DNA of 64,000 nucleotides from Comamonadaceae bacterium. GTDB taxonomy: Bacteria; Pseudomonadota; Gammaproteobacteria; Burkholderiales; Burkholderiaceae_C. Under the pieces are notes generated by a model. That model had not been told where the DNA came from. It was given only the letters and a program-made list of their open reading frames with translations, and did no database searches. The DNA is taken from positions 1-64,000 of the forward strand of contig JAAFIY010000005.1 in assembly GCA_013297985.1 (NCBI GenBank). The letters run 5' to 3'. The translations under genes and the position numbers were made by a program. Positions 1-64,000 of this stretch are shown piece after piece. Every line of letters begins with the position of its first letter. The stretch's first letter is position 1.

Positions 1-363
1 GCGCGCGCACCCCTGCCGCCACCGCCGCCCACCTCGCGCGGCGTCACGTCGGGCACGCCAACACCGCCCGCCGCTGCGCCGAGCACCGCCGCCGCCAGCG
101 CGCCGGTAGACCAGCCAGCGCCGCTGCCACCGCCGCCTGCCACCTCGCGCGGCACCAGCCCTGCACCTGGCGCTGCGTCAGACCCAAGCGCCACGGCCAG
201 CGCGGCCAGCCCTGATCAAGCCTGCGGCGGACGCGTGTTTTTAGCCCGCAACCTGTGCCTGACCGAGCAGTGCGCCAAGGGGCAGTTTCGGCAGCACCCC
301 ACCTGCGTGCGCATGCGCGACGAAGAACGCCAACGCGAACAGCGCCAGCAAATGGCCAACTGA
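1..363 (+). CDS. C-terminal fragment of a Pro/Ala-rich protein, cut by window edge
   Basis: The reading frame is open from base 1 to a TGA at 361-363, so only about 120 C-terminal residues are visible. Residues 1-75 are a low-complexity Pro/Ala/Ser/Thr linker in which a short P-P-P-x-T-S-R-G element occurs twice. The last 45 residues contain a conserved-looking cysteine pattern (CGG..., CL..QC, HPTCV) followed by a charged Glu/Arg/Gln-rich helix. Similar cysteine tails occur, to my memory, at the ends of Burkholderiales Ser/Thr kinase-like proteins, but the catalytic part is outside the window, so no function is assigned. Confidence 0.6.
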   Translation, partial: ARAPLPPPPPTSRGVTSGTPTPPAAAPSTAAASAPVDQPAPLPPPPATSRGTSPAPGAASDPSATASAASPDQACGGRVFLARNLCLTEQCAKGQFRQHPTCVRMRDEERQREQRQQMAN

Positions 364-489
364 TGATGGGCCAACCACTGACGGCCCAACACCTACAGGG
401 CCCGCCGCCGTCCCCATCACGCGCACCCGTCTGCCTCCCATCCACCCGCACCGCGCGGCCTGCCACTGACTCGGCTCCCGGTATCCAAG

Positions 490-1809
490 ATGATTGCTGA
501 ACCCTTGCGCCGCAGCGCGCAATTGCTCGATTGTGTCGACGCGCTGCGCAACGGGCCCGCCTTGGCGCTGTTGCTGGGCACGCTGGTGCTGGCCACCTTG
601 GTGGTGGGTGCGGGCGGCTGGCTGGCCCAAGTCAGCGTGTTCTTTAGCCTGCTGTTTGCGCTGATGGCCGCCGCCGTAGTGCTGTGGGGCACCCACGCCG
701 TGGGCGTGATGATGTGGGACGAAGCCACCGGCGTTCCGGCGCGGCACTGGACCGATGCAGTGGACGCAGCCGTGCACCACGGCCACCGCATGTTGGGCGT
801 GGCCTTGCTGGTGGCGGGTGCTTACGTGGTGTTGTTGCTGGCTGTGGTGTTGCTGGTGGTGGTGTGCAAGCTGCCATTCATGGGCCCGATCCTGTACACG
901 GCCGTCTTCCCAGTGGCGGCACTGGCCATGGGTTTGGCCATGGTGGCGGTGCCTGCGTTGTGGCTGCCGCTGATAGCCCCCGCGCTTTGGAGCGGCCAGC
1001 GGGTGTGGCCAGCAGTGAGCGCGGCCGTGGCGCTGGCGCGGCAACGTGCGCCGTTGGTGTTGATCTGGATGCTGGCGCTGGGTGTGCTGGTGGCCGTCAT
1101 CGCGTCGCTGGCAGCTGCGGTGGTGTTGACGGGTATGGCCATGGTGACTGGCTTGTCGGCCCCCATCCTCGGCCCGGCGGTGGTCGGGGGCTTGGTGGGC
1201 GGGCCCTTGGGTTCATCCATGGGTTCAGCCATGGGCGCCGTGCAAACCACGGCCGCCTATGTGCTGGCTGCCAGTCTGGGCGGCGGCATTTTGATGGCGG
1301 TGGCGTTTACCGCCCCGGCGTTGGTTTATCTGCGCGGCGTGTGCACGGTGTACTTGATGGCCACCGACGGCCTGGACTTGTCAGCCCTGCAAGCCGATGT
1401 CCAAGCCCAAGCGCAAGCGCGCTGGCAGCGCATGGGTGAACGCTTTGGCCCGGCAGCACCCCCGGCTTCCGATGTAACTGCGGCAGCAGGAGCAGCGGCA
1501 GCCGCAACTCCGCCTGCGCCCGCGTCCACGTCCTCAGCCGCAGCGGCGCCTATGGCACCTGAGATCCCCCCCGGCCCTGTCGAGACGCCACCGAAAGTTG
1601 CGCCCGTGCCGCCGCCGCCGGCGGCCGTGGTGCCCCCGCCCCCGCCCCCACCCCCACCCGCGGCGCTCCCTGTCGCACCGCCGATTACCCTAAGCGCCGC
1701 CGCCGCTGCCGACGCCGCCCGCACCGCTTGCCCGCAGTGCGGCGCTCGGGTTGCGCCGACTGATGCCTTCTGTGGCGAATGCGGCTTCGCGCTGCGCCCG
1801 CGCGCATGA
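490..1809 (+). CDS. Multi-pass membrane protein with C-terminal zinc ribbon
   Basis: A 439-aa protein. Residues 1-300 contain about six strongly hydrophobic segments rich in Ala, Val, Leu and Gly. Residues 310-400 are an Ala/Pro linker with an uninterrupted run of prolines. The last 30 residues form a zinc-ribbon of the CPQCG...CGECG type. The architecture (membrane domain, flexible linker, zinc ribbon) is clear but the substrate or partner is not. The gene ends 58 bp before the mutL start on the same strand. It could be a membrane stress or envelope protein; function unknown. Confidence 0.8.
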   Translation: MIAEPLRRSAQLLDCVDALRNGPALALLLGTLVLATLVVGAGGWLAQVSVFFSLLFALMAAAVVLWGTHAVGVMMWDEATGVPARHWTDAVDAAVHHGHRMLGVALLVAGAYVVLLLAVVLLVVVCKLPFMGPILYTAVFPVAALAMGLAMVAVPALWLPLIAPALWSGQRVWPAVSAAVALARQRAPLVLIWMLALGVLVAVIASLAAAVVLTGMAMVTGLSAPILGPAVVGGLVGGPLGSSMGSAMGAVQTTAAYVLAASLGGGILMAVAFTAPALVYLRGVCTVYLMATDGLDLSALQADVQAQAQARWQRMGERFGPAAPPASDVTAAAGAAAAATPPAPASTSSAAAAPMAPEIPPGPVETPPKVAPVPPPPAAVVPPPPPPPPPAALPVAPPITLSAAAAADAARTACPQCGARVAPTDAFCGECGFALRPRA

Positions 1810-1867
1810 AAGCCCGCATCTACGGCCAGCCCACGCCCCGCACCAGTCCACCACCAGGAGCCGCTGG

Positions 1868-3748
1868 TTGAACGCGCCCTTGCCCGCCCAGCAAGCTGGG
1901 CCTGTCATTCGTGAGCTGCCCGATGCGCTGATTAGCCAGATCGCCGCGGGTGAAGTCATTGAGCGCCCCGCGTCGGTGGTGCGCGAGCTGCTTGACAACG
2001 CGTTGGACGCAGGCGCCCGCCAGATCACCGTGCGCCTGCTGGGCGGCGGGGTGCGGCTGGTGGTGATTGAAGACGACGGCCACGGCATCGAGGCCACGCA
2101 ATTGCCGCTGGCGCTCAAGCGCCATGCCACCAGCAAGATTGCGTCATTGGCCGACTTGGAACAGGTGCACACCATGGGCTTTCGTGGCGAAGCCCTGGCC
2201 GCCATGGCCTCGGTCGCCGAGCTGTCGATCAGCAGCCGCACCGCAGCCACTGAGCATGCCCAGCGCATCGATGCCCACAGCGGCGAGCTACAACCCGTGG
2301 CCCGCGCGGTGGGCACCACGGTGGAGGTGCGGGAATTGTTCTTCAGCACCCCGGCGCGTCGCCGATTCCTTAAGAGTGACGCCACTGAACTGGCTCACTG
2401 CATGGACGCTGTGCGCCGCCACGCACTGGCGCGCCCCGATGTCGGTTTTGCGGTGTGGCATGACGGCCGTCTGTTGGCCCAATGGGCGGGCACCGCCAAC
2501 GGCCTTGGCGCGGCGCCCTTGGGCGCCCGGGTGGCCGACGTGCTGGGCGCTGACTGGGTGGCCGAAGCACTTCAATTACCCAGCCCAGGTGACGCCACCC
2601 GCGCAGGCGCCGTGCAAGTGAGTGGCTTTGTGGGCACGCCCGAACAAGCCCGCGCGCGCGGCGATCAGCAATACGCCTACGTCAATGGCCGCTTTGTGCG
2701 CGACAAGGTCATCGCCCACGCGGTGCGTGCGGCGTTTGAAGACGTGCTGCACGGCCAGCGCCAGCCCGCCTATGTGCTGCATGTGGCGATTGACCCAACG
2801 CGGGTCGATGTCAACGTGCACCCCACCAAGATTGAGGTGCGCTTTCGTGAAGGCCGCGAGGTGCACCAGGCGGTGCAGCACGCCGTGCGTGATCGCTTGG
2901 CACACCCGCGCGCCGCTGGCCTGGGCGTGTTGACGCTGCCCTCTAACGACAATGAGGCGCGGCCTGATTCTGCAACGCCAAACTTGCCGCTTGGGCTTTC
3001 AAATAGGGCGCAAGCAGCTATCAACTTTATAGCGCCCCAGGCTGCCCGACCGAGCGATAGCCAACGCTCGGTGAACGAGCTGGCCGCACTGTGGCAGCCC
3101 GCATCCGCCACCGTTGGAGCCGTTGAAGAAACCGCCCGTACGGACGCCTACCCAAGCGCCGCAGCGGGCCATCTGGGCCAAGCCATCGCCCAACTGCAAG
3201 GCATCTACGTCTTGGCGGAAAACGCGCACGGCCTGGTGGTGGTGGACATGCACGCCGCCCACGAACGCATCGTCTACGAGCGGCTCAAGACCCAGTTGGC
3301 CGAGCAAGCCGTGCCCACCCAAGCTTTGCTGCTGCCGCAAAGCTTTGCAGCCACTGAGCTCGAAGCCGCTGCGGCGCTCCAACATGCCGATACCCTGGCT
3401 GCCCTGGGCCTGGATGTATCGGCCCTGGGCCCACGCACACTGGTGGTGCGCAGCGTGCCCAGCGTGCTCAGCCAAGGTGACGCGGTGGCGCTGGCCCGCA
3501 GCGTGTTGGCTGAACTGGCGCAGCACGACGCCAGCACCGTGCTGCAACGCCAGCGCGACGATGTGCTGGCCACCATGGCCTGCCACGCCGCCGTGCGCGC
3601 CAACCGCCGCCTGACCTTGCCTGAAATGAACGCCCTGCTGCGACAGATGGAAGCCACCGACCGCGCCGATCAGTGCAACCACGGCCGCCCCACGTGGCGC
3701 CAGATCAGCCTGCGTGAACTCGACGCCCTGTTCATGCGGGGCCGCTGA
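1868..3748 (+). CDS. mutL: DNA mismatch repair protein MutL
   Basis: MutL couples mismatch recognition by MutS to strand incision. The N-terminal GHKL ATPase is complete: the QIAAGEVIERPASVVREL box, the DNALDAG motif and the GFRGEAL motif. The C-terminal domain carries DMHAAHERIVYE, which fits the DQHA(X)2E(X)4E nicking-endonuclease motif with Met for Gln, as in MutH-lacking bacteria. I chose the TTG at 1868 because AGGAG lies 7 nt upstream (1856-1860) and the protein then begins a few residues before the conserved IRELP segment, giving 626 aa. The open frame extends upstream to 1751 but that part overlaps the preceding gene. The linker contains a dispersed AT-rich repeat (3016-3033). Confidence 0.97.
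   Translation: MNAPLPAQQAGPVIRELPDALISQIAAGEVIERPASVVRELLDNALDAGARQITVRLLGGGVRLVVIEDDGHGIEATQLPLALKRHATSKIASLADLEQVHTMGFRGEALAAMASVAELSISSRTAATEHAQRIDAHSGELQPVARAVGTTVEVRELFFSTPARRRFLKSDATELAHCMDAVRRHALARPDVGFAVWHDGRLLAQWAGTANGLGAAPLGARVADVLGADWVAEALQLPSPGDATRAGAVQVSGFVGTPEQARARGDQQYAYVNGRFVRDKVIAHAVRAAFEDVLHGQRQPAYVLHVAIDPTRVDVNVHPTKIEVRFREGREVHQAVQHAVRDRLAHPRAAGLGVLTLPSNDNEARPDSATPNLPLGLSNRAQAAINFIAPQAARPSDSQRSVNELAALWQPASATVGAVEETARTDAYPSAAAGHLGQAIAQLQGIYVLAENAHGLVVVDMHAAHERIVYERLKTQLAEQAVPTQALLLPQSFAATELEAAAALQHADTLAALGLDVSALGPRTLVVRSVPSVLSQGDAVALARSVLAELAQHDASTVLQRQRDDVLATMACHAAVRANRRLTLPEMNALLRQMEATDRADQCNHGRPTWRQISLRELDALFMRGR
2998..3033 (+). repeat. Degenerate copy of gctat...atagc dispersed repeat inside mutL
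   Basis: An AT-rich inverted repeat with core agctatcaactttatagc at 3016-3033 lies in the variable linker of mutL. It is translated in frame. Related cores occur at 6720, 11993, 15063 and 16657. Confidence 0.6.
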
Positions 3749-4999
3749 ATGAGCGCACCCACCCGCGGTGGCCAGCCCCCCGCCATGAGCCACCGCCTGG
3801 TGGTAGTGCTGTTGGGTCTGCTGCTGGGCATACAGCCCATCACCACCGATGTGTACCTGCCCGGCATGCCCGCCATGCGGGCCGAACTGGGTGCGTCCAT
3901 GGCCCAGGTGCAATTGACCCTGACCGGGCTGCTATTGGCCTTTGGCGCGTCGCAGTTGGTGTGGGGGCCTTTGTCGGATCGCTTTGGCCGCAGGCCGATT
4001 TTGCTGGTGGGCCTGGCGCTCTACACCGTTGCGGGCGCGCTGTGTGTGCTGGCGCAAACCACTGCTGACCTGGTGCTGTGGCGCACAGTGCAAGGCGCGG
4101 CCATGGGCGCGGCGGTGATGGCTGCGCGCGCCATCGTGCGCGACGTGTATGACCCCGCCCAAGGCGCCCGAGTGATGGCCCTGGCACTGGGCGGGCTGGG
4201 CCTCATTGCGGGCATGGGCCCGCCCTTGGGTGGCTTGCTGGCCAGCACCCTGGGCTGGCGCTCGGCACTGATGGCGGTCACTGTGTGCGGCGCGCTGCTG
4301 TGCCTGACCGTTGCACTGCGTTTTACTGAAACACTGCCGATAGAGCGACGCAGCGCCTTGCGCGTAGGTGTGCTGTGGGCCAACCTGCGCCACGCCCTGC
4401 GCCACCCCACGTTTTGGGCCTGGGTGCTGCTGGTCACCAGCAGCTACGCGGGGCTGTTTACGTTTTTGGCGGCGTCGTCGTTTGTGTTCATTCAGGTCTG
4501 GGGGTTTGGCCAATTGGCGTATGGCTTGGCGGTGTCTTTTGTGTCGATGGTGTACGTGGCGGGCACCTTTTTGTGTCGGCGATTGTTGGCCCGCATGGAC
4601 CCCACCCAGGCCGTGCGCCATGGGGCCTGGTTGTCATTGACTTCAGCCGTTTGCATGGCGGTGATGGCGGCCACCCAATGGCATCCGTGGTGGGCGTTTT
4701 TGGCGGCGCACGCGCTATTTATGTTTGGCCACGGCATTCACCAGCCCTGTGCCCAGTACGGCGTGGTGGGCCCCTTTGCCCATATGGCAGGGCTGGCTTC
4801 GGCCCTAAGCGGCTTCATCATGATGGTGGCCGCTTTTGGTGTGGGCCTGTGGCTGGGCTGGCGCTTAGACGGCACGCCACAGGCGCTGCTGCAAGGCATT
4901 GCGTTTTGGGGCGTAGGCATTGCCAGCATCGCCTGGACTTTGGTGCGCTGGCACGGCAAGGCTGCGGCACCCCCGGCCGTCGCGCCCAGTCGCGCTTGA
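3749..4999 (+). CDS. Bcr/CflA-type MFS drug exporter
   Basis: A 416-aa inner-membrane transporter of the major facilitator superfamily with about 12 transmembrane helices. The first cytoplasmic loop has the DRFGRRP antiporter signature, and the N-terminal [10 protein letters not shown] sequence is typical of the Bcr/CflA drug:H+ antiporter family. Its first ATG directly follows the mutL stop codon; an in-frame ATG at 3785 is an alternative start. The tight packing suggests co-transcription with mutL and miaA. Substrate unknown. Confidence 0.9.
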
Positions 5000-5027
5000 T
5001 GAAAGCAGCGCGCACTGCGGGGCAGCC

Positions 5028-6011
5028 ATGGCGCTGATCGCCCTGACTGGCCCCACCGCTAGCGGCAAGAGCGCCTTGGCCATGGCGCTGGCGGCTCACT
5101 GGCCGCTAGAGGTGGTGTCGATTGATTCAGCCCTGGTCTATCGCGGCCTAGACATCGGCAGCGCCAAGCCGTCTGCGGCCGAACGCCTGCAGGTGCCGCA
5201 CCATTTGGTCGACATTTGCGACATCACCCAGCCCTACAGCGCCGCCCGCTGTGTGGCCGATGTGGCCACACTGGCGCCGCAGATTGCCGCACGCGGGCGC
5301 ATCGCCTTGCTCACCGGCGGCACCATGCTGTACCTGAAGGCACTCATGGAAGGTTTAAGCGCCCTGCCCCCCGCTGATGCCGACCTGCGTCAGGCCTTAG
5401 AAGCCCGCGCCGCCACAGAAGGCTGGCCCGCGCTGCATGCGCAGTTGCAGCGGCTAGACCCCGCCACCGCAGCGCGGCTTAAACCCGCTGATTCGCAGCG
5501 TATTCAACGCGCCTTAGAAGTTGTCATGCTCACCGGCCAACCCATGTCAGACCACCACGCGCAGGCACCACGCCAAGCGGCGCTGTTGGCGCCCACCTCG
5601 GTGTGGAGCTTGGAGCCCACCGACCGCGGCTGGCTGCACCAGCGCATTGACCAGCGCTTTGCCGCCATGCTGCAAGCCGGTTTGGTGGATGAGGTGCGTG
5701 CCCTGCAGGCCGTGCCTCAAGTAAACGCCGATCTGCCCGCCATCCGCAGTGTGGGCTACCGGCAGGTGTGGGACAGCCTTAGCGGCAGCGAAGCTTGGGA
5801 CACCCTGCACGCCCGCGGCGTGGCCGCCACTCGCCAACTGGCCAAACGGCAGCTGACGTGGTTGCGATCGTTCTCAGCCCGGCAGGTGCTGGATGCCCAA
5901 TGGGTCTGCGATTGGCTGGCCACCGCTGGCCCCCAGCAAGCGCCCGCCGCCTGGCCCGCCCCGCTCCAAGGCCTGGTGGCCGCCATGAACTCAGCCCAGC
6001 CCTGGCGATGA
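5028..6011 (+). CDS. miaA: tRNA dimethylallyltransferase MiaA
   Basis: MiaA transfers a dimethylallyl group to A37 of tRNAs that read UNN codons. The protein (327 aa from the chosen ATG) opens with the P-loop GPTASGKS, followed by the [16 protein letters not shown] substrate-binding segment and the [12 protein letters not shown] motif, and ends with the basic tRNA-binding region KRQLTWLR. The frame is open upstream to 4920, but starting at 5028 places the P-loop at residues 7-14 as in known MiaA proteins. Its stop overlaps the next start (ATGA). Confidence 0.96.
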
Positions 6012-6712
6012 ACCCAGCCCCCTCTACTGCCCCGCTGCTAGACGTGCGCGACCTACAACGGCGCTATGGCGAAGTTGCGGTGTTCAGCCATATCAACGTG
6101 CAGGTACGCGCTGGGGAAGCGGTGGCCATCATGGGCGAATCCGGGGTCGGCAAAAGCACGCTGCTTAACTGCATCGCCGGGCTGGACGACCCTCAAGCGG
6201 GCCAGATCACTCTGTGTGGCCAGGAAGTGTGTACGTTGAGCGAAACCGGTCGGGCGCTGCTGCGGCGCCAGCACCTGGGGTTTGTGTTTCAGGCTTTCCA
6301 TGTGCTGCCGCACTTGGATGTGGCGCAAAACGTGGGCCTGCCGCTGCTGCTGTTGGGCCACCTGAGCCCAGCAGATCGCACCCAACGCGTGCAAGCCATG
6401 CTGCAACGCCTGGGCTTGGCTGAGTTGGCCCAGCGCCTGCCCGCGCAGTTGTCCGGCGGGCAATTGCAGCGGGTGGCCGTGGCCCGCGCCTTGGTGCACC
6501 GCCCCGCCCTGGTGTTGGCCGACGAACCCACCGGCAACCTCGACCCCGCCAGCGCAGACCGCGTGCTAAGCGCCCTGCTCGACCAATGCCGCAGCGAAGG
6601 CGCCGCGCTGGTGCTGGTTACGCATTCGGCCAGCGCGGCGGCGCGGGCGGATCGGGTGTTACGGCTAACTGCCACCGGTGTGTTGGATGAGGGGCGGCCG
6701 GCATCCTGTTGA
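6008..6712 (+). CDS. LolD-like ABC transporter ATP-binding protein
   Basis: A 234-aa ABC ATPase of the LolD/MacB/FtsE group. Walker [11 protein letters not shown]-loop around [12 protein letters not shown], signature [14 protein letters not shown] and Walker [12 protein letters not shown] are all intact. The ATG overlaps the miaA stop codon by 4 nt, so translation is likely coupled. No permease gene is adjacent: the next 600 bp are repeat-rich and the next gene is on the other strand. The membrane partner must be encoded elsewhere or has been lost. Lipoprotein release is the family role but is inferred. Confidence 0.9.
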
Positions 6713-6719
6713 GGCCTTT

Positions 6720-6736
6720 GCTATTGAAAAGATAGC
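6720..6736 (+). repeat. gctat...atagc dispersed repeat
   Basis: gctattgaaaagatagc lies 8 bp after the ABC ATPase stop codon. It belongs to the same family of short AT-rich inverted repeats as the copies at 3016, 11993, 15063 and 16657. Confidence 0.6.
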
Positions 6737-6817
6737 TGGATGCGGCGTGTTTTAGGGCGGTGGCGGCTGTTTTGTTTTGAGGTTCTTTTTTGGGGCTTGA
6801 TTTGGGCGCTCTGCCCA

Positions 6818-7178
6818 GAAGCACAACAGCCGAGCGGGCAGCCCGATAGCTCCATGTCCCCCGAAGAGTCCACTGGACTCTTCTCCCCATCTACTTACGC
6901 TATCGGGCCACCCACTCGGCTGCTGCGCTTCACTCATGGCCGTCGAACGCGGGGTGCGCCAGTGCGCAGCTCGTGGTGTGCGACAGGGCCTTGGGGGCGC
7001 ATGGATGCCGCCGAGGAACGCAGGGAGCACAGGTTGCCCCGCAGGGGTCCGCCGCAGCTGTCTGAGCCGTCAGGCGAGTTCTGCGGCGGCCTGTGATCCC
7101 GAGTACCAGCAGGGCAGTCGGGCGGTGTGCCGCCCGACCGGCGATCCCTTAAGCCCCCAAGGCCCTGCCGCACACCAC
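6818..7178. repeat. Compound inverted-repeat block (nested hairpins)
   Basis: There is no convincing gene between 6713 and 7314. The space is occupied by nested palindromes. Arms 6818-6850 and 6899-6931 match at 28 of 33 positions. Between them lies a perfect 9-bp stem (6863-6871 with 6875-6883). Arms 6973-6998 and 7153-7178 match at 25 of 26 positions and enclose a ccgccgca/tgcggcgg stem (7049-7056, 7082-7089) and a perfect 9-bp stem with a 4-nt loop (7117-7125, 7130-7138). Short open frames here are repeats read through and have no coding character. I believe similar blocks are dispersed in Comamonadaceae genomes; this needs a genome-wide count. Confidence 0.75.
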
Positions 7179-7274
7179 GTGCGGAAATTCGTCCCCCAGC
7201 GGCCCACGGAAAAACCAACCCCTAAATCACCCGCTACCGCAATAAAAACAAGCCCGTCTAGCTATCATTTTTAT

Positions 7275-7297
7275 TAATTGGGGTCAGACCCCAATTA
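7275..7297. repeat. Perfect 11-bp-arm palindrome (REP-like)
   Basis: taattggggtc, one A, then gaccccaatta: a perfect 23-bp palindrome 18 bp from the end of the UMF1 transporter gene. The GGGGTCnGACCCC core resembles REP elements associated with REP-associated tyrosine transposases; no transposase is in this window. It might also act as a terminator-like hairpin for the flanking genes. Confidence 0.7.
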
Positions 7298-7314
7298 TTT
7301 GGTGCCACCAAGGG

Positions 7315-8613
7315 CTAACGCAAAGCCGCCTCACGCCCGCGCTGTAAGTTCACCGGCAGCAACAGCACCAAACCGGCCATGAACAGCACCGTGGTGGAGA
7401 TGATGGCCAAGCGGTGGTTGCCGTCAGTGGCCCAAGTAATCGCGCCGTACAGCAGCGGGCCGACGATGCCGGCCAAGCGGGTGGCAAAAATCCACAGGCC
7501 GTAGAACTCGGCCAATTGCTTGGGTGGCGCCAGCAAGCCCGCCATGGCGCGCCCCGCCGACTGGCTGGTGCCCATGCAAAAGCCTGCGATAGCCGCCGCC
7601 CACCAGAACATGCCCTTGCTGGTAGACAGGGCCGCAATGATGCAAGTGACGATCCACAACACCAGCGTGATACCCAGCGCCCGCTTGTGACCAATGCGGT
7701 CTTGAAAATAGCCAAAACCAAAGGCGCCCAATGCGGCGGCGATGTTCAACACAAAGATGAGCACCATGGTTTCTTGCTGCTTGAAACCAATCACCTGTTC
7801 GGCATAAATCGCGGCCAGCGCAATGGCCACTGCGACGCCGCCTTGGTAGCACACCGCGCAAGCCAATAGCGTCATGAAGTCGCGGTATTGCCGGGCTTTG
7901 GACAGCGTGACGCGCAGCTGGCGCCAAGATGCCAACAGCGTGTCATCGCCCGCCACCCGCCCGCTCTGCGGCTTGGCGCGTTCATTGAGCAGCAAGAACG
8001 TCACCGAGGCTGCGGCCCCGTACATCACCGCAGTGATCAGCATGGTGACGGCCACGAAGTGCGACGCAGGCAGGCCCTGCGCTTGCGCCCACAGCACATA
8101 GCCCAGGCTAAGCCCCAGGGTGAGCATGCCGCCGCAATAACCGAAGCTCCAGCCCCAGCCAGATACCTTGCCCAAGGCCTCGGGGCGGGACAGTTCGGGC
8201 AAAAACGCGGCGGTGAGTGATTCGCCCACGGAGTAAAAGAAGTTGGACGCCACGATCATCACCACCGCTAGCGTCACCATGCCCGGCCCCACCAAGGCCA
8301 AGGCGGCGGTGCTGACCACACAGCCCGCCGTGGCCAACAGCAGCACCCTTTTTTTGGCGGCATGCAAATCGGCCCAGGCGCCCAGCGTGGGCATGACCAA
8401 CATCACCAAAAAGTTCGACACGGCCAGCGCCGCCGTCCAAGCGAAGGTGGCCCAGTCGGCGTTGCCCGCTACACCGCCCACAAAGTAGGCGGCGAACACT
8501 GCGGTTAACACCACCGTGGTGTATCCCGAGTTGGCAAAGTCATACATGGCCCAACCAAACACCTCGCGCTTGCGCACGCCGGGGTTCAGGGCATCTTGGG
8601 CGAACATGGCCAT
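7315..8613 (-). CDS. UMF1 (Atg22-like) family MFS transporter
   Basis: A 432-aa inner-membrane protein with about 12 hydrophobic helices. The N-terminal KREVFGWAMYDFANSGY motif is diagnostic for the UMF1 subfamily of the major facilitator superfamily (related to yeast Atg22). The central FQDRIGHKRAL loop is a typical MFS inter-domain loop. The transported solute is not known. It stands alone on the minus strand, with a palindrome just beyond its stop codon. Confidence 0.88.
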   Translation of the reverse strand: MAMFAQDALNPGVRKREVFGWAMYDFANSGYTTVVLTAVFAAYFVGGVAGNADWATFAWTAALAVSNFLVMLVMPTLGAWADLHAAKKRVLLLATAGCVVSTAALALVGPGMVTLAVVMIVASNFFYSVGESLTAAFLPELSRPEALGKVSGWGWSFGYCGGMLTLGLSLGYVLWAQAQGLPASHFVAVTMLITAVMYGAAASVTFLLLNERAKPQSGRVAGDDTLLASWRQLRVTLSKARQYRDFMTLLACAVCYQGGVAVAIALAAIYAEQVIGFKQQETMVLIFVLNIAAALGAFGFGYFQDRIGHKRALGITLVLWIVTCIIAALSTSKGMFWWAAAIAGFCMGTSQSAGRAMAGLLAPPKQLAEFYGLWIFATRLAGIVGPLLYGAITWATDGNHRLAIISTTVLFMAGLVLLLPVNLQRGREAALR

Positions 8614-8745
8614 CGCGGCCCCCTTTGCTTGTGGACTACCAGGCAGGAAACTGCCGCGAGTGTGGCAGGGCCGATGTGACCCTGCATGACGTCGGTTTCG
8701 GTGCCGACGGGGGTGCCGGTTGGTGCGCCGCTTTGGGACAACTGG

Positions 8746-9384
8746 CTAGTGCAAATGGCGCGGCCGACGTCCGCCGCCGTGCCCACCTGCCGGGCCGCTG
8801 CCACCGCTGCCTTTGGGTGGCTTGCCGATATCTAGCGAACTCACCAGCGCGTCAAAGCGCTGGCTGAACAGGCGGTCAATCTCGGCCACCACGCCGCTCA
8901 ACTCGGCGCTGTCAAAGTGCCGCTCCATGGTGTGGATGACGTCTTGCACCAGCAAATCACGCTGCACTTGCATGATGGCTGCGGGCGTGGGGCCCACGAA
9001 AAGCATCACGAAGTCGTCGCGTGAATCGTCTTCAGATGCGTTTTCGTCGTCTTCGTCAAATTCGGTGTCGTAGAAGGTGACTTCAATTGAAGCGCCTTTT
9101 TCGCTGATGTCGTTGAGACTCATGCACAACTCATCGAGCGCTTGGCGAAAGTCGTTGTCGCCGCGCACCGTCCAGCACATTTGCAACAAATGATCGGCCG
9201 CGTCAAAGCGCAGGCCGGGCTCTTCGTCGTAGGCGCTGGCGGCGCCGTCGGCCAAGGAACGAGCACCAGCATACTTCCACAGCGGGCGCAGTGCTTCTTG
9301 CAACTGCTCGTAGCTCACGTCGGCACGCAGCACCACGTCGCCATGGACGTGGATTTCAAATGGGGGTTCAAAGTGAGCAGGCAT
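8746..9384 (-). CDS. Conserved acidic protein of unknown function
   Basis: About 212 aa from the ATG at 9384; a GTG at 9408 and ATG at 9393 are alternative starts, none with a clear ribosome site. The N-terminus (PFEIHVHGDVVLRADVSYEQLQEALRPLWKYAG, here described by its key residues) and the acidic segment EFDEDDEN are features of a betaproteobacterial conserved family that I recall as DUF6806. The tail is a Gly/Pro/His/Arg-rich disordered stretch. No membrane segment or signal peptide. Role unknown; it lies just downstream of tRNA-Leu on the same strand. Confidence 0.75.
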   Translation of the reverse strand: MPAHFEPPFEIHVHGDVVLRADVSYEQLQEALRPLWKYAGARSLADGAASAYDEEPGLRFDAADHLLQMCWTVRGDNDFRQALDELCMSLNDISEKGASIEVTFYDTEFDEDDENASEDDSRDDFVMLFVGPTPAAIMQVQRDLLVQDVIHTMERHFDSAELSGVVAEIDRLFSQRFDALVSSLDIGKPPKGSGGSGPAGGHGGGRRPRHLH

Positions 9385-9427
9385 GGGCCACATGGTAACG
9401 CCGCTCACCGCCGCGTGGCAGCGAGGG

Positions 9428-9520
9428 TGGTGCCCGAAACCGGGGTCGAACCGGTACGCCCCCTCTCGGGAAAGCGGCGGATTTTAAGTCCGCTGTGTCT
9501 ACCTATTTCACCATTCGGGC
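9428..9520 (-). tRNA. tRNA-Leu(UAA)
   Basis: On the minus strand the sequence begins GCCCGAA, pairs with the 3' TTCGGGC acceptor strand, has the D-loop GGTGAAATAGGTAGACAC, an anticodon loop CTTAAAA within a GCGGA/TCCGC stem (anticodon UAA), a long variable arm, the GGTTCGACCCC T-loop and an encoded CCA (9428-9430). The long variable arm and discriminator A fit a class II leucine tRNA. Confidence 0.96.
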
Positions 9521-9554
9521 TGGCGCGCAAGTCTAGTGCACGGCCTGCGCAAGC

Positions 9555-11309
9555 TCAGCCCGCCACCATGCCGCGATTGCCCTGCATGCCCACCAATTCA
9601 GGCTTTTGCGCCACGCGGGCCTGGATGCGGGCGGGCCGGTTGGGCGCGCTGCGGGGCGCGGCTTTCAGCCACTGTTCCACCACGTCCCACACCGGTTTTA
9701 GGTTTTGCGTGCGGGCGTTTTCGGCCACCGGCGCCCAGCCAGCCACCTTGTAGCGCTTGTCGGCTTCTATTGGCTTGCCGCCCAGGCGCATGTCGCTGAT
9801 GCGCTGGCCCGCTTTTTCAAGCGGGGCGCAGCGATAGTGCAGGCCGCCCACGCGCACCATGTCGCCGCCTTGCTGGTAGTAGGGGTCGGGGTTGAACAAG
9901 TTGTCGGCCACGTCTTCGAGCACGGTTTTGATCATCTCGCCGCTCATCTCGGTGACGGTGGCAAACGAATAGGTGGTGGCCGTCATGTCCATCAGCCATT
10001 CGCGGATGATGGGCTGGCCGGGCAGCAGCGTCGTACCCCATCGAAAGCCGGGTGAAAAGGCAATCGGGCAGTCTTGCACCGCCATCAGCGCATCCAAAAT
10101 GAGTTGGTCACCGGTGCCGTTGAAATTACCGCGCCGGTACAGCAGGCCTTCGGTGGTGGCCAGCACCTCGCCCAGCTTGGCCGCATGCGGCGCGCGGCTT
10201 TGGGTGATGAAGGCCTGCATTTCGGCATCGGCGGGCAGCAAGCGCGAGAAGATGGGCAACAAGCGCCAGCGAATGTCGCGCAGTCCACTGGGGCCCACGT
10301 CCATGTCGAGCACGCCCAAGAACTTGCCGTTGCTGCCCGAATTGACCACCGCTGTGCGGCCGTTGCGGTTGCTCACAGTGGTGATCACTGGTACGCCGTC
10401 ATGGGTGTGGCCGCCCAAGATGGCGTCAATGCCAGTCACGCGGCTGGCTAGCTTCAGGTCCACATCCATGCCGTTGTGGCTGAGCAGCACCACCGCTTTA
10501 GCGCCCTTGGCGCGCACTTCGTCCACCTGCTTTTGCAGGTCTTCCTCTTGAATGCCAAAGCGCCAGTCAGCCACCATGTAGCGCGGATTGGCGATTGGGG
10601 TGTAGGGGAAGGCCTGGCCAATGATGGCCACGCTCACGCCATTGATCTCGCGCAGCACGTAGGGGTCAAACACCGGGTCACCAAAGTCCTGCGTCTTCAC
10701 GTTTTGCGCAAGGAACGCGGTGCGCGGCTTCATTTGCTCAATGAGCTGTTGCACCCGCTGCATGCCGTAGGTGAATTCCCAGTGGCCGGTCATGACGTCT
10801 ACACCCAGCAGGCGGCAGGCGTCCACCATCTCTTTGCCCCCGCTCCAAAGCGCAGTGGCACTGCCTTGCCAGGTGTCGCCGCCGTCCAGTAGCAGCGCAC
10901 CCGGACGGCTGGCCTTGAGGCGCTTGACCAGCGTGGCCAAATGCGCAAAGCCGCCCACGGTGCCGTATTGCCGCGCGGCTTTGGTGAAGTCCAGGTGCGT
11001 GTAGGCGTGGGCCAGCGCGCTGCCGCGCGGCACGCCTGCGGCCTTGAGCAAATGCTCACCCACCAGATGCGGCAAGCGCCCGTTGCCGTCGCCCACGCCA
11101 AGGTTGACATTGGGTTCACGAAAGTGCACGGGCAGCAACTGCGCGTGGCAGTCGGTCATGTGCAGCAGGCTGACGTTGCCAAAAGGCGGCAGGTCATACA
11201 GCGCCGCGCCTGCGGTGGCGGCGTCGGCGCTGTCCCAGGCGTTCAGCGCCATGCCGCTCACGCTGGCGGCGCCCAGCACGTTCAGAAATTCGCGTTTGGT
11301 GAGGTTCAT
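9555..11309 (-). CDS. soxB: SoxB thiosulfohydrolase
   Basis: SoxB is the periplasmic di-manganese enzyme that hydrolytically releases sulfate from the SoxY-bound thiosulfonate. The 584-aa protein has an N-terminal twin-arginine-like/Sec export region (TKREFLNVLGAASVSG), the metallophosphoesterase ligand motifs MTDCHAQLLPVHFRE and LDGGDTWQGSA, TGHWEFTYG, LLSHNGMDVD and ILGGHTHDG, and the C-terminal 5'-nucleotidase-type domain. Length is normal for SoxB. It is the last gene of the cluster, separated from soxX by 82 bp that contain a strong terminator hairpin. Confidence 0.96.
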   Translation of the reverse strand: MNLTKREFLNVLGAASVSGMALNAWDSADAATAGAALYDLPPFGNVSLLHMTDCHAQLLPVHFREPNVNLGVGDGNGRLPHLVGEHLLKAAGVPRGSALAHAYTHLDFTKAARQYGTVGGFAHLATLVKRLKASRPGALLLDGGDTWQGSATALWSGGKEMVDACRLLGVDVMTGHWEFTYGMQRVQQLIEQMKPRTAFLAQNVKTQDFGDPVFDPYVLREINGVSVAIIGQAFPYTPIANPRYMVADWRFGIQEEDLQKQVDEVRAKGAKAVVLLSHNGMDVDLKLASRVTGIDAILGGHTHDGVPVITTVSNRNGRTAVVNSGSNGKFLGVLDMDVGPSGLRDIRWRLLPIFSRLLPADAEMQAFITQSRAPHAAKLGEVLATTEGLLYRRGNFNGTGDQLILDALMAVQDCPIAFSPGFRWGTTLLPGQPIIREWLMDMTATTYSFATVTEMSGEMIKTVLEDVADNLFNPDPYYQQGGDMVRVGGLHYRCAPLEKAGQRISDMRLGGKPIEADKRYKVAGWAPVAENARTQNLKPVWDVVEQWLKAAPRSAPNRPARIQARVAQKPELVGMQGNRGMVAG

Positions 11310-11333
11310 GGCAATCCAGCGATCAATGCGGGC

Positions 11334-11360
11334 AAAAAAAAGCCGCGAGTGGCTCGCGGC
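11334..11360 (-). terminator. Intrinsic terminator between soxX and soxB
   Basis: On the minus strand an 8-bp GC stem (11353-11360 with 11342-11349, loop of 3 nt) is followed directly by eight T residues (11334-11341). This is a textbook rho-independent terminator placed after soxX and before the soxB start at 11309. Confidence 0.85.
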
Positions 11361-11391
11361 CTTGGCGCCAAGTGGTCGGCTCGGCTCCGCG

Positions 11392-12066
11392 CTACTGCGC
11401 GTTGACGGGTGAGGCGGGGTCGAGCAGCAGCGCCATCAGGTGGCGCATTTGCACTTCAGTGAGCACCCCCGCGTGGCCAAAGCGCGGCATGGCCGAACAC
11501 GCGTTGTAAGCACGGGCGTTGTACAGCTTGCCCCAGGTGTATTCCACGATGGGTTTGGCCGCCGCGCTGGCAGGGTCCGCCACACCACGCAAGCGACCGT
11601 ACTGGTACAGGCTGGGGCCCAGGGTGCCGAACGACACCTCGGCTTTGTTGATCTGGTGGCAGTTGTAGCAATTGCCGCCGTTGACAAAGTTGGCCGGGTC
11701 GGTCCAGGTCATGCCGCGGCCGCTTTGGGCGATGCGTTCGCCTTCGCGCCAGTCACCGATGTAATTTCCACCAGCGGGGGCTTTGATGGTGGCCATGTTG
11801 GCCGTTTCGATGGCTTTGGCGCGGGCATCCGACAAGGGCTTGCCCGCCACATCAGCGGCGCTGCATTCGCGGTTGGCTTCGTCTTGATTCAAGCGGGCCA
11901 CGGTGGCAATGCCTTGGTCGCGAAAGCCCTTGGCCACCATTTCGGCGGCCATTTTGTCTAACTCAGCGTCGCTGGGCATCATGGCGCAGCCTGCTACAAA
12001 AAATGTAGCGGCTAAGGCCGTCAAACTGGCCGCACGAGCGATTTTTTTCTTGAATGTGGTGTGCAT
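11392..12066 (-). CDS. soxX: SoxX cytochrome c (lipoprotein)
   Basis: SoxX is the monoheme electron-accepting subunit of SoxXA. From the ATG at 12066 the protein has 224 aa. Residues 1-27 are a lipoprotein signal ending in FVAGC (Cys27), so this SoxX is predicted to be membrane-anchored. The c-type heme site is C133-x-x-C136-H137 and the distal methionine is likely Met193 in the SAMPRFG motif. The start lies 13 nt after the soxA stop. The open frame extends 19 codons upstream into soxA and is not needed. Confidence 0.94.
   Translation of the reverse strand: MHTTFKKKIARAASLTALAATFFVAGCAMMPSDAELDKMAAEMVAKGFRDQGIATVARLNQDEANRECSAADVAGKPLSDARAKAIETANMATIKAPAGGNYIGDWREGERIAQSGRGMTWTDPANFVNGGNCYNCHQINKAEVSFGTLGPSLYQYGRLRGVADPASAAAKPIVEYTWGKLYNARAYNACSAMPRFGHAGVLTEVQMRHLMALLLDPASPVNAQ
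11993..12009 (-). repeat. gctac...gtagc repeat encoding part of the SoxX signal peptide
   Basis: gctac and gtagc arms flank an A-rich spacer. On the coding strand this encodes the ATFFVAGC hydrophobic segment of the SoxX lipoprotein signal. It resembles the dispersed repeat seen at 15063 and 16657. Confidence 0.45.
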
Positions 12067-12079
12067 GGCGGGCCCCGGT

Positions 12080-12916
12080 TCAGCGCTTGATAGAGGGCGC
12101 AATGCTTTCGCCGCCCTTGGCATTGATGCCCATGTAAGAGCTCAGCGCAATCGTGGCGTCCGAGCCAAACAGCGGGTACGGAAAACGCTGTTGCCGGTAG
12201 CAGTCATTCAAACGGTATTGCATGCTCCACAAGGCCCCGGCAGACACGCGGTAAGCAGGCCACGAGCCAAAGCCCAAGGCCGCGCCTTTGTTCTGCGTGA
12301 TGTTGGGCAGGTCTTGCAAGCGAATGCGCTTGTCGTCTTGCGCATGGCAGCTGGCGCAGGCAAAGTCATAGGGCCCGGCGCGCATAAAGAACAGGCGCTT
12401 GCCCACCTCGTACATCTTGCGCTCTTCGATGTGAGCGGTGGGCAGGTTGAACCGCAAGCCGCGCGACTCGGCCGAAATCCACGCGGCGAGCGACTCCAGA
12501 TTGCGTTGCTCACCTTGGCCAAAGGCCGTGCGGGCGATTTCAGCCACATCCAGCCCCTGCAGCGTGCCCATGCAGGTGAGCAGACGGCTTTCTAGGTCTT
12601 GCACGCGCTTGGTGTCGGCAAAGTAGCGCGGCAGTTCGACAAACGCACCCTTGACCACACCGGGGCCCTTGCCCAAGTCGCAGCGCTCCAGCGTGGCATT
12701 GCGTGGGCCGCGGGCTTGCTTCCACAGCGCCTCACCCCGGGCTTCAGACAGCTCGGCCGGGTTGCCGTCTTGCAGCATGGCGCGGTATTCAGCGATGCCT
12801 TCGGCGGTGGACTTTTGCTGGGCGCTCGCAGGGCCGACCGTGGCGCCAAATGCGGCGCTGACAAGCGCCCAAGCAGCGATGCGGCCGACACCAAAGCGTC
12901 GGGTGGGTTGCGTCAT
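12080..12916 (-). CDS. soxA: SoxA c-type cytochrome, L-cysteine S-thiosulfotransferase subunit
   Basis: SoxA with SoxX oxidatively conjugates thiosulfate to SoxY. The ATG at 12916 is preceded by AGGAGA and gives 278 aa with a Sec signal peptide (residues 1-32, ending ASA). Only one heme motif is present, C187-A-S-C190-H191, so this is a monoheme SoxA; Cys79 and Cys115 probably form the disulfide that replaces the first heme. Cys239 (NDCYRQQR) matches the active-site heme-ligand cysteine that becomes a persulfide. The open frame running up to 13618 is spurious overlap with soxZ and soxY. Confidence 0.95.
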   Translation of the reverse strand: MTQPTRRFGVGRIAAWALVSAAFGATVGPASAQQKSTAEGIAEYRAMLQDGNPAELSEARGEALWKQARGPRNATLERCDLGKGPGVVKGAFVELPRYFADTKRVQDLESRLLTCMGTLQGLDVAEIARTAFGQGEQRNLESLAAWISAESRGLRFNLPTAHIEERKMYEVGKRLFFMRAGPYDFACASCHAQDDKRIRLQDLPNITQNKGAALGFGSWPAYRVSAGALWSMQYRLNDCYRQQRFPYPLFGSDATIALSSYMGINAKGGESIAPSIKR

Positions 12917-12993
12917 GGCAAGCGTCTCCTGTCTGAATTGTTGTTGTGGCGTGCGACCCATGAGCGCACGCTGCGGACACCCGGAGCGAAGGA

Positions 12994-13305
12994 TCAGGTC
13001 ACGGTGGCTTCGTCGGTGCGGGTTTCGCCCTTGTTGTCGCGCCAAGTCACCGCCACTTTGTCGCCCGCTTTGGCGCCCTTGACGGTGAACTGCAAAAATG
13101 GGTTCTTGGCCACTGCCGGGCCCCATTCGGCCGAGAACACCGGCTTGCCATTGAGGTTGCCTGTGACGTTGGTGATGTGCCACGCGGGCACCACACGGCC
13201 TGCGCTGTCGCGGCGCTGGCCGGTTTCCATTTCGTGGCTCATCAGCACGCGGATCACCGCGTTGCCGCCCTGGGCCTGGGCCCGAATGCGCATCGGATCT
13301 GCCAT
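12994..13305 (-). CDS. soxZ: SoxZ, sulfur carrier subunit
   Basis: SoxZ forms the SoxYZ carrier complex with SoxY. The 103-aa protein has the family's beta-sandwich signature: SHEMETGQRRD, the ITNV/NGKPVF strand and the KAGDKVAVTWRDNKGE segment near the end. It has no signal peptide, as is usual, and is exported with SoxY. It lies 41 bp after soxY and 77 bp before soxA on the same strand. Confidence 0.96.
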   Translation of the reverse strand: MADPMRIRAQAQGGNAVIRVLMSHEMETGQRRDSAGRVVPAWHITNVTGNLNGKPVFSAEWGPAVAKNPFLQFTVKGAKAGDKVAVTWRDNKGETRTDEATVT

Positions 13306-13346
13306 GGTGAATGCTCCTTGTCTTGAATATGAGGTGGCGCCGCGCC

Positions 13347-13802
13347 TTAGCCGCCGCAGCCGCCCAGGGTGACTTTGACTTCTTTCTTGGCGAAGAACGC
13401 CTTGCCGTCGTTGGTGATGGCCACAGCGAACACGTCGCTGCTTTGGCCCATCTTGGCGCGGGTGTTGAAGGTGGGCTCGGTGTCGGCCGAGGCGTTGAAC
13501 ATGGCCACCAGCGCGTTGGGGTTCTTTTCCACCAACAGCAGCAGGTGCTTGAGGTTGGGCAGCGTGCTGGCCACGCCCAGCGGCACCACGGCGCCGTTTT
13601 CAGCGATGTCGGGGCCAATCACGGTGACGTCTTTGCTTTCCACCGGAGCGCCCGCACCGAAGGCCTTGGCGGCGTCGGCGATGTTCTTGGCCTCAAAGGC
13701 GGTTTTGGTGAAGGCAAAGGCGGCCTGGGGAAACAGGCCGGTTGAGGCCAACAGCCCCGCCACCACGGCGCTGTGTTGCACGGCTTCACGACGGTTTTGC
13801 AT
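13347..13802 (-). CDS. soxY: SoxY, thiosulfate-oxidation carrier protein
   Basis: SoxY carries the sulfur intermediate on a C-terminal cysteine. The 151-aa protein ends in GGCGG, the swinging-arm motif with the substrate-binding cysteine third from the end. The N-terminus (NRREAVQHSAVVAGLLASTG) is a twin-arginine export signal, cleaved near AFA-F. The ATG has a strong AGGAGG ribosome site. The 119-bp space upstream, after soxD, could hold an internal promoter. Confidence 0.96.
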   Translation of the reverse strand: MQNRREAVQHSAVVAGLLASTGLFPQAAFAFTKTAFEAKNIADAAKAFGAGAPVESKDVTVIGPDIAENGAVVPLGVASTLPNLKHLLLLVEKNPNALVAMFNASADTEPTFNTRAKMGQSSDVFAVAITNDGKAFFAKKEVKVTLGGCGG

Positions 13803-13921
13803 GAGACACCTCCTGTGTCAGAAAACACCAACAAACAAACTGGGGCTAATTTTGCGCCATTGCAAGCCACTGCGCCCTGCGGATAAACCGAGGTGCTCAA
13901 AGCGGGCACGCTGCACCCCAG

Positions 13922-15205
13922 TTAGCGGCGCGGCGCCCCGGCTGCTAGCCACTGGCCCAACAGGCGCGCATCAGCCACCGGCAAGGCCTGCGCAGGCATG
14001 GGGATGGCGCCCCACACGCCCACCCCGCCGTTTTTGATCTTGTCGGCCAAATAGTCCACCTTGCCGGCGTGCTTGCGGGCGATATCGGCAAAGCTGGGGC
14101 CCACCAAGGCCCGATCGGCGCCGTGGCAAGCGGTGCAGGTGTGTTGCTGCGCCAGGCGTTGGGCGCGTGCGGCGTCCACGGTGCCAGCGGCGGATGCAAC
14201 CGCGCTTGGGGCAGCGCTTGGGGAGGCCGCGGGCGAAGCGGGTACTGAGGGAGCCGGGCTGCTGCGCGCCGCGCTGGCCACCAGGGGCCCGGCGGTGCCA
14301 AACACGGCGACAGGCGCCTGCGTGGTGTCTACCCCGCGTTGCGCCCCCACCAAACGTTGCTGCTCGGCCAAGTTGCCGTGCGCGTTGCGGGCATGCGGCG
14401 GCAACTGCGACTCAATGCGCGGTGCCGCGCCGCAATTGACCATGCAGGCGCTGCCCTGCACATCAAAGGCTGCCGCCAGCGGGTGGCTGAGCAATTCAGT
14501 GCCGGGCCACTTGGTGTGCTCAGTGGTCTTGCCGTTGCGGTTGGGCAGCGTTTGCTGCACTTGGGCGATGTTCTCGTGGCTCAACACAAAGTTGGCTGGC
14601 ACCACATCAGCCAAATGCAGGATATAGCCCGTGACGGCGTAGACCTCTTCCACGCTCAGGCTTTTGGGGGCGTTCCAAGGCATGGCGCGATAGATGTAAT
14701 CCCACATCGTGCTCAAGTGGGACAGCTTCATCATCGTGGTGCGGCCGGGGTAATCGGCCCGCTGCAAATTGGCTACTCGCCCACTTTGCATATCGGCTTT
14801 GGTGGTGCCACCCACGATGGGCTGGAAGATTTCGTTGGATTCGCCAAACACGCCATGACAGCTGGCGCATTTGGCTTCCCACACCTCCATGCCCTTGGCC
14901 ACGCTGCCTGCGCCCTTGGGCAGGCCCACAAAGTCGGCGCGCACATCAATGTCCCAAGCGGCAATCTCGGCCGGGGTGGCGCTGCGGCCGATGCCTTTCA
15001 ATCGGGCCAAGTCTTGCGCTGGGGCTGGGGCTGACACTGGGGCAACGGCCGCCCGCGTGCTTGCTACTTTTTTGATAGCTGGTTGCGCCGTATTGGCGGG
15101 CGCAGCACCAGTTTGGGCCCATGCGGGCAGCGCAAAGGCACACAGGGCCAGCGCGGCCATCCAAGCGCCCAGGCGCACGCGGTGATCAAGCGGCCAGTTG
15201 CACAT
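13922..15205 (-). CDS. soxD: SoxD diheme cytochrome c, sulfane dehydrogenase subunit
   Basis: SoxD is the diheme partner of SoxC in sulfane dehydrogenase. The 427-aa protein has a Sec signal (residues 1-30), a Pro/Ala linker, a first heme site C113-x-x-C116-H117 and a second at C357-x-x-C360-H361 with Met403 as likely distal ligand. Between the two cytochrome domains is a 60-residue Ala/Ser/Pro linker. The start overlaps the end of soxC by 20 nt. A copy of the dispersed gctac repeat is translated near residue 45. Confidence 0.93.
   Translation of the reverse strand: MCNWPLDHRVRLGAWMAALALCAFALPAWAQTGAAPANTAQPAIKKVASTRAAVAPVSAPAPAQDLARLKGIGRSATPAEIAAWDIDVRADFVGLPKGAGSVAKGMEVWEAKCASCHGVFGESNEIFQPIVGGTTKADMQSGRVANLQRADYPGRTTMMKLSHLSTMWDYIYRAMPWNAPKSLSVEEVYAVTGYILHLADVVPANFVLSHENIAQVQQTLPNRNGKTTEHTKWPGTELLSHPLAAAFDVQGSACMVNCGAAPRIESQLPPHARNAHGNLAEQQRLVGAQRGVDTTQAPVAVFGTAGPLVASAARSSPAPSVPASPAASPSAAPSAVASAAGTVDAARAQRLAQQHTCTACHGADRALVGPSFADIARKHAGKVDYLADKIKNGGVGVWGAIPMPAQALPVADARLLGQWLAAGAPRR
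15063..15080 (-). repeat. Dispersed repeat inside soxD
   Basis: gctacttttttgatagct differs at one position from the intergenic copy at 16657-16674. Here it is translated as part of the AIKKVAS stretch just after the SoxD signal peptide. Confidence 0.65.
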
Positions 15206-16562
15206 TGCTCACCTCGCCGTTGGGTTGTACGTGCCAGGTCTGGATGGCGTTGTTGTGATAAATCGAGCGGCTGCCGCGCACCGCACGCAACTGGCGCAGG
15301 CTGGGCTGCACGTGGCCTGCGTCGTCGGTGGCGCGGCTCATGAGCAGCGCCGGGGTGCCGTCCCAGCTCCAATCGGCGCTGAAGCGGGTGAGGCACTTAT
15401 CCATCACCGGGGTTTGCAAACGCGCAGGCCGCCAGTTGCGGCCGCCATCGGCCGACACATCCACCCGCCGCACCTTGCCGCGGCCCGACCAAGCCAGCCC
15501 GCTGATGCTGTGAAAGCCGGTGGTCAATAGCTGCTGCCCGCCGCTGGGCGTGGTGATGACGCTTTTGACTTCTTGAATGCTGGTGTACTGACGGTGCAGG
15601 CCACTGGGCATCAAGTCCACGTAGTGCAGCACTTCGTCTTTGGTAGCGAAGGGCTGGTCGCCCAGCTCAATGCGGCGCAAGTACTTGACCCAGCTGACGC
15701 CCTGCACGCCCGGCACCACCAGGCGCAACGGATAGCCGTTTTCGGGTCGCAGCATTTCGCCGTTTTGGCCATAGGCCACCAGCACTTCGCCACTGCGAAT
15801 CAGGCTGGCCGGAATGGTGCGTGTCATGCTGGAGCCGTCAGCGCCTTCAGCCAGCACAAAGCGGCCGCGCCGCCAGTCGGCACCTGTCATGTCCAGCAGC
15901 GTGGCCAAGGGCACGCCGGTGAATTCGCAGCAGCTCAGCATGCCGTGGGTGTATTGCACCGTGGGCACCGCCACATTGCCCCATTCCATGCCGGTGTTGG
16001 CGCCACACTCAATGAAGTGAAAGCGGCTGACGCTGGGCAGGCGCATGAGCTCATCGACGGTGAACACCATGGGCCGCGCTACCAGGCCGTGCACCATCAG
16101 GCGGTGCTGGCGGGGGTCGACATCCCACCAGCCTTGGTGGTGACGCTCAAAGTGCACGCCGTTGGGGGTGACGATGCCAAACAGCGACTGCAGCGGCGCA
16201 AACGACACCGACGCTTGGTTGGTCTGGGTCAAGCCCGGGCTTTGGCGGCGCTGCACGTTGGCTTCAAACTTGGACGGATTGCCGTAGCCGTCAGTCACCA
16301 CCGGCTGGCCAAGGCCCATGGTGTGCGCTGGGGGTTTGAGGATGGCGTCTTCGCCTGCAGCACCTGCGGCGACCGGGTTGGCAGCCGCCACACCGGCGGC
16401 CACTGAGCCGCCCGCAGCCACCGCAGCGCCGGAGAACGCACGCCGCAAAAAATCACGCCGGCCCGCGCGAGCTTCGGCCCACACTTGGCGAATGCCCTGC
16501 GCGTCCAGCACATGCTCAGGTGCGCGGCGCAGGTGGGGGGAATCAGACCGGGGTAGCGTCAT
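15186..16562 (-). CDS. soxC: SoxC molybdenum sulfane dehydrogenase
   Basis: SoxC is the molybdopterin subunit of SoxCD and belongs to the sulfite oxidase family. From the ATG at 16562 it has 458 aa. A twin-arginine signal (RRDFLRRAF) near residues 35-43 fits export of a folded Mo-cofactor protein. The molybdenum ligand cysteine lies in FIECGANTG, and the C-terminal dimerisation domain contains RRVDVSADGGRNW. A TTG at 16586 is a possible longer start. soxD follows with a short overlap. Confidence 0.94.
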   Translation of the reverse strand: MTLPRSDSPHLRRAPEHVLDAQGIRQVWAEARAGRRDFLRRAFSGAAVAAGGSVAAGVAAANPVAAGAAGEDAILKPPAHTMGLGQPVVTDGYGNPSKFEANVQRRQSPGLTQTNQASVSFAPLQSLFGIVTPNGVHFERHHQGWWDVDPRQHRLMVHGLVARPMVFTVDELMRLPSVSRFHFIECGANTGMEWGNVAVPTVQYTHGMLSCCEFTGVPLATLLDMTGADWRRGRFVLAEGADGSSMTRTIPASLIRSGEVLVAYGQNGEMLRPENGYPLRLVVPGVQGVSWVKYLRRIELGDQPFATKDEVLHYVDLMPSGLHRQYTSIQEVKSVITTPSGGQQLLTTGFHSISGLAWSGRGKVRRVDVSADGGRNWRPARLQTPVMDKCLTRFSADWSWDGTPALLMSRATDDAGHVQPSLRQLRAVRGSRSIYHNNAIQTWHVQPNGEVSNVQLAA

Positions 16563-16656
16563 CACAGTGGCCACGCGGCCCCTCAACTAATAAGTGATGA
16601 CTGATTTTGTCCTGGCGCAGCGTGATCGCCAATGCGGCTTTCCCTAGCGCCTTTTT

Positions 16657-16674
16657 GCTACTTATTTGATAGCT
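16657..16674. repeat. Dispersed gctac...atagct repeat in the soxC-soxW gap
   Basis: gctacttatttgatagct matches the copy in soxD (15063-15080) at 17 of 18 bases. It lies in the 207-bp gap between the soxW-like gene and soxC, which otherwise could hold the soxC promoter and SoxR operator; I could not define an operator there. Confidence 0.65.
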
Positions 16675-16769
16675 AAATACGCTGAATTTATGTGCGTACA
16701 TGGCCGTTTTTATCGGAGGCCAATGACGGCTGACTCAACAGGGATATCGCCGTGACAGGCCAGATTGAA

Positions 16770-17288
16770 TCAGCGCGAGGGCATGTTTTGCAGGCTGCGC
16801 CGAGCTTGCAGCAAGCGCTCTTCGAGATAGGCGCCGTAAAAATCCGCACTGGGCACCCCCACGAGGCGTGGCGCCACTTCGGCTCCGCCAGGGCCTAAAA
16901 ACAGCACCGTGGGCGTCATGCGGGCCTGCCACTGGCGGGTGAGTTCGTCATGCGTGCTAGCCGCGCCGTTGGCGGGGTGGCGCACGGGCTGGGCGCTGCG
17001 CACATCTACCTGCACCACGCTGATGCTCTGCTCTGCCGCCAGGGGCAGCAGATAGGATCGGCGCACCAATTCGCAGTAGGGGCAACCGTCCAGACTGACC
17101 AGCACCACCAGCGGCTGACCCCGCCGTTGGGCAGCGTTGATTTGGGCAGGCAAGTCCGCAGCGATGGGCAGATTGACAGCGCCCCGCGGCTGCGCTGGCC
17201 CCATCCCCGGGCATAGCAAGCTGCAACCCGCCACCCCTATGCGGGCCAGGGCCTGCCGACGCGGCCACGCTGCGTGGAGATTGGTCAA
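16770..17288 (-). CDS. soxW: SoxW-like periplasmic thioredoxin
   Basis: A 172-aa thioredoxin-fold protein with redox motif C-P-Y-C in SLDGCPYCELV and the cis-proline segment TPTVLFL. The N-terminus (RRQALARIGVAGCSLLCPG) is an export or lipoprotein signal with a VAGC lipobox. The annotated start is a TTG directly after the soxR stop, so the exact start is uncertain. In sox clusters such a protein keeps SoxYZ active, usually with the membrane reductant SoxV, which is not in this window. Confidence 0.8.
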   Translation of the reverse strand: MTNLHAAWPRRQALARIGVAGCSLLCPGMGPAQPRGAVNLPIAADLPAQINAAQRRGQPLVVLVSLDGCPYCELVRRSYLLPLAAEQSISVVQVDVRSAQPVRHPANGAASTHDELTRQWQARMTPTVLFLGPGGAEVAPRLVGVPSADFYGAYLEERLLQARRSLQNMPSR

Positions 17289-17289
17289 T

Positions 17290-17778
17290 TCAGCGCTCTG
17301 CTAAGCGCTTGCGCTGACTTGGGGGCGTCGGCGCCTGCGCTGCGGGGTGGGCTGTCTGCGGCGAATCGGTGGCCACATCGGCCCAATCTGACTCGATGGC
17401 GATCTGCGTGCAGACCGCTCGGCACAGGGTGACCACACGGTCATTGGCGATGCGGTAAAGCATGCGGACACCGTCGCGCCGACGCGCCACCACGCCTGCC
17501 TGCAGCAGCGTGGCCAAGTGCTGCGACATGTTGGGCTGCGTGGTAGGCACGGCCAATAACAGGTCGGTGACGCTGCGCTCGCCATTGCACAGCCCACTGA
17601 TGATTTTCAGGCGCATTGGCGTGGACATCACCCGAAACAAGTCGGCGGCTTGCTCAAACACCGCGTCGGATTCCATCGCCGAGCCTGCCGCGTCAGCCGG
17701 GGCCGAAACGGGCGACACGGGCGCAGCAGTGGCCGCCGCTGCCGCTTCGGCCGACGAGGAGGAATGGGCACGGCTCAT
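17290..17778 (-). CDS. soxR: SoxR, ArsR-family sulfur-responsive repressor
   Basis: A 162-aa winged-helix ArsR/SmtB regulator. The recognition region TTQPNMSQHLATLLQAGVV is intact. Cys64 (GLCNGE) and Cys119 (TLCRAVC, with a third Cys123) are placed like the two cysteines that sense sulfane sulfur in SoxR/SqrR/BigR proteins. The first 35 residues are an Ala/Ser/Pro extension. It is the first gene of the minus-strand sox cluster and is expected to repress it until thiosulfate-derived sulfane sulfur is present. Confidence 0.88.
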   Translation of the reverse strand: MSRAHSSSSAEAAAAATAAPVSPVSAPADAAGSAMESDAVFEQAADLFRVMSTPMRLKIISGLCNGERSVTDLLLAVPTTQPNMSQHLATLLQAGVVARRRDGVRMLYRIANDRVVTLCRAVCTQIAIESDWADVATDSPQTAHPAAQAPTPPSQRKRLAER

Positions 17779-17860
17779 GGCGCGATCCTAGTGCAGCCCC
17801 GCAGCGGGCGCACGATTGCCCGTGACAGCGCCATGGCTGCAGCGGATGAATCGAGGGAAA

Positions 17861-17911
17861 ACTTGGAGGCGCGACCCGGAGTCGAACCGGGCTAGACGGA
17901 TTTGCAATCGC
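17861..17911. other. attL, 51-bp attachment repeat (left copy)
   Basis: The 51 bases are identical to 24928-24978. They include the last 46 nt of a tRNA-Cys gene on the minus strand, from the anticodon loop to the encoded CCA. The bases on both sides differ between the copies, which sets the repeat limits. Confidence 0.92.
17864..17909 (-). pseudogene. tRNA-Cys 3' fragment
   Basis: On the minus strand this reads GATTGCAAATC (GCA anticodon loop), variable region, GGTTCGACTCC T-loop and GCGCCTCCA. The 5' half (acceptor strand, D-arm) is missing, so this is not a functional tRNA. It is the displaced 3' half left by integration; the intact gene should lie beyond the last integrated element, right of this window. 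Confidence 0.88.
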
Positions 17912-18042
17912 ACCTCTGTGCTATTTGCCCGTGTTGATTGTGGTAGATATAATCTATTCAAATCAACAGCTTACGTGATTTTAACTGGCTATGCAGCCAG
18001 CCCAAGCGTTGATTGAAATTCCGTTGTTTTGGTCAAAAAGTC

Positions 18043-18061
18043 TTACATCCGCCCTTACATC
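18043..18061 (+). other. Candidate integrase arm-type sites, left end
   Basis: Two direct copies of TTACATC, 12 bp apart (18043-18049 and 18055-18061), lie between the attachment repeat and the integrase gene. The right end of the element has the same pair with the same spacing. They are natural candidates for integrase arm-binding sites. Confidence 0.55.
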
Positions 18062-18092
18062 CTGGCCGATGTGAGACCACAGGGAAGGCTAC

Positions 18093-19385
18093 ATGGCAAA
18101 GAATGCGTTCACCGCTGGCCGGGTTGCTGCTTTCAGATGCCCGCCTGACCGGCAACAGGCTTTCATCTGGGACACGACCGCGCCGGGGCTGGGGCTCAGG
18201 GCCACGCCAGCGGGTAAGCCCGCCTACGTGTTTCAGGGCCGGTACCAAGGCAAAGACATTCGCTTGACTATCGGGAGCCCTGCAGCTTGGACCATCCCGC
18301 AGGCGCAGGCCAAAGCACGCGAGCTGCAGCGCCTGATTGATGAAGGCAAAGACCCCCGCGTGGTGAAGGCTGATGCGACCGCTGCCGACTTGGCAAGCCG
18401 GGCAGAGGCAAAGCGCCAGAGCGTGACAGTCAGCGAAGCATGGGCCGCCTACGTGCAGGAACGTCGGCCCCATTGGGGTGAGCGCCACTACCTCGACCAC
18501 ATTGCGAAGGCCGCCCCCGGCGGGGTGATGGGCAAGCGCAGCAAGTTGCTGCAGCCGGGCATCTTGGCACCCTTGATGAACAAGCCCCTGCGCGACCTGA
18601 ACAGCGCCGCCATCGAAGCATGGGCCGCCCGCGAAGCAAAGACCCGCGCGACTTCTGCCCGCCTGGCGTGGCGACTGCTCAAAGCCTTTCTAGGCTGGTG
18701 CGCCGAGCAGCCCGCCTACGCTGGTGCCGTGCCAGACAAAAACCCAGCAAAGTCCAAGAAGGCCCGCGAGTCATTGGGCCGCCCTGGCGTCAAAGCTGAC
18801 GCGCTGCAACGCGAGCAACTGCCCGCCTGGTTCGACGCCGTGAGGGGCATTCACAACCCGGTGGTGGCCGCATACCTGCAAACCGTGCTGTTAACCGGAG
18901 CACGGCCCGGTGAAGTGCTAGAGATGCGTTGGGAAGACCTCAACACCAAGTGGAAGGGCCTGACCATCCGCGACAAGGTGGAAGGCGAGCGCACCGTGCC
19001 GCTTACCCCTTACGTGGCGCACCTGCTGGCCGCCCTGCCCCGCCGCAATCAGTGGGTGTTTTCTGGTGCCCGCGCCGACGTGGTGGCCGCCCCCAACGAA
19101 CTGCACGCCCGGGCCTGTGGCGTGGCCGGTATCGACGGGCTTTCCCTGCACGGCCTGCGCCGCAGCTTCAAAAGCCTGACCGAGTGGCTTGAAATCCCCG
19201 CTGGGGTGGTGGCGCAATTGATGGGCCACAAACCCAGCGCCACCGCCGAACGCCACTACACCGTGCGCCCGCTTGACCTGCTGCGCGTGCACGCCGAACG
19301 CATCGAAGCGTGGGTGTTGGAACAGGCTGGGGTGCCGTTTGATGCCAAAGCCGCCGCTCCTGGTGGGTTGCGAGTGGTGGGCTGA
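18093..19385 (+). CDS. int: Tyrosine recombinase integrase of the satellite-like element
   Basis: A 430-aa site-specific recombinase. The N-terminal DUF4102-like domain (residues 1-90, arm-binding) is followed by a core-binding domain and the catalytic domain with Arg271 (TGARPGE), His353 and Arg356 (HGLRRS), His379 (MGHKP) and Tyr389 (RHYTVRP), the complete catalytic set. The gene starts 180 bp inside the left attachment repeat and reads into the element, as expected for tRNA-targeting island integrases. It should recombine the tRNA-Cys 3' repeat. Confidence 0.96.
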   Translation: MAKNAFTAGRVAAFRCPPDRQQAFIWDTTAPGLGLRATPAGKPAYVFQGRYQGKDIRLTIGSPAAWTIPQAQAKARELQRLIDEGKDPRVVKADATAADLASRAEAKRQSVTVSEAWAAYVQERRPHWGERHYLDHIAKAAPGGVMGKRSKLLQPGILAPLMNKPLRDLNSAAIEAWAAREAKTRATSARLAWRLLKAFLGWCAEQPAYAGAVPDKNPAKSKKARESLGRPGVKADALQREQLPAWFDAVRGIHNPVVAAYLQTVLLTGARPGEVLEMRWEDLNTKWKGLTIRDKVEGERTVPLTPYVAHLLAALPRRNQWVFSGARADVVAAPNELHARACGVAGIDGLSLHGLRRSFKSLTEWLEIPAGVVAQLMGHKPSATAERHYTVRPLDLLRVHAERIEAWVLEQAGVPFDAKAAAPGGLRVVG

Positions 19386-19410
19386 TTTGTAAACCAACGC
19401 TTTACGCTCT

Positions 19411-19689
19411 ATGATTCTGTCATTCCGGCACAAAGGGCTAGAAGCCTTTTTTAGAACAGGCCGCGTGGCAGGCATTCAGCCCATGCACGCCAAGCGCTTG
19501 CGCGAACTGCTGACCGCCCTGAACGCCGCCACCGGGCCGCAAGACTTGGGCCGCCCATCGTGGCGGGTGCATGGCCTGTCGGGTGACCGGGCAGGTTTTC
19601 ATGCCGTGACGGTGCAAGCCAACTGGCGATTGACCTTCCGGTTTGTGGGTGCCGATGTAGAGCTACTGGACTATCTGGACTACCACTGA
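19411..19689 (+). CDS. higB: HigB-type toxin (RelE/ParE superfamily)
   Basis: A 92-aa protein with the HigB signature: the FRHKGLEAFF N-terminus, AGIQPMHAKRLRELL, and the C-terminal NWRLTFRFVGADVELLDYLDYH. HigB toxins are ribosome-dependent mRNA endonucleases. The toxin comes first and is followed after 10 bp by its antitoxin, the usual inverted order for higBA. It starts 25 bp after the integrase. Confidence 0.92.
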   Translation: MILSFRHKGLEAFFRTGRVAGIQPMHAKRLRELLTALNAATGPQDLGRPSWRVHGLSGDRAGFHAVTVQANWRLTFRFVGADVELLDYLDYH

Positions 19690-19699
19690 GAGGCGCACC

Positions 19700-20011
19700 G
19701 TGAACATGCACAACCCCGCCCACCCTGGCGAGCTGCTTTCGGGCTGGCTTGAAGACCTGCAAGTGACCGTGACCGCGTTTGCCCTGCACATCGGCATTAG
19801 CCGCGTGATGCTGTCCCGCGTGTTGCATGGGCATGCTGCCGTGTCCGCTGATATGGACCTGCGCCTGTCCGAAGCCTTGGGCACCACGCCTGGCTACTGG
19901 CTGGCACTGCAAACCCAGCGTGACCTATGGACAGCGCGGCAGGCCGCCAAAGAGCGCAAGCGCATCAAGCGCATGGCCCTACCGCTGGCTGAGATTGAAC
20001 CTGCCACCTGA
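19700..20011 (+). CDS. higA: HigA antitoxin (XRE-family HTH)
   Basis: A 103-aa protein with the HigA motif HPGELLSGWLEDLQVT and a Cro/C1-type helix-turn-helix around ISRVMLSRVLHG, then SEALGTTPGYWLALQTQRD. It should bind HigB and repress the operon. The start is GTG at 19700 with GAGAGG upstream; an ATG at 19706 is an alternative. It probably stabilises the element in the host. Confidence 0.92.
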   Translation: MNMHNPAHPGELLSGWLEDLQVTVTAFALHIGISRVMLSRVLHGHAAVSADMDLRLSEALGTTPGYWLALQTQRDLWTARQAAKERKRIKRMALPLAEIEPAT

Positions 20012-20134
20012 CAGCTTCAGGCTTACTGATTGAGTTTTCGCCCCAGCTAGGCAGGGCCGCAATCCTGCTGAAAAGCCATGCTCCCCGTGGCCTGCTGGTG
20101 GCACCTTTGCCGGGGGCGATGCACGGGGAGTGCA

Positions 20135-21382
20135 ATGACCGACTTTGTGGCGACGCTGTACGTCAACCCAAACCGAGTTTATTGGCGGGCAAGTGACGTT
20201 CCCGGCCTGTTGGCCCAAGCCCTGCACCCAAGTGACGCGCCACCAGACCCGATGGTGAGCAGGACAGAGCTTCGACGCTTTGCATCGGCTGATGCACTCG
20301 CCAGCAAAGCCGGGCCACAGTTGACAAAAGCGGAACTCGCGGATTTGGACCGCGCCTGCAAAAGCGAGGGCTTGCCAGCCCTGCCGAACGAACTTCCATA
20401 CAGCGAGTGGGGGCCATTCCTTGACGCCAGCAACACAGGGGCTGAACGGCGCGGCTGGTGGGCCGGGCTGATACCACCTGCTGACCCTGACGAAACCCAG
20501 CGGTTGGCTGCTGTTTTGTACGAAGAACAGAACACCAAGAAGTTGCGCGAATGGCTGAACTCAGGTCGGGTGCAGGCAAAGATTGCCGGTAGTTTTCTGC
20601 CCGCAGATGTGCCTTTGACAACGCAGCTTTCAAATCTGGTGCTGATGCGTGATGACCTGGAGCGATTCGCAGCGCTGGCACAAATCCAAGTGAAGAACGC
20701 CTGGCCGCAGACGATGCCCAACGGCCCCGACTACTGGACAATCGAAAACGCTTTTGCTGACCTCGCGAAGCAAGCGGGATTGCACGAAGGGGCACGCGAC
20801 ACCCTGCGCGACGACATGATGCAAGCTGCGAGCGATGGCACGCTGACCGTTCGCCACCCTCACACTGGCAGGGCCTATCGGCCCAAAGTAGTGCGAGGGT
20901 TCTACGAACTGGTGACGCCCGCCGACGTGAATGCGTGGTTGGCGACTGACCCAGGCGCAAAGCTTCGATGGCAAGCAGGGCCCAGTTCAACCGATGGCAC
21001 CAAGCATCGTCACGACCAAGCTGGCGCGGAGGCTGCGCCCGTGTCTGAAAACGGCCCCAGCCATGCGACCGACGGGAGCGATGCATGCGAAGTGGCGAAC
21101 AGCGCCACGCCAGCAACTCAAACCCCAAATCAGCGCCGCACCTGGCGGGACGTTGCAGGTCGCTACATCGTCGATGTGATTCGCGCCGGGCAGTACGGGA
21201 CTGCGAAGGAACTCTACAAGGCCCTGGAGGCAAAGGCCGGACCAGAGTCCCCGTTCGAAAAAGGAACCGGCCTCAACCGTGGCAGGCTTTTTGTGCGTGA
21301 GCTTACCAGACACCTGAGCCAAAAGACGGTTCAAACCAATTGGAAAGCACTGCGGGAGCTAGCTGCAAAAAAGCTGCCCTGA
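20135..21382 (+). CDS. Unrecognised element cargo protein
   Basis: A 415-aa protein from the ATG at 20135 (GGGGAG 5 nt upstream). No family was recognised. Residues 1-200 contain a SEWGPF segment and an acidic/Asn-rich helix region. Residues 215-265 resemble a compact DNA- or protein-binding domain. Residues 275-335 are a Ser/Thr/Ala/Pro linker. The last 75 residues form a separate helical domain (TWRDVAGRYIVDVI...TAKELYKALEAK...SQKTVQTNWKALRELA). There is no signal peptide or membrane segment. It lies between the toxin-antitoxin pair and the regulator, where satellites often keep accessory genes. No function is claimed. Confidence 0.8.
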   Translation: MTDFVATLYVNPNRVYWRASDVPGLLAQALHPSDAPPDPMVSRTELRRFASADALASKAGPQLTKAELADLDRACKSEGLPALPNELPYSEWGPFLDASNTGAERRGWWAGLIPPADPDETQRLAAVLYEEQNTKKLREWLNSGRVQAKIAGSFLPADVPLTTQLSNLVLMRDDLERFAALAQIQVKNAWPQTMPNGPDYWTIENAFADLAKQAGLHEGARDTLRDDMMQAASDGTLTVRHPHTGRAYRPKVVRGFYELVTPADVNAWLATDPGAKLRWQAGPSSTDGTKHRHDQAGAEAAPVSENGPSHATDGSDACEVANSATPATQTPNQRRTWRDVAGRYIVDVIRAGQYGTAKELYKALEAKAGPESPFEKGTGLNRGRLFVRELTRHLSQKTVQTNWKALRELAAKKLP

Positions 21383-21469
21383 TGCCCGCAGTGCCCGCCG
21401 GGCACACAGGGCACACCGGGCAAAGAGATTCACCGCACGGCGCAAATCAACGCGCCGCAAAGGTGAACT

Positions 21470-21805
21470 ATGAACTCCAAAGCGCATCACTGCGCAGGCC
21501 AGCGGCAGGGGGTGACAGACCCAGCCGCAGCCCGCGAGAGTGACACCCAAGGCCCTATCAACGCCGCCACGCTGGCCGCACATGAAAAACGGGGTGGTTC
21601 TATCAGCGGGCTATTCACGCCGCTGGAACGTGAGACCCGAGCGGCCCTCGACACCGAATCAGCCGCCCACCACCTGAATCGTGAGCCGCAGACTTTGCGG
21701 GTTTGGGCATGCCGCCAGAGCGGCCCTATTCGCCCGTTGCGGATTCATGGCCGACTGGCATGGCCGACAGACGCAATCCGGCAGCTGCTGGGCGTGGCCC
21801 AATGA
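21470..21805 (+). CDS. AlpA-like HTH DNA-binding protein
   Basis: A 111-aa protein whose C-terminal half (residues 58-110: LDTESAAHHLNREPQTLRVWACRQSG, then PLRIHGRLAWPTDAIRQLL, split here) fits a MerR/AlpA/excisionase-like winged helix with the typical R-I-x-G-R-x-x-W wing. Such proteins act as excisionases or activators in islands. Its stop overlaps the start of the next gene (ATGA), marking the first step of a translationally coupled operon. Confidence 0.75.
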   Translation: MNSKAHHCAGQRQGVTDPAAARESDTQGPINAATLAAHEKRGGSISGLFTPLERETRAALDTESAAHHLNREPQTLRVWACRQSGPIRPLRIHGRLAWPTDAIRQLLGVAQ

Positions 21806-22146
21806 AAAACGCCCGCGACACCCAAAAGAGCGAAGCGAGCGTAGCCGTGGGGGCTGCACCGATTGTCACGAAGTTCTCAGGCACCGACAACCCCCGCCAC
21901 CTGCGGGCCATTGCCGCACTGTTGCGCCGCCCGATGCCACGCGAAAGCCTCGACCGTGAGGTCGGCTGCGCGAACGGCCCCGAGCTGGTGGCAGAGCTGC
22001 GCCGCCGTGGCCTAGCCGTGCCCTGCAAGCGTATCAACTTTGTGGACCGCGATGGGTTCATTTGCAGGCCCGGCGTTTACTTTCTGACCGAAGGCGACCG
22101 CCGCAAGTTGTACCGCTGGCAGGCCACTCGGAGCGCGACGCAATGA
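21802..22146 (+). CDS. Small island protein, HTH-like, unknown function
   Basis: 114 aa from the ATG at 21802, which overlaps the previous stop codon. The segment RHLRAIAALLRRPMPRESLDREVGCANGPELVAELRRRG looks like a winged helix preceded by a basic helix; the C-terminus VDRDGFICRPGVYFLTEGDRRKLYRW matches small proteins found beside satellite replication genes. The next gene again overlaps by ATGA. Confidence 0.7.
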   Translation: MKNARDTQKSEASVAVGAAPIVTKFSGTDNPRHLRAIAALLRRPMPRESLDREVGCANGPELVAELRRRGLAVPCKRINFVDRDGFICRPGVYFLTEGDRRKLYRWQATRSATQ

Positions 22147-22520
22147 CCATCGAAGCCTTGATTGTCGGCACGCTACACCAGCCCGCCGAGCAACGCACCG
22201 CCAAAACCGGCAAGCCGTTTGCGACCGCCAAGGTCCGCGCTGCCGCTGGCGACGGTCAAAGCGTTTTCGTCAACGTCATTTGCTTTGCAGACCCGGTGCG
22301 CGCAGCGCTGATGGCAATGGACGGGGGCGATTCTCTGGCGCTCACTGGCACCTTGACGCCCGGCGCATGGATTGACCGCGACGGCACTGCCCGACCCAGC
22401 CTAAGCATGGTGGCCGCGTCAGTCATGACCTTGTACGCCTTCACAAAGAAGCGCGCCGCCATCGCTCAGGCCGGGACTAATGCCGCACCGGACGATGACA
22501 TTGCCGGGGGTGCCCTATGA
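22143..22520 (+). CDS. SSB-like OB-fold protein
   Basis: 125 aa from the ATG at 22143. The pattern ALIVGTLHQPAEQRTAKTGKPFATAKV, then VNVICFADPV and GDSLALTGTLTPGAWIDRDG, is the beta-barrel layout of single-stranded DNA-binding/PriB-like proteins in mobile elements. It lacks the acidic C-terminal tail of replication SSB. It sits immediately before the Rep-like gene, which fits a role in replication of the element. Confidence 0.75.
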   Translation: MTIEALIVGTLHQPAEQRTAKTGKPFATAKVRAAAGDGQSVFVNVICFADPVRAALMAMDGGDSLALTGTLTPGAWIDRDGTARPSLSMVAASVMTLYAFTKKRAAIAQAGTNAAPDDDIAGGAL

Positions 22521-22648
22521 GCCGCATTGTCATCGTGGCGGCCACCTGGTGGCCCTTTGGCGTGGTCGCGCTGCCACTTGTACAGTTCTTGGCGTTTTGG
22601 CTGGCTGGCTCGGAGGCTGCGCAGGTGCTGACGCAGTGCAGCCCGTGA
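22517..22648 (+). CDS. 43-aa single-span membrane peptide
   Basis: A short gene whose ATG overlaps the stop of the SSB-like gene (ATGA) and whose TGA overlaps the GTG start of the next gene (GTGA). The peptide starts MSRIVIVAATWWPFGVVALP and has one hydrophobic helix covering most of its length. The double start/stop overlap is the main evidence that it is translated. Function unknown. Confidence 0.6.
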   Translation: MSRIVIVAATWWPFGVVALPLVQFLAFWLAGSEAAQVLTQCSP

Positions 22649-23586
22649 GTCGCAAAAAACGTGGCAAGGGCACCAGTGACCGCGATGGCGACGCCTTTGT
22701 TGCGCTGCCGTGGGTGGTTTTGGACAGTGCGGCTTTCCAAAGCCTGAGTCACCCTGCCCGTAGCTTGTTGCTGGAGGTGGCACGCCAGTACGGGCGCAGC
22801 AACAACGGCAAACTGCTTTGCAGCGCCGCCTATCTGAGCAAGCGGGGCTGGAACAGCGCTGGCGTGATTCATCGCGCCTTGCGTGACCTAATCGACCGGG
22901 GCCTTTTGCACATGACCGTGCAAGGGCATCGACCCAACAAAGCGAGTTGGTTCGCGCTCACGTGGTACGCCATTGACCACCTTCCCGGATACGACATCGG
23001 GGCGCTCGAAACCTTCCCCCGCTCCGCTTATCGGTTTTGGCAACCGCCACCCAAAAACGCCTGCCTTAGTCCTTCAGAAGCAGTAGCAAGGCCCGCCATT
23101 GCTCCTTCTCCGAGAGTAGAGCACCCCTCGCTTACTCCTTCAGAAGGAGCTATCAAGGCCCCAAACGGCACCCCGCCTACTCCTTCAGAGAGACACCATC
23201 TAGATATGCCATCTCCTGCTGCAACTGAATCGGGTGTGTTGGCAGCGCAGGCAATCAAGCAAACGGTGCAAACGCCCCAAGCGCTCACGGCGGCACAGAA
23301 GGCGGGGCCGGGGCTGGCCAAGGGTTCCGCCGGTCAACTTGCTGGCAAAACGCAGGACGGTCAAGCGGTCGTTGTTGAAGACCGCCTGAAAACAGCCCCG
23401 ACTTTGGCCCAAGCTGGAATTAGCAAAGACCTATCTTCGCGCGCTCAAAAGCTGGCCGCTGCCAAAGCTGCCGAGCAAAACGCCCGACAACCCAAGCGCC
23501 CCAAGCCAGCGCTGCCGCCCGCCATCGTTGCCCGTGCGGATGGCTGCACCGTTGAACGCGACGCCGCACTACCCGCTGATTGGTGA
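22645..23586 (+). CDS. Rep-like winged-helix protein of the element
   Basis: 313 aa from the GTG at 22645. Residues 5-130 (DAFVALPWVVLDSAAFQSLSH..., GKLLCSAAYLSKRGW, RALRDLIDRGLLHMTVQGHRPNKASWFALTW) form a winged-helix domain of the type found in replication or regulatory proteins of islands and plasmids. The C-terminal half is a low-complexity linker with three PSE(G/R) repeats, encoded by palindromic CTCCTTCAGA boxes, then a Lys/Ala-rich tail. The boxes may serve as replication-origin repeats. No primase or helicase motif is visible. Confidence 0.7.
   Translation: MSRKKRGKGTSDRDGDAFVALPWVVLDSAAFQSLSHPARSLLLEVARQYGRSNNGKLLCSAAYLSKRGWNSAGVIHRALRDLIDRGLLHMTVQGHRPNKASWFALTWYAIDHLPGYDIGALETFPRSAYRFWQPPPKNACLSPSEAVARPAIAPSPRVEHPSLTPSEGAIKAPNGTPPTPSERHHLDMPSPAATESGVLAAQAIKQTVQTPQALTAAQKAGPGLAKGSAGQLAGKTQDGQAVVVEDRLKTAPTLAQAGISKDLSSRAQKLAAAKAAEQNARQPKRPKPALPPAIVARADGCTVERDAALPADW
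23068..23193 (+). repeat. Palindromic CTCCTTCAGAAGGAG boxes inside the Rep-like gene
   Basis: Four related boxes occur at 23068-23080, 23101-23116, 23134-23149 and 23179-23193. The third is a near-perfect 15-bp palindrome; the others keep one arm and part of the other. Spacing is 32 to 45 bp. They are in frame and encode the PSE repeats. Confidence 0.6.
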
Positions 23587-23596
23587 GCAACCTACG

Positions 23597-24241
23597 ATGC
23601 CCCGCAAAGCCACACCGCCACCCACCACACCCAAAAGCCACCACCTGCAGCTTGAGGCACGCCCTGGCGTCAGTGAGGACCGCCTGATGACCGACCTGCT
23701 GGCACAAGGCAAAATCGCCAGCGCTTGCACCGTGGTGCAGTTTGCAGCCCCTGTGCATGGCGAGGTGTCGCTAACCGACCTGATGCAGTCGCTGCGCCAG
23801 CAGGGCGAGGCCGTCAATCGTGGCGACTTGCGGGCTGCTGAATCCATGCTGAACGCCCAAGCCGTGGCACTGAACGCCATCTTTGGCGAACTGGCACGCC
23901 GCGCCGCTGCGCACATGGGCGGCAACATCCGCGCCGCCGAAACGTATCTGCGCTTGGCACTCAAGGCCCAAAGCCAAAGCCGCGCCACGGTTGAAACGCT
24001 GGCCGCCATCAAAAACCCGCCTGTGGTGTTTGCCCGGCAAGCCAACATTGCCCACGGGCCGCAGCAAGTCAACAACGGCGCGCCCGCGCACCCGGGGCAA
24101 AGCGTTTCTGAGCCCAACGAAGTTTTTGAGGAAGCAAGCCATGCCCGCCCGCAACTGGACGCCGCAGCAACGCCAGCAACAAGCCGAGCGCATTCACAGT
24201 TGGAGCCCATGGAAGCAAGCCACCGGCCCGCGCACGGCTGA
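23597..24241 (+). CDS. Island protein of unknown function
   Basis: 214 aa from the ATG at 23597; the frame is open upstream to 23528 inside the preceding gene. A central helical region (residues 25-150: DRLMTDLLAQGKIA, LMQSLRQQGEAVNRGDL, AESMLNAQAVALNAIFGELARRAA, AETYLRLALKAQSQSRATVETLAAIKNPP) resembles a small family seen next to integrases in betaproteobacterial islands. The tail is Pro/Ala/Ser rich. It overlaps the next gene by about 100 bp. Confidence 0.7.
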   Translation: MPRKATPPPTTPKSHHLQLEARPGVSEDRLMTDLLAQGKIASACTVVQFAAPVHGEVSLTDLMQSLRQQGEAVNRGDLRAAESMLNAQAVALNAIFGELARRAAAHMGGNIRAAETYLRLALKAQSQSRATVETLAAIKNPPVVFARQANIAHGPQQVNNGAPAHPGQSVSEPNEVFEEASHARPQLDAAATPATSRAHSQLEPMEASHRPAHG

Positions 24242-24341
24242 AGGCAAGGCCCGTGCGTCACGCAACGCCTTCAAGGGCGGCACCCGCCGATTGCTGCGCG
24301 AACTGGCGCGGCTGTTGAAGGCCCAACGAGACGCGATTTAG
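24141..24341 (+). CDS. Small basic island protein
   Basis: 66 aa. The composition is typical of a conserved short protein found beside the previous family: NWTPQQRQQQAERIHSWSPW, then TGPRTAEGKARASRNAFKGG and a basic Leu/Arg helix at the end. The ATG lies within the end of the preceding gene in another frame. Probable nucleic-acid binder by charge only; function unknown. Confidence 0.65.
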   Translation: MPARNWTPQQRQQQAERIHSWSPWKQATGPRTAEGKARASRNAFKGGTRRLLRELARLLKAQRDAI

Positions 24342-24443
24342 GGCCGCCAGCTTGTGATGACGCCCGAACGATAGCCAGCCAGCCTAGACGCCCTCGAGTG
24401 ACGGCGCGACACTTTGCCCGTCGATTTTCTGAAGGGGTGCGCG

Positions 24444-24743
24444 ATGCGGATGGTGACTGCGGTCCTACTGGTCTTGGCTGTCGGCTGGTACGTGTACAGC
24501 GGCGAGGACTCTGAGCACTTCCCATACTCGCTTAGCGCACTTGACTCCTGGGTTTATGACCAAGACAGCAAGCGCGATGTTTTGGCTGGCCGTGTTCCGA
24601 CTAGCTACCTGGCTCGGGCGGATGGGCTTGCAAGCTGCCGAGACCTAGCCATCAACGCCGCCCGAGAGCACAACTTTCGCCGCTGGGGCTATGTGTGCTG
24701 CACAGTGACTTCCTCAACAGACTGCGCGACGAAGGTGCGCTAG
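24444..24743 (+). CDS. Small exported or membrane-anchored protein
   Basis: 99 aa from the ATG at 24444 (AAGGGG upstream). Residues 1-18 are a hydrophobic signal or anchor (MRMVTAVLLVLAVGWYVY). The rest has five cysteines including a CC pair near the end (VCCTVTSSTDC), suggesting disulfides outside the cytoplasm. Not recognised. It is the last gene of the satellite-like element and is followed by a bidirectional terminator, so it may be expressed from its own promoter as a lysogeny trait. Confidence 0.55.
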   Translation: MRMVTAVLLVLAVGWYVYSGEDSEHFPYSLSALDSWVYDQDSKRDVLAGRVPTSYLARADGLASCRDLAINAAREHNFRRWGYVCCTVTSSTDCATKVR

Positions 24744-24828
24744 CACTTGCGCCCTAAACCCAACCCTGACCCGAGCCCGGCCCCTGCGCCGGGTTCGTCG
24801 TTTCTGGGGCAATGCTGGGTAAATGCTC

Positions 24829-24847
24829 TTACATCTGCCATTACATC
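24829..24847 (+). other. Candidate integrase arm-type sites, right end
   Basis: Two copies of TTACATC (24829-24835, 24841-24847) repeat the pattern found at 18043-18061 with the same 12-bp period, same orientation and a shared intervening gcc. Confidence 0.55.
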
Positions 24848-24862
24848 GGCAACGAATAGCGC

Positions 24863-24889
24863 AAAAAAGCCCGGGTAAACCGGGCCTGT
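24863..24889. terminator. Bidirectional terminator at right end of the satellite-like element
   Basis: A 6-bp gcccgg/ccgggc stem (24869-24874, 24880-24885) with a 5-nt loop has six A on its left side and a T-rich tail on the right, so it can stop transcription from both sides. It separates the element's last gene from the attachment repeat. Confidence 0.75.
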
Positions 24890-24927
24890 TTGTCACTCCT
24901 AAGTGTTTGATTCACATGGAGTTTTTT

Positions 24928-24978
24928 ACTTGGAGGCGCGACCCGGAGTCGAACCGGGCTAGACGGATTTGCAATCGC
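24928..24978. other. Shared attachment repeat (attR of element, attL of prophage)
   Basis: Second perfect copy of the 51-bp tRNA-Cys-derived repeat. It is followed by unrelated phage sequence and not by the tRNA 5' half, so another element must be integrated to its right. It therefore closes the satellite-like element and opens the large prophage. Confidence 0.88.
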
Positions 24979-25093
24979 TTGAGGGCTGTTTTTTCTCTTG
25001 TAGATCAACAGGTTGTGCGAGGGTGAAATCTTGCTACCGGATTTGCACCGTTTGCCCTCGCCTTGGGCGCATTGATCGGGTGTGAATCGTCGG

Positions 25094-25285
25094 TCAGCGC
25101 GGAGCCACCGCCACCACGTACACCGTCATGTTGGAAGGGCAAGCGATCACATGCCCTTCGTGGCCCGTCCAGGCCACGCAGTTTGACGCGGGCACGGTGG
25201 GGCTGGGCCAGGTGGTGATGTGCACGTCGGCCAGGGTGATGCCCAGGCTGGCCAAGAGCTGCAGCACGTGGATGAGGATGTCCAC
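25094..25285 (-). CDS. Small unknown protein at end of the lysis region
   Basis: 63 aa from a GTG at 25285, 3 bp after the Rz gene stop codon. The first 25 residues are hydrophobic (VDILIHVLQLLASLGITLADV); the rest contains two cysteines. A competing frame (25005-25292) covers the same region but has an unlikely composition. Function unknown. The 115 bp between this gene and the attachment repeat hold nothing I recognise. Confidence 0.55.
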   Translation of the reverse strand: MDILIHVLQLLASLGITLADVHITTWPSPTVPASNCVAWTGHEGHVIACPSNMTVYVVAVAPR

Positions 25286-25288
25286 CGG

Positions 25289-25882
25289 TCAATCCCCCTG
25301 CCCTGCGGCCGCTGCGCTGCGGCGGTCTTCAATGTCCAGGATTTGATTGAGCTGGTCGGCTACCTGGGCGTATTGGGCGCGGCAGGTGGCGATCCACTGG
25401 GCGGTGTCGCGCTGGCTGGCAAAGCCGCTGCCGGGCCGGATGCCGGTGCCTGAGCCTGCGCCGCTGGCCAGGGCGTCAGGGGGATCGGGGGCAGGGGCTG
25501 CGGCCGCACCCGCAGGGTCTGCGGCAGGGGTTCGTGCAGGGGGGGCAGAGGGGCCACCGATGTTGTTGAGCAGGCCGACAGTGCCAGCGTCAAAGCAAGC
25601 GCGGTCAGGGCTTGGGGATAGCGTGGCGAGCTGAGCACGGGCGGCTCCAAGTTGGGTGTTGAGGGTGGCGACGGTGCGGGCGTGTGCACCGGCGGCGGTG
25701 TCGTTGAATCGGCGCAGTTGGATGGCGTCGGATTGCTGCGCGGCTTGCGCTTGGGCTTGGGCCTCTAGACGCTTGGCCGCTTGCGCGCCATAGCGCCACT
25801 CTTGCACCCGCCAAGTGCCCGCGCTGGCCAGGGCGGCGGCCACCAGGGCGGTGGCCACGTAGGTGTACAGGCCTGTGATCAT
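25289..25882 (-). CDS. Rz-like inner-membrane spanin
   Basis: 197 aa. One N-terminal membrane helix (ITGLYTYVATALVAAALASAG) is followed by an Ala/Gln-rich predicted coiled coil (residues 25-90) and a Pro/Ala/Gly linker: the layout of an i-spanin. With the nested Rz1 it would fuse inner and outer membranes at lysis. It follows the endolysin gene by 16 bp. Confidence 0.82.
   Translation of the reverse strand: MITGLYTYVATALVAAALASAGTWRVQEWRYGAQAAKRLEAQAQAQAAQQSDAIQLRRFNDTAAGAHARTVATLNTQLGAARAQLATLSPSPDRACFDAGTVGLLNNIGGPSAPPARTPAADPAGAAAAPAPDPPDALASGAGSGTGIRPGSGFASQRDTAQWIATCRAQYAQVADQLNQILDIEDRRSAAAAGQGD
25360..25689 (-). CDS. Rz1-like outer-membrane spanin lipoprotein, nested in Rz
   Basis: This gene lies wholly inside the Rz gene in another frame. 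It encodes a lipoprotein signal ending LALSAC followed by a short proline-rich mature part (PLPPLHEPLPQTLRVRPQPLPP). Nested, proline-rich lipoprotein is the defining arrangement of Rz/Rz1. The start is uncertain (GTG at 25689 gives 109 aa; a later start is possible). Confidence 0.8.
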   Translation of the reverse strand: MHTPAPSPPSTPNLEPPVLSSPRYPQALTALALTLALSACSTTSVAPLPPLHEPLPQTLRVRPQPLPPIPLTPWPAAQAQAPASGPAAALPASATPPSGSPPAAPNTPR

Positions 25883-25898
25883 GGGTTTGCGGTCCGGG

Positions 25899-26357
25899 TT
25901 AAGTCAGCTCTTGAATACCCAGCCGCACACCCGCGTCGGTGATGGTGATGACGCGGTTGGCGGCCACCGGGGGCACACGTGTGGACAGGTGCACCCACTG
26001 CTTGCCTTTGATGCCTTCCAAAATGATTTGGCCAATGCCCAGCATGCTGATGTGCGGGGCCAGGGTGCGGGCGATTTGGGTGGGGGTGCCGAATCGCGGG
26101 GCCACCACGTCGGCGGCCTGGCCGGTGGTGTGGTCGCTGCTGGTAACGCCGCCCACGGCCACATTCAATTCGCGATTGCGGTAGCCGCTGGTGACGATGA
26201 CGGGCGCGCCCAGGTGCGTGCGCACGCGCTCCAACATCTGCGCGGTGGCCTGCAGGCGCGCCAGCACTTCGGGCGGGGGCGTGTTGTCGATGCCGCGCAC
26301 GCTGGCGGTGCGGCTGGCGATGAGTTCAGCCAGGCTGAAGTGGGGGGTGAGCTGCAT
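25899..26357 (-). CDS. Endolysin, M15-family peptidase
   Basis: 152 aa. The pattern FSLAELIAS, then IVTSGYRNRELNVAVGG and SDHTTGQAADVV, is the zinc-peptidase M15A signature, with His in SDH and Asp in AADVV as metal ligands and a later WVHLS His. These enzymes cut peptide bonds in peptidoglycan. There is no signal peptide, so release depends on the holin. It lies between holin-like and spanin genes. Confidence 0.88.
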   Translation of the reverse strand: MQLTPHFSLAELIASRTASVRGIDNTPPPEVLARLQATAQMLERVRTHLGAPVIVTSGYRNRELNVAVGGVTSSDHTTGQAADVVAPRFGTPTQIARTLAPHISMLGIGQIILEGIKGKQWVHLSTRVPPVAANRVITITDAGVRLGIQELT

Positions 26358-26364
26358 GGGGCGG

Positions 26365-26700
26365 TCAGCCTTCTTTCACGCGGGTGCGGATGATCAACAT
26401 GGCGAAGCCCACGGCCGTACACGTGTCTTGCAACGAAGGCGGATGGGCGGGAATCAGCAGGGGCCAGAGCAGGCCCGCGCGGTTGATGGGCAGCAGCGGC
26501 AACAGCAGAGTGAGCAGCGCCCCGGCCGCGCCAAATGCCAGGCACAGCCAAGCCAGGGCCTTGAGCCATTCGGTGGTGCGTTCGCGCGGCGACAGGCCCG
26601 CGCGGCAGGGCGCGGTGCGCTCCAGCTTGTTCAGCGCTTCAGCCAGCACGATGACGGCGGCCAGCCAATACAGCACTTGCAGCACATGGTCGATCGTCAT
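26365..26700 (-). CDS. Holin-like membrane protein
   Basis: 111 aa with three hydrophobic helices (about residues 8-25, 45-68 and 75-100) and a basic C-terminus. Its place directly before the endolysin gene and its topology suggest a holin, but no named holin family was recognised. Overlaps the next gene upstream by 4 nt. Confidence 0.65.
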   Translation of the reverse strand: MTIDHVLQVLYWLAAVIVLAEALNKLERTAPCRAGLSPRERTTEWLKALAWLCLAFGAAGALLTLLLPLLPINRAGLLWPLLIPAHPPSLQDTCTAVGFAMLIIRTRVKEG

Positions 26701-27146
26701 GGTGCAGCCCCCGGCGGCGGCGCGGCCGGGGGTGGCCCGCCGCTCAGCCGTTTGATGGCAAACATCAGCACCTGTTGCGCCCCGCCGCCCACGGCAAATG
26801 CGCCGCCCAGCAGCAATGAATCAGGCAGCGCAGCCACCAGCATGGCCAGCGGCGTCAAATAGCCCGCCGTCAGGCTGCTAGCGGCCGCCACGGCCATGCG
26901 GCGCAGGGTGGTGCGCACCAGCTCGGGCCAGGTGTCGCCGGTGCTGGGCACGACGTTGAGCAAGATGATGGCCACCAAGCTGCCCGCAAAGCCTGCAATC
27001 AGCAAATCAGCCCGCAGGCCCAGCGGCACGCCAAAGGCGGTGATGGCGCTGGCGCTGGCGGCTGACACAGCCATGGTGAAGCCGACGCCTTCGGACGACA
27101 CGGCCAGTGTGGCGCCCGCAGCAGCGGTGGTGGTGGGTTCGGGCAT
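26697..27146 (-). CDS. Second holin-like membrane protein
   Basis: 149 aa with three to four hydrophobic, Ala/Val/Leu-rich segments and a Pro-rich C-terminal tail. Residues 35-65 and 80-130 look like paired membrane helices, as in class I holins or phage-holin-like LydA proteins. Two adjacent membrane proteins suggest holin plus antiholin; this is inference from position. Confidence 0.6.
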   Translation of the reverse strand: MPEPTTTAAAGATLAVSSEGVGFTMAVSAASASAITAFGVPLGLRADLLIAGFAGSLVAIILLNVVPSTGDTWPELVRTTLRRMAVAAASSLTAGYLTPLAMLVAALPDSLLLGGAFAVGGGAQQVLMFAIKRLSGGPPPAAPPPGAAP

Positions 27147-27167
27147 GGGGTGTGGGGCGTGGGGCGC

Positions 27168-28061
27168 TTAGGCCTGATCCCAAATGAACCCAGCCCAGTT
27201 CAGCGCTGGGTTGCTGTCGTGAAATTGTTTGACGGTGTAGCGCGTTCGGTCGTACAAAAACTCAGCGTGCTTGTCGCTGATTTGCAGACGCACGCACTCG
27301 TCGATGAAGCCTTGCAAGCCGCCTTTGACAAGCGCCGAGTCGAGCAGCGCCTTTAGGGCGGGCTTGCTGCGCTGGACAAATTCGACCGACTCGTTCAGGC
27401 CAAGAAAAAAGACGCTCATATCGAACCCCGCGACATGTACAAAGGGCACAGGGCAGCGGTCGATGTGCCACACCTGTGAAACAAATCGGGGGTCGGTCAA
27501 CGCGCTGCTTTGCACGCCGAAGTAACCGCCGTCGCCCCAAGACGGGCCCCAAGAGTTTTCAACCAGCCATTGGCCGGTGCTGCGTTTGCGTCCGAGGACA
27601 GTGACCCAGTGCTCGTCGCCGTTCCAGTCGCCGTCGAGATTGATGATGTGCTGTGTCCACGGGCCGCTGATGCTTTGCTGCCATCCGGTGCGGACCTTTA
27701 ACAGCACCAGCAGCGGAATGCCCATCGTCAACAGCCGCTCGTAGCTGGCCAGCGGATCAAGCCCCGCCCGCGTACTCACAAGTTGCACCGATGCGGCGGG
27801 TTTGCCTGGCACTTCCAGCCCGGGGCTGGCGCAGGCCGCTTGCAGCGCCCAGCCGCTCACGCCACCATCGGTGCCAGTTCCCGCCAGCCTGCGCCCTGCG
27901 GCCCACAGCTTGTCAATGTCCAGCCGCTGCCGGTCGCCGGCGCGGGCGGTGAGGACCTCCCACAAGTTGGCCACGGCATGCGGCCCGCAAGCGTTGGTGT
28001 AGCCCTGGTTGCTGACTTCGTTTTGGTCAGGCGCCAGGTCAATGATGTCGGGAGCGGTCAT
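27168..28061 (-). CDS. Papain-like (C1-family) cysteine peptidase
   Basis: 297 aa. All four papain active-site elements are present: Gln19 and Cys25 in NQGYTNACGPHA (spacing Gln+6 as in papain), His151 in DEHWVTVLG and Asn169 in VENSWGPSWGDGGYFGV. The C-terminal 100 residues are a separate domain with no recognised match. No signal peptide or pro-region is visible. It sits between fiber-associated genes and holins, so it may be a virion or lysis-stage protease, or act in the host; the target is unknown. Confidence 0.82.
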   Translation of the reverse strand: MTAPDIIDLAPDQNEVSNQGYTNACGPHAVANLWEVLTARAGDRQRLDIDKLWAAGRRLAGTGTDGGVSGWALQAACASPGLEVPGKPAASVQLVSTRAGLDPLASYERLLTMGIPLLVLLKVRTGWQQSISGPWTQHIINLDGDWNGDEHWVTVLGRKRSTGQWLVENSWGPSWGDGGYFGVQSSALTDPRFVSQVWHIDRCPVPFVHVAGFDMSVFFLGLNESVEFVQRSKPALKALLDSALVKGGLQGFIDECVRLQISDKHAEFLYDRTRYTVKQFHDSNPALNWAGFIWDQA

Positions 28062-28309
28062 GTGCGCAGCTCAGGTGGCATCTGAGCCCGCTGGCGCTCA
28101 GCGATGTAGGCGTCTTGACAGTGGTCGGCCTGCCAAGCGAACAGCGCGTTGATGACGCGCCGCGCCACGCGCCAGCGGCGTTTGGCACCAAAGGGTTGGC
28201 CCAGCCGGTGGGCGCGGCTAGAAAGCGTTTCATCGGCCCAACCGGCCAGCAGCGCATTGGCGAGCTGGTCAAGGGCAATGAGCACTTGCAGGATGTAGGC
28301 GCGCCTCAC
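28058..28309 (-). CDS. Conserved small phage protein
   Basis: 83 aa. The motif LIALDQLANALLAGWADETLS, then HCQDAYIAERQRAQMPPEL, belongs to a small family common in proteobacterial prophages near lysis genes; its function is unknown. The region has no membrane segment. Overlaps both neighbours by 4 nt, so it is co-translated. Confidence 0.75.
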   Translation of the reverse strand: MRRAYILQVLIALDQLANALLAGWADETLSSRAHRLGQPFGAKRRWRVARRVINALFAWQADHCQDAYIAERQRAQMPPELRT

Positions 28310-28758
28310 TGCACGGCCCCCAGGTAACGCTCGCGCTCTGCGATAGGGCCGTCCAAGATCTGCGCCGCGCGCCCAGCCGCCAGCAGGCCTGCAGCTTCGA
28401 GCTGCTGCACACCGCTGCGGGTGGCGGGGTCGTCCAGATTGATGAAGGTGCTGGCCTGCACATCGGCCTGGCTGGACCGCACGGCGGCAGCCAAGGCGCG
28501 TTGAGCCATAGGGGCGGCTGGGTCGTCAAGCGCGGCCAGCTCAATGCCCACTTTTTCAGCCTGGGTGAAGCGCTGACGGAAGGCGGTGCGCGTGATGTCA
28601 CGGCCCTGCACCGGCCCGCCGCGCACGGTGTAGGCCCGCTGGGGGTCGCCCACCCAAGCCACGCCATCCATCAACCAGCTTTGCTGCTCAGACACATATT
28701 GAGGCGGCAGGGTGCTGGTGGCCACCACACGGTTTTGGACGTCGATGAGTTCGTACAT
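28306..28758 (-). CDS. Fiber-associated phage protein, unknown
   Basis: 150 aa. The N-terminus (YELIDVQNRVVATSTLPPQYVSEQQSW) looks like a short beta domain, followed by an Ala/Gln-rich helical part. It directly follows the large fiber gene and may be a fiber accessory or chaperone; this is inferred from position only. Confidence 0.6.
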   Translation of the reverse strand: MYELIDVQNRVVATSTLPPQYVSEQQSWLMDGVAWVGDPQRAYTVRGGPVQGRDITRTAFRQRFTQAEKVGIELAALDDPAAPMAQRALAAAVRSSQADVQASTFINLDDPATRSGVQQLEAAGLLAAGRAAQILDGPIAERERYLGAVQ

Positions 28759-28770
28759 CTTGCCTACCCC

Positions 28771-30393
28771 TTAGCGCAGGCCAAAGAAGTGGGCCGACTG
28801 GCCCGCGACCACGCCCTGCGGGCCAGGTGGGCTGGCGCTGCGTCGGTCAGTGACACCGCCGGGGTACAACCGCGACAGCGCGCAAGAACCCTGGGTGGTG
28901 ACCCCGGCCTGTGCACCCGCAGCAGCGGCTGCTTGCGCGACACCCAGCACCGATGCGGCTTGCACGGTGTAGATGCCCAAGCTGGGGAAAACGTTTTGGC
29001 CGGCGTAGCCAAAGAAGATCACGCTTCCGTTGCTGTGGCGCAGGAACCAAGCGCCTATACAAATCACGCCGCCAATCAAGTTGTTGGCAATGAACGGTGT
29101 TTGAGCCGCAGTCAAGTCCGCCCCCACACTGAACAAACTGCAAAAGTGCGCGCCACCGCTGTCATACATGTCATACACAAAGCTTGCGCAGCACACTTGG
29201 CCTGCGCCAAGATCAAAGGCCCACACGCCGCTGCCGCTTTGGCTATTGGGGTTGTTCCAGGTCGGACCCGTCACTGCGGCACCGCCCCGTACTTGCAAGC
29301 CGTCCAACGTCCACGCGCTCAAGCGCGGGGGGCCACTAGAACCGTTGCCAGCATGGCTGAACGTCACAAATCCTGCGACGGCGGCAATGGCTACGCCACC
29401 CGCTTCGCTCACAACTCCTGTCTGATGAAGGCAGCGCCGAACAAACGTGCCCGTGGGGCCATACAGCAGAAAAGCCACATCCGAAGCTGTGGTGGTGTCG
29501 AGCAACACGACGTTGCCGTTGGACAATTCGACACCCCAGTTTTCGGGTGCCGATCCGCCATTGAACCCGCTGCCACCGCCGCCGCTGATGACAGTCACCG
29601 AACCCTGCAGCGTGCCGCTGGCATCAAACCGCGCGAATTTGCTATTGACGGTGGCCGTGCCGCGATACCAGTACACCCAGAACCCGCCAGCCGCCAAGGG
29701 CAGAACACAAATGCTGCGGGCGTCGATCGACGCCTCTACTGTCGTTTCAGAGCCTTGCAGCGCGCCAGACGTGTTGTAGCGCCTGAAGCGCAGGCCACCC
29801 GTGGCGCTGGCACCGTAGGCGACCACGACGTCGCCATTGGCCAAGAAAGCGGCGTTGAAGTAATTGGGATCAGTTGAGTTCAGCGCGGACACAGTGAAAG
29901 GGGCCACCACCACGGTGCCGCCATTGGTGTACACCGCCATGCGCAGGGTGGTGGATTCCAGCCACAGCACGCAGAAATTCGCAGCCCCGAGACGCACCAC
30001 GCGGCAGCCGCGAGAGCCGGTGGCGCTGCTGACCACGATCACCGGCAGCGCTCGGGCACCAACGGGGGACACGATCATTACGTTGGTGCCGGTCGTCGAA
30101 GTGGTGCCATCACCGTGATACGCACAGGCGATGTTGCCGTCGCCTAACTCAACTGCCGTTCGGCGCGATGGCTCCACCGAGCCCGTGGCCCACGCCGCGC
30201 CGGAAAGCACCGCGCGCGCCCGGATGGTGTTCACCCCCACTGCGGCGTTTTGTTGCGCCAAAGGGATCTGGGTGTCTGCGGGCCGCAGGCGGCCCGAGGC
30301 TTGTAGCAGCACGAGGTCATTGGCCGATATGGCTGCCTCGCAAGGCGCGAAAACCGTGGCCAGGGGGTCAGAAGATTGCAGAGTGCGTCCCAT
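28771..30393 (-). CDS. Large beta-repeat tail fiber or receptor-binding protein
   Basis: 540 aa. After an N-terminal segment of about 60 residues, the protein is a series of 40- to 50-residue beta-rich units with repeated xxGNxVVxY/W patterns (for example GDGNIACAYHG, ANGDVVVAYG, SNGNVVLLD, HSNGSVIFFGY). This suggests a propeller- or helix-type receptor-binding domain. Position in the fiber region supports this. The host receptor is not predictable. Confidence 0.7.
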   Translation of the reverse strand: MGRTLQSSDPLATVFAPCEAAISANDLVLLQASGRLRPADTQIPLAQQNAAVGVNTIRARAVLSGAAWATGSVEPSRRTAVELGDGNIACAYHGDGTTSTTGTNVMIVSPVGARALPVIVVSSATGSRGCRVVRLGAANFCVLWLESTTLRMAVYTNGGTVVVAPFTVSALNSTDPNYFNAAFLANGDVVVAYGASATGGLRFRRYNTSGALQGSETTVEASIDARSICVLPLAAGGFWVYWYRGTATVNSKFARFDASGTLQGSVTVISGGGGSGFNGGSAPENWGVELSNGNVVLLDTTTASDVAFLLYGPTGTFVRRCLHQTGVVSEAGGVAIAAVAGFVTFSHAGNGSSGPPRLSAWTLDGLQVRGGAAVTGPTWNNPNSQSGSGVWAFDLGAGQVCCASFVYDMYDSGGAHFCSLFSVGADLTAAQTPFIANNLIGGVICIGAWFLRHSNGSVIFFGYAGQNVFPSLGIYTVQAASVLGVAQAAAAAGAQAGVTTQGSCALSRLYPGGVTDRRSASPPGPQGVVAGQSAHFFGLR

Positions 30394-30404
30394 GGTGGCG
30401 TCCT

Positions 30405-30719
30405 TTAAGTTGTTTTCTCAAACCCGAAACCGACGCACGACACGCCAGCGGCGGCGGCGCGGGCCACCAAAAATTCGCCCGCGCCCACCACGATGGCGGT
30501 GCGTTCCAGCACGCCCTTGGGGGCTATGGCGGCGTCCCATTCCAGCCAGTCACCCAAGCCGGGGCTGGCGCTGGTGGCCAGGGCTAGACGCACGCTGGCG
30601 CTGCTGTCGGTGCGGTTGCAAAAAGACACGTTGAGCGTCAACGTGAGGCCCACCGGGTTGGTCAGCGTGGTGTTGACGCCGGCGGGTAGATCAATGCCGA
30701 ATTGGCGGCCGTGGGACAT
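30405..30719 (-). CDS. Small beta-rich tail or fiber protein
   Basis: 104 aa, beta-rich (GVNTTLTNPVGLTLTLNVSFCNRT, then VRLALATSASPGLGDWLEWDAAIAPKGVLERT). It resembles small phage decoration or fiber-tip proteins. The composition and place between two fiber genes are the only evidence. Confidence 0.6.
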   Translation of the reverse strand: MSHGRQFGIDLPAGVNTTLTNPVGLTLTLNVSFCNRTDSSASVRLALATSASPGLGDWLEWDAAIAPKGVLERTAIVVGAGEFLVARAAAAGVSCVGFGFEKTT

Positions 30720-30722
30720 GGG

Positions 30723-31340
30723 TCAGGCTCCTGCAAAAAAGAACATCAGGCTGTCGTCAGCGGCCCCGCCACCGGCTGCGGCCGGGCCGCTGATAGCGAC
30801 GTTCCAGGCGCTCTCGGTGCCGGTGCCGGTGAAGCTAGACACCGTGACATCGAGCGCGCCGGTGCTGCTGTTGTGGGCCAACACGCGGGCCACCATGGAT
30901 GCCGTGGCGCTGCCGATGACCAGCCAGTGGCCGACCACAAAGGCCTTGCCGGGCTGGATGACCAGGCTTTTGGCGCCGGTGCCAATCAGCAGGCTGGTGG
31001 TGCTGGTGGCGGTGGTGGCGGGGGCGTTGACGGCGGTGGCGGCGCTGGCGGCGGCGGCGCTGGCGTGGCCGCTGGCGGTGCTGGCGCTGGTGGCGGCGGC
31101 GGTGGCAGCGGCGTTGGCCAGGGCAACAGCGGCCGCGCCGTTGCTGCTGGCAGCGGCGGCACTGGCGGCGGCTTCCACCGCGTTGTCAAAGACGTTGTTG
31201 GCCAGGGCGTTGACGCCAGGCCGGAACTGGTCTTTGAGGTAGAGGTTGAACGCCTCAAACTCGGCGTCAAAGACGGTGTTGGGGTCGGTGCTGTCGGGCA
31301 CCGGCGGCGCGGACGCGATGGCGGTGGGGGGCGTGGGCAT
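30723..31340 (-). CDS. Tail fiber shaft protein with Ala-rich coiled coil
   Basis: 205 aa. Residues 20-60 are an alpha-helical head (FDAEFEAFNLYLKDQFRPGVNALANNVFDN), residues 55-115 an Ala/Ser/Thr repeat typical of trimeric fiber shafts, and the C-terminal 90 residues a beta domain. The FNLYLKDQFRPGVNA pattern is common in phage tail fibers. Confidence 0.68.
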   Translation of the reverse strand: MPTPPTAIASAPPVPDSTDPNTVFDAEFEAFNLYLKDQFRPGVNALANNVFDNAVEAAASAAAASSNGAAAVALANAAATAAATSASTASGHASAAAASAATAVNAPATTATSTTSLLIGTGAKSLVIQPGKAFVVGHWLVIGSATASMVARVLAHNSSTGALDVTVSSFTGTGTESAWNVAISGPAAAGGGAADDSLMFFFAGA

Positions 31341-31342
31341 GG

Positions 31343-32260
31343 TCAGACGATTCCTTCAATGGACAGGCTGCAGATGGCGTGGTTGCCGCGCGGGCGCACC
31401 GGGCCTTTGGTGACGAAGCCGAAGGCGCTGAACTCGGTCATGTGGGGCCCCAGGCCCATGAGCCAGCCCACGGGGCGCTTGAGCAGGCCTTCGATTTGCT
31501 GCAGCGCGGGGCCCGCTTGGGCGCGCTCCATGAGCACGTCGCACTGCAGGTCTTTGGCGCTGGCGCGGGGCACCCATTCCTGCGTGCCGTCGTCGCGGGT
31601 GCGGCGAAAGGTGTAGGTTTTGGGGGTGGCTTCGGGGTCCGCCAGGGTGCCGCCAAAGCGCACGCCGCTGCCGTGCAGTGCCACCAACTTGCCGCGATTG
31701 ATGAGGCCGATGGCGCGCTTGTTGGTGCCGTCCGCCCGCACGGTGATGGTCATGACCGCATTGGCGGAAATGGGCAGGTCGGTCAGGTTCAACGCGGTGA
31801 CGGGCTGGCGGGTGCCAAAGGCGTAGTCCCAATAGCCACGGCTGGCGCGCTGCAGACGGTAGGTGCGTGTGGGCAGCAGCACGGTGCCGCCTGCGGTTTT
31901 TTCGATCTTGAGATCGAGCTCTTTGCCCGCCAGGCCGCGCAGCATGAGCGCGTTGCAAAAGCGGGTGTGCAGCACGTAGGTGATGTCGGCGCTGGTGCTG
32001 GTGGCGGCCGTGTCGGTGTAGATGTCAAACGGCGCCCATTTGTTCGTGGGGCGCATGTCTTGCCAGCCCGCCTCGACGTTGGGCGCGGCGGTGCTGGCGG
32101 CCGCGCTGGTGCGCTTGTACACACGGTGGGTGGCCACCAGGTGGCATTCGTAGCCCACGGCGTGGGTGCCTGCAGCCCAGGCGGGCGTGGGGTCTTCGGC
32201 CAGGGTGGTGCCTGCCAGCAGGTGGCTGTCGGGGGTGTCGATGCCTTCGATGTAGTACAT
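31343..32260 (-). CDS. Tail tip or fiber-attachment protein
   Basis: 305 aa. The protein starts with a short Tyr-rich beta region, contains a central beta domain (YRLQRASRGYWDYAFGTRQPV) and a region resembling phage tail tip domains. It directly follows the tape measure gene, where minor tail proteins are expected. Not assigned to a named family. Confidence 0.62.
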   Translation of the reverse strand: MYYIEGIDTPDSHLLAGTTLAEDPTPAWAAGTHAVGYECHLVATHRVYKRTSAAASTAAPNVEAGWQDMRPTNKWAPFDIYTDTAATSTSADITYVLHTRFCNALMLRGLAGKELDLKIEKTAGGTVLLPTRTYRLQRASRGYWDYAFGTRQPVTALNLTDLPISANAVMTITVRADGTNKRAIGLINRGKLVALHGSGVRFGGTLADPEATPKTYTFRRTRDDGTQEWVPRASAKDLQCDVLMERAQAGPALQQIEGLLKRPVGWLMGLGPHMTEFSAFGFVTKGPVRPRGNHAICSLSIEGIV

Positions 32261-32269
32261 GGGGCGGCC

Positions 32270-35200
32270 TCAGGCGGGGATGGGGGCCATGACTTGCACG
32301 CGCATGAGGTTGCCGCCCTCGGTGGCTTTGTCCCAAATGAAGGCCTGGTCGCTGGTGGCGGTGGCGGTGGTGGCGGCGTGCTCTTCCAGCGCTTCAACGC
32401 GCGCAATCAGGCGTTCAAGCAGCGCCTCAACCCGCGACGGGTGCGCCTGCGCGGCCAGCAGGCCGGGGTTGAAGGCGGGGTTCATCTCGCGGCGAATCAC
32501 CGCCTCGCCTTCTTGCAGCAGGGCGTAGCCGGTGCGGGGCACGTAGGCGGTGCCGTTGTGGAACACGGGCAGGCCCAGCTTGCGGGCTTCGTCCTCTAGC
32601 GTGCCGGGGCCAGCGCCCAAGATGCGCTCAGCTTGGCTCAAGCTGAAGCCGCTGTTTTTGATGACGGCGTAGATGTCGCGGGCCGATGCGCCGGCGGCCA
32701 AGGCATCAATGGCTTGCTGGCGCGCTTCCGCGCCCCGGAACTCCGCCCCAGAAGCGGTGAGGCCGCTGCCGGTGCCCACGCTGTACACGGCCTGGCCGCT
32801 GCCGATGAGTGTGCTGGCGGCCACCTGGTTGCGCACATTGCGCTCAAGCTGCAGCGCGGCGGCCAGGGCGTTGAGGGCGTCGGGGAAAGCCAGCACGCCG
32901 CTTTTGATGCCGCGCAGCTCATCGAGCTGGGTGCGGGCGGCGTCGAGCTGGTCAGTGAGCAGCTTTTGCTGGCGCTCCGCCTCGGTGAGCTGGTCGCTGC
33001 TGATGTCGGCCAAGTCTTCTAGGCTGAAGGCGAGCACGGCGCGCTGGTAATCAGCCTCGGCTTGGCTGGCAAACACGGTTTGGGCCAGGCCGTTGGTGGC
33101 GCTGCCGATGGCGTTGGCCAGTTGTTTTTGGTCGGGCAAATAGCCGGTGGCGCGGGCGGTGCTGGCGGCTTGGGCAATGAAGTCGCGGGCCAGCAACGCG
33201 TCACGCGCGGCCAGGGCTTGGTTTTGCTGGCGCAGGGCGCGCGCGCCGGTGCTGGCCGCGTCAAACACGGCGCGCATGTCGGTGATGGCGCTGGCCAGCG
33301 CTTCGCGCCGGGCCTGGGCGGCGCGTTCCAGCGCGGCCAAAGCGGCGTCGGTTTGGCCGCTGGCGGTGTCCAACACGCCGGTGACGTTTTGGCGCAGCAG
33401 CGCCAGGGCGTTGACGCGGCTTTCGGCCAAGGTCTGCAGCGCGGTGATTTGGTCGCGGATGGTTTGGTTGGCATCAAATGTGGCCACTTCCAGCGCCGTC
33501 ATGCCACGGATGGCCAGGGCGCGTTCAGCGGCCAGGGCTTGCTCTTGCTTGCCCTGGGCGCGCAGCAGATCAATGCTGAGCTGGGCGCCGCTGTCTTGCA
33601 GGCCGCGCACGCTGGTGGCGGCGCGCACGCGCTCGCGCAGGGCTTCGTTTTCGTCGTACGCGGCGCGCTCAGCATCACCCATGCCTTGGGTGAGCAAGCG
33701 GTAAGCGCCTGCGGTGTCGCCCATGGCGCGGGCCAGATCAATCTCAAGCTGGCGGCGGGCGTCCAGGTAGGGTTTGAGGGGGTCTTCAGCGGGCGTGGGG
33801 GCCGATGCCGTGGCGGGTGTGAAGGCGGCCGTTGTCGGGGCCTGTGGGGCCTGTGGGGCGCTCGCAGCGCCTGCGCCATAGGTGCGCGGGGTGATGCCGC
33901 CCAAGCTGTCGCTTAAGCGCGTGACGATGCCGCTGGTGGCGCTGTACAGCCGCTCTAACGCATCGGCGGTGGCGGGGTTGTTGAAGATGGCGTCCAGCCG
34001 AGCGGCTTGCGCTTCAGCGCGGGCGATGGTGGCTTCGATGCTGTCAGCGGCCAGCAGCTCGCTGACATCGCCGCCAAACTTGATGGCGTCCAGCATGGGC
34101 GCGGTGAACTCGTTGAGCACCACGTCAAACACCTGGCCGTAAGCCTGGTTGGCAAAGCTGGTTTCGATGCTGCCCAAGAGCTGCTGAGCCACCGCCTGGC
34201 CGGTGGCGGCGGCATTCCCGCTGGCCACGCCTTGGCTGAAGGTTTGCAGCAGCGCATCACGCGTGGTGCCTGCGCTTTGCAGCAGGGCGTCGGGCAGGCT
34301 GCTAATGGCGGCCACGGCGGCCTGGGTTTCGGCCAGGCCCAAGGCTTCGGGGTCGGCGATCTTGTCTAGCTCGCGCCGCACAAACGCGGGCAGCTCGCTG
34401 GATGCGGCCTTGAGCGCCTGCAGGGTGGCGGTGCCCAGGTCGGTGGCGAAGCTCTCAGCCAGCTTTTTTTGGTCGGCGGTGCTACTGCCCGCCTCAAACA
34501 GCGTGCCCGCGTAGTTGTCGCCCTGGCCGCTTTCGCCAAAGCGCTGGCCGGTGCTGAGCAGGCCGCCCACGAAGACGCCGCCACGGCCTTTGTCGCTGGC
34601 CTCTAAGCCAGCAGTGAAGGCGCTGACGCTGGCCGCGCTGCCGTACTTGGCCAGCAGCTCGTTGATGCCATCCACCGTGGACTGAATGGACTTGCGCACC
34701 GTGCCGCCGTCCACTTCGCCACCCGATGGGCCTTCCAAAAAGTTGACGCCGACGCTGCCGCTGGTGGTGGTGTCGCGGCGGGGGTTGTAGACCGAGCCGT
34801 CAAGGCTTAGGCCGTATTGGCCGCCAAAGCGCGTCTCTCCTTTGGAGTCCAGCAGGCTGATGACAGCCAGCGCGGCGGTGAGGTAGGGCATGGCAGCGGT
34901 GAACGCCGTGCCCGCGCCGGTGAGCGCGTTGGCAGCGGTGCCCAGGCCGCCAATGGCGTCGACCGTGGTGGACAGGCCCAGGGCGTTGCCAAGGCCGCTG
35001 GTGGCAAATTGGCTGAAGACGCTGGAGCCTGAGCCAAAGCCCAAGAAGTTGGCGGCGTTGCCCAGGCTGCTGAAGTTGTTGAAGCCGCCCGCCAATTGGC
35101 TGGCGGTGCTGGCGGCGTTGAGGGCTTGCCCTGCCCCGTTGACTGCCCCAGGTGCGGCCGCTGGCGAGCCGCCGCCGAAGAAGCCAAGCGCCTGGCCGAC

Positions 35201-37408
35201 AAACTTGACGACGAAGGGCTGCGCAAACGTCTTGTAAATCTCATCGGGCACCGTGGTTTTGAACGTGGTGGCCAGGCTGGTGGTGAAGCTCTTCCAGCGG
35301 TCTTCGCCCCGGTTGAGCATGTCGGCAAAACCGGTGCGAAAGATGTCGTCATAGGTCTTGACGGACGTCTTCCACTCATCCAAGAACTGTTGGCTGCTGA
35401 CGCTGGCGCTGGCAATGGCGGCCGCAGCGCGGGCGCGGGCGCGTTCCACCTCGCGCTGGGCTTCGTCAAAGCCCGCGTTTTTGTCGATGGCTTCGATCTG
35501 GCGCTTGAGATCCAACTCAATGCGGTACTGGGCCAGCGCCTGGTTGCGGGCGCGTTCGGTTTGGCCCATGAGGCCCAGCTCAAATTGCTGAGCGGCGGCC
35601 GCGTCATTGATGCTTTGGGCGTAGGCGCTGACGGCGGCGCGGCCTGATTCACGGGCCTTGTCCATGGCCACGTATTCGTCGTCCAAATCCTGCGCGATTT
35701 GCAGGCGTTGCTGGTCGAGTGTGATGGCCGCAGCGATGGCTTTTTTCTGCCGCTCCAAGACCTCCAGCTCGCCAATGGCGGCCAGCACCAAGGCCTTGTG
35801 TGCGGCGGTAAGGCTGAGCTTGCCCGCAGTGAGCTCTTCTTCGAGCTTGATGCGGGTTTTTTGGCTTTCAGCCAACGCGCCGCCGTTGGCCAGTTCGGCC
35901 CGCTCGGCTTCGACCTTGGTGCGGATGGCGGCAATGAGCGATTCGTAGGCGGCCAGTTCTTTGTCAACCGGCGTGGCGCGGGCGGGGCCTTCGGGTTGGG
36001 GCTTGGCGACGATGGGCGCGTCGGTCTTGACGCTGCCCACCACGCGGGGGTCAGGCGCGGTGCCGCGACCGGCACCGGCCTGGCTGAACAGGTAGCGGCT
36101 GGACAGCACGTCGCGCTGGAATTTGTCCAGCTCAGCGCGGGCGCGTTGGGCGTCTTCGGTGACGGCTTGGCTGATCGCCGTAAAGCCCTTGAAGTCCAAG
36201 CGCCCCAGGGCCACCAGTTGGGCGGCGATGGCACCAATCTCACGACCCGCCGCTTTGAAGACAAAGGCCACGTCAGAGAACAGCACCACCAGCGCTTCGG
36301 CCACGGTGCGCACGCCGCCGCCGAGCAGCACGGCCAGGCTTTGGCTGCCGTCTTTGGCGTCCAAGAACGCGGTGGTGAGCAGGTTCAGCGTGGGCAGCAG
36401 CTCGCCTGCAAACGTCATGCGGGCGCCCTCGCCACTGAGGCGCAGCCGCGTGAGGTTGTCGTTGAAATCCGCCGCTTGCTTGGCCAGGGTGCTGCCAAAC
36501 ACCGCGCCCAGCTTCTCGCCTTCTTGGCGCAGGTTGTCGATGCCGCTGGCGCCTTGGTTCAGCAGCGGGATGAGCGCTTCGCCCTGCTTGCCAAACAGTT
36601 CCATGGCCAGCGCGGATTTGGCCGCGCCGTCTTCGTAGCCTGCGAATCGGGTGGCCAGCTCGCCCAGCACTTCGTCTTGGGCGCGCAGGCTGCCGTCGGC
36701 CCGGGTGATGCTGATGCCCACGGCATCAAAGGCGGCGGCTTGCTCTTTGGCCCCGCCCGCTGCGGCGGCCATGTTTTGGCCCAGCTTGCGGATGCCGGTG
36801 GCCAGCGCTTCCAGCGGGGTGCCGGTGACTTCGCCCGCGTAGCGCAAGGCGCTGAGCTTTTCAACGGCGATGCCAGATTTTTCAGCCAGGTCATCGAGCT
36901 GGTCGGCCATGTCGACCGCTGCTTTGATGCTGGCCGCGCTGAACACGGCGCTGGCCGCCAGGCTGAGCACGCCCAGGGCGCGAGCGGCCACGGCGGATTG
37001 GTTGACCACGTCGCCAAAGCCGCCGCCCAGGCCGCTTTGGGCTTTGGTGGCGGCCTCGGCCTTGGCGCGGGCAGCGTCAAGCTGGTCAAGGTAGGGCTTG
37101 AGTGCGTTGACGTCTACGCCGCGCAGGCGGGCCAGGCTTTCTTGGTATTGGCGGCTGGCGGTGCCCCCGGCTTCAAACGCGGCGATCTGGCGCTGGATGC
37201 TGGCCACCGTGTTGCGGGTGGCGGCCTCCACCTTGCGGGCGGCCGCCTCACCCCCGGTGCCGATGCCTTCAATGCCTTTGCCCCCACGCTGGCCGACCTG
37301 GGCGGCGGCTTCACCCAGGCTGGCCAGTGATCGCTTGGCGCGGCCGACGCCTGCCTCTACGCCAGAGGCGTCGGCACCGATCTTGATTTCGGTGTTGAGG
37401 TCGGTCAT
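32270..37408 (-). CDS. Tail tape measure protein
   Basis: 1712 aa from the ATG at 37408 (MTDLNTEIKIGADASGVEAG). The N-terminal DASGVEAGVGRAKRSLASLG segment is the start of the lambda-like tape measure family. The middle is a long alpha-helical, Ala/Gln-rich region; residues 750-900 contain Gly/Ala hydrophobic stretches (GQAL..., SVFSQF) as in channel-forming parts. Its length predicts a tail of roughly 200-260 nm. The chaperone with its -1 frameshift and a terminator hairpin lie immediately upstream. Confidence 0.93.
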   Translation of the reverse strand: MTDLNTEIKIGADASGVEAGVGRAKRSLASLGEAAAQVGQRGGKGIEGIGTGGEAAARKVEAATRNTVASIQRQIAAFEAGGTASRQYQESLARLRGVDVNALKPYLDQLDAARAKAEAATKAQSGLGGGFGDVVNQSAVAARALGVLSLAASAVFSAASIKAAVDMADQLDDLAEKSGIAVEKLSALRYAGEVTGTPLEALATGIRKLGQNMAAAAGGAKEQAAAFDAVGISITRADGSLRAQDEVLGELATRFAGYEDGAAKSALAMELFGKQGEALIPLLNQGASGIDNLRQEGEKLGAVFGSTLAKQAADFNDNLTRLRLSGEGARMTFAGELLPTLNLLTTAFLDAKDGSQSLAVLLGGGVRTVAEALVVLFSDVAFVFKAAGREIGAIAAQLVALGRLDFKGFTAISQAVTEDAQRARAELDKFQRDVLSSRYLFSQAGAGRGTAPDPRVVGSVKTDAPIVAKPQPEGPARATPVDKELAAYESLIAAIRTKVEAERAELANGGALAESQKTRIKLEEELTAGKLSLTAAHKALVLAAIGELEVLERQKKAIAAAITLDQQRLQIAQDLDDEYVAMDKARESGRAAVSAYAQSINDAAAAQQFELGLMGQTERARNQALAQYRIELDLKRQIEAIDKNAGFDEAQREVERARARAAAAIASASVSSQQFLDEWKTSVKTYDDIFRTGFADMLNRGEDRWKSFTTSLATTFKTTVPDEIYKTFAQPFVVKFVGQALGFFGGGSPAAAPGAVNGAGQALNAASTASQLAGGFNNFSSLGNAANFLGFGSGSSVFSQFATSGLGNALGLSTTVDAIGGLGTAANALTGAGTAFTAAMPYLTAALAVISLLDSKGETRFGGQYGLSLDGSVYNPRRDTTTSGSVGVNFLEGPSGGEVDGGTVRKSIQSTVDGINELLAKYGSAASVSAFTAGLEASDKGRGGVFVGGLLSTGQRFGESGQGDNYAGTLFEAGSSTADQKKLAESFATDLGTATLQALKAASSELPAFVRRELDKIADPEALGLAETQAAVAAISSLPDALLQSAGTTRDALLQTFSQGVASGNAAATGQAVAQQLLGSIETSFANQAYGQVFDVVLNEFTAPMLDAIKFGGDVSELLAADSIEATIARAEAQAARLDAIFNNPATADALERLYSATSGIVTRLSDSLGGITPRTYGAGAASAPQAPQAPTTAAFTPATASAPTPAEDPLKPYLDARRQLEIDLARAMGDTAGAYRLLTQGMGDAERAAYDENEALRERVRAATSVRGLQDSGAQLSIDLLRAQGKQEQALAAERALAIRGMTALEVATFDANQTIRDQITALQTLAESRVNALALLRQNVTGVLDTASGQTDAALAALERAAQARREALASAITDMRAVFDAASTGARALRQQNQALAARDALLARDFIAQAASTARATGYLPDQKQLANAIGSATNGLAQTVFASQAEADYQRAVLAFSLEDLADISSDQLTEAERQQKLLTDQLDAARTQLDELRGIKSGVLAFPDALNALAAALQLERNVRNQVAASTLIGSGQAVYSVGTGSGLTASGAEFRGAEARQQAIDALAAGASARDIYAVIKNSGFSLSQAERILGAGPGTLEDEARKLGLPVFHNGTAYVPRTGYALLQEGEAVIRREMNPAFNPGLLAAQAHPSRVEALLERLIARVEALEEHAATTATATSDQAFIWDKATEGGNLMRVQVMAPIPA

Positions 37409-37434
37409 GGCGTGGGTGGCGTGGACAGCAAAAA

Positions 37435-37463
37435 CAAAAAAGCCCACGGGGTGAGCCGTGGGC
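37435..37463 (-). terminator. Terminator hairpin before the tape measure gene
   Basis: An 8-bp gcccacgg/ccgtgggc stem (37442-37449, 37456-37463) with a 6-nt loop is followed on the minus strand by TTTTTT (37436-37441). A 31-bp block around it is identical to that at 39301-39331. Confidence 0.82.
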
Positions 37464-37513
37464 TTTTGAGGTGGGCTTTGAATGCCCGGGGTGGGCCCGG
37501 GGTGGGCGCAGCG

Positions 37514-38340
37514 CTAGTCGCGCTTGGCGTTGATTTGCGCCAGGGCGGCGGCTTCCATCACTTGCAGGTCGGCGTGCAGTTCACGCCAGGCATCGGGCGC
37601 GAGCTGCAGGCGATCCATCAGCGGGTAGAGCGCCTCCCAGCGCAGGCCGCTGACATAGGCACCCATGCCGGTGCTGGTGTGCACCCAGCAGGTGCCGACT
37701 TGGGATGCGAAGAAGTCGGCGGCAAGCTGGTTATCGGGCCAGACTTCGAGCACTTCTGGCTCGTAGTCGGCGAGCTCGAACCCGGCGTCTTTGGCTTCTT
37801 TGGCGGTGTACGCCGGGGTGTGGAGAGCGGCGGCTACCGCCCGGAGTTTCCCAGGCGGCTGCCGCTCAGCGCCCCATCGATGGCGTGGATTGCGGACTCC
37901 AACGCGCCAGGGTAGCGCTCTTCAAACTCTTTGATCGCGGGCAGACCGAAGGTGTCGGACAAGTCCCAGCCCGTGGCGATTTCAGCGACCAGCGCGGCGT
38001 CGTTGTCTAAACGCATGCACGCCAGATCGTGGAGAAAAGTGCTGGGCGGTGAATCGGCGGGCGTGCTGGCCGGATCGCGGACCGTAGCGTCTCTGGCAGC
38101 AGCAAGGTCGGCTTGGTCCTTACGCGCCTTTTCCAAGTCTTGCGCTTGGGCGGTGGCGCGGGCGTAGTAGGCGTCCTTCATCGCCGCCCATTCGGTTTTG
38201 CGCGGCGCTTTGCAGGTCAAGGTGATTTGGGCCTGGGTGCCGTCGCGCAAGGCGAAGGTGACAGGCAGCTCAAACGTGGGGCGCTCGCCGTCTTTCAGGC
38301 TCTTGAGGCGGAACGCGGGGACGGTGGTGGGCTTGGTCAT
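37514..38340 (-). CDS. Tail assembly chaperone long form (-1 frameshift product)
   Basis: The 0-frame chaperone ends at 37834, but a -1 shift at G-GGA-AAC (37846-37852) continues in a second frame to 37514. The downstream frame is open from before the site and encodes PGKLRAVAAALHTPAYTAKEA..., DAGFELADYEPEVLEVWPD and about 70 more residues. The fused protein would be 275 aa. This matches the gpG-gpGT organisation of siphophages. The 79-aa frame 37514-37753 alone has only a GTG and no ribosome site, so I treat it as the T-extension. Confidence 0.82.
37834..38340 (-). CDS. Tail assembly chaperone (short form)
   Basis: 168 aa from the ATG at 38340 (MTKPTTVPAFRLKSL). An N-terminal beta domain is followed by an alpha region (RKTEWAAMKDAYYARATAQAQDLEKARKDQADL). 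The gene lies between tail tube and tape measure, the position of phage lambda gpG. It contains the slippery heptamer 11 codons before its stop, consistent with production of both short and extended forms. Confidence 0.85.
   Translation of the reverse strand: MTKPTTVPAFRLKSLKDGERPTFELPVTFALRDGTQAQITLTCKAPRKTEWAAMKDAYYARATAQAQDLEKARKDQADLAAARDATVRDPASTPADSPPSTFLHDLACMRLDNDAALVAEIATGWDLSDTFGLPAIKEFEERYPGALESAIHAIDGALSGSRLGNSGR
37846..37852 (-). other. Programmed -1 frameshift site GGGAAAC
   Basis: The heptamer G-GGA-AAC lies in the correct phase for tandem slippage: 0-frame codons GGA AAC become GGG AAA. A short hairpin (ggcgg tag ccgcc on the minus strand) begins about 5 nt downstream. Confidence 0.8.
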
Positions 38341-38483
38341 GGTTGGGGGTTCTCGCAAGGGTGAAGGCGATGCCCGTGCCCCACCGCCGCCGCCCTTGCG
38401 AAAAGGCGAACGACGGCGGGGTCGGTGCGGGGGTGGGCTGGGTGCAGCCCGGGTGGGGTGCGCGCCTGGGGCGGGCGCGGCGC

Positions 38484-39140
38484 TTAAGGGGCGTAGCGGG
38501 TGCTGAGCGCTTTACCGTTGACTGACACGCCGCACACCACGATGCCATTGGCGTCTTTCTCTTCCTCGTTCAAAGCAAGAGAGCACGTCAAAAATGTGGT
38601 AGCGCCGTTCTTGGCCACTTGACGCAGGATGGTGTCCGACTGCCTGGCGGTCAGCGTGCGCATCGCGGCGTAGCCGGGGGTGCTAATGGAATCCGCGTCA
38701 ACGTCAAACGTGCGGGTGATTGGCGCAAATTTTTGGAACAGCGTGAAACGAACATTGCTTTCGGCGTATTCGAATTCCGTGTTTTGCGGCTCGCCACCAC
38801 TGGTGTTGTGGTTCATGGTCTGCGCCAGCTGCACCCACGTGGTGACGCGGCGCAAGACGGCGCCGGTACCCGCGCCGCCGCCGGAGGGGAACAGCAGGCT
38901 GTCGCTGGTGTCAGCCAACTCCAGCACCAGGTTGTTGGCGTCAACGACGGTTTTGACGCGATAGGCACGGTTGGTGAGCAAGGCCCAGCCAGATACAACT
39001 TGCACCACCGCGCCGACAGCAGCGCCGTGCCCGGGGGCGGTGACGGATGCCTCAGCGGCGTTGCTGATGGCGGTGATGGCCACGTCTGCAGCGAAAACAG
39101 TGGCGAGCGAACGAATGCTGCCGGAAGGGGAGCGAGCCAT
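38484..39140 (-). CDS. Major tail tube protein
   Basis: 218 aa from the ATG at 39140 (MARSPSGSIRSLATVF). A beta-rich protein with a repeated pattern AAEASVTAPGHGAAVGAVVQVVSG and NNLVLELADTSDSLLFPSGGGAG, ending with the VAKNGATTFLTCSLALNEEE domain. It is preceded by two terminator hairpins and lies just before the chaperone gene, where the tail tube gene is expected. Confidence 0.85.
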   Translation of the reverse strand: MARSPSGSIRSLATVFAADVAITAISNAAEASVTAPGHGAAVGAVVQVVSGWALLTNRAYRVKTVVDANNLVLELADTSDSLLFPSGGGAGTGAVLRRVTTWVQLAQTMNHNTSGGEPQNTEFEYAESNVRFTLFQKFAPITRTFDVDADSISTPGYAAMRTLTARQSDTILRQVAKNGATTFLTCSLALNEEEKDANGIVVCGVSVNGKALSTRYAP

Positions 39141-39164
39141 GATGGTGGGGCCTTTCAGAGAAGT

Positions 39165-39187
39165 AAAAAAGCCCGCTGGGGGCGGGC
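39165..39187 (-). terminator. Terminator hairpin upstream of tail tube gene
   Basis: Stem gcccgc/gcgggc (39171-39176, 39182-39187) with a 5-nt loop; on the minus strand it is followed by a run of six T (39165-39170). It lies 25 bp before the tail tube start. Confidence 0.7.
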
Positions 39188-39300
39188 CTAAAAAACGCCC
39201 ATACGGGCCGGGAACACCGCCTGCCGCGCGGTGAGGTGCGGCGGGCTGGATGCGGGGGAGCTGCGGCGTGCGTGCAGACGTGTGCACGCCGAGCAGGAAG

Positions 39301-39331
39301 CAAAAAAGCCCACGGGGTGAGCCGTGGGCTT
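39301..39331 (-). terminator. Terminator hairpin, identical 31-bp copy
   Basis: Stem gcccacgg/ccgtgggc (39308-39315, 39322-39329), loop ggtgag, then six T on the minus strand. The 31 bp are identical to the copy before the tape measure gene. It lies 32 bp after the end of the preceding gene. Confidence 0.82.
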
Positions 39332-39362
39332 GTGAGGGGGCAGGCGCGGATCTGGCGCGGCC

Positions 39363-39719
39363 TTAGCGCGTGGCCCAGACGCTGAAGTCTTGGCGGGCGG
39401 CGTACAGGCCGGTGTCGGGCTCAAAGTCAGACACGCGGGCGCCCAGCGGGGTGGCGGTGCAGGTGGTCGCGGCCAGCAAGGTGTCTTCGACCTGCTTGGC
39501 CAGGGCGGTGGCGGCCAGGCGGGTGGTGGCCCAGCACACGACTTGCATGCGGGCGTTTTCTTGCGTGGCCGCGACGTTGTCGGCGTACACGGTGGATTGG
39601 CCGCCGATTTGCTGGAACACGATGCGGGGCAGCGCGGCGTTGCTGGGGGCCACGTCGGGGTAGACGCGGTCGGCCACCAGGGGGCGCAGGGCGGCGTAGA
39701 GGGCGAGTTCGGCGCTCAT
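39363..39719 (-). CDS. Minor tail protein (DUF3168-like tail completion)
   Basis: 118 aa. The sequence LYAALRPLVADRVYPDVAPSNAALPRIVFQQIGG and the final GLYAARQDFSVWA pattern match DUF3168/tail-completion proteins of siphophages. The start overlaps the previous gene's stop. It lies between HK97 gp10-like and tail tube, as expected. Confidence 0.82.
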   Translation of the reverse strand: MSAELALYAALRPLVADRVYPDVAPSNAALPRIVFQQIGGQSTVYADNVAATQENARMQVVCWATTRLAATALAKQVEDTLLAATTCTATPLGARVSDFEPDTGLYAARQDFSVWATR

Positions 39720-40147
39720 GGCAGGGCTTTTTTGACCTGATTGGCCATGACGGTTTGCACGGCGCTGATGGCGCGCTCCACAGCCGCGTCATACCCAGGG
39801 CGCAGAAAGGGGCGCGCGGGCATGCGGCTGGTGCCAAATTCCACAAAGCGGCCGTAGAAGGCTTTGCGCTTGTTCCAGCTGATGCGGTACACGCTGCGCG
39901 TGGGGCCGCTTTCGTCGTCGGCGTAGGCCTGATAGATGGCAGCGCGCAGGTTGCCGGGCTGGTAGGTGTGCTTTTTGTCTTTGGTGCTGTGGGCTTGGGC
40001 CGAGACGGGGGCGCGGGCGCGGACTTCGTCGGCCAGCACTTGGGCGCCCGCTTGGGCGGCAGGCCGGGTGGCGGCTTGGGCGGCGGCGGTGATGCGGTCG
40101 AGCTGGGCGTTGAGGCCACTGAGGTTGAAGCTGGCGGTGACGGTCAT
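39716..40147 (-). CDS. HK97 gp10-like tail component
   Basis: 143 aa. An N-terminal helical part is followed by YRISWNKRKAFYGRFVEFGTSRMPARPFLRP, the signature of HK97 gp10-like proteins that complete the tail-neck junction. Position between head closure and DUF3168 genes fits. Confidence 0.88.
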   Translation of the reverse strand: MTVTASFNLSGLNAQLDRITAAAQAATRPAAQAGAQVLADEVRARAPVSAQAHSTKDKKHTYQPGNLRAAIYQAYADDESGPTRSVYRISWNKRKAFYGRFVEFGTSRMPARPFLRPGYDAAVERAISAVQTVMANQVKKALP

Positions 40148-40159
40148 GGGCGGCTCGGC

Positions 40160-40492
40160 TCAGGTGATGGCTTGGCAGACCAGGTCGGCATAGACGCCGC
40201 TGCGGTCGGGCAGCACGGCCAGCACTTGGTAGGCCTGGCCTGCAACCACGGCGCGCAGGGCGGCGCTGAGATCAGGCCGGGCGCGCACGCGGATGCTGGT
40301 TTGCACCAGGGATGTGGCGGCCCCGGCTTTGATGGCTTCTAGGCCGCTGGTGTGGCGCACGTCGGCCCAGACGTTGGCCACATCGACCCACGCCACCAGA
40401 GGCTGGCCCGCGCCGTCTTGGCCGGTTTGCGGGGCTTGCAGGGTGCAGCGTTGGGTGAGCTGGCCAGCGGCGAGGACGGCGGGCGTGGGCAT
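40160..40492 (-). CDS. Phage head closure protein
   Basis: 110 aa. The pattern LTQRCTLQAPQTGQDGAGQPLVAWVDVANVWADV and SLVQTSIRVRARPDLS is typical of the SPP1 gp16/HK97 head closure family, which seals the filled head and receives the tail. Confidence 0.85.
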   Translation of the reverse strand: MPTPAVLAAGQLTQRCTLQAPQTGQDGAGQPLVAWVDVANVWADVRHTSGLEAIKAGAATSLVQTSIRVRARPDLSAALRAVVAGQAYQVLAVLPDRSGVYADLVCQAIT

Positions 40493-40518
40493 GGGGCTTG
40501 GAGCGGGGTCAGGCGGGG

Positions 40519-41085
40519 TCAGACGGCCCAGAGGCGATAGGGATCAAGCAGCCGGTCGGCAAAGGGTTGGAGCTGGGCGGGGCGGTCGCTGGAGGCTTCG
40601 CGGTTGGCGTACAGGTCACCAATCGCCAACAGCATCCAGGCCTTGATGGGCGCGGGCACAGCCTCTGGGGCACCGTAGCCTGCGGTGTAGGCCACCACGA
40701 CGGCGGCGGGGTGGCCTGCTTGCGTGGCGGGCCAGGAGCGGTCTAGCGCGGGCAAGATTTGGCCGGGGGTGCTGGCCGCGTCAACCAAATAGTCGGAAGC
40801 GCTGAGGGTCTGCAGCGCGCCCGCTGTGTCGCGGTATTGCACCGACTGAATGCTGACCAGCGGGGGCATAGGCAAGGCGATGGCGCCGCCCGGAAAGGCC
40901 GCCAGGCTGAGCTGCCAGGCGCTGGTGCACAGCGCGCGCTGCAGCAGCTGCTCGGCACTGTCACGCGCGGCGCTGATGAGGGTGCTGATAAGAGTGTCTT
41001 CAGCCTCATGAGTGACGCGAAGGTGCAGCTTGGCTTCCAAGAGCGTTAGGGGCTCGGTGGGGGCGCTGGTGCGGAGGTGGGGCAT
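40519..41085 (-). CDS. Head-tail connector protein
   Basis: 188 aa. LTLLEAKLHLRVTHEAEDTLISTLISAAR and the downstream VVVAYTAGYG..PAPIKAWMLLAIGDLYANRE are the hallmarks of phage head-tail connector proteins (gp6-like, DUF3199 group). It lies between capsid and head closure genes. Confidence 0.9.
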   Translation of the reverse strand: MPHLRTSAPTEPLTLLEAKLHLRVTHEAEDTLISTLISAARDSAEQLLQRALCTSAWQLSLAAFPGGAIALPMPPLVSIQSVQYRDTAGALQTLSASDYLVDAASTPGQILPALDRSWPATQAGHPAAVVVAYTAGYGAPEAVPAPIKAWMLLAIGDLYANREASSDRPAQLQPFADRLLDPYRLWAV

Positions 41086-41099
41086 GGCTTGGGGCCAGG

Positions 41100-41324
41100 T
41101 CAGTCGGGCGCGCCTGGCGGTGGGGCGTCGGCGGGAGGCGGGGCGGGCGCGTCGGTGGTGTCGCCTTCCTTGCCATTGGCGCGAGGCTTGGTGGTCCAGC
41201 CTTCGCGCTGACTGACTTCAATGAGGTCGGGGTCTTCGGTGTCGATGATTTGACCGACCGCAAAGCTTTCCACGCGCACGCCGTGGTGCGCCCAGTTGAA
41301 AGGGGTTTTGACTTTGAGTTTCAT
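41100..41324 (-). CDS. Small phage structural protein, unknown
   Basis: 74 aa from the ATG at 41324. VKTPFNWAHHGVRVESFAVGQIIDTEDPDLIEVSQREGW is a short beta domain often seen between capsid and connector genes; the C-terminal 25 residues are Ala/Pro-rich. Function unknown. Confidence 0.65.
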   Translation of the reverse strand: MKLKVKTPFNWAHHGVRVESFAVGQIIDTEDPDLIEVSQREGWTTKPRANGKEGDTTDAPAPPPADAPPPGAPD

Positions 41325-41348
41325 GGCAGGGGTGATGTGAAGACCAAC

Positions 41349-41377
41349 AAAAAGGCCCACGGGGGCAAGCCGTGGGC
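41349..41377 (-). terminator. Terminator hairpin after the major capsid gene
   Basis: Stem gcccacgg/ccgtgggc (41355-41362, 41370-41377), the same stem as the two 31-bp copies, with a different loop; on the minus strand it is followed by five T. It lies 28 bp after the capsid stop codon. Confidence 0.75.
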
Positions 41378-41404
41378 GGGGGCTGGGACTTGGCTGCGCG
41401 CCGA

Positions 41405-42802
41405 TCAGGTAGTGGCGATGCGCAGCAGTTTGATGGCCTGGGTATTGCGCAGGCGGCCGCCCACGCGCTTGCGCACGTAGAACTTGACGAAGCCGGGGCT
41501 GGTGATTTCGTCGCGGGTGATGCGCATGCCCACGCGGTCGGCGATCAGATAGCCTTCTTTGAAATCACCAAAGGCCAGCGGGAAGGCGTTGGCCGCGACG
41601 GCGGGCATGTCTTCGCTTTCGGTGATGCCGTAGCCCAGGAAGCTGGCGGGCTGACCGGGGGTGAGCGCGGGCTGCCAGAGGTATTGCCCCGCCGTGTCTT
41701 TGTATTTGCGCATGGCCGCCAGCACCAGTTTGTTGGTGACCCATTGGGCGTTGGCGCGGTAGCGGGCACGCAGGCTGTACACGATGTCATAGAACACGTC
41801 GATGCTCGAAGGCATTGCGGCTGCCTGGCCGCCAATGATGTACTGCAGCGTGCCAAAGGCGCGCGCACCGTCACCGGTCGTAACGGGTGCGGGGCCCGCC
41901 AAGAAGCCGGTGGGGCGCTTGGTGCCGTTGCCCAACACAAAGGCCGTGCCTTCGCCTTGGGCCATGGCTTCGGCGGCGGAACTGATGAGCCAGCCTTCGA
42001 CGTCGAAGAACAAATCGTCCAGCGATTCCTCAGACGCTTGGGGTTTGGCGCTAGCCATGCCGAAGGTGGGAGCAACTTCGACCAGGTCGGGGGTGTTGGT
42101 TTGGTTGCGGTTGTCGGTTTCGCCAACCCACTCAAAAGCAGCGCCGTTGACGTCGAACAGCTCTTTGTAGTCGGGTGAACCGACGGTGCGCACGGTGGCG
42201 ATTTGACGAATGGGCGAGATGTCAACCGAGAGCCGCGCAATAGACGCCTCGATTTGCTCAGGCAAGGCAAAACCGCCTGCGCTGCCGGTGGTGGTAACGG
42301 CTTGGGTGGCGCGGGTTTCGCGGTCGCCGGCCTGCTTGGATTTGGCTTCGAGTGCTTTGGCGGCAGCGTGAGCGCGTTGCTGGCGGTCAGGCGAGGTGGG
42401 GGCGCGCGCCCAATCGAGAAAGGCGTGGCGGTATTCAATGGCTTCGGGGCTTTCGCGGCCTTCCGTGCCGCCCTGGCCACCACTGAGGGCACCGGGGCGG
42501 GAGAGCTTGGTTTCCATCTTCTCCAGCTTGGCCTTGACTTCGCTCAAGCTGTTGAGGTGTTCGTCCATGCGGGCGAGCTTGGCGTCCAGGTCACCGGTGG
42601 CTTTGCCGGCTTTGACGGCTTCGATGCGGGCGTCGTTGGTTTTCTTGTATTCGTCAAATGCGGTGGCGATTTTGTCCAGCGCTTCGGCGACGGATTTGAG
42701 GGTGGGGTCGTCGCGGCGTTCATACACGTGGATGGCTTGCGCTTTGGCGCTGAAGGCGGCCATGTGTAGGGCCATGACGGAGAGGATGCTGAGCGATTTC
42801 AT
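41405..42802 (-). CDS. HK97-family major capsid protein
   Basis: 465 aa from the ATG at 42802. Residues 30-145 form the helical delta (scaffold) domain (VAEALDKIATAFDEYKKTNDARIEAV... LDAKLARMDEHLNSLSEVKAKLEKMETKL). From residue 165 the HK97-fold capsid body follows (ALPEQIEASIARLSVDISPIRQIATV, then GNGTKRPTGFLAG). The scaffold is expected to be cleaved by the adjacent protease. A GTG at 42817 is an alternative start. Confidence 0.94.
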   Translation of the reverse strand: MKSLSILSVMALHMAAFSAKAQAIHVYERRDDPTLKSVAEALDKIATAFDEYKKTNDARIEAVKAGKATGDLDAKLARMDEHLNSLSEVKAKLEKMETKLSRPGALSGGQGGTEGRESPEAIEYRHAFLDWARAPTSPDRQQRAHAAAKALEAKSKQAGDRETRATQAVTTTGSAGGFALPEQIEASIARLSVDISPIRQIATVRTVGSPDYKELFDVNGAAFEWVGETDNRNQTNTPDLVEVAPTFGMASAKPQASEESLDDLFFDVEGWLISSAAEAMAQGEGTAFVLGNGTKRPTGFLAGPAPVTTGDGARAFGTLQYIIGGQAAAMPSSIDVFYDIVYSLRARYRANAQWVTNKLVLAAMRKYKDTAGQYLWQPALTPGQPASFLGYGITESEDMPAVAANAFPLAFGDFKEGYLIADRVGMRITRDEITSPGFVKFYVRKRVGGRLRNTQAIKLLRIATT

Positions 42803-42813
42803 AGAGCGGGCTT

Positions 42814-43512
42814 TCAAGTGGTGGGGGTGAGGGACGCCAGCAGCCGCTGAGCGGCGTGCAGGGCGGTGCGGGTGGCGGCGGCGGAATCACTCCGCGCTTG
42901 GCCCAGGGCCATGACGCGCGACACAAAGGCGGTGGCGTCGGACTTGCTGAACCCGGCATCGCGCAGGGCTCGTTCAGCGTCTTTGGGACTGGCGAGTTCG
43001 TCGGCCGCTTTGACTTGGGTAATGCGGGCTTTTTCGTTGGCGGGGAAGGTGACCAGGCTGACTTCCCACAAATCGATTTCAGTGAGGGTGCGCACATCGG
43101 TGTCGCGGCCGTACGTCCATTGCTTGCTCATGAAGCCGATGCTTAAGCCGTTGAGCGCGCCAAATTTGAGCAGGGCGTGGGCTTCTTTGCCTTTGACGGT
43201 GGCCAACGCGAGTTGACCTTTGATGCGCAGGCCTTTGTCGTCTTCAGCCATGTCGGTCCAGATACCGATGGGCTGGTCGGCGCTGTGCTGCCAGAGCATG
43301 GCTGGCATGGTGCCAGCGGCTTTGTGGGCGGTCAGGCTGGCGAGGAAGGCACCTTTGGCAATGACGTCGTCGTAGTTGTCGCGCACGCCGAAGACGCTGC
43401 CGTAGCCTTCGATGGTGCCGTCGTCTTGGGCGCGGACTTCTAGCGCGAAGCTGCGCACCTGGCGGGCGCCGGGGGCGGTGGCTTTGCGCTCAAACATGGG
43501 GCGGTGTTTCAT
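42814..43512 (-). CDS. HK97-family prohead protease
   Basis: 232 aa. Catalytic His76 (MLWQHSADQPIG) and Ser124 (LNGLSIGF) are present with the family core RSFALEVRAQDDGTIEGYGSVF. The protease matures the capsid. The C-terminal part contains a helical region (DAERALRDAGFSKSDATAFVSRV). The gene ends just before the capsid start, as usual. Confidence 0.93.
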   Translation of the reverse strand: MKHRPMFERKATAPGARQVRSFALEVRAQDDGTIEGYGSVFGVRDNYDDVIAKGAFLASLTAHKAAGTMPAMLWQHSADQPIGIWTDMAEDDKGLRIKGQLALATVKGKEAHALLKFGALNGLSIGFMSKQWTYGRDTDVRTLTEIDLWEVSLVTFPANEKARITQVKAADELASPKDAERALRDAGFSKSDATAFVSRVMALGQARSDSAAATRTALHAAQRLLASLTPTT

Positions 43513-43518
43513 GGCGGG

Positions 43519-43731
43519 TCAGACCTTGGCGGTGAGCAGCAGGATGTCGTTGCGCCGCGCGCTGCGAGGGCGGGCAGAAGGCGGCGCTTGCAATGCGGGT
43601 GCAGGGCTGTAGTCAAAGGGCGCGCTGCGGCCACGCAGCCAGCTCAGGCCACCACTGGGGCCGTTTACGGGCGGGGGCTCAGGCGGGGGTGCTGCGGGCT
43701 GCAACACGGGTTGCAGCAGGAGCAGCAACAT
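43519..43731 (-). CDS. Small proline-rich phage protein
   Basis: 70 aa from the ATG at 43731, a few bases after the stop codon of the upstream decoration-like gene. The sequence is MLLLLLQPVLQPAAPPPEPP at the N-terminus, then Ser/Ala/Arg-rich. Its place in a tightly packed operon, and not its sequence, supports it. Confidence 0.45.
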   Translation of the reverse strand: MLLLLLQPVLQPAAPPPEPPPVNGPSGGLSWLRGRSAPFDYSPAPALQAPPSARPRSARRNDILLLTAKV

Positions 43732-43735
43732 GGCG

Positions 43736-44983
43736 CTAAGCCGCGATGAGCAGCGAGTTAAGGGTGAAGCGGGCCTGCAGGGTGGCGCCGTTGGTAAAGC
43801 CAGCACGCAGGTAGCGCCACGATGGGCGCACGATGATTTCAGCCGCTTGGCCGCCGCCGGTTACGGCCGCAGTGGCCTGGCTGCGCATGCGCCGCCAGTT
43901 GGTGTTGTCGCGGCTGTATTCGACCCACAGGGTGCCGGATTGGTCAGATTCCGCGCTGACGCGAAACTCTTTTGGGTAGCTGGCCGCGTTGGCCATGGCG
44001 GTGGCGGTGGCGGTAACGGTGACGTCACGGCTGGTACCGGTGAAGCTGGCACCAGCAGCTAGCGCAACGGATGTGTCGTCAAACCAAATACCCGCGCCTG
44101 CGACAAAGCCGGTGCGGGCCGTGCTAGCAGCCAGGGCGGGCAAGGCGGTCAAGCTGACGGGCTGGGTGGCGCTGACTTGCGCCGCCGGAATCGGCTCGGT
44201 GGCGTAGGTGCCGAGCTTGAAGCGCCAGCTTTGGGTGCCGCTGGTGCGCGCGGTGCAGCGTACCCGCAAGCGGGCTAAAGCGTTGACCGAGAGTTCCCAT
44301 GCGTAGACCGCCGGGGAGGAGAGCACGCCGGTGGATGATTCGACGGTGTTGGCATTGGTGCGCAGCGCTTGGATGGCGAACCAGCCGTTGTCACCAGTGG
44401 GCTCCAAGGAGCCTTCAAACACCACGTTGACCCCGGCGAAGGTGTTGGTGCAGAACACCATGACGTTGCTGGCGCGCGAGACGTCACAGGTGACGGTACC
44501 GCCCGCCACGGGGGTGGTGGCTGTAGGCTGCACAGCGGTGATGTCGCCCGTGGTGTCGGGGTAAGCGCAAGGCTGCACCGAGACCTTGAGACGGCCCGAT
44601 TCGTCCAACTGCATCACGGTGTAGTCACCGTCGTCGGCGGTGGGGCCGTCAGTTTGGCGCTGCACCGCCAACAAGAGAGCGCCCCGCGCACCGCTGATGT
44701 GCGCGGTGTCTTCGGCGTAGCTGACGTCCAGCGCAACCGGCACCGGCGCGGCGCGCATCTGCGCGTCAGTCACGGGCCCTGCGACATCAATCGGGGCGGC
44801 GCGGAGCTGGGCGTTGTTGAGCGGGCCTTTGACGGGCATTGGGTTGGCGTCGCTCACGTCGCCATCACTGACGCCTTCAGCGCCCAAGGTGAGTTTGACG
44901 CGCTGGTGGTGTACGCCGCTGATGTCGTCGCTGGCGACGACGTTGCCGCCGCTACCAGGGTTGAGGGTGGTGTTGTCAGACAT
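43736..44983 (-). CDS. Probable virion decoration or head fiber protein
   Basis: 415 aa. The N-terminal part contains short repeated elements (NNAQLRAAPIDVAGPVTDAQMRAAPVPVAL) and the remainder is a series of beta-rich domains. Located between portal and protease, and beta-rich, it may be a head decoration or fiber protein; no named family recognised. Confidence 0.65.
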   Translation of the reverse strand: MSDNTTLNPGSGGNVVASDDISGVHHQRVKLTLGAEGVSDGDVSDANPMPVKGPLNNAQLRAAPIDVAGPVTDAQMRAAPVPVALDVSYAEDTAHISGARGALLLAVQRQTDGPTADDGDYTVMQLDESGRLKVSVQPCAYPDTTGDITAVQPTATTPVAGGTVTCDVSRASNVMVFCTNTFAGVNVVFEGSLEPTGDNGWFAIQALRTNANTVESSTGVLSSPAVYAWELSVNALARLRVRCTARTSGTQSWRFKLGTYATEPIPAAQVSATQPVSLTALPALAASTARTGFVAGAGIWFDDTSVALAAGASFTGTSRDVTVTATATAMANAASYPKEFRVSAESDQSGTLWVEYSRDNTNWRRMRSQATAAVTGGGQAAEIIVRPSWRYLRAGFTNGATLQARFTLNSLLIAA

Positions 44984-46605
44984 CAGGGGTTGCCGTAGGT
45001 GTGGCGGGTGACGGTGCGGGTGATTTCGGCAGCGTCGTCACGCTCGACGGTCTGCACGCTTTCGGTGGGGCCGGTGACGGTGACAGTGGCAGGTGGCAAA
45101 TTGGCTTCAAAGGTAACCTGGGGGGCCGCCACATGGACCACGGGCGCGGCAACGTTGACCACGGGCGCGGGCTGTTGCGGGACGTTGACGGTGATGGGCG
45201 GTGTTTGCACGGCTTCGCGGATGTGGGCGGCGGCCTGGTCCGAGATGGTTTGCAGGGCGTTGGACACAGCGCTTTCGATGTGGGCGGTTTTGACGTCCAA
45301 ATGAAAGTTGTGCTGGGCAGGCACTGGGACGGCGCGGCTTTGCTCGACGGTGGCTTTGAGGGCTTTGAGCTCGGCTTGCAGCCAGGCTTTGTGGGCCTTG
45401 GCTTCTTCTTCGGCCGTGTCGTCTTGCTGGCCCTGGGTCATGTTCAGGGGGGTGAGGGGTTCGTCCAGGCCGGGCAATGGGTCTTTGCCTTCTTCGTCGC
45501 GCAACTCATTACGGGTGTAGACGCCCATTTCAGCCATGGTGCGCGCCCAGGCGGCGCGGTCTTTCATGCTGCCTGCCATCAAGTAGCGGGTGTCAAAGCC
45601 CGCAAACAGGGGGCCAGCGCCGTCGAGCAGGGTTTCGTCAATGCGCTGGGTCCAGGCTTCGTGCCAGGGGGCCAGGGTGTGTTTGACGTGGGCCGCAAAG
45701 AAGGCTTCAGAGCTGGCGAAGGTGGCGCTTTTGTCGCTGTGCCCAACCATGATGGGAAACACGCCGTAGGCGCGGCAGATTTCTTCGACCTGCAAGCGGC
45801 GGGTTTCGACGTGTTGGGCGTCTACCCCAGTTAAGCCGGTGCTGAGCCATTTGGCCGCACGGTCGAGGATGAGGGGGATGCCGGTTTTGTCAGGCCCAGA
45901 ACTGCGCTTGAGGAAGGTGGTGAGGCGTTCGTGCTGCTCGGGGGTGAGGGTGCCATCGACGCTGTACAAACCGCTGGGCCGCAGGCCGTTGGCGTGCATG
46001 GAGGCTTGGCTGCGCTCGGTGGCCAGCGCCAGGCCAATGGCGCTGCGAGCGAGCACGACGGCGTTGAGACTTTTGACCCAATCCCACTGAACGTTGTTCA
46101 GCAAGAAGACATCGTCAGGGTCGAATTCACCGATGAGGCCGAATTCGTCCCAGCAGCGGTAGCGCAGTTCATAGCGGGCGGTGCGGCGCACGTCCCACTG
46201 GCCGGGCATGACGGGGATGAGTTCGCGCACGCGGCCGTTGAGGCCCTTAGACTTGATGGACAAACCGGTGCCGGTCAGTGCGGCATGAATGGTCATTTGC
46301 CGCCGCCACTCGAAGCTGGTTTGCCATTCGTTGGGGCGGCGAGCCAGCAAGCGGTACTCAGGCACGTTGAGTGCGAGCTGGCGGGTGGCACCCGCAGTGC
46401 CACGGTAGACGTGCAGCTTAGGGGTTGCGCAGCCGTCAGCTATGGCTTTGACGCACGCGAACACGGTGCTGACCTGCAAAGCAGTCTTGTCATTGACGGC
46501 GACGCCCGCCACGCTGCCGCCTTGCCAGCCGTCAATAAGGCCCGCGACCTGGTCATAGGTGAGCTGGGTGGCCTTGCGCCCAAAAAACCAGTCGAGGATT
46601 TTCAA
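44983..46605 (-). CDS. HK97-family portal protein
   Basis: 540 aa from the TTG at 46605, whose last base pair overlaps the terminase stop (TTGA). Sequence begins LKILDWFFGRKATQLTYD; the portal core contains TALQVSTVFACVKAIADGCA, the NDVFLLNNV-type region and the GLTGVDAQHVETRRLQVEEICRAYGVFP clip segment. The last 120 residues are a repetitive Val/Pro/Ala beta tail (VNVPQQPAPVVNVAAPVVHVAAP). Portal forms the DNA entry channel. Confidence 0.93.
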   Translation of the reverse strand: MKILDWFFGRKATQLTYDQVAGLIDGWQGGSVAGVAVNDKTALQVSTVFACVKAIADGCATPKLHVYRGTAGATRQLALNVPEYRLLARRPNEWQTSFEWRRQMTIHAALTGTGLSIKSKGLNGRVRELIPVMPGQWDVRRTARYELRYRCWDEFGLIGEFDPDDVFLLNNVQWDWVKSLNAVVLARSAIGLALATERSQASMHANGLRPSGLYSVDGTLTPEQHERLTTFLKRSSGPDKTGIPLILDRAAKWLSTGLTGVDAQHVETRRLQVEEICRAYGVFPIMVGHSDKSATFASSEAFFAAHVKHTLAPWHEAWTQRIDETLLDGAGPLFAGFDTRYLMAGSMKDRAAWARTMAEMGVYTRNELRDEEGKDPLPGLDEPLTPLNMTQGQQDDTAEEEAKAHKAWLQAELKALKATVEQSRAVPVPAQHNFHLDVKTAHIESAVSNALQTISDQAAAHIREAVQTPPITVNVPQQPAPVVNVAAPVVHVAAPQVTFEANLPPATVTVTGPTESVQTVERDDAAEITRTVTRHTYGNP

Positions 46606-48305
46606 GGCGTTTCCCAGAAGGAGGTTTCGGTGGTGGTGCCAGCCAGCGCACGTCCGAAGGCCATCAGCATGGCCATGGGGCTGTCGATCTTGTTTTCTTC
46701 GCGCTCTTTGGTAGGGCTCTTGAGCTCGTTGAACTTGGAGGTGAGCACAACCAGGTTGCTCATCATCCAAGTCATCAGGGGGTTGCCGTCGTGTTTGAGA
46801 CGGCCGCTTTTAACCAGGGCTTCGACTTGCAGCAGGGGCTGGGTGTAGAAACTAGAGCGCTGGGTGATTTCGACCATGGGCAAGCTTTTTTCAAGCAAGG
46901 TGCGGGCGAAGTAACCGGCCAGCGCGGGGTCATAGGCGGCTTCGCGCAGGTTGTGGGTGTCGCGGTCGCGCAAGAGGTCGGCGGCAATGCAGTCAAAGTC
47001 GGTTTGGTTGCCGGGATTGACTTGGACGTGTCCTTCAGCGATCCAGCCGCTGAGCTGGGCGATTCTGGTTTCAGCGGCTGCGACTTCGTTGTAGTAAATG
47101 CGGGTGAACACGTGCCAAATGCCGCCGCGTTCAATGACTTTGACTTTGGCGGCAAAATCGTGTTTTTCAGCCAAGTCCATGCCGGTGAAGGCTTCGCAGT
47201 CGGCAAAGTCGGCTTCGCGCAAGTTGGGGTCGGCGCAGGCGTTCCAGGCTTCCATGTCCATCCAGGCCACCCCGGCGTTGGTCCAGACGTTGAGGTGTTT
47301 GGTAAGGAAATTACCGCGCGCGGATGGGGTCGCAAGAGCTTTAGCACAAGCGGCTTCGAGCTTGTCTCGCTTGACGCTGATGCCTAAATTGGGGTTCGCT
47401 TTGCGCCAGATGGCTGGGTCTTTCCAGTCGTCTTTTTCGTCGATGGTGTAGATGACACCGAACCAGGTGTCATCGGTGTGGGTGTTTTCAAGCACCTTGA
47501 CGGTGTAGCCGCGTAGCTCGTAGCCGATGCCGCCGGTGTCTTTGCCGGCGGTGGTGATGGCGCTGATGAGGGGCTGCGATCGCGAGCCGTCGGCGGATTC
47601 AATGACGTCCCAGAGGTCACGCTTTTTATGGGCGTGCACTTCGTCGACGATGCCGCCATGGACGTTGAGGCCATCCTGGGTGGAGGCCTCGGCGTTCATG
47701 ATTTTGAAAGTGCTGGCGGTAGCGGCACAGGTGATGTCGTGCTTAGCCGGGTCAGCACCAAAGCGCGCGCGAAACTCGCTGTCGCGCAAGGTCATTTGCC
47801 GCGCTGTTTCAAAGACGGCTTTGGCCTGTTCGCCAGTGGTGGCGGCGCTGTAGACCTCTGCCCCTGGCTCATCGTCGGCAAAAGCTAGGTACAGGCCACG
47901 CCCAGCCGCGCGGGTGGACTTGGCGTTTTTGCGGGCGATTTCTTCATAAGAGCGCCTGAAGCGGCGCAGTCGGGTGTCGACGTGCACCCAGCCAAAAAGC
48001 TGGAACTCGACAAAGATCTGCCAGTCTTCGAGACGAATCTTGGCGTAGGTGACCATTCCGTCTGCATAGACGGGCTTGGCCCATTCGCCTTTGATGTGGC
48101 ACAGCAGTTCTTGAAACTGGCAGGCGCGGCCACCCAGGCGGACGTCAATGACGTAGGGGAAGCCTCGGGTGTTTTGGCGCTCAAGGTCTTTTAGAAACCG
48201 CTTGCAGGCGAGGCGTTCGTATTTGCCGCAGGTCTCGGCACCACCGACGACGCGTTTGGCGTAGGCCTGGGCGCGGTCGAAATACTCGGCGTGCGGTCGG
48301 GACAT
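46602..48305 (-). CDS. Terminase large subunit
   Basis: 567 aa from the ATG at 48305. The Walker-A-like ARKNAKST motif (residues about 108-115), an AFADDEPGAEVYSAATTGEQA segment, acidic VHGGIVDEVHAHK Walker B region and GMDLAEKHDFAAK nuclease-type motif are those of phage terminase large subunits that cut and package DNA. Ends within the portal start. Confidence 0.94.
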   Translation of the reverse strand: MSRPHAEYFDRAQAYAKRVVGGAETCGKYERLACKRFLKDLERQNTRGFPYVIDVRLGGRACQFQELLCHIKGEWAKPVYADGMVTYAKIRLEDWQIFVEFQLFGWVHVDTRLRRFRRSYEEIARKNAKSTRAAGRGLYLAFADDEPGAEVYSAATTGEQAKAVFETARQMTLRDSEFRARFGADPAKHDITCAATASTFKIMNAEASTQDGLNVHGGIVDEVHAHKKRDLWDVIESADGSRSQPLISAITTAGKDTGGIGYELRGYTVKVLENTHTDDTWFGVIYTIDEKDDWKDPAIWRKANPNLGISVKRDKLEAACAKALATPSARGNFLTKHLNVWTNAGVAWMDMEAWNACADPNLREADFADCEAFTGMDLAEKHDFAAKVKVIERGGIWHVFTRIYYNEVAAAETRIAQLSGWIAEGHVQVNPGNQTDFDCIAADLLRDRDTHNLREAAYDPALAGYFARTLLEKSLPMVEITQRSSFYTQPLLQVEALVKSGRLKHDGNPLMTWMMSNLVVLTSKFNELKSPTKEREENKIDSPMAMLMAFGRALAGTTTETSFWETP

Positions 48306-48312
48306 GGTGGGG

Positions 48313-48885
48313 TCAGTCGAAGTCGGCAAATCCTTTGGGGCTTGCGGGAGCCGCTGTGGGGCTGACTTCATTGGGCTTGTCGCCGCCCTCGCCCTCAAAC
48401 AATTGCAACTGGGCGCGAATGGCGGTGGTGACGTTGGCCTGCTCGGACGGCGACAGACCGAACTTGGCCAACAGCGACAACATCATTTGCCGTTCGCTTT
48501 TGAGGATCTGGTAGCGCGGGTGTTGCTGCGGCATGCCGTTGGGGGTCAGCACCTCAAAGGCTTCCATGGGGTCATGACCTGAGGCGCGCAGCTGGTTTTG
48601 TTTTGCGCGCAGGGCGTGGCGCAGCGCCTTGACGTCGGCGACGGTTTCGCACAGCTCTTCGAACACGTCGCTATAGACGGCCGAGATCAGGTTGTAGCGC
48701 AGCAGCTCGGCGCTAAGGCGCTTCCAAACCTTGCGCGCACCCGGGCTCAAGCCTTTGGGGATTCCGGGCAGACCAGCTTCAGGGCGAAAAGTTGAATCTA
48801 GGTTCACCGCCAGCGGACGCTTGCCTCGGTTGCCTTCGAGCAGCTTCAGCTCAGTTGGCTTTGCTTGCGGTCCGCGCTGGCCCAT
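48313..48885 (-). CDS. Terminase small subunit, P27-like
   Basis: 190 aa. GQRGPQAKPTELKLLEGNRGKRPL is the P27-family N-terminus; SPGARKVWKRLSAELLRYNLISAVYSDVFEELCE follows. It recognises the packaging site. It is separated from the large subunit by 7 bp. The 107 bp upstream (48886-48992) hold a C-run and an AT-rich piece that could be part of the packaging site. Confidence 0.9.
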   Translation of the reverse strand: MGQRGPQAKPTELKLLEGNRGKRPLAVNLDSTFRPEAGLPGIPKGLSPGARKVWKRLSAELLRYNLISAVYSDVFEELCETVADVKALRHALRAKQNQLRASGHDPMEAFEVLTPNGMPQQHPRYQILKSERQMMLSLLAKFGLSPSEQANVTTAIRAQLQLFEGEGGDKPNEVSPTAAPASPKGFADFD

Positions 48886-48992
48886 ATCGTTCCTTTGCTA
48901 CCCCCCCACCCCCCCAAAACCTGCGCACGTAAAAATTTGGCGAACAGGTCGGTTTCCAGCGGAAAGGGGCAGACTTTGAAGGCCCCCTCCCC

Positions 48993-49367
48993 CTACGGGT
49001 CGCGGTAGCCAGCCCAGGCGCGGGCCACGCCGCGTGTGCGCTCGGATTCGCTCTTGCTCGCGTGGCACGGCTCGCACAAGCCCTGCACATTCGCCGCATC
49101 ATCCGCGCCGCCCTCAGCCAGCGGGATGATGTGGTCGCGCTGGCTTGCCAACGTCACCTTGCCCTGCGCCTGGCACAGCACGCACAGTGGCTGACGCGCG
49201 AACAGCTCAGCACGCAGCGCCTGCAGCTTGCGCCCGGTGACGCGCTTGGTCGCCGTGACGGGCTTAGCCCACTGCGCCTTGGGATGCTTGGCGCACCGGC
49301 TTGAGCCATCGCGCACCAGCACGCCGCACCCCGGGTGAGAACAGGGTTTGGGTGGAGTGGCAGGCAT
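48993..49367 (-). CDS. HNH endonuclease
   Basis: 124 aa from the ATG at 49367. Zinc-binding CxxC pairs (PLCVLCQAQG and GLCEPCHASKS) flank the HNH core QRDHIIPLAEGGADDAANVQGLC. HNH proteins beside the terminase are needed for DNA packaging in HK97-type phages. It follows the late promoter and terminator region. Confidence 0.9.
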   Translation of the reverse strand: MPATPPKPCSHPGCGVLVRDGSSRCAKHPKAQWAKPVTATKRVTGRKLQALRAELFARQPLCVLCQAQGKVTLASQRDHIIPLAEGGADDAANVQGLCEPCHASKSESERTRGVARAWAGYRDP

Positions 49368-49411
49368 GACAACACCCGAAGCGGCTGGACTACATGGCAA
49401 GCCCCAAAAGC

Positions 49412-49444
49412 AAAAACCCCGTCAAGCGCCAGCCTGCCGGGGTT
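49412..49444 (-). terminator. Leader terminator upstream of the late operon
   Basis: On the minus strand aaccccg/cggggtt arms (49415-49421, 49438-49444) with a 16-nt loop are followed by a T-run (49412-49416). It lies 50-80 bp after a candidate late promoter and before HNH/terminase, like tR' after pR' in lambdoid phages. Confidence 0.65.
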
Positions 49445-49496
49445 CATTGATCAGCGTGTGGCTGCGCTACAGGCGCAATTCACACACAGTGCCTGA

Positions 49497-49525
49497 AATG
49501 TATCAGCAAAGTCTAAGGAGCAAAA
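49497..49525 (-). promoter_or_regulatory. Candidate late promoter
   Basis: On the minus strand TTTTGC (49520-49525) and TACATT (49497-49502) are 17 bp apart in the AT-rich gap between the Q-like gene and HNH. The -35 match is poor, so this is a weak prediction supported by its location. Confidence 0.4.
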
Positions 49526-49566
49526 TTATTTTTTGATGGCCGCGTGGCCCCAATGCCGCATCCGCA

Positions 49567-49989
49567 TCACACGGCCCGCATCTTGGCATCGGCCCGCTCA
49601 GCCATCACCCGCTTGCGCTCCGCTTCGTCAGCCTCGGCTTCCAACCAAGCCGCAATCGCCGCATCAGCCTGTTCCAACTGCGCCTTGATCGTTGACTCAG
49701 CCCGCCGCATCCTCTGCGCCGTGCCCTTGATGCCCAAGTCCTTCAGGTAGATGCAATCCAGCGTCACGTACAGGTGCGACTTGCTCAGCTTCAGCGCCTG
49801 GATCGCCCGATGCGTGCGCTCGGCTTCTTCGTCAAACACCGGAATCGGCATGCCGTTGTAGCTCCCCCGCAGCCACACATCACTGGCCAGCACCGACCGC
49901 GTGTGAAAGCCCAGCGCCCCACCCGAACCACGCGACACCCAAATCGCCCAGTTGTCCAACCGATGCTGGATGCGCTTAAGCCGTGCCAT
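49567..49989 (-). CDS. Q-like late antitermination protein (probable)
   Basis: 140 aa. LDNWAIWVSRGSGGALGFHTRSVL, YNGMPIPVFDEEAERTHRAIQAL and the helical C-terminus with TAQRMRRAESTIKAQLEQADAAIAAWL fit the short Q/antiterminator-like proteins of Burkholderiales prophages, which carry a helix-turn-helix in that last region. It is the last gene before the late promoter region. It may drive reading through the terminators in the late operon. Confidence 0.6.
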   Translation of the reverse strand: MARLKRIQHRLDNWAIWVSRGSGGALGFHTRSVLASDVWLRGSYNGMPIPVFDEEAERTHRAIQALKLSKSHLYVTLDCIYLKDLGIKGTAQRMRRAESTIKAQLEQADAAIAAWLEAEADEAERKRVMAERADAKMRAV

Positions 49990-50320
49990 GCGCCACCTCC
50001 CCCGATGCCACCGCCGACACCGCTGACACCGCTACAGGTGGCCACATGCACACGTATGCACAGCCAAACGCCGCCATGTACCGCCCCACGTCCCGCATGG
50101 CCTCAGCGTCCTTAAAGGGCGTGCCCATCACCCAGCCCGCCTCGCACGCCCAGAAGCATCCTGGCTCGCCACGCAAACCCCGGCGCACCAAGGCAAACGC
50201 CCCATTGCCCAACACCTGCGCCTGGGCCTGGATCGCCGCATACACACCCGGCATCTGCTGCTTGATCACCGCCAGCTTCTGCCCCTCGCTCATTGCTGCT
50301 GCTGCCCTGTTGCCGTCCAT
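49976..50320 (-). CDS. Conserved phage protein, unknown function
   Basis: 114 aa from the ATG at 50320 (AGGTGG upstream). MPGVYAAIQAQAQVLGNGAFALVRRGLRGEPGCFWACEAGWVMGTPF (described by its parts) is a family I recall in Acidovorax-type prophages. It overlaps the Q-like gene by 14 bp. Function unknown. Confidence 0.65.
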   Translation of the reverse strand: MDGNRAAAAMSEGQKLAVIKQQMPGVYAAIQAQAQVLGNGAFALVRRGLRGEPGCFWACEAGWVMGTPFKDAEAMRDVGRYMAAFGCAYVCMWPPVAVSAVSAVASGEVAHGTA

Positions 50321-50709
50321 CCGTCCACCTCTTTTATTGACTACATGAATGACACACACAACCCCACGCGCGCACGCGCTCGCAGGCGCACCCGCCCCCC
50401 TGTGCGCCCACCCGCACACCAAGCCCACCCGTGATTCATTCGCCCATGCAGCAGCTCCAACCGCAGGGGTGAACCACCACCCCAACCGCCGTGCGCTCCA
50501 TGCCCGGGCTGGACGGCTGGACGGCCGCCCTCACCCCCTGGCTGACATGCGTGTGCTACGTCATGGCCTGCGCCCCAGACGTCCCCGCGCGCGTGGCCCT
50601 GTGCGGGCCGCGAATCGCGCCTCCCGCCCCCACAGGTGCACCACACGGCGATTCATGCGCCGCGCTGATTTCCGGTCGGGCTGCAAGGCCCGCCGCTCGT
50701 TCAGCGTTA
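50321..50709 (-). other. 389-bp gap with no confident gene
   Basis: GC-rich region between the primase-helicase and the next gene. The one candidate is a 55-aa frame at 50556-50723 whose ATG overlaps the primase stop; composition is Ala/Arg-rich and unconvincing. A shorter 31-aa frame starting MNRRVVHLWGREARF also fits there. No hairpin with a T-run was seen. Confidence 0.5.
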
Positions 50710-50723
50710 CTAAAACGGCGCAT
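50556..50723 (-). CDS. Possible small protein downstream of primase
   Basis: 55 aa. The ATG at 50723 overlaps the last codons of the primase gene, which would couple translation. The sequence (MRRFSNAERAAGLAARPE...) has no recognised domain. Listed at low confidence. Confidence 0.3.
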   Translation of the reverse strand: MRRFSNAERAAGLAARPEISAAHESPCGAPVGAGGAIRGPHRATRAGTSGAQAMT

Positions 50724-53505
50724 CGTCCAGGTCTCCGTCAGCGGTGCCGCTTGCATCGGCCCCGCTGTTCGTTGCTCCCACAGCAGGGCCGCCAGGCCCC
50801 GCCCTTCGCTCGGGCTCTTGCTCAGGCTTCACCAGCGCCTGCCCAGCCGGGCATTCATCGGCAAACGCCCCGGCAGGCCGCGCATCGGCCAAGCCCTCAC
50901 CCACCGGCGGCCACACCGCCGGTTGTCTAAACCCCCGCCTGCGCGCCCCGCTGGTCTCCCGCGTCGGCACCCAGCCGTGCTCCAGCAGCCAATCGCGCAC
51001 CTGTGTTTCGGTCTGCACGTTCGTCTTGGCCGCATCCGCGCCCAGCGCCTGCGTCAACATCCCCAGCGTCACAAAATTCGTGTTCTGGTTCAGGTCACCC
51101 GTGGCCTTGCCCTCGGTGCTCATGCCGCCCGTGCGCGTCAGCAAATCCCACAGCCGTGACTGCACCGACGTTTCCACCAGCCGCAGCCGCTGCTGGGGCG
51201 CAAACAGCTCGCGCTCTTCTTCTGGGCTGGGGTAAATCGCCTCACCCGCGTTGAACTGCACCAGCGCCTCAGCCCACAACTGATCGCGCCACTTGGCCAA
51301 CCAGCTCAGGCGCAGCGCCTGACCCACATACACCGGCCAAAAGCGCCGGTTGCCCGTCAAGTCGTACAGGTATTGCCTCTTGTTCGTCGTGCACCAAATC
51401 ACGCACTGGCGCGGGTGGTCCTGCACATAGCGCCCGTAAGCCCCCCGGTAGCGGTCCTTTTGGCTGCTGAAGAAGGCCTTGACGGCTTCGCTGTCGGCAC
51501 GCCTAAAAGCCGTCATCTCGCTCAGCTCATACCCCCACAGCCCCGCAATCTGCTCATAGCCGTCCTTGCCCGTGCCAATGTCAAAGTGCGTGTCCGAAAA
51601 ATAGGCCTCCCCAACCAACACCTTCACCAGCGTGCTCTTGCCCATGCCCGCCTTGCCTTCCAGCACCACGCTGTAATCGAACTTGCAGCCCGGCTCCATC
51701 ACCCGCGCCACATGGCCCAGCAAAATCAGTCGGCCCACCCGCGCCAGATAGCGCGCCTGCTTGTCACCCAGGGCCTCGGGCTGATGGCCCAGCGCATGAA
51801 TCAGCCACTTGTCCAAGCGCGGCGCGCCGTCCCACTTCAGGCCCGCCAAGTAGTCCCGCACTGGGTGAAAGCGCCGCTCATCGGCCACCGTCTCCAGCGC
51901 CTCTTGGGCCGCCTGGCGGCTGCAACTGCGAATGCCATACGTGCTGTGCAGCCAATCACCCAGCCGCAAATCGTCCTGATCCATCAACGGCCCCGGCGCA
52001 TCGCGCCACGGCCACGGCATGCGGCACACCGGGCCGTCACGCAGCAAATCAAAGCCCAGGCAATGGCCTAAGCCGGGCGCGGTGCGCAGCGCCCTAATCA
52101 CCACCGTGCGCGACACCGCCAGCGCATGCTTGTCGCAGTCCTGCAGCGTGCAAAGCGCCTTCAGGTAAGCCTCAAAAGGGTCGCTGCCATCGTCGGCTTC
52201 GTCGCCCCCATCAGGGCCGCTCCCAGCGCCTGCGCCACCGCCGCCATCACCGCCACCGCCAGACCGCCCTGATCGCCTCCCAGGGCCACCGGGGCCTTCG
52301 ATTTTTTTTGGTGGTGGGCCACCATCACCAAGCGGCTCAGGCAAAGCCTGAGCCCGACCAAAAAACTCCAACAAGCGCGCGCCATCCCAGCCATCGCCCT
52401 CAATCGCATCGCGTGCGTCCCAGCCATCGACCACCGCGCCCGGCTCGGGTATGGGCAACAACTGCACCCGGCAGCCATGCGCATCGCGCAACAGCGCCCC
52501 AATGCCCAGCATCGCCAACATCCCCGGCTGCCGCGCGGCGGGCAGCAGCGGCTGCGCAGCCTTCAGCGCCGCCACAGCAGGCGCATCGTCTTTCACGGCC
52601 TTCAGCGCCTCACGCGGCGGCAGCGCCCGCTTGGCATCGCAGTCGGGCCACAGCAGCACATCACAGCCCGCCAGCCATTCCCAAAGCGCTTTTTGCCAGG
52701 CCTTGCAGCCCCCGGGCCAGCCCACCACCAGGTAGACCCCTGGCGCAGTGGCATCCAGCGTGACCTGTAGTACCTCGGCCTTGATCTCACCTTCCACCAC
52801 CACCACCGTCTGTCTTGACGCCAGAGGCTTTACCCCGTGCGGCAGGTACAGCGGGCGCGGCTCATCCCAGGTGCGCCATTGCCACTTCAGACTGCCGTCT
52901 CTGTCGCTTTGGCACCAGGTGTACGGCAGTGTTTCTTTGTCCCCGTCACTCTTGCGAAATCGCACCACATAGCCCAGCGTGTGACCATCCAGCCGGTAGT
53001 GCGCGGTGTGCAGTCGATCTGCAGGTTCCGGCCTGTACTGGTGCCAAAACGTCGGCCCGGGGGCGTCGGGCCGCACCGGCATCACAGTGCGCCAGATCTC
53101 GTCGGGCTTTGCTGGCCTGGCGGGCTTTGGCGGCGGTGGTGGCGGGGGCGGAGCGCTTTGGTCGCTGCGAGACTTCACAACCCCCGCCACCTGTTCCAGC
53201 CCGTACTGGTGCGCCAGGTCAATCGCCGCCCGCCCCGCGTCCAGCCCATGCACGGCGGCATACAGGCTGATCAAGTCGCCGCCGCGTTCATCACTCGCAA
53301 AGTCAGCCCAGCGCCCCGCATTCGCACCGCTAAAGCACACGCTCAAGCTACTGCCCGCCTCACCGGCCAAGCTGCCGCACACCCATTCATGGCCGCGCTT
53401 GACAGCGCCGGGCAACCACTGCTTCACCAGCGTTTCAGCCATGGGCAGCAGTGCATCGGCCAGCGCCTTGAAATTGATCGGCGGCAGCGGCTGGCCCGGC
53501 GTCAT
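50710..53505 (-). CDS. Primase-helicase with VapE-type ATPase domain
   Basis: 931 aa from the ATG at 53505. Residues 1-110 are a primase-like N-terminal region (VKRGHEWVCGSLAGEAGSSLSVCFSGANAGRWADFASDE). Residues 220-360 resemble a TOPRIM domain (VVVVEGEIKAEVLQ, LLWPDCD). A Gly/Ser/Asp/Pro linker follows (residues about 395-450), then a VapE/VirE-like SF3-type ATPase with Walker A EGKAGMGKST, LSEMTAFRRADSEAVKAFFSSQKDRYR and CVIWCTTNKRQYL. The tail has a winged helix. It is the main replication protein of the phage. Confidence 0.88.
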   Translation of the reverse strand: MTPGQPLPPINFKALADALLPMAETLVKQWLPGAVKRGHEWVCGSLAGEAGSSLSVCFSGANAGRWADFASDERGGDLISLYAAVHGLDAGRAAIDLAHQYGLEQVAGVVKSRSDQSAPPPPPPPPKPARPAKPDEIWRTVMPVRPDAPGPTFWHQYRPEPADRLHTAHYRLDGHTLGYVVRFRKSDGDKETLPYTWCQSDRDGSLKWQWRTWDEPRPLYLPHGVKPLASRQTVVVVEGEIKAEVLQVTLDATAPGVYLVVGWPGGCKAWQKALWEWLAGCDVLLWPDCDAKRALPPREALKAVKDDAPAVAALKAAQPLLPAARQPGMLAMLGIGALLRDAHGCRVQLLPIPEPGAVVDGWDARDAIEGDGWDGARLLEFFGRAQALPEPLGDGGPPPKKIEGPGGPGRRSGRSGGGGDGGGGAGAGSGPDGGDEADDGSDPFEAYLKALCTLQDCDKHALAVSRTVVIRALRTAPGLGHCLGFDLLRDGPVCRMPWPWRDAPGPLMDQDDLRLGDWLHSTYGIRSCSRQAAQEALETVADERRFHPVRDYLAGLKWDGAPRLDKWLIHALGHQPEALGDKQARYLARVGRLILLGHVARVMEPGCKFDYSVVLEGKAGMGKSTLVKVLVGEAYFSDTHFDIGTGKDGYEQIAGLWGYELSEMTAFRRADSEAVKAFFSSQKDRYRGAYGRYVQDHPRQCVIWCTTNKRQYLYDLTGNRRFWPVYVGQALRLSWLAKWRDQLWAEALVQFNAGEAIYPSPEEERELFAPQQRLRLVETSVQSRLWDLLTRTGGMSTEGKATGDLNQNTNFVTLGMLTQALGADAAKTNVQTETQVRDWLLEHGWVPTRETSGARRRGFRQPAVWPPVGEGLADARPAGAFADECPAGQALVKPEQEPERRAGPGGPAVGATNSGADASGTADGDLDDAPF

Positions 53506-53590
53506 AGCCACACCCCCGCGCCCCAAATCGGGTGCAGCACACACCCCCAGGCGCCAGCGCCTGGGCTCCACACAGCCATGGTCATAGGCG

Positions 53591-53920
53591 TCAGTCGGTG
53601 GTGGTGTCGTGCAGGGTGGCGGGCTCGTACTCAGCGACCGGCCGGTTTCGGTACGCCACCCGCCGCAGCCGCGCAATGCGCAACACACCCGCTGCCCGCA
53701 TGTGCTTCACCGTGTGCACCGCCACCGCCAACCCCACACAGCCCTGCGCGGCCAGCTCACGCACCGTGGCCCCCCGCTCAGGCGTTGCCAGCGCCTGGGC
53801 CGCTTGCAGCAGGGCTTGGCGCACATCGCCGCTGGGGCGGCCCACCGGGCGCTGGGGGGCGCGCGTGGCGCGCGGGTGGGGCTGCTGTGCGTCTTGTGCC
53901 AGCACATCGGCCCCCTTCAC
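53591..53920 (-). CDS. Winged-helix DNA-binding phage protein
   Basis: 109 aa. The segment ATPERGATVRELAAQGCVGLAVAVHTVKHMRAAGVLRI is a helix-turn-helix, preceded by a Pro/Arg-rich tail (RAPQRPVGRPSGDVR) and followed by RVAYRNRPVAEYEP. Found between CII-like and primase genes; probably a replication or regulatory protein. Overlaps the CII-like gene stop. Confidence 0.7.
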   Translation of the reverse strand: MKGADVLAQDAQQPHPRATRAPQRPVGRPSGDVRQALLQAAQALATPERGATVRELAAQGCVGLAVAVHTVKHMRAAGVLRIARLRRVAYRNRPVAEYEPATLHDTTTD

Positions 53921-54450
53921 GGCATGCCCCGAATCTTCAAGCCCACCACTGGCCCTTCGTAGGGCGGCGGCGCGGGTGGCTCAAAGCGCCCATAAGTCAC
54001 CCGGTGCTTGTCTGCCAGCAGCGCCATCAAATGCTGCCCGTGCCCCACCAGCTCAGCCCACTTGGCCTGCACCTGGCGCAGCTCATTGGCGCTGATCTGG
54101 TTGTCAGCATCCGCATCCACCACCGCGCCCACCAAATCAGCCAGCTCGCGCATCAGCTCAGCCACCGCAGCGGCCGTCACACTGCCCGGCTGCAGCCCGT
54201 CGGGCAGCGGCAGCAGCGTGGCCCCCACCATCTCCGCCAGCCGCGTCGGGTAGTCCAGCGCATGTGGCACCCCCAACTGGTGCGCCATGGCCACCACCTC
54301 CGCCGCGTCCGTCACGCTCAGCTTGTAGTGCGGCGCGCCGCGCAATTCCTTCTCAAACGTGCTGGGGCTCTTGTTCAGCCGCAAAGCCACGGCGGGCAGC
54401 CCACCCGGGTAATGGCGCACCGCACGCAGCACGCTGTCAAGCAAATCCAT
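53917..54450 (-). CDS. CII-like phage regulatory protein
   Basis: 177 aa. DSVLRAVRHYPGGLPAVALRLNKSPSTFEKELRGA and SVTDAAEVVAMAHQLG are those of the phage CII family (CP76-like, PF06892). In related phages it activates the repressor and integrase genes. It is placed, as expected, between Cro and replication genes. Confidence 0.82.
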   Translation of the reverse strand: MDLLDSVLRAVRHYPGGLPAVALRLNKSPSTFEKELRGAPHYKLSVTDAAEVVAMAHQLGVPHALDYPTRLAEMVGATLLPLPDGLQPGSVTAAAVAELMRELADLVGAVVDADADNQISANELRQVQAKWAELVGHGQHLMALLADKHRVTYGRFEPPAPPPYEGPVVGLKIRGMP

Positions 54451-54462
54451 CTGGTGCCCCCT

Positions 54463-54678
54463 TCAAAACGCTAAAGACAACCGGGCACCGCAGCGGCACA
54501 TTGCCGCCATGTGCCAAGCCAAACAAAAAGCCACCCAGCCGCACCCGCCCACAAAACGCGCCGGGGCCGTTACACCCGGCGCGGCCTGGGTAAGGCGAAG
54601 GAGACACGCCGGCCGTGAGCGGGCCTGTGCCTGGGCACAAGCCGCAAGCGGCGGCTGGGTGGGGGAAGAAGCAGTCAT
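54463..54678 (-). CDS. Possible small protein between Cro-operon and CII-like
   Basis: 71 aa. Its ATG overlaps the stop of the preceding gene (ATGA), which supports translation. Composition: N-terminal Thr/Ser/Pro, then a Cys/Trp-rich hydrophobic C-terminus (GCGWVAFCLAWHMAAMCRC). Function unknown; weak evidence. Confidence 0.4.
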   Translation of the reverse strand: MTASSPTQPPLAACAQAQARSRPACLLRLTQAAPGVTAPARFVGGCGWVAFCLAWHMAAMCRCGARLSLAF

Positions 54679-55058
54679 GCGGCGATGCCGCTGGGGGCGG
54701 CGGCTGTGACGGCGCCCCGGCGCCACAAATGGCGCCGCGTGCGCTGCGTGCCCACGGACTTGATAAAGCGCTTGAGTGGCTTGCGAGATCGGCGTGGCGG
54801 CCAAACTGGGGCGGCAACACCAGGGTTCAGCCAGGCCGCCCGGATCTGGTCCCACGGCCCTTGGGCAAACCAATACGCCGCATTCACATTGAGCCGCACG
54901 CCGGGCTTGCGGCGCGGGCGCACCTGCAAGCTCCGCCGCTGGTGCGCGCGATCGGCGGCCACAGCCAGGATTGGATGCGCGCGAAACACAAACGCCCCCG
55001 CACCCAAGGCCTGCACCCGCACGTGGCGCCAGAGGGTTTTGTGCAACCGCTTAAGCAT
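54675..55058 (-). CDS. Basic phage protein, unknown
   Basis: 127 aa, strongly basic (many Arg). The ATG at 55058 overlaps the end of the Cro-like gene by 8 bp, pointing to translational coupling. RLNVNAAYWFAQGPWDQIRAAWLNPGV could be a small folded core. No family recognised. Confidence 0.5.
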   Translation of the reverse strand: MLKRLHKTLWRHVRVQALGAGAFVFRAHPILAVAADRAHQRRSLQVRPRRKPGVRLNVNAAYWFAQGPWDQIRAAWLNPGVAAPVWPPRRSRKPLKRFIKSVGTQRTRRHLWRRGAVTAAAPSGIAA

Positions 55059-55323
55059 GGGCAGCTCCGGGGGTGGGGGCCGAGCCCTGCATCAGCCCTG
55101 TCACCGGTTGGCGCAAAACCTCCCACTCCACATCCGGGCACAGGTCTTCACACCGCACCGCGCCATCGGTGACACGCTCAATGCGTGGGCAGTACGCCGG
55201 GGGCACGCCCGACAAGCGCCAGGCTTTGACGGCGTGCACGCTTGGGGCGGCCACCAGTTGGGCGAACCTATCAAGCCCGTCACACAACTTGATAGCCCGA
55301 TTGAGGTGATCTTTGGGACTCAT
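55051..55323 (-). CDS. Cro-like (YdaS-type) repressor
   Basis: 90 aa. The helix-turn-helix region RAIKLCDGLDRFAQLVAAPSVHAVKAWRLSGVPPAYCPRIE is the YdaS/Cro type; VRCEDLCPDVEWEVLR follows. It is transcribed away from the CI gene from the shared operator region. The ATG lies 6 nt after the predicted -10 box, so the transcript is probably leaderless. Confidence 0.85.
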   Translation of the reverse strand: MSPKDHLNRAIKLCDGLDRFAQLVAAPSVHAVKAWRLSGVPPAYCPRIERVTDGAVRCEDLCPDVEWEVLRQPVTGLMQGSAPTPGAAHA

Positions 55324-55329
55324 TAGCCG

Positions 55330-55359
55330 ATTTTAGATAGTTTTTTTATCTTTGAGCAA
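55330..55359 (-). promoter_or_regulatory. Cro-side promoter
   Basis: On the minus strand TTGCTC (55354-55359) and TAAAAT (55330-55335) are 18 bp apart. Both boxes lie inside or beside the AGATAG operator motifs, so CI binding would block it. Confidence 0.6.
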
Positions 55360-55371
55360 GTTTAACTATCT
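55335..55371. promoter_or_regulatory. CI/Cro operator region
   Basis: AGATAGTTTTT (55335-55345, plus) and an inverted AGATAGTTAAA (55361-55371, minus) flank an ACTTGCTC box. The same motifs recur at 57428-57457 in front of the early operon. They lie in the gap between the two divergent genes and cover the promoter boxes. Confidence 0.65.
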
Positions 55372-55384
55372 GCACCATCGTCGC

Positions 55385-56161
55385 GTGGACACAAAAACCG
55401 TCATTCGCACACGACGCCAGCAGCTCAAGCTCACCGAGCAGGCACTGGCTGACCGGATCGGCGTCACGCGCGGATCGGTTCAACAATGGGAGCTAGGTGA
55501 AACGGCGCCCAATCGGTCGCGCCGTGCGGCTGTCGCGGCCGCGCTGGAAATCAGCGAGGCCGTGCTACTGGGTCTCGAACAGCACCCTGAGCTGCTCGCC
55601 GCCGCCGTCGGTACCGTCCAGGAACAAACGCCGCGCACCTATGACGTGACGCCGCCCCCTGCCAGCGCAGACACGCCCAGCCTCACCCCAATCGTGGCGT
55701 GGGAACACCCCGACGACTTGCCTGAAGGCGAATACGTGTTCATACCCAGGCTCGCCGTGCGTTTGAGTGCTGGCCATGGCACCGACGGCGGCCAACTTGA
55801 CTTGGACTTCGTCAAAGCCAAACCGCAGGCCTTTAGAGCCGAGTGGATTCGTGCGCAGCGGCTACGGCCTGCCAAACTGGCCTGCATGACAGCCCACGGC
55901 GACAGCATGGAAGAGCGCATCCAAGACGGTGACGCGCTGGTGGTGGACACCTCGCAAACTGAGGTGATGGACGGCAAGCCCTACGCCCTGTGGTACGAAG
56001 GGGGCGAGCGCGTCAAACGCCTTTTTCGCATCCCCGGTGGTGGCCTGCGCATCACATCTGACAACAAAAAGTACCCAGACATCGTGCTTAATCACACCGA
56101 GCTTTCGCACGTGCGCATCATCGGCCGCGTGGTGCACGTTGCGGGCTCCGGAGGGCTGTGA
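55385..56161 (+). CDS. cI: CI-like repressor (XRE HTH plus S24 peptidase domain)
   Basis: 258 aa from the GTG at 55385. Residues 3-60 are a Cro/C1-type helix-turn-helix (RRQQLKLTEQALADRIGVTRGSVQQWELGETAP). The C-terminal LexA-like domain has Ser in HGDSMEERIQDGD and Lys in ERVKRLFR as likely catalytic residues, and an Ala-Gly pair in LSAGHG suitable for self-cleavage. A TTG at 55352 would lie within the operator region and is less likely. It maintains lysogeny and is probably sensitive to RecA-triggered induction. Confidence 0.92.
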   Translation: MDTKTVIRTRRQQLKLTEQALADRIGVTRGSVQQWELGETAPNRSRRAAVAAALEISEAVLLGLEQHPELLAAAVGTVQEQTPRTYDVTPPPASADTPSLTPIVAWEHPDDLPEGEYVFIPRLAVRLSAGHGTDGGQLDLDFVKAKPQAFRAEWIRAQRLRPAKLACMTAHGDSMEERIQDGDALVVDTSQTEVMDGKPYALWYEGGERVKRLFRIPGGGLRITSDNKKYPDIVLNHTELSHVRIIGRVVHVAGSGGL

Positions 56162-56851
56162 ATGCGCGTTGCCATTGTTGACACCGAAACCACCGGTCTG
56201 GGGGCCAACGATGAACCCATCTCGGTTGGAGTCATCCTGATCAGCGTTAGTAATCAAGGCCACGTGCTGCAGGAACACGCGCGGTATGAAGGCCTGCGTG
56301 AGCCCACCGTTCACATGGATCCCCGCGCTCAGGCCGTGCATGGGCTGAGTGTCGATAGCCTAAGGGGGCGCAGCTTCAATCAAAACACGCTGGCTTCCTT
56401 GTTCGCTCAGGCCGATGTGCTCATTGCGCACAATGCCCGCTTTGATGCCCGCATGCTCGCCAAAGTCGGCCAGGTCCACTCACACTGGCGGTGCAGCTAC
56501 CAGCAGTTTCCTTGGCCCTCGCTTGCCAACCGCAAACTCGACACCGTTTGCGCAAGCCTTAGCGTGCCGCGCAGCCAAACCCATGGCGCTATGAGCGACG
56601 CCCAGGCCCTGCTGCAATGCTTGCTTGCGCCAATGGGAGGCGCTAGTGGCGGCGCAACCTACCTCAAAGCGCTAGTTGACCAGCCCGCCTTTGACGTCGG
56701 CATCACACCGGTAGCGGTGTCGCCACGGACAAATGCGCCTCAGGTGTTTCCCGGGACTGCCACCCGTCCCGTCACTTTGTCGCGCTCCTTAGGCTTAGCG
56801 CTTGGCCGCGCCACCGGGCGGCTTTTGAACTGGCTTAGCGGCAGACCCTAA
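56162..56851 (+). CDS. DnaQ-like 3'-5' exonuclease
   Basis: 229 aa. The DEDD-type motifs are intact: Asp7 and Glu9 in VDTETTG, HNARFDARML (second Asp) and the later SDAQALLQCL motif with the final Asp; His precedes it as in DEDDh enzymes. The last 70 residues are an extra tail with a hydrophobic Leu/Arg end. It follows CI with no gap and is therefore expressed in the lysogen, where it could serve in exclusion or repair; its role is not known. Confidence 0.82.
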   Translation: MRVAIVDTETTGLGANDEPISVGVILISVSNQGHVLQEHARYEGLREPTVHMDPRAQAVHGLSVDSLRGRSFNQNTLASLFAQADVLIAHNARFDARMLAKVGQVHSHWRCSYQQFPWPSLANRKLDTVCASLSVPRSQTHGAMSDAQALLQCLLAPMGGASGGATYLKALVDQPAFDVGITPVAVSPRTNAPQVFPGTATRPVTLSRSLGLALGRATGRLLNWLSGRP

Positions 56852-57147
56852 AGGCCCACCGCTGCGTCATTCGTCGAGTGCGAACGCTGACGCCGACACT
56901 CACGCACATCCACAAACGTCTTGAATCGGTGATCCGTCACGCGAAGCCATTGCAGGTTGGCTAGCGTGTCAGGCCCACCCGCACACAGGGGCGTGACGTG
57001 GTCCACCTGCCAACCGGGGCACGGCCCACGCGCCTGGTCAGTGACCGGGCATGGATTCAACTGCATGAACTGGCGCACCACTGCCGCAGAGCGAGCAGCA
57101 GCGGGCGTGCCAGTGACCAACGCCATCGCGGCCACCAACGCGGCCAA
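56848..57147 (-). CDS. Exported HNH nuclease-like protein
   Basis: About 99 aa from the TTG at 57147. It has a hydrophobic signal-like N-terminus (LAALVAAMALVTGTPAAARS) and an HNH-like core CPGWQVDHVTPLCAGGPDTLANLQW with CPV and HRFKT. Small secreted-like HNH proteins of this form are common in betaproteobacteria. It is on the minus strand between the exonuclease and the early operon and is probably expressed by the lysogen. The start is uncertain. Confidence 0.65.
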   Translation of the reverse strand: MAALVAAMALVTGTPAAARSAAVVRQFMQLNPCPVTDQARGPCPGWQVDHVTPLCAGGPDTLANLQWLRVTDHRFKTFVDVRECRRQRSHSTNDAAVGL

Positions 57148-57167
57148 CGCGACCCTGCTTGGGCTTG

Positions 57168-57332
57168 CTACGACTTGTCGCTTTTCAGCCACGCGCCAAT
57201 GCGGCCTACCGCGTACACCGCCAATCCGAGCAGCGCCATGTGCACACCCCACAGCTCCCCGCTCACGCGAATCACCACGCCCAACAGCAGCACCAGCACC
57301 CCAATGAGCTGAGCGATCTTCCATGCGCGCAT
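57168..57332 (-). CDS. Small two-helix membrane protein
   Basis: 54 aa from the ATG at 57332 (GAGAGG upstream). Two hydrophobic helices (IAQLIGVLVLLLGVVIRV and LLGLAVYAVGRIGAWL) with a short loop. It lies just before the HNH gene and probably shares its transcript. Role unknown. Confidence 0.6.
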   Translation of the reverse strand: MRAWKIAQLIGVLVLLLGVVIRVSGELWGVHMALLGLAVYAVGRIGAWLKSDKS

Positions 57333-57427
57333 AAGCCTCTCTCGTGATGAGTCCGGGTACATCGCCGGACCGGAAGACGATTTTCGCACTGCTGGCCCTG
57401 AGTTTTCCTCGCCTGGCGCCCTCCACA

Positions 57428-57457
57428 AGATAGATTTACTTGCTTAAGATAGTTTTT
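57428..57457. promoter_or_regulatory. Second operator region for CI/Cro
   Basis: Two AGATAG boxes occur (57428-57433 and 57447-57452), the second extended as AGATAGTTTTT like the copy at 55335. They flank an ACTTGCT box also found in the CI-Cro gap. The boxes overlap the promoter of the early operon. Confidence 0.62.
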
Positions 57458-57468
57458 CTGGCTACAGT
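57440..57468 (+). promoter_or_regulatory. Early operon promoter
   Basis: TTGCTT (57440-57445) and TACAGT (57463-57468) are exactly 17 bp apart. It lies inside the operator boxes and leads to the plus-strand early genes beginning at 57521. Confidence 0.6.
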
Positions 57469-57520
57469 GCTATCACGCCCCCCCGACAACACCCAACCGG
57501 GTGGGGGCCAAGGATGCACA

Positions 57521-57694
57521 GTGAATCACCCCCACCCCCAAATCACCCCGCTGCGCAGCTACCGCTGCTATCAGCACCCCTTCATCCAGCTCAAGGCCAC
57601 CACCGCCGAAGACGCTGCCCGCAAAGCCGCGCTGGTGGGCCGCTTGCCCGTGGTCAGTGTGGAGCGCCGCGACGACGCGGCGGCGCTGGCGTGA
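57521..57694 (+). CDS. Small early phage protein
   Basis: 57 aa from the GTG at 57521 (AAGGA upstream). RSYRCYQHPFIQLKATTAEDAARKAALVG is a short alpha-beta fold. It is the first gene of the early operon; the next gene starts in its stop codon (GTGA). Function unknown. Confidence 0.65.
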   Translation: MNHPHPQITPLRSYRCYQHPFIQLKATTAEDAARKAALVGRLPVVSVERRDDAAALA

Positions 57695-58011
57695 CTGCCC
57701 GCTGCACCCTGGCCTACATCGCTTGGCCTGTGGCGCCGGTGGCCGTGTACGCGCTGGTGGCCCTCATCGACCCCCAAGACCCCACCCAAGGCCGCACCGA
57801 CCACCGCGCTGAGTGGGCGCACGCCCAAGCCCTGCTAGACGCGCAAGCCGACGCCGCCCGCGCCGCCCGCCGCCAAGCCGCCGCCCAAAACCTCTGCGGC
57901 CACCAGGCTGCCGTGGTGTGGATTGACGACGCCACCCACCGCTGCGCCGACCGGCGCGGGCGCGTGGGGGCCGTGATGCAGGCCAGCCACACCCCAGGGG
58001 CTGCGCCATGA
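57691..58011 (+). CDS. Membrane-anchored early phage protein
   Basis: 106 aa from the GTG at 57691, overlapping the previous stop. One N-terminal hydrophobic helix (TLAYIAWPVAPVAVYALVALI) and an Ala/Arg-rich predicted coiled coil with a C-terminal basic part. Function unknown. Confidence 0.6.
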   Translation: MTARCTLAYIAWPVAPVAVYALVALIDPQDPTQGRTDHRAEWAHAQALLDAQADAARAARRQAAAQNLCGHQAAVVWIDDATHRCADRRGRVGAVMQASHTPGAAP

Positions 58012-58157
58012 CGCCCGCCACCTCTGGGCCATTAAGCCAACGCCTGCGCACCGCCGCCTGGTGGGCCGCCCGCGTCACCTGGGGTCTGGTCTGCGCCGCC
58101 GTGGTGGTCATCGTGGCCGGGCTGGCCAGCGTGTTCACCGGCACCTGCCAAAAGTAG
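58008..58157 (+). CDS. Small membrane protein
   Basis: 49 aa from the ATG at 58008, which overlaps the previous stop (ATGA). The peptide starts MTPATSGPLSQRLRTAAWW and carries one hydrophobic helix near its C-terminal half. Conserved placement supports it. Confidence 0.55.
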   Translation: MTPATSGPLSQRLRTAAWWAARVTWGLVCAAVVVIVAGLASVFTGTCQK

Positions 58158-58167
58158 GGGGCCAGCC

Positions 58168-58758
58168 ATGAACAACCTACGCGCGTTTGGCCGCGACCAT
58201 GGATTCGAAATCATGCAATCGCCAGTCGGCGCTTTTGCGACCGACCGGGCTTTGGTGGTTTGCGTGCCGTCCTATGCAGATGAGTACCTGGACCCGTGTC
58301 CCAGCACGATTGCGGACGGCATGAATGCCATGCACGCACAGCTGCAAACGCTCAGCAGCACCGGCGAATGGCTTGACGCGGCCAGCCTGGCCCTGCCTCA
58401 ACCCATACCGTGCCCCGTGTGCACCCCGCGCGGCCTTAGCGGCACGCCGACGCCGACAGTGCCAGACCCGTGGTGCGATGAGTGTTACGGCAGCGGCGAG
58501 AAATACACCCCTGTGCTCGTCGGTGCCATGCACTTCAAACGAAGTTATTTGCAGATTCTGCGCGACCACCTGCCCGCCGACACGAAAGTGTGCACAGCGC
58601 CAAAGCGTGACGGCGGCCTCGGCCTCACGCACGCGCTGTTTGCGCAGTGGGATGGAGGCTGGGCAGTGCTTGCCGGGTGCTTGTCACTAGAGGCCGCGGC
58701 CCGGCGCCGAATGGCCTTGACCGCTGCCGCAAAGCGCCACAAGGCAGGACAGCCATGA
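58168..58758 (+). CDS. Early phage protein with zinc-finger-like motif
   Basis: 196 aa. CPVC...CDECYG (residues about 82-111) looks like a zinc-binding pair. The N-terminal half (NNLRAFGRDHGFEIMQSPVGAFATDRALVVCV) is alpha-beta. Unknown function; overlaps the next gene (ATGA). Confidence 0.6.
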   Translation: MNNLRAFGRDHGFEIMQSPVGAFATDRALVVCVPSYADEYLDPCPSTIADGMNAMHAQLQTLSSTGEWLDAASLALPQPIPCPVCTPRGLSGTPTPTVPDPWCDECYGSGEKYTPVLVGAMHFKRSYLQILRDHLPADTKVCTAPKRDGGLGLTHALFAQWDGGWAVLAGCLSLEAAARRRMALTAAAKRHKAGQP

Positions 58759-59204
58759 TCAGCACCGCACCGCACCGGCCCGACCTCATCAACCCCTGCT
58801 TTGCACGCGGCGTGTGCCAGGCCTTGCTACCGGCCTGCGCAGGATGTGATGCCGCCCCGCCGCGCACCGCCACGCCCAAGCCACCTGCGCCCCACACCTT
58901 CGCCCTGCGCGTGGTGGGCCACGTGGCCCGCGTCACCACCCGCTACACCGCGCGCGGCGTGCCCAGCGTGGAGCTTGAGCTGCACGACACCGCCAGCGGC
59001 CAAACCGTGTGCATCACCCACGCCTACCCCGACAGCAGCGCCATCAGCGCCCGCGCCGCCAGCCACCTGGCCGCACGCCTGCGCGGCCAGCGCATCGCCG
59101 TGGACGTGCGCGCCGTGCGGTTCAAAGCCGGGCGCATGTTGGCTGTGGCCGACCTGATCCCGCCCACCCAGCCCAGCCCCGCTCGGGCTGATCTGGACGA
59201 CTAA
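58755..59204 (+). CDS. Early phage protein, OB-fold-like
   Basis: 149 aa. A beta-rich segment HTFALRVVGHVARVTTRYTARGVPSVELELHD and LAARLRGQRIAVDVRAVRFKAGRMLAVADL resembles OB-fold/SSB-type proteins in layout. Contains four N-terminal cysteines. Function unknown, possibly single-strand binding. Confidence 0.6.
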   Translation: MISTAPHRPDLINPCFARGVCQALLPACAGCDAAPPRTATPKPPAPHTFALRVVGHVARVTTRYTARGVPSVELELHDTASGQTVCITHAYPDSSAISARAASHLAARLRGQRIAVDVRAVRFKAGRMLAVADLIPPTQPSPARADLDD

Positions 59205-59244
59205 GCCCACCCCTATGACTCACGCATTCCACAGGCCCCACCCC

Positions 59245-61455
59245 ATGACTGAACTTGCCGACACAGCCGCGCAAACCAGCGCGCCCGCCGCCCCTGATGC
59301 CCCCGCAGCCCCCGCAGCGCCTACGGCTCAGCGCCTGGCCATGGTCCCCATCGACCAAATCGCCGAGAGCCTGCACAACCCCCGCAAAACCTTCGACGCG
59401 GCCGCGCTGCAAGAGCTGGCCAGCAGCATTGCCGCCACCGGCGTGCACCAGCCCCTGCTGCTGCGCCCCTTGCCCGGCAGTCGCGCGGCCGACACCTTTG
59501 CCCGCCGCCGTGCCGGTGCCCCCCTGCCCACCTTTGAGCTGGTCTGCGGCGCGCGCCGCCTGCGCGCCTGCCACATCGCAGGCGTGGCCCAGGTGCCCTC
59601 GCTGATTCGTGAGCTCACCGACACCCAAGCGCTTGAAGCCCAGGTGATCGAGAACCTGCAGCGCGAAGACGTCACCCCGCTTGAAGAAGCCGAGGGCTAC
59701 CAAGTGCTCATGAGCAGCGGCCCGCTCACCGCCGACCAAGTGGCCACCAAGATCGGCAAAAGCCGCAGCTACGTGTACAGCCGCATCAAAGTGCTGGACC
59801 TGTGCCCCCAGGGCCGCGAAGCCCTGCGCAAAGGTGGCATCGACTTCAGCCGCGCATTGCTTGCAGCCCGCATCCCTGATGAGGCCCTGCAAATCAAAGC
59901 CCTGGCCTACATGACCCGCAAGGACTACGGCGGCGACACCCCCAGCTACCGCGAATGCGCCGCGCACGTGCAAAGCCAGTACATGCTCGATTTGAGCAAG
60001 GCCCGCTTCAAGATCACCGACGCCGCCCTGCTACCCGACGCAGGCAGCTGCAAAGACTGCCCCAAACGCACCGGCGCCAACCCCGACTTGTTCACTGACG
60101 TGAAGGGTGCAGACGTATGCACCCACCCGCCCTGCTACCACGCCAAAGAGCAAGCCCACACCGACGCCCAAGCGGCCCAAGCCCAAGCCAAAGGCCACAC
60201 CGTCATCACCGGCAAAGCGGCCGTTGAACTGTGGAGCCAAGGCTACCCCCCCAAGATCATCGGCTACCGCCGCTTGGACGACGTGGCCGACAGCCCCACC
60301 AGCGCGCCCCTGCGCAAAATCATCGGCGCGCAAATGCAGGCCGAAGGCATCAAGCCCGTGCGCATCGAATCGTCGCGCGACAAAGGCAAGCTGGTGGATG
60401 CGCTGCCTAACGACGTGGCCCTGCGCCTGCTCAAGTCGGTAGAAGGCCAGGCCGCCGCCGCCCCCAAAGCCGTGGCCCAAGAAATCAAGGCCTTTGCTGA
60501 CGACAAAAAAGCCAAAGCCCTCGCCAAAGCCGCCGAGAAGTACGAGCAGGCCTGGCGCAACCAATTGATGGCCAGCACCTGGGCGGCCATCAGCAAAACC
60601 GAGCGCGCCGACCTGTTCACACTCGACGTGTTTCGCTACGTGGTGCGCGCCGAAGTCGGCAGCCTCAGCACCGAACACGCCCAGCACCTAAGCGAGCTAC
60701 TGGGCCTGGGCAAAGTGGGCGCAGCCAGCGCCCTGCACGACTTTGCCAACACCACCCCCCGGCCCGATCTGTTGCTGCTGATCTGCATCGCCCAGCGCGA
60801 CGCCAGCGCCCAGCACTATCGCCACAACCGCCCCAAAAACGAAGGCCTGATGCTGGTGGCCGAAGTGGCCTTGCAAGAAGCCCTGGCCCACGTCATTGCC
60901 GACGCACAAGCCCAAGCCAAAGCCCAGTTTTTGCCCAAGCAGCCCAAGCCCGCCGCCCCCAAGCCCATCGCCGAACCCCCTTGCACTGAAGGCCCCGCTG
61001 CGCAAGCTAAATCTACGCGCGCAAAGCAAAGCCTCAAAGGGGCCAAAACGCCCCCGCTGCGCAAGCCCAAACTCAGCGCGGCTGACGCCACCGCGCAGAT
61101 TGCCGCCGCCTTGCAGGCGGCTGAAACCCAAGCAATCCACGCGCCTGCGGCGCAGGGTATCGCAGGGCCCGACGCTGCTTCGCGCATCGATCCCACAGCG
61201 CCCGCTGACCACGCCGTGCCCAAGCTCAAAGCCAGGGCCATCAAGCCATCGGCAAGCGACGCCGCGCCCACCTTTAAGGCCGGTGATTTGGCCATCGTCA
61301 AAGCCACCTGCGCCAACGGCAAATGGCGCGGCCGCCGGGTGACCGTGACCGGCGTCAAGGCCAACACCGTCAAGGTGCGCCAGGCCGACACCCCACCGCC
61401 CACCGCCGAGCGCTGCGAATTCTTCCCCGAAGACCTGGAGCCCACCCAACCATGA
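59245..61455 (+). CDS. Large ParB/Spo0J-like phage protein
   Basis: 736 aa from the ATG at 59245 (an ATG at 59215 is an alternative). Residues 30-200 match ParB: LAMVPIDQIAESLHNPRKTFD, ELVCGARRLRACHIAG (the GxRR-type box), ENLQREDVTPLEEAEGYQVLM and a helix-turn-helix (ADQVATKIGKSRSYVYSRIKVL). A Cys-rich zinc-like segment follows (SCKDCPKRT...VCTHPPCYHAKE), then a helical region and a Ala/Pro/Lys linker, ending with an SH3-like KAGDLAIVKATCANGKWRGRRV. No ParA is present. It may act as a nuclease or nucleoid-level organiser. Confidence 0.82.
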   Translation: MTELADTAAQTSAPAAPDAPAAPAAPTAQRLAMVPIDQIAESLHNPRKTFDAAALQELASSIAATGVHQPLLLRPLPGSRAADTFARRRAGAPLPTFELVCGARRLRACHIAGVAQVPSLIRELTDTQALEAQVIENLQREDVTPLEEAEGYQVLMSSGPLTADQVATKIGKSRSYVYSRIKVLDLCPQGREALRKGGIDFSRALLAARIPDEALQIKALAYMTRKDYGGDTPSYRECAAHVQSQYMLDLSKARFKITDAALLPDAGSCKDCPKRTGANPDLFTDVKGADVCTHPPCYHAKEQAHTDAQAAQAQAKGHTVITGKAAVELWSQGYPPKIIGYRRLDDVADSPTSAPLRKIIGAQMQAEGIKPVRIESSRDKGKLVDALPNDVALRLLKSVEGQAAAAPKAVAQEIKAFADDKKAKALAKAAEKYEQAWRNQLMASTWAAISKTERADLFTLDVFRYVVRAEVGSLSTEHAQHLSELLGLGKVGAASALHDFANTTPRPDLLLLICIAQRDASAQHYRHNRPKNEGLMLVAEVALQEALAHVIADAQAQAKAQFLPKQPKPAAPKPIAEPPCTEGPAAQAKSTRAKQSLKGAKTPPLRKPKLSAADATAQIAAALQAAETQAIHAPAAQGIAGPDAASRIDPTAPADHAVPKLKARAIKPSASDAAPTFKAGDLAIVKATCANGKWRGRRVTVTGVKANTVKVRQADTPPPTAERCEFFPEDLEPTQP

Positions 61456-61985
61456 CCACCACCCCCCGCCTGGCCGTGCTGGCCGCCCTGGCGCGCACCG
61501 ATCTGCAAAGCGCCCAACAACTCGGCCGCAGCTGCGGCGCCAGCGCCCTGCGTGAGCTGCGCGCTTTGGAGCGTGAAGGCTGGGTGCGCCGCATCCAACG
61601 CCCCGCCAGCGGCCCCACCGCCGCCGACCGCGTGGCCGCCCGCACCCTGTGGAGCCTCACTGACAAAGCGCGCGACCACATGCAGCGCGAAGCCGAAGCC
61701 GCCCACCGCGTCGCCGTGGCCGACGCCCAACTGCGTGCCGCCTTTGCCGCGCACTGCGGCCGCAAACCCAACGCACCCGGTGCACCCGGCGCACCCAGCG
61801 CACCCGGCCCCGCCACCCCCGGCCTGGCCGCGCGCATCACCACCCCCACCCAGCGCCCCGGCGCGCTGGCCCCACCCGCCCGCTCCGGTGCCACCGACTT
61901 TGCCCGCCACCCCAGCAAGGTGGGCCAAGCCCTGTGCTTTCGCCCCGACGCCCCAGCCGACGCCATCTTGGAGCGCACCGCATGA
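61452..61985 (+). CDS. Winged-helix-like early phage protein
   Basis: 177 aa from the ATG at 61452 (overlap with the ParB-like stop). LAVLAALARTDLQSAQQLGRSCGASALRELRALEREGWVRRIQ is a winged helix. The C-terminal half is a Pro/Ala linker. Probably a DNA-binding early regulator. Confidence 0.6.
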   Translation: MTTTPRLAVLAALARTDLQSAQQLGRSCGASALRELRALEREGWVRRIQRPASGPTAADRVAARTLWSLTDKARDHMQREAEAAHRVAVADAQLRAAFAAHCGRKPNAPGAPGAPSAPGPATPGLAARITTPTQRPGALAPPARSGATDFARHPSKVGQALCFRPDAPADAILERTA

Positions 61986-62446
61986 CCGACCCCACCCAAG
62001 CCCACACCCAAGCCCCCACCACCCTTGCCCAGGCCAGCCGTGAGCAAGCCCTCATGCTCGCGCTGCACACCGTGGCCCAAGAGCTGGCGGACCGCTGTCG
62101 CGCCCACCTGGTGCAACGCGGCCTGCCCTCAGCCGAAGTGCGCCTGCCCCTCAGCTTCACCGGCACCGATCTGCGCGTGAACATCCAAGCCGGGCCCGAA
62201 GTGCGCGCCCGCAACCTGGCCGACGAAGCGCTGGCCGAAGCCAGCGGCCAGCGGCCCCATACCCCGCTGAACATGGCCCACACCGTATTTGAAGCCCAAG
62301 CCCTGCTGCGCGCCTATGCCGGTGAACTGCAGGCCACCGTCTTTGCCGCCAACGCAAGCACGCTGGCCACGCAGAACGCCGCCACCGTGCACGGCCACGC
62401 CCTGCGCGTGGCCCGCGCTTTGGACGTGGTGAGGAGCCACCTATGA
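61982..62446 (+). CDS. Helical early phage protein
   Basis: 154 aa from the ATG at 61982, which overlaps the previous stop. Rich in Ala and Leu helices with a short PLSFTGTDLRVNIQAG beta hairpin. No family recognised; the next gene overlaps by ATGA. Confidence 0.55.
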   Translation: MTDPTQAHTQAPTTLAQASREQALMLALHTVAQELADRCRAHLVQRGLPSAEVRLPLSFTGTDLRVNIQAGPEVRARNLADEALAEASGQRPHTPLNMAHTVFEAQALLRAYAGELQATVFAANASTLATQNAATVHGHALRVARALDVVRSHL

Positions 62447-62913
62447 GCGCCATTCCACCGCCCGGGCTGGCCGGTTCAGTGTTTGGGTTTTTCAGCAATA
62501 ACCCCGAAAAGATTCGCAGCCTGCGCCACCTGGCCAGGATGTTCGCGGTGGATGAAGTCGACCTGTGGCGCGAGCTGCAGCCGCTGGTGGCGACGGGCCA
62601 ACTCGCCCATTGGCCAGACCACCTCGACGATGAATGGGTGTACGGCCACCCGAGCTGCAGCAACGTGCCCAAGCACACCGTCGTGATCAACGGCAAGGTC
62701 TGCGCGGGGCCACTGCGGCGGGCACCACCCCATGGCACCCCCATCTACCTGCCCAACGCATTGATGCCCGACAGACCACATTTGGACACGTGGAACGTTG
62801 ACGTGTACGACGGCGCGCTGAAAAGAGGCTTCGTGTTCACCAACCGAGAAGCCGCTATCGCAGTCGCCGGGGCCATGACCCAGCCCCTATGGGATTTTTG
62901 CCATGCTCGTTAG
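62443..62913 (+). CDS. Early phage protein with HTH-like region
   Basis: 156 aa. SLRHLARMFAVDEVDLWRELQPLVATGQLAHW is helix-turn-helix-like; the rest is alpha-beta with NREAAIAVAGAMTQPLWDF at the end. Overlaps both neighbours. Function unknown. Confidence 0.6.
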   Translation: MSAIPPPGLAGSVFGFFSNNPEKIRSLRHLARMFAVDEVDLWRELQPLVATGQLAHWPDHLDDEWVYGHPSCSNVPKHTVVINGKVCAGPLRRAPPHGTPIYLPNALMPDRPHLDTWNVDVYDGALKRGFVFTNREAAIAVAGAMTQPLWDFCHAR

Positions 62914-63169
62914 CACCGCCCTTGAAGTAACCGGCGCCGCCCTGGGCCTGCTGGGCGCGCTGCTCTTGGCCACCCAATCGCGCCACGCCCCTTGGGCCTG
63001 GCTGCTCTGGCTGGCCAGCAACGCCTGCTGGGCCGCATTTGCGGTGCTGGGCAGCTACTGGTTTTTGTTGGCCCAGCAAGTGGGCTTCAGCCTCACATCG
63101 GCCATCGGGCTGTGGGTGTGGTTGCTGCGGCCGGCCCTGGCGGCACGTCAGCAACGGAGGGGACTATGA
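62903..63169 (+). CDS. Small PnuC-like membrane protein
   Basis: 88 aa with three hydrophobic helices: VSTALEVTGAALGLLGALLLA, PWAWLLWLASNACWAAFAVL and FSLTSAIGLWVWLL. The fold and the W-rich central helix resemble half of a PnuC nicotinamide riboside transporter, found as small phage proteins. Transport function is not shown. Confidence 0.65.
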   Translation: MLVSTALEVTGAALGLLGALLLATQSRHAPWAWLLWLASNACWAAFAVLGSYWFLLAQQVGFSLTSAIGLWVWLLRPALAARQQRRGL

Positions 63170-63714
63170 GCAGCGTTGAACATCGAGTGCGTCCGACGAT
63201 CTTGCTGGCCAGCGGCCGGTACTTTGACTTGCTGGACCCGCGCGGGTCTGGGTTTGATGAGTACGACGTAGCCCATGCGCTAGCGAACATCTGCCGCTTC
63301 AACGGCCATTGCCGCGAGTTCTACAGCGTGGCGCAGCACTCCGTGTTGGTCAGCCATGTGGTGCCGCCTTTGGATGCGTTCGCGGGCCTGATGCACGATG
63401 CAGCCGAGGCGTTTCTTGGTGATGTCACCAAGCCGCTGAAAGGCTTGCTGCCGGACTACAAAACGCTGGAGCGGCGCGTAGAGCTCGACGTGTTTGCCCG
63501 CTTTGGTTTGCCACCTGAACTGCCCCAGTCGGTCAAAGATGCGGATCTGGTGCTGCTGCGCACCGAGCAGCGTGATCTGATGCACAAGGATTCGGGTTTG
63601 TGGACGATCACCGAGGGCTTTGAGCCTCTGCGCCAGGTGATCAAGCCGTGGCCACCCAAGGTGGCGCGGGTGCGGTTTCTCAAGCGGTTTCGGGTGATCG
63701 CCAGCCATGCCTGA
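63166..63714 (+). CDS. HD-domain phosphohydrolase (YfbR-like)
   Basis: 182 aa from the ATG at 63166 with GGAGG upstream. The metal motif is present: AQH (His58), MHDAAEAF (His77, Asp78) and VKDADL (Asp). This fits nucleotidase-type HD proteins that act on deoxynucleotides. It may adjust nucleotide pools during replication. Confidence 0.82.
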   Translation: MSSVEHRVRPTILLASGRYFDLLDPRGSGFDEYDVAHALANICRFNGHCREFYSVAQHSVLVSHVVPPLDAFAGLMHDAAEAFLGDVTKPLKGLLPDYKTLERRVELDVFARFGLPPELPQSVKDADLVLLRTEQRDLMHKDSGLWTITEGFEPLRQVIKPWPPKVARVRFLKRFRVIASHA

Positions 63715-64000
63715 CGCCCTCGCCATCCTCACCGCCGAAGACGCCGCGCCGCTCTTGCGCTGCGAGCCCACCACCATGGAAGAGCACGCCCGCAGCGGCT
63801 TCTTGCCCGCCGTCAAGATCGGCCGCACCTGGCTGTTCCCCCGCGCCGCGCTTGAGGAGCGCCTGAACGAGCTGGCCCGCCAGAACGTGCCCGCACCTGA
63901 TGGCGCGCCCACCACCGCCGCAGCGGCCGCACCCACCGCCGCGCCCACTCGCGCCAGGCGCACCACACGGGGCCACCAAGCGGCCGCTGTGCTGCGATCG
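63707..64000 (+). CDS. HTH/excisionase-like protein, cut by window edge
   Basis: 98 codons visible with no stop before the edge. LTAEDAAPLLRCEPTTMEEHARSGFLPAVKIGRTWLFPRAAL is a MerR/excisionase-like winged helix with the typical R-T-W-x-F wing, then an Ala/Thr/Pro tail. It is placed at the end of the early operon, where an excisionase or integrase-associated protein is expected. Confidence 0.78.
   Translation, partial: MPDALAILTAEDAAPLLRCEPTTMEEHARSGFLPAVKIGRTWLFPRAALEERLNELARQNVPAPDGAPTTAAAAAPTAAPTRARRTTRGHQAAAVLRS

Follow-up and report, generated by a model that had tools for sequence, protein, structure and literature searches.

Integrative mobilisable elements (IMEs) are often found in tandem with other elements, including prophages, and the partners in such tandems carry distantly related integrases of similar specificity (PMC5704250). 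Among small phage-associated islands, the layout of the cfPICIs has been outlined (PMC11389934), and PICMIs are packaged as eight copies per full-size head (PMC10803314). Among phages, VarioGold has 10-nt 3′ cohesive ends, CGATCGGTTC (PMC9658991). Here we analysed a locus at which a small island and a prophage lie side by side at a tRNA-Cys gene. The window, meaning the whole 64-kb stretch of DNA analysed, comprises bases 1-64000 of a contig that runs to base 69,901.

Three copies of a tRNA-Cys attachment core

A preliminary description of the window had reported two perfect 51-bp repeats carrying the 3′ part of tRNA-Cys, neither followed by the tRNA 5′ half, and had read the second repeat as the left end of another element. 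Sequence comparison within the window confirmed that the copies at 17861-17911 and 24928-24978 are identical and that the 5′ half is absent after either of them, and ARAGORN detected no tRNA-Cys in the window. The identity of these two copies consists of a 46-bp core plus five flanking bases. The core, TGGAGGCGCGACCCGGAGTCGAACCGGGCTAGACGGATTTGCAATC, corresponds to nucleotides 29-74 of tRNA-Cys(GCA), that is, the 3′ part of the tRNA, and is present on the contig in three exact copies (17864-17909, 24931-24976 and 65673-65718), which is far beyond chance (~2e-17 pairs expected for three exact 46-mers in 70 kb, by a rough estimate). The third copy had been predicted to lie past base 64000 with an intact tRNA-Cys and an integrase, and all three were found: the copy is contained in an intact tRNA-Cys(gca) gene (65673-65746, minus strand) 1.7 kb beyond the window, the gene for a 376-aa prophage integrase lies beside it (64379-65509, minus strand), and tRNA-Gly, lon and clpX follow beyond the tRNA.

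The cores delimit an island of 7,067 bp (7.07 kb) and a prophage of 40,742 bp (40.74 kb), both measured core to core, so that two elements of differing content do share one attachment sequence. The core at 17864-17909 is the attL of the small element. That at 24931-24976 is a middle att site, whose left side belongs to the island and whose right side belongs to the prophage, which is closed by the matching core at 65673. A core thus flanks the pair on either side and another separates the two elements, and one of the outer cores lies in the intact target gene. Each element encodes its own integrase of matching specificity, as judged by the location of relatives.

In relatives of the family, the usual gene order is tRNA-Leu(TAA), tRNA-Cys, tRNA-Gly, lon, clpX. 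In 15 of 20 loci compared, no more than a few hundred bases separate tRNA-Leu from tRNA-Cys, and this interval holds two tRNA-Gly genes at most; many relatives have tRNA-Leu, tRNA-Cys, tRNA-Gly and lon without a large insertion. Here, tRNA-Leu(taa) (9428-9520, minus strand), normally a close neighbour of tRNA-Cys, is separated from it by 56 kb comprising a sox cluster, the island and the prophage. The sox (thiosulfate oxidation) gene cluster (9555-17778, minus strand) encodes SoxZ, a molybdopterin oxidoreductase, cytochrome c, a protein with a 5′-nucleotidase C domain and an ArsR-type regulator; none of the 20 relatives examined showed a comparable cluster at this locus. As no old att remnant was found to its left, we treated the sox cluster as chromosomal flank outside both elements.

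We consider tandem accretion of two independent elements at the tRNA-Cys 3′ end to be very probably the origin of this arrangement. The 7.07-kb island would have integrated with its own 430-aa integrase, and the 40.74-kb prophage would have entered at the same 46-bp core with its different, 376-aa integrase. Because the prophage is located between the island and the intact tRNA, its insertion was most simply the later one. Each attP would have carried the tRNA 3′ sequence, restoring the tRNA each time and leaving a core copy on the distal side. The site would be shared because two integrases, which align at only ~24%, independently use tRNA-Cys. We infer this order of insertion, as we do the excision, replication and carrier of the island considered below.

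The island, its relatives and its mode of transfer

Arm-type repeats on the plus strand mark the left end of the island (TTACATCCGCCCTTACATC, 18043-18061) and its right end (TTACATCTGCCATTACATC, 24829-24847). As direct repeats, TTACATCnGCCnTTACATC, they occur within the window only at 18043 and 24829, with none expected by chance, so both ends are apparently intact and belong together. A AAGTnnTTGATT-like motif is located at 24901-24912, just before the core, and also in the right arms of L123, L139, L148 and L154; the elements that carry it there come from different genera and comprise islands as well as prophages.

All island genes lie on the plus strand. The integrase (18093-19385), a 430-aa tyrosine recombinase with an arm-binding domain, is followed by a HigB-like toxin (19411-19689), a HigA-like antitoxin (19700-20011) and an uncharacterised protein of 417-434 aa (20078-21382; start uncertain) without a family match. 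Next comes a small HTH protein (21470-21805), a probable excisionase or AlpA-like regulator that is conserved in islands with this type of integrase and weakly matches phrog_66 (E 0.046). A 147-aa protein (21703-22146), an SSB-like protein (22143-22520), a Rep-like protein that is probably a replication initiator (22480-23586) and an uncharacterised protein (23528-24241) complete the set; a second frame overlapping the last gene (23883-24341) also has a relative. Functions of Rep, the HTH protein and HigBA were assigned from their families. The conserved core of Rep spans approximately residues 41-170 of the 352-aa reading that starts at 22528; its predicted structure, of low confidence (pLDDT 54 overall), shows helices and then two strands, and the core had no significant fold or sequence match in the PDB. 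The island would excise via its own integrase, probably together with the small HTH protein, and would probably replicate with the Rep and SSB-like proteins, with HigBA probably stabilising it.

Family searches of the island proteins recognised no TerS, capsid or size-redirection gene, no MCP, portal, protease, HNH or TerL, and no match to the psu, sid, delta, epsilon or alpha families of P4-like satellites (PMC8628076). Likewise, Pfam revealed no relaxase-like gene, and the three proteins tested for defence functions had no PADLOC match.

Relatives of the island integrase are encoded at 38 loci of GTDB species, most of which have a ~46-50 bp tRNA 3′ piece upstream of the integrase gene (Lys, His, Met, Ser or Thr tRNAs). 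The closest relative, from a Rubrivivax MAG (L113), is 86% identical and is associated with exactly the same 46-bp tRNA-Cys core. Twelve islands of 3.7-10.4 kb could be delimited among these loci, at other tRNAs and with a similar compact architecture; within the stretch covered, none of the 12 had a further copy of its own tRNA piece. Their shared backbone consists of the integrase, the HTH gene, in many cases a toxin-antitoxin (TA) pair, and a replication gene, which encodes a D5-type primase, a PriCT/Toprim protein, a phage GPA-type Rep or the Rep of the window island. The remaining content varies and includes cargo, for example IetAS or methyltransferase genes: a Cupriavidus island with an integrase of the same family (L118, 14988-18582) has an IetAS-type defence pair, and a type II methyltransferase is located at 13760-15427 of L125.

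A second island of ~5.4 kb is present at a tRNA-Ser in the same genome (L065; contig C21, 3431-8957). Its 422-aa integrase belongs to the same broad family as that of the window island, and over 147 bp it matches part of the window-island Rep gene at 93% identity, which suggests exchange between islands. Single-protein searches of IMG/VR returned no relatives of the island or prophage integrase; a profile search with the island integrase returned 24 loci, some near phage structural genes. On four IMG/VR contigs (L217, L201, L219 and L224), island-integrase relatives are accompanied by HTH or Rep genes, and phage structural genes come next (protease, portal, tape measure, baseplate hub).

Family-wide searches used one genome per species in an even draw of 301 genomes. 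The Rep-like protein had matches, some of them partial only, in 37 other genomes. It is 57-60% identical to the Rep proteins of L066 and L071 and 47% identical to that of L076, all three encoded in cfPICI-like islands that carry head genes and come from members of the same bacterial family. The cfPICI-like L066 and L071 carry MCP, portal, protease, HNH and TerL. L066, a 13.05-kb island at a tRNA-Gly, combines Int, an excisionase/AlpA-type protein, a small wHTH protein, a topoisomerase-like protein and Rep (phrog_270, replication initiation, E 1e-5) with head and packaging genes for MCP, protease, portal, HNH, TerL, adaptor and head closure; no tail gene was recognised in it. We take this layout to be that of a cfPICI. 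At the far end of L066 (424-1674), one reading frame appears HipA-like by eye. The small wHTH protein that precedes Rep in L066 shows weak similarity to the second half of the 147-aa island protein (36% identity across 64 aa; E 2e-7, from a single comparison). The island HTH protein did not align with its AlpA-like counterpart in L066. Judged by these matches, the island shares part of a cfPICI-like backbone, without the head module.

The earlier label 'satellite-like' is therefore borne out for Rep and, weakly, for the wHTH protein, both common to cfPICI-like islands, and finds no counterpart in a recognised packaging or capsid gene. We suggest that the island may well travel with some phage, as its satellite or as a hitchhiker, and we give a satellite-type carrier an even chance; this reading rests on Rep, the weak wHTH match and the island architecture, with no packaging gene, pac or cos recognised. 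More tentatively, and as a rather doubtful proposal, the island might belong to a new betaproteobacterial satellite lineage in which an Int-HTH-wHTH-Rep backbone, common with cfPICI-like elements, exists in headed and headless forms that swap tRNA targets and cargo. If so, the present locus, with a headless member next to a prophage, would offer a natural pair for testing. The Rep family ties headless tRNA islands to cfPICI-like islands in this bacterial family, which suggests where the search for a helper should start.

A conjugative element, instead of a phage, might move the island, which would then be an IME. IMEs commonly form tandems such as this one (PMC5704250), and four island relatives (L065, L120, L131 and L146) have in common a family of 350-409-aa proteins, of which the L120 member weakly matches Mob_Pre. 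However, this match is below the family cut-off, and the Pfam search for a relaxase described above was negative for the window island. We therefore regard an IME as an unlikely identity for this island; conjugative mobilisation of the wider island lineage is possible.

The neighbouring prophage and the remaining alternatives

The right neighbour, previously described as an HK97-type prophage reaching the window edge, has a complete HK97-type gene set and extends from 24979 through the end of the window at 64000 and on to contig base 65672. It encodes endolysin, tail, tape measure and connector proteins, the major capsid protein (41405-42817, minus strand), protease, portal, TerL (46602-48398, minus strand) and TerS (48313-48885, minus strand); the other genes encode Q-like, primase/helicase, CII-like and ParB-like proteins, a CI-like repressor and the integrase. 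Alignment with VarioGold and Aval located the cos site at 48918-48957 (minus strand), with a predicted 10-nt overhang, CGACCTGTTC, adjoining an HNH endonuclease-like frame (48993-49400, minus strand). With TerS, TerL, portal, protease, MCP, connectors, tail genes and a conserved cos, the element is assigned to the HK97-type cos siphophages. Its TerL is 73% identical to that of Acidovorax phage Aval (OP131589) and 70% identical to that of Variovorax phage VarioGold (OP296522). Relatives of the prophage integrase were detected in 13 other genomes; five adjoin tRNA-Cys, in five other genera (L154-L157 and L166), and some others adjoin tRNA-Val or tRNA-Lys. At the tRNA-Cys site of two genomes, a single distal core copy lies 37.5 kb (G207) or 39.6 kb (G011) away, indicating that single occupancy of the site occurs.

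The preliminary description had also proposed that a satellite and its likely helper share the site, pointing to co-mobilisation or competition. As a helper, the prophage would induce the island and package its DNA into its own virions. The prophage cos, however, has no match in the island above shuffled sequence (best 24/40; shuffles 23-26), and neither the island nor its relatives contained this cos above background. Adjacency at one site and an island Rep of satellite type favour a helper, yet DNA and proteins common to the two elements amount to chance-level pieces, with no common genes beyond the distantly related integrases, and the island lacks a recognised gene for TerS, capsid or size redirection. 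The prophage also encodes the sole HK97-type TerL found in this genome (a weak second match, on contig C110, belongs to another TerL family), but island-type integrases and this TerL co-occur at chance level in the 301 family genomes (3 genomes shared versus 2.9 expected, P 0.58), and relatives of the island occur without those of the prophage and vice versa. A joint excision product would measure 47.8 kb, or 117% of the phage genome; one island on its own amounts to 17%, and full-size heads would need approximately six copies. Moreover, resident prophages are often not the helpers, as in a strain whose resident satellite was mobilised by none of its 17 prophages (PMC11389934).

These failed tests strongly lower the case for the prophage as helper of this island, which we now consider quite improbable, and they leave room for the island as a possible satellite of another phage. 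To see satellite and helper in neighbours at one site is tempting, and the tests made did not bear it out. Movement of the island as a satellite or hitchhiker would accordingly run by a route other than this prophage's cos. Competition between the two elements for the tRNA-Cys site is possible; their tandem occupancy shows that the presence of one does not shut out the other.

It is very improbable that island-only and prophage-only versions of the site were joined through the 51-bp repeat during assembly. The assembly is a draft (193 contigs, 90% complete), the repeat spans no more than 51 bp and our analysis drew on the assembly alone, but all three junctions are oriented as sequential integration predicts, the arm repeats are paired at the island ends, and the contig continues via tRNA-Gly, lon and clpX as in relatives. 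That the island is a decayed prophage remnant, as its small size and phage-type integrase might suggest, is hardly credible, as both ends are intact with arm repeats, its int, TA, HTH and rep genes are open, and a similar compact architecture recurs in the 12 delimited islands.

Comparison with known systems

PICIs have a unique, specific attachment site (PMC6092414), whereas the site of the island is common with the prophage. Compared with the PICI set of Int, AlpA-type regulator and primase/rep, the island has Int, an HTH protein with a weak family match and no alignment to its counterpart in L066, and a Rep assigned by its relation to L066. PICIs are also induced by phages and specifically packaged; for the island, the observation on this point is that it lacks the cos of its neighbour. 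With the cfPICIs, it has in common a Rep related to those of L066 and L071 (57-60%), preceded by a small wHTH gene of weak similarity; cfPICIs, however, have their own capsid, portal, terminase and connector genes, which are present in L066 and were not recognised in the window island. The gene set of P4-like satellites (PMC8628076) is likewise not that of the island. Of the IME hallmarks, relaxase or oriT, no relaxase family was matched in the window island, and one relative has the weak Mob_Pre match. PICMIs (PMC10803314) and the tmRNA islands transduced by a jumbo phage (PMC12595487) are similar to the island in being headless, with Int, a small HTH regulator, cargo and no recognised packaging genes, and PICMIs also have a replication gene. 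They differ from it in hosts, sites and protein families, and their helpers are known.

Like the prophage, VarioGold and Aval have HK97-type head genes, a conserved cos beside an HNH gene, and primase, ParB-like and CII-type genes. The att of VarioGold is 15 bp at a tRNA-Ser, whereas the prophage uses the 46-bp core of tRNA-Cys.

Tandem accretion also links the locus to described IME, ICE, CIME and prophage tandems (PMC5704250), which are similarly arranged head to tail around a chimeric middle att, and whose tyrosine integrases have one specificity although they are only distantly related. In contrast to those tandems, the pair here consists of an apparently complete cos prophage and a small satellite-type island, a combination not described there. 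Tandems of this kind are thus already documented, and the present one is a new, well-resolved case: a clean tandem of two elements whose integrases are both assignable, via relatives in other genera, to one tRNA-Cys core, and thus a suitable case for studying the sharing of one site by two recombinases.
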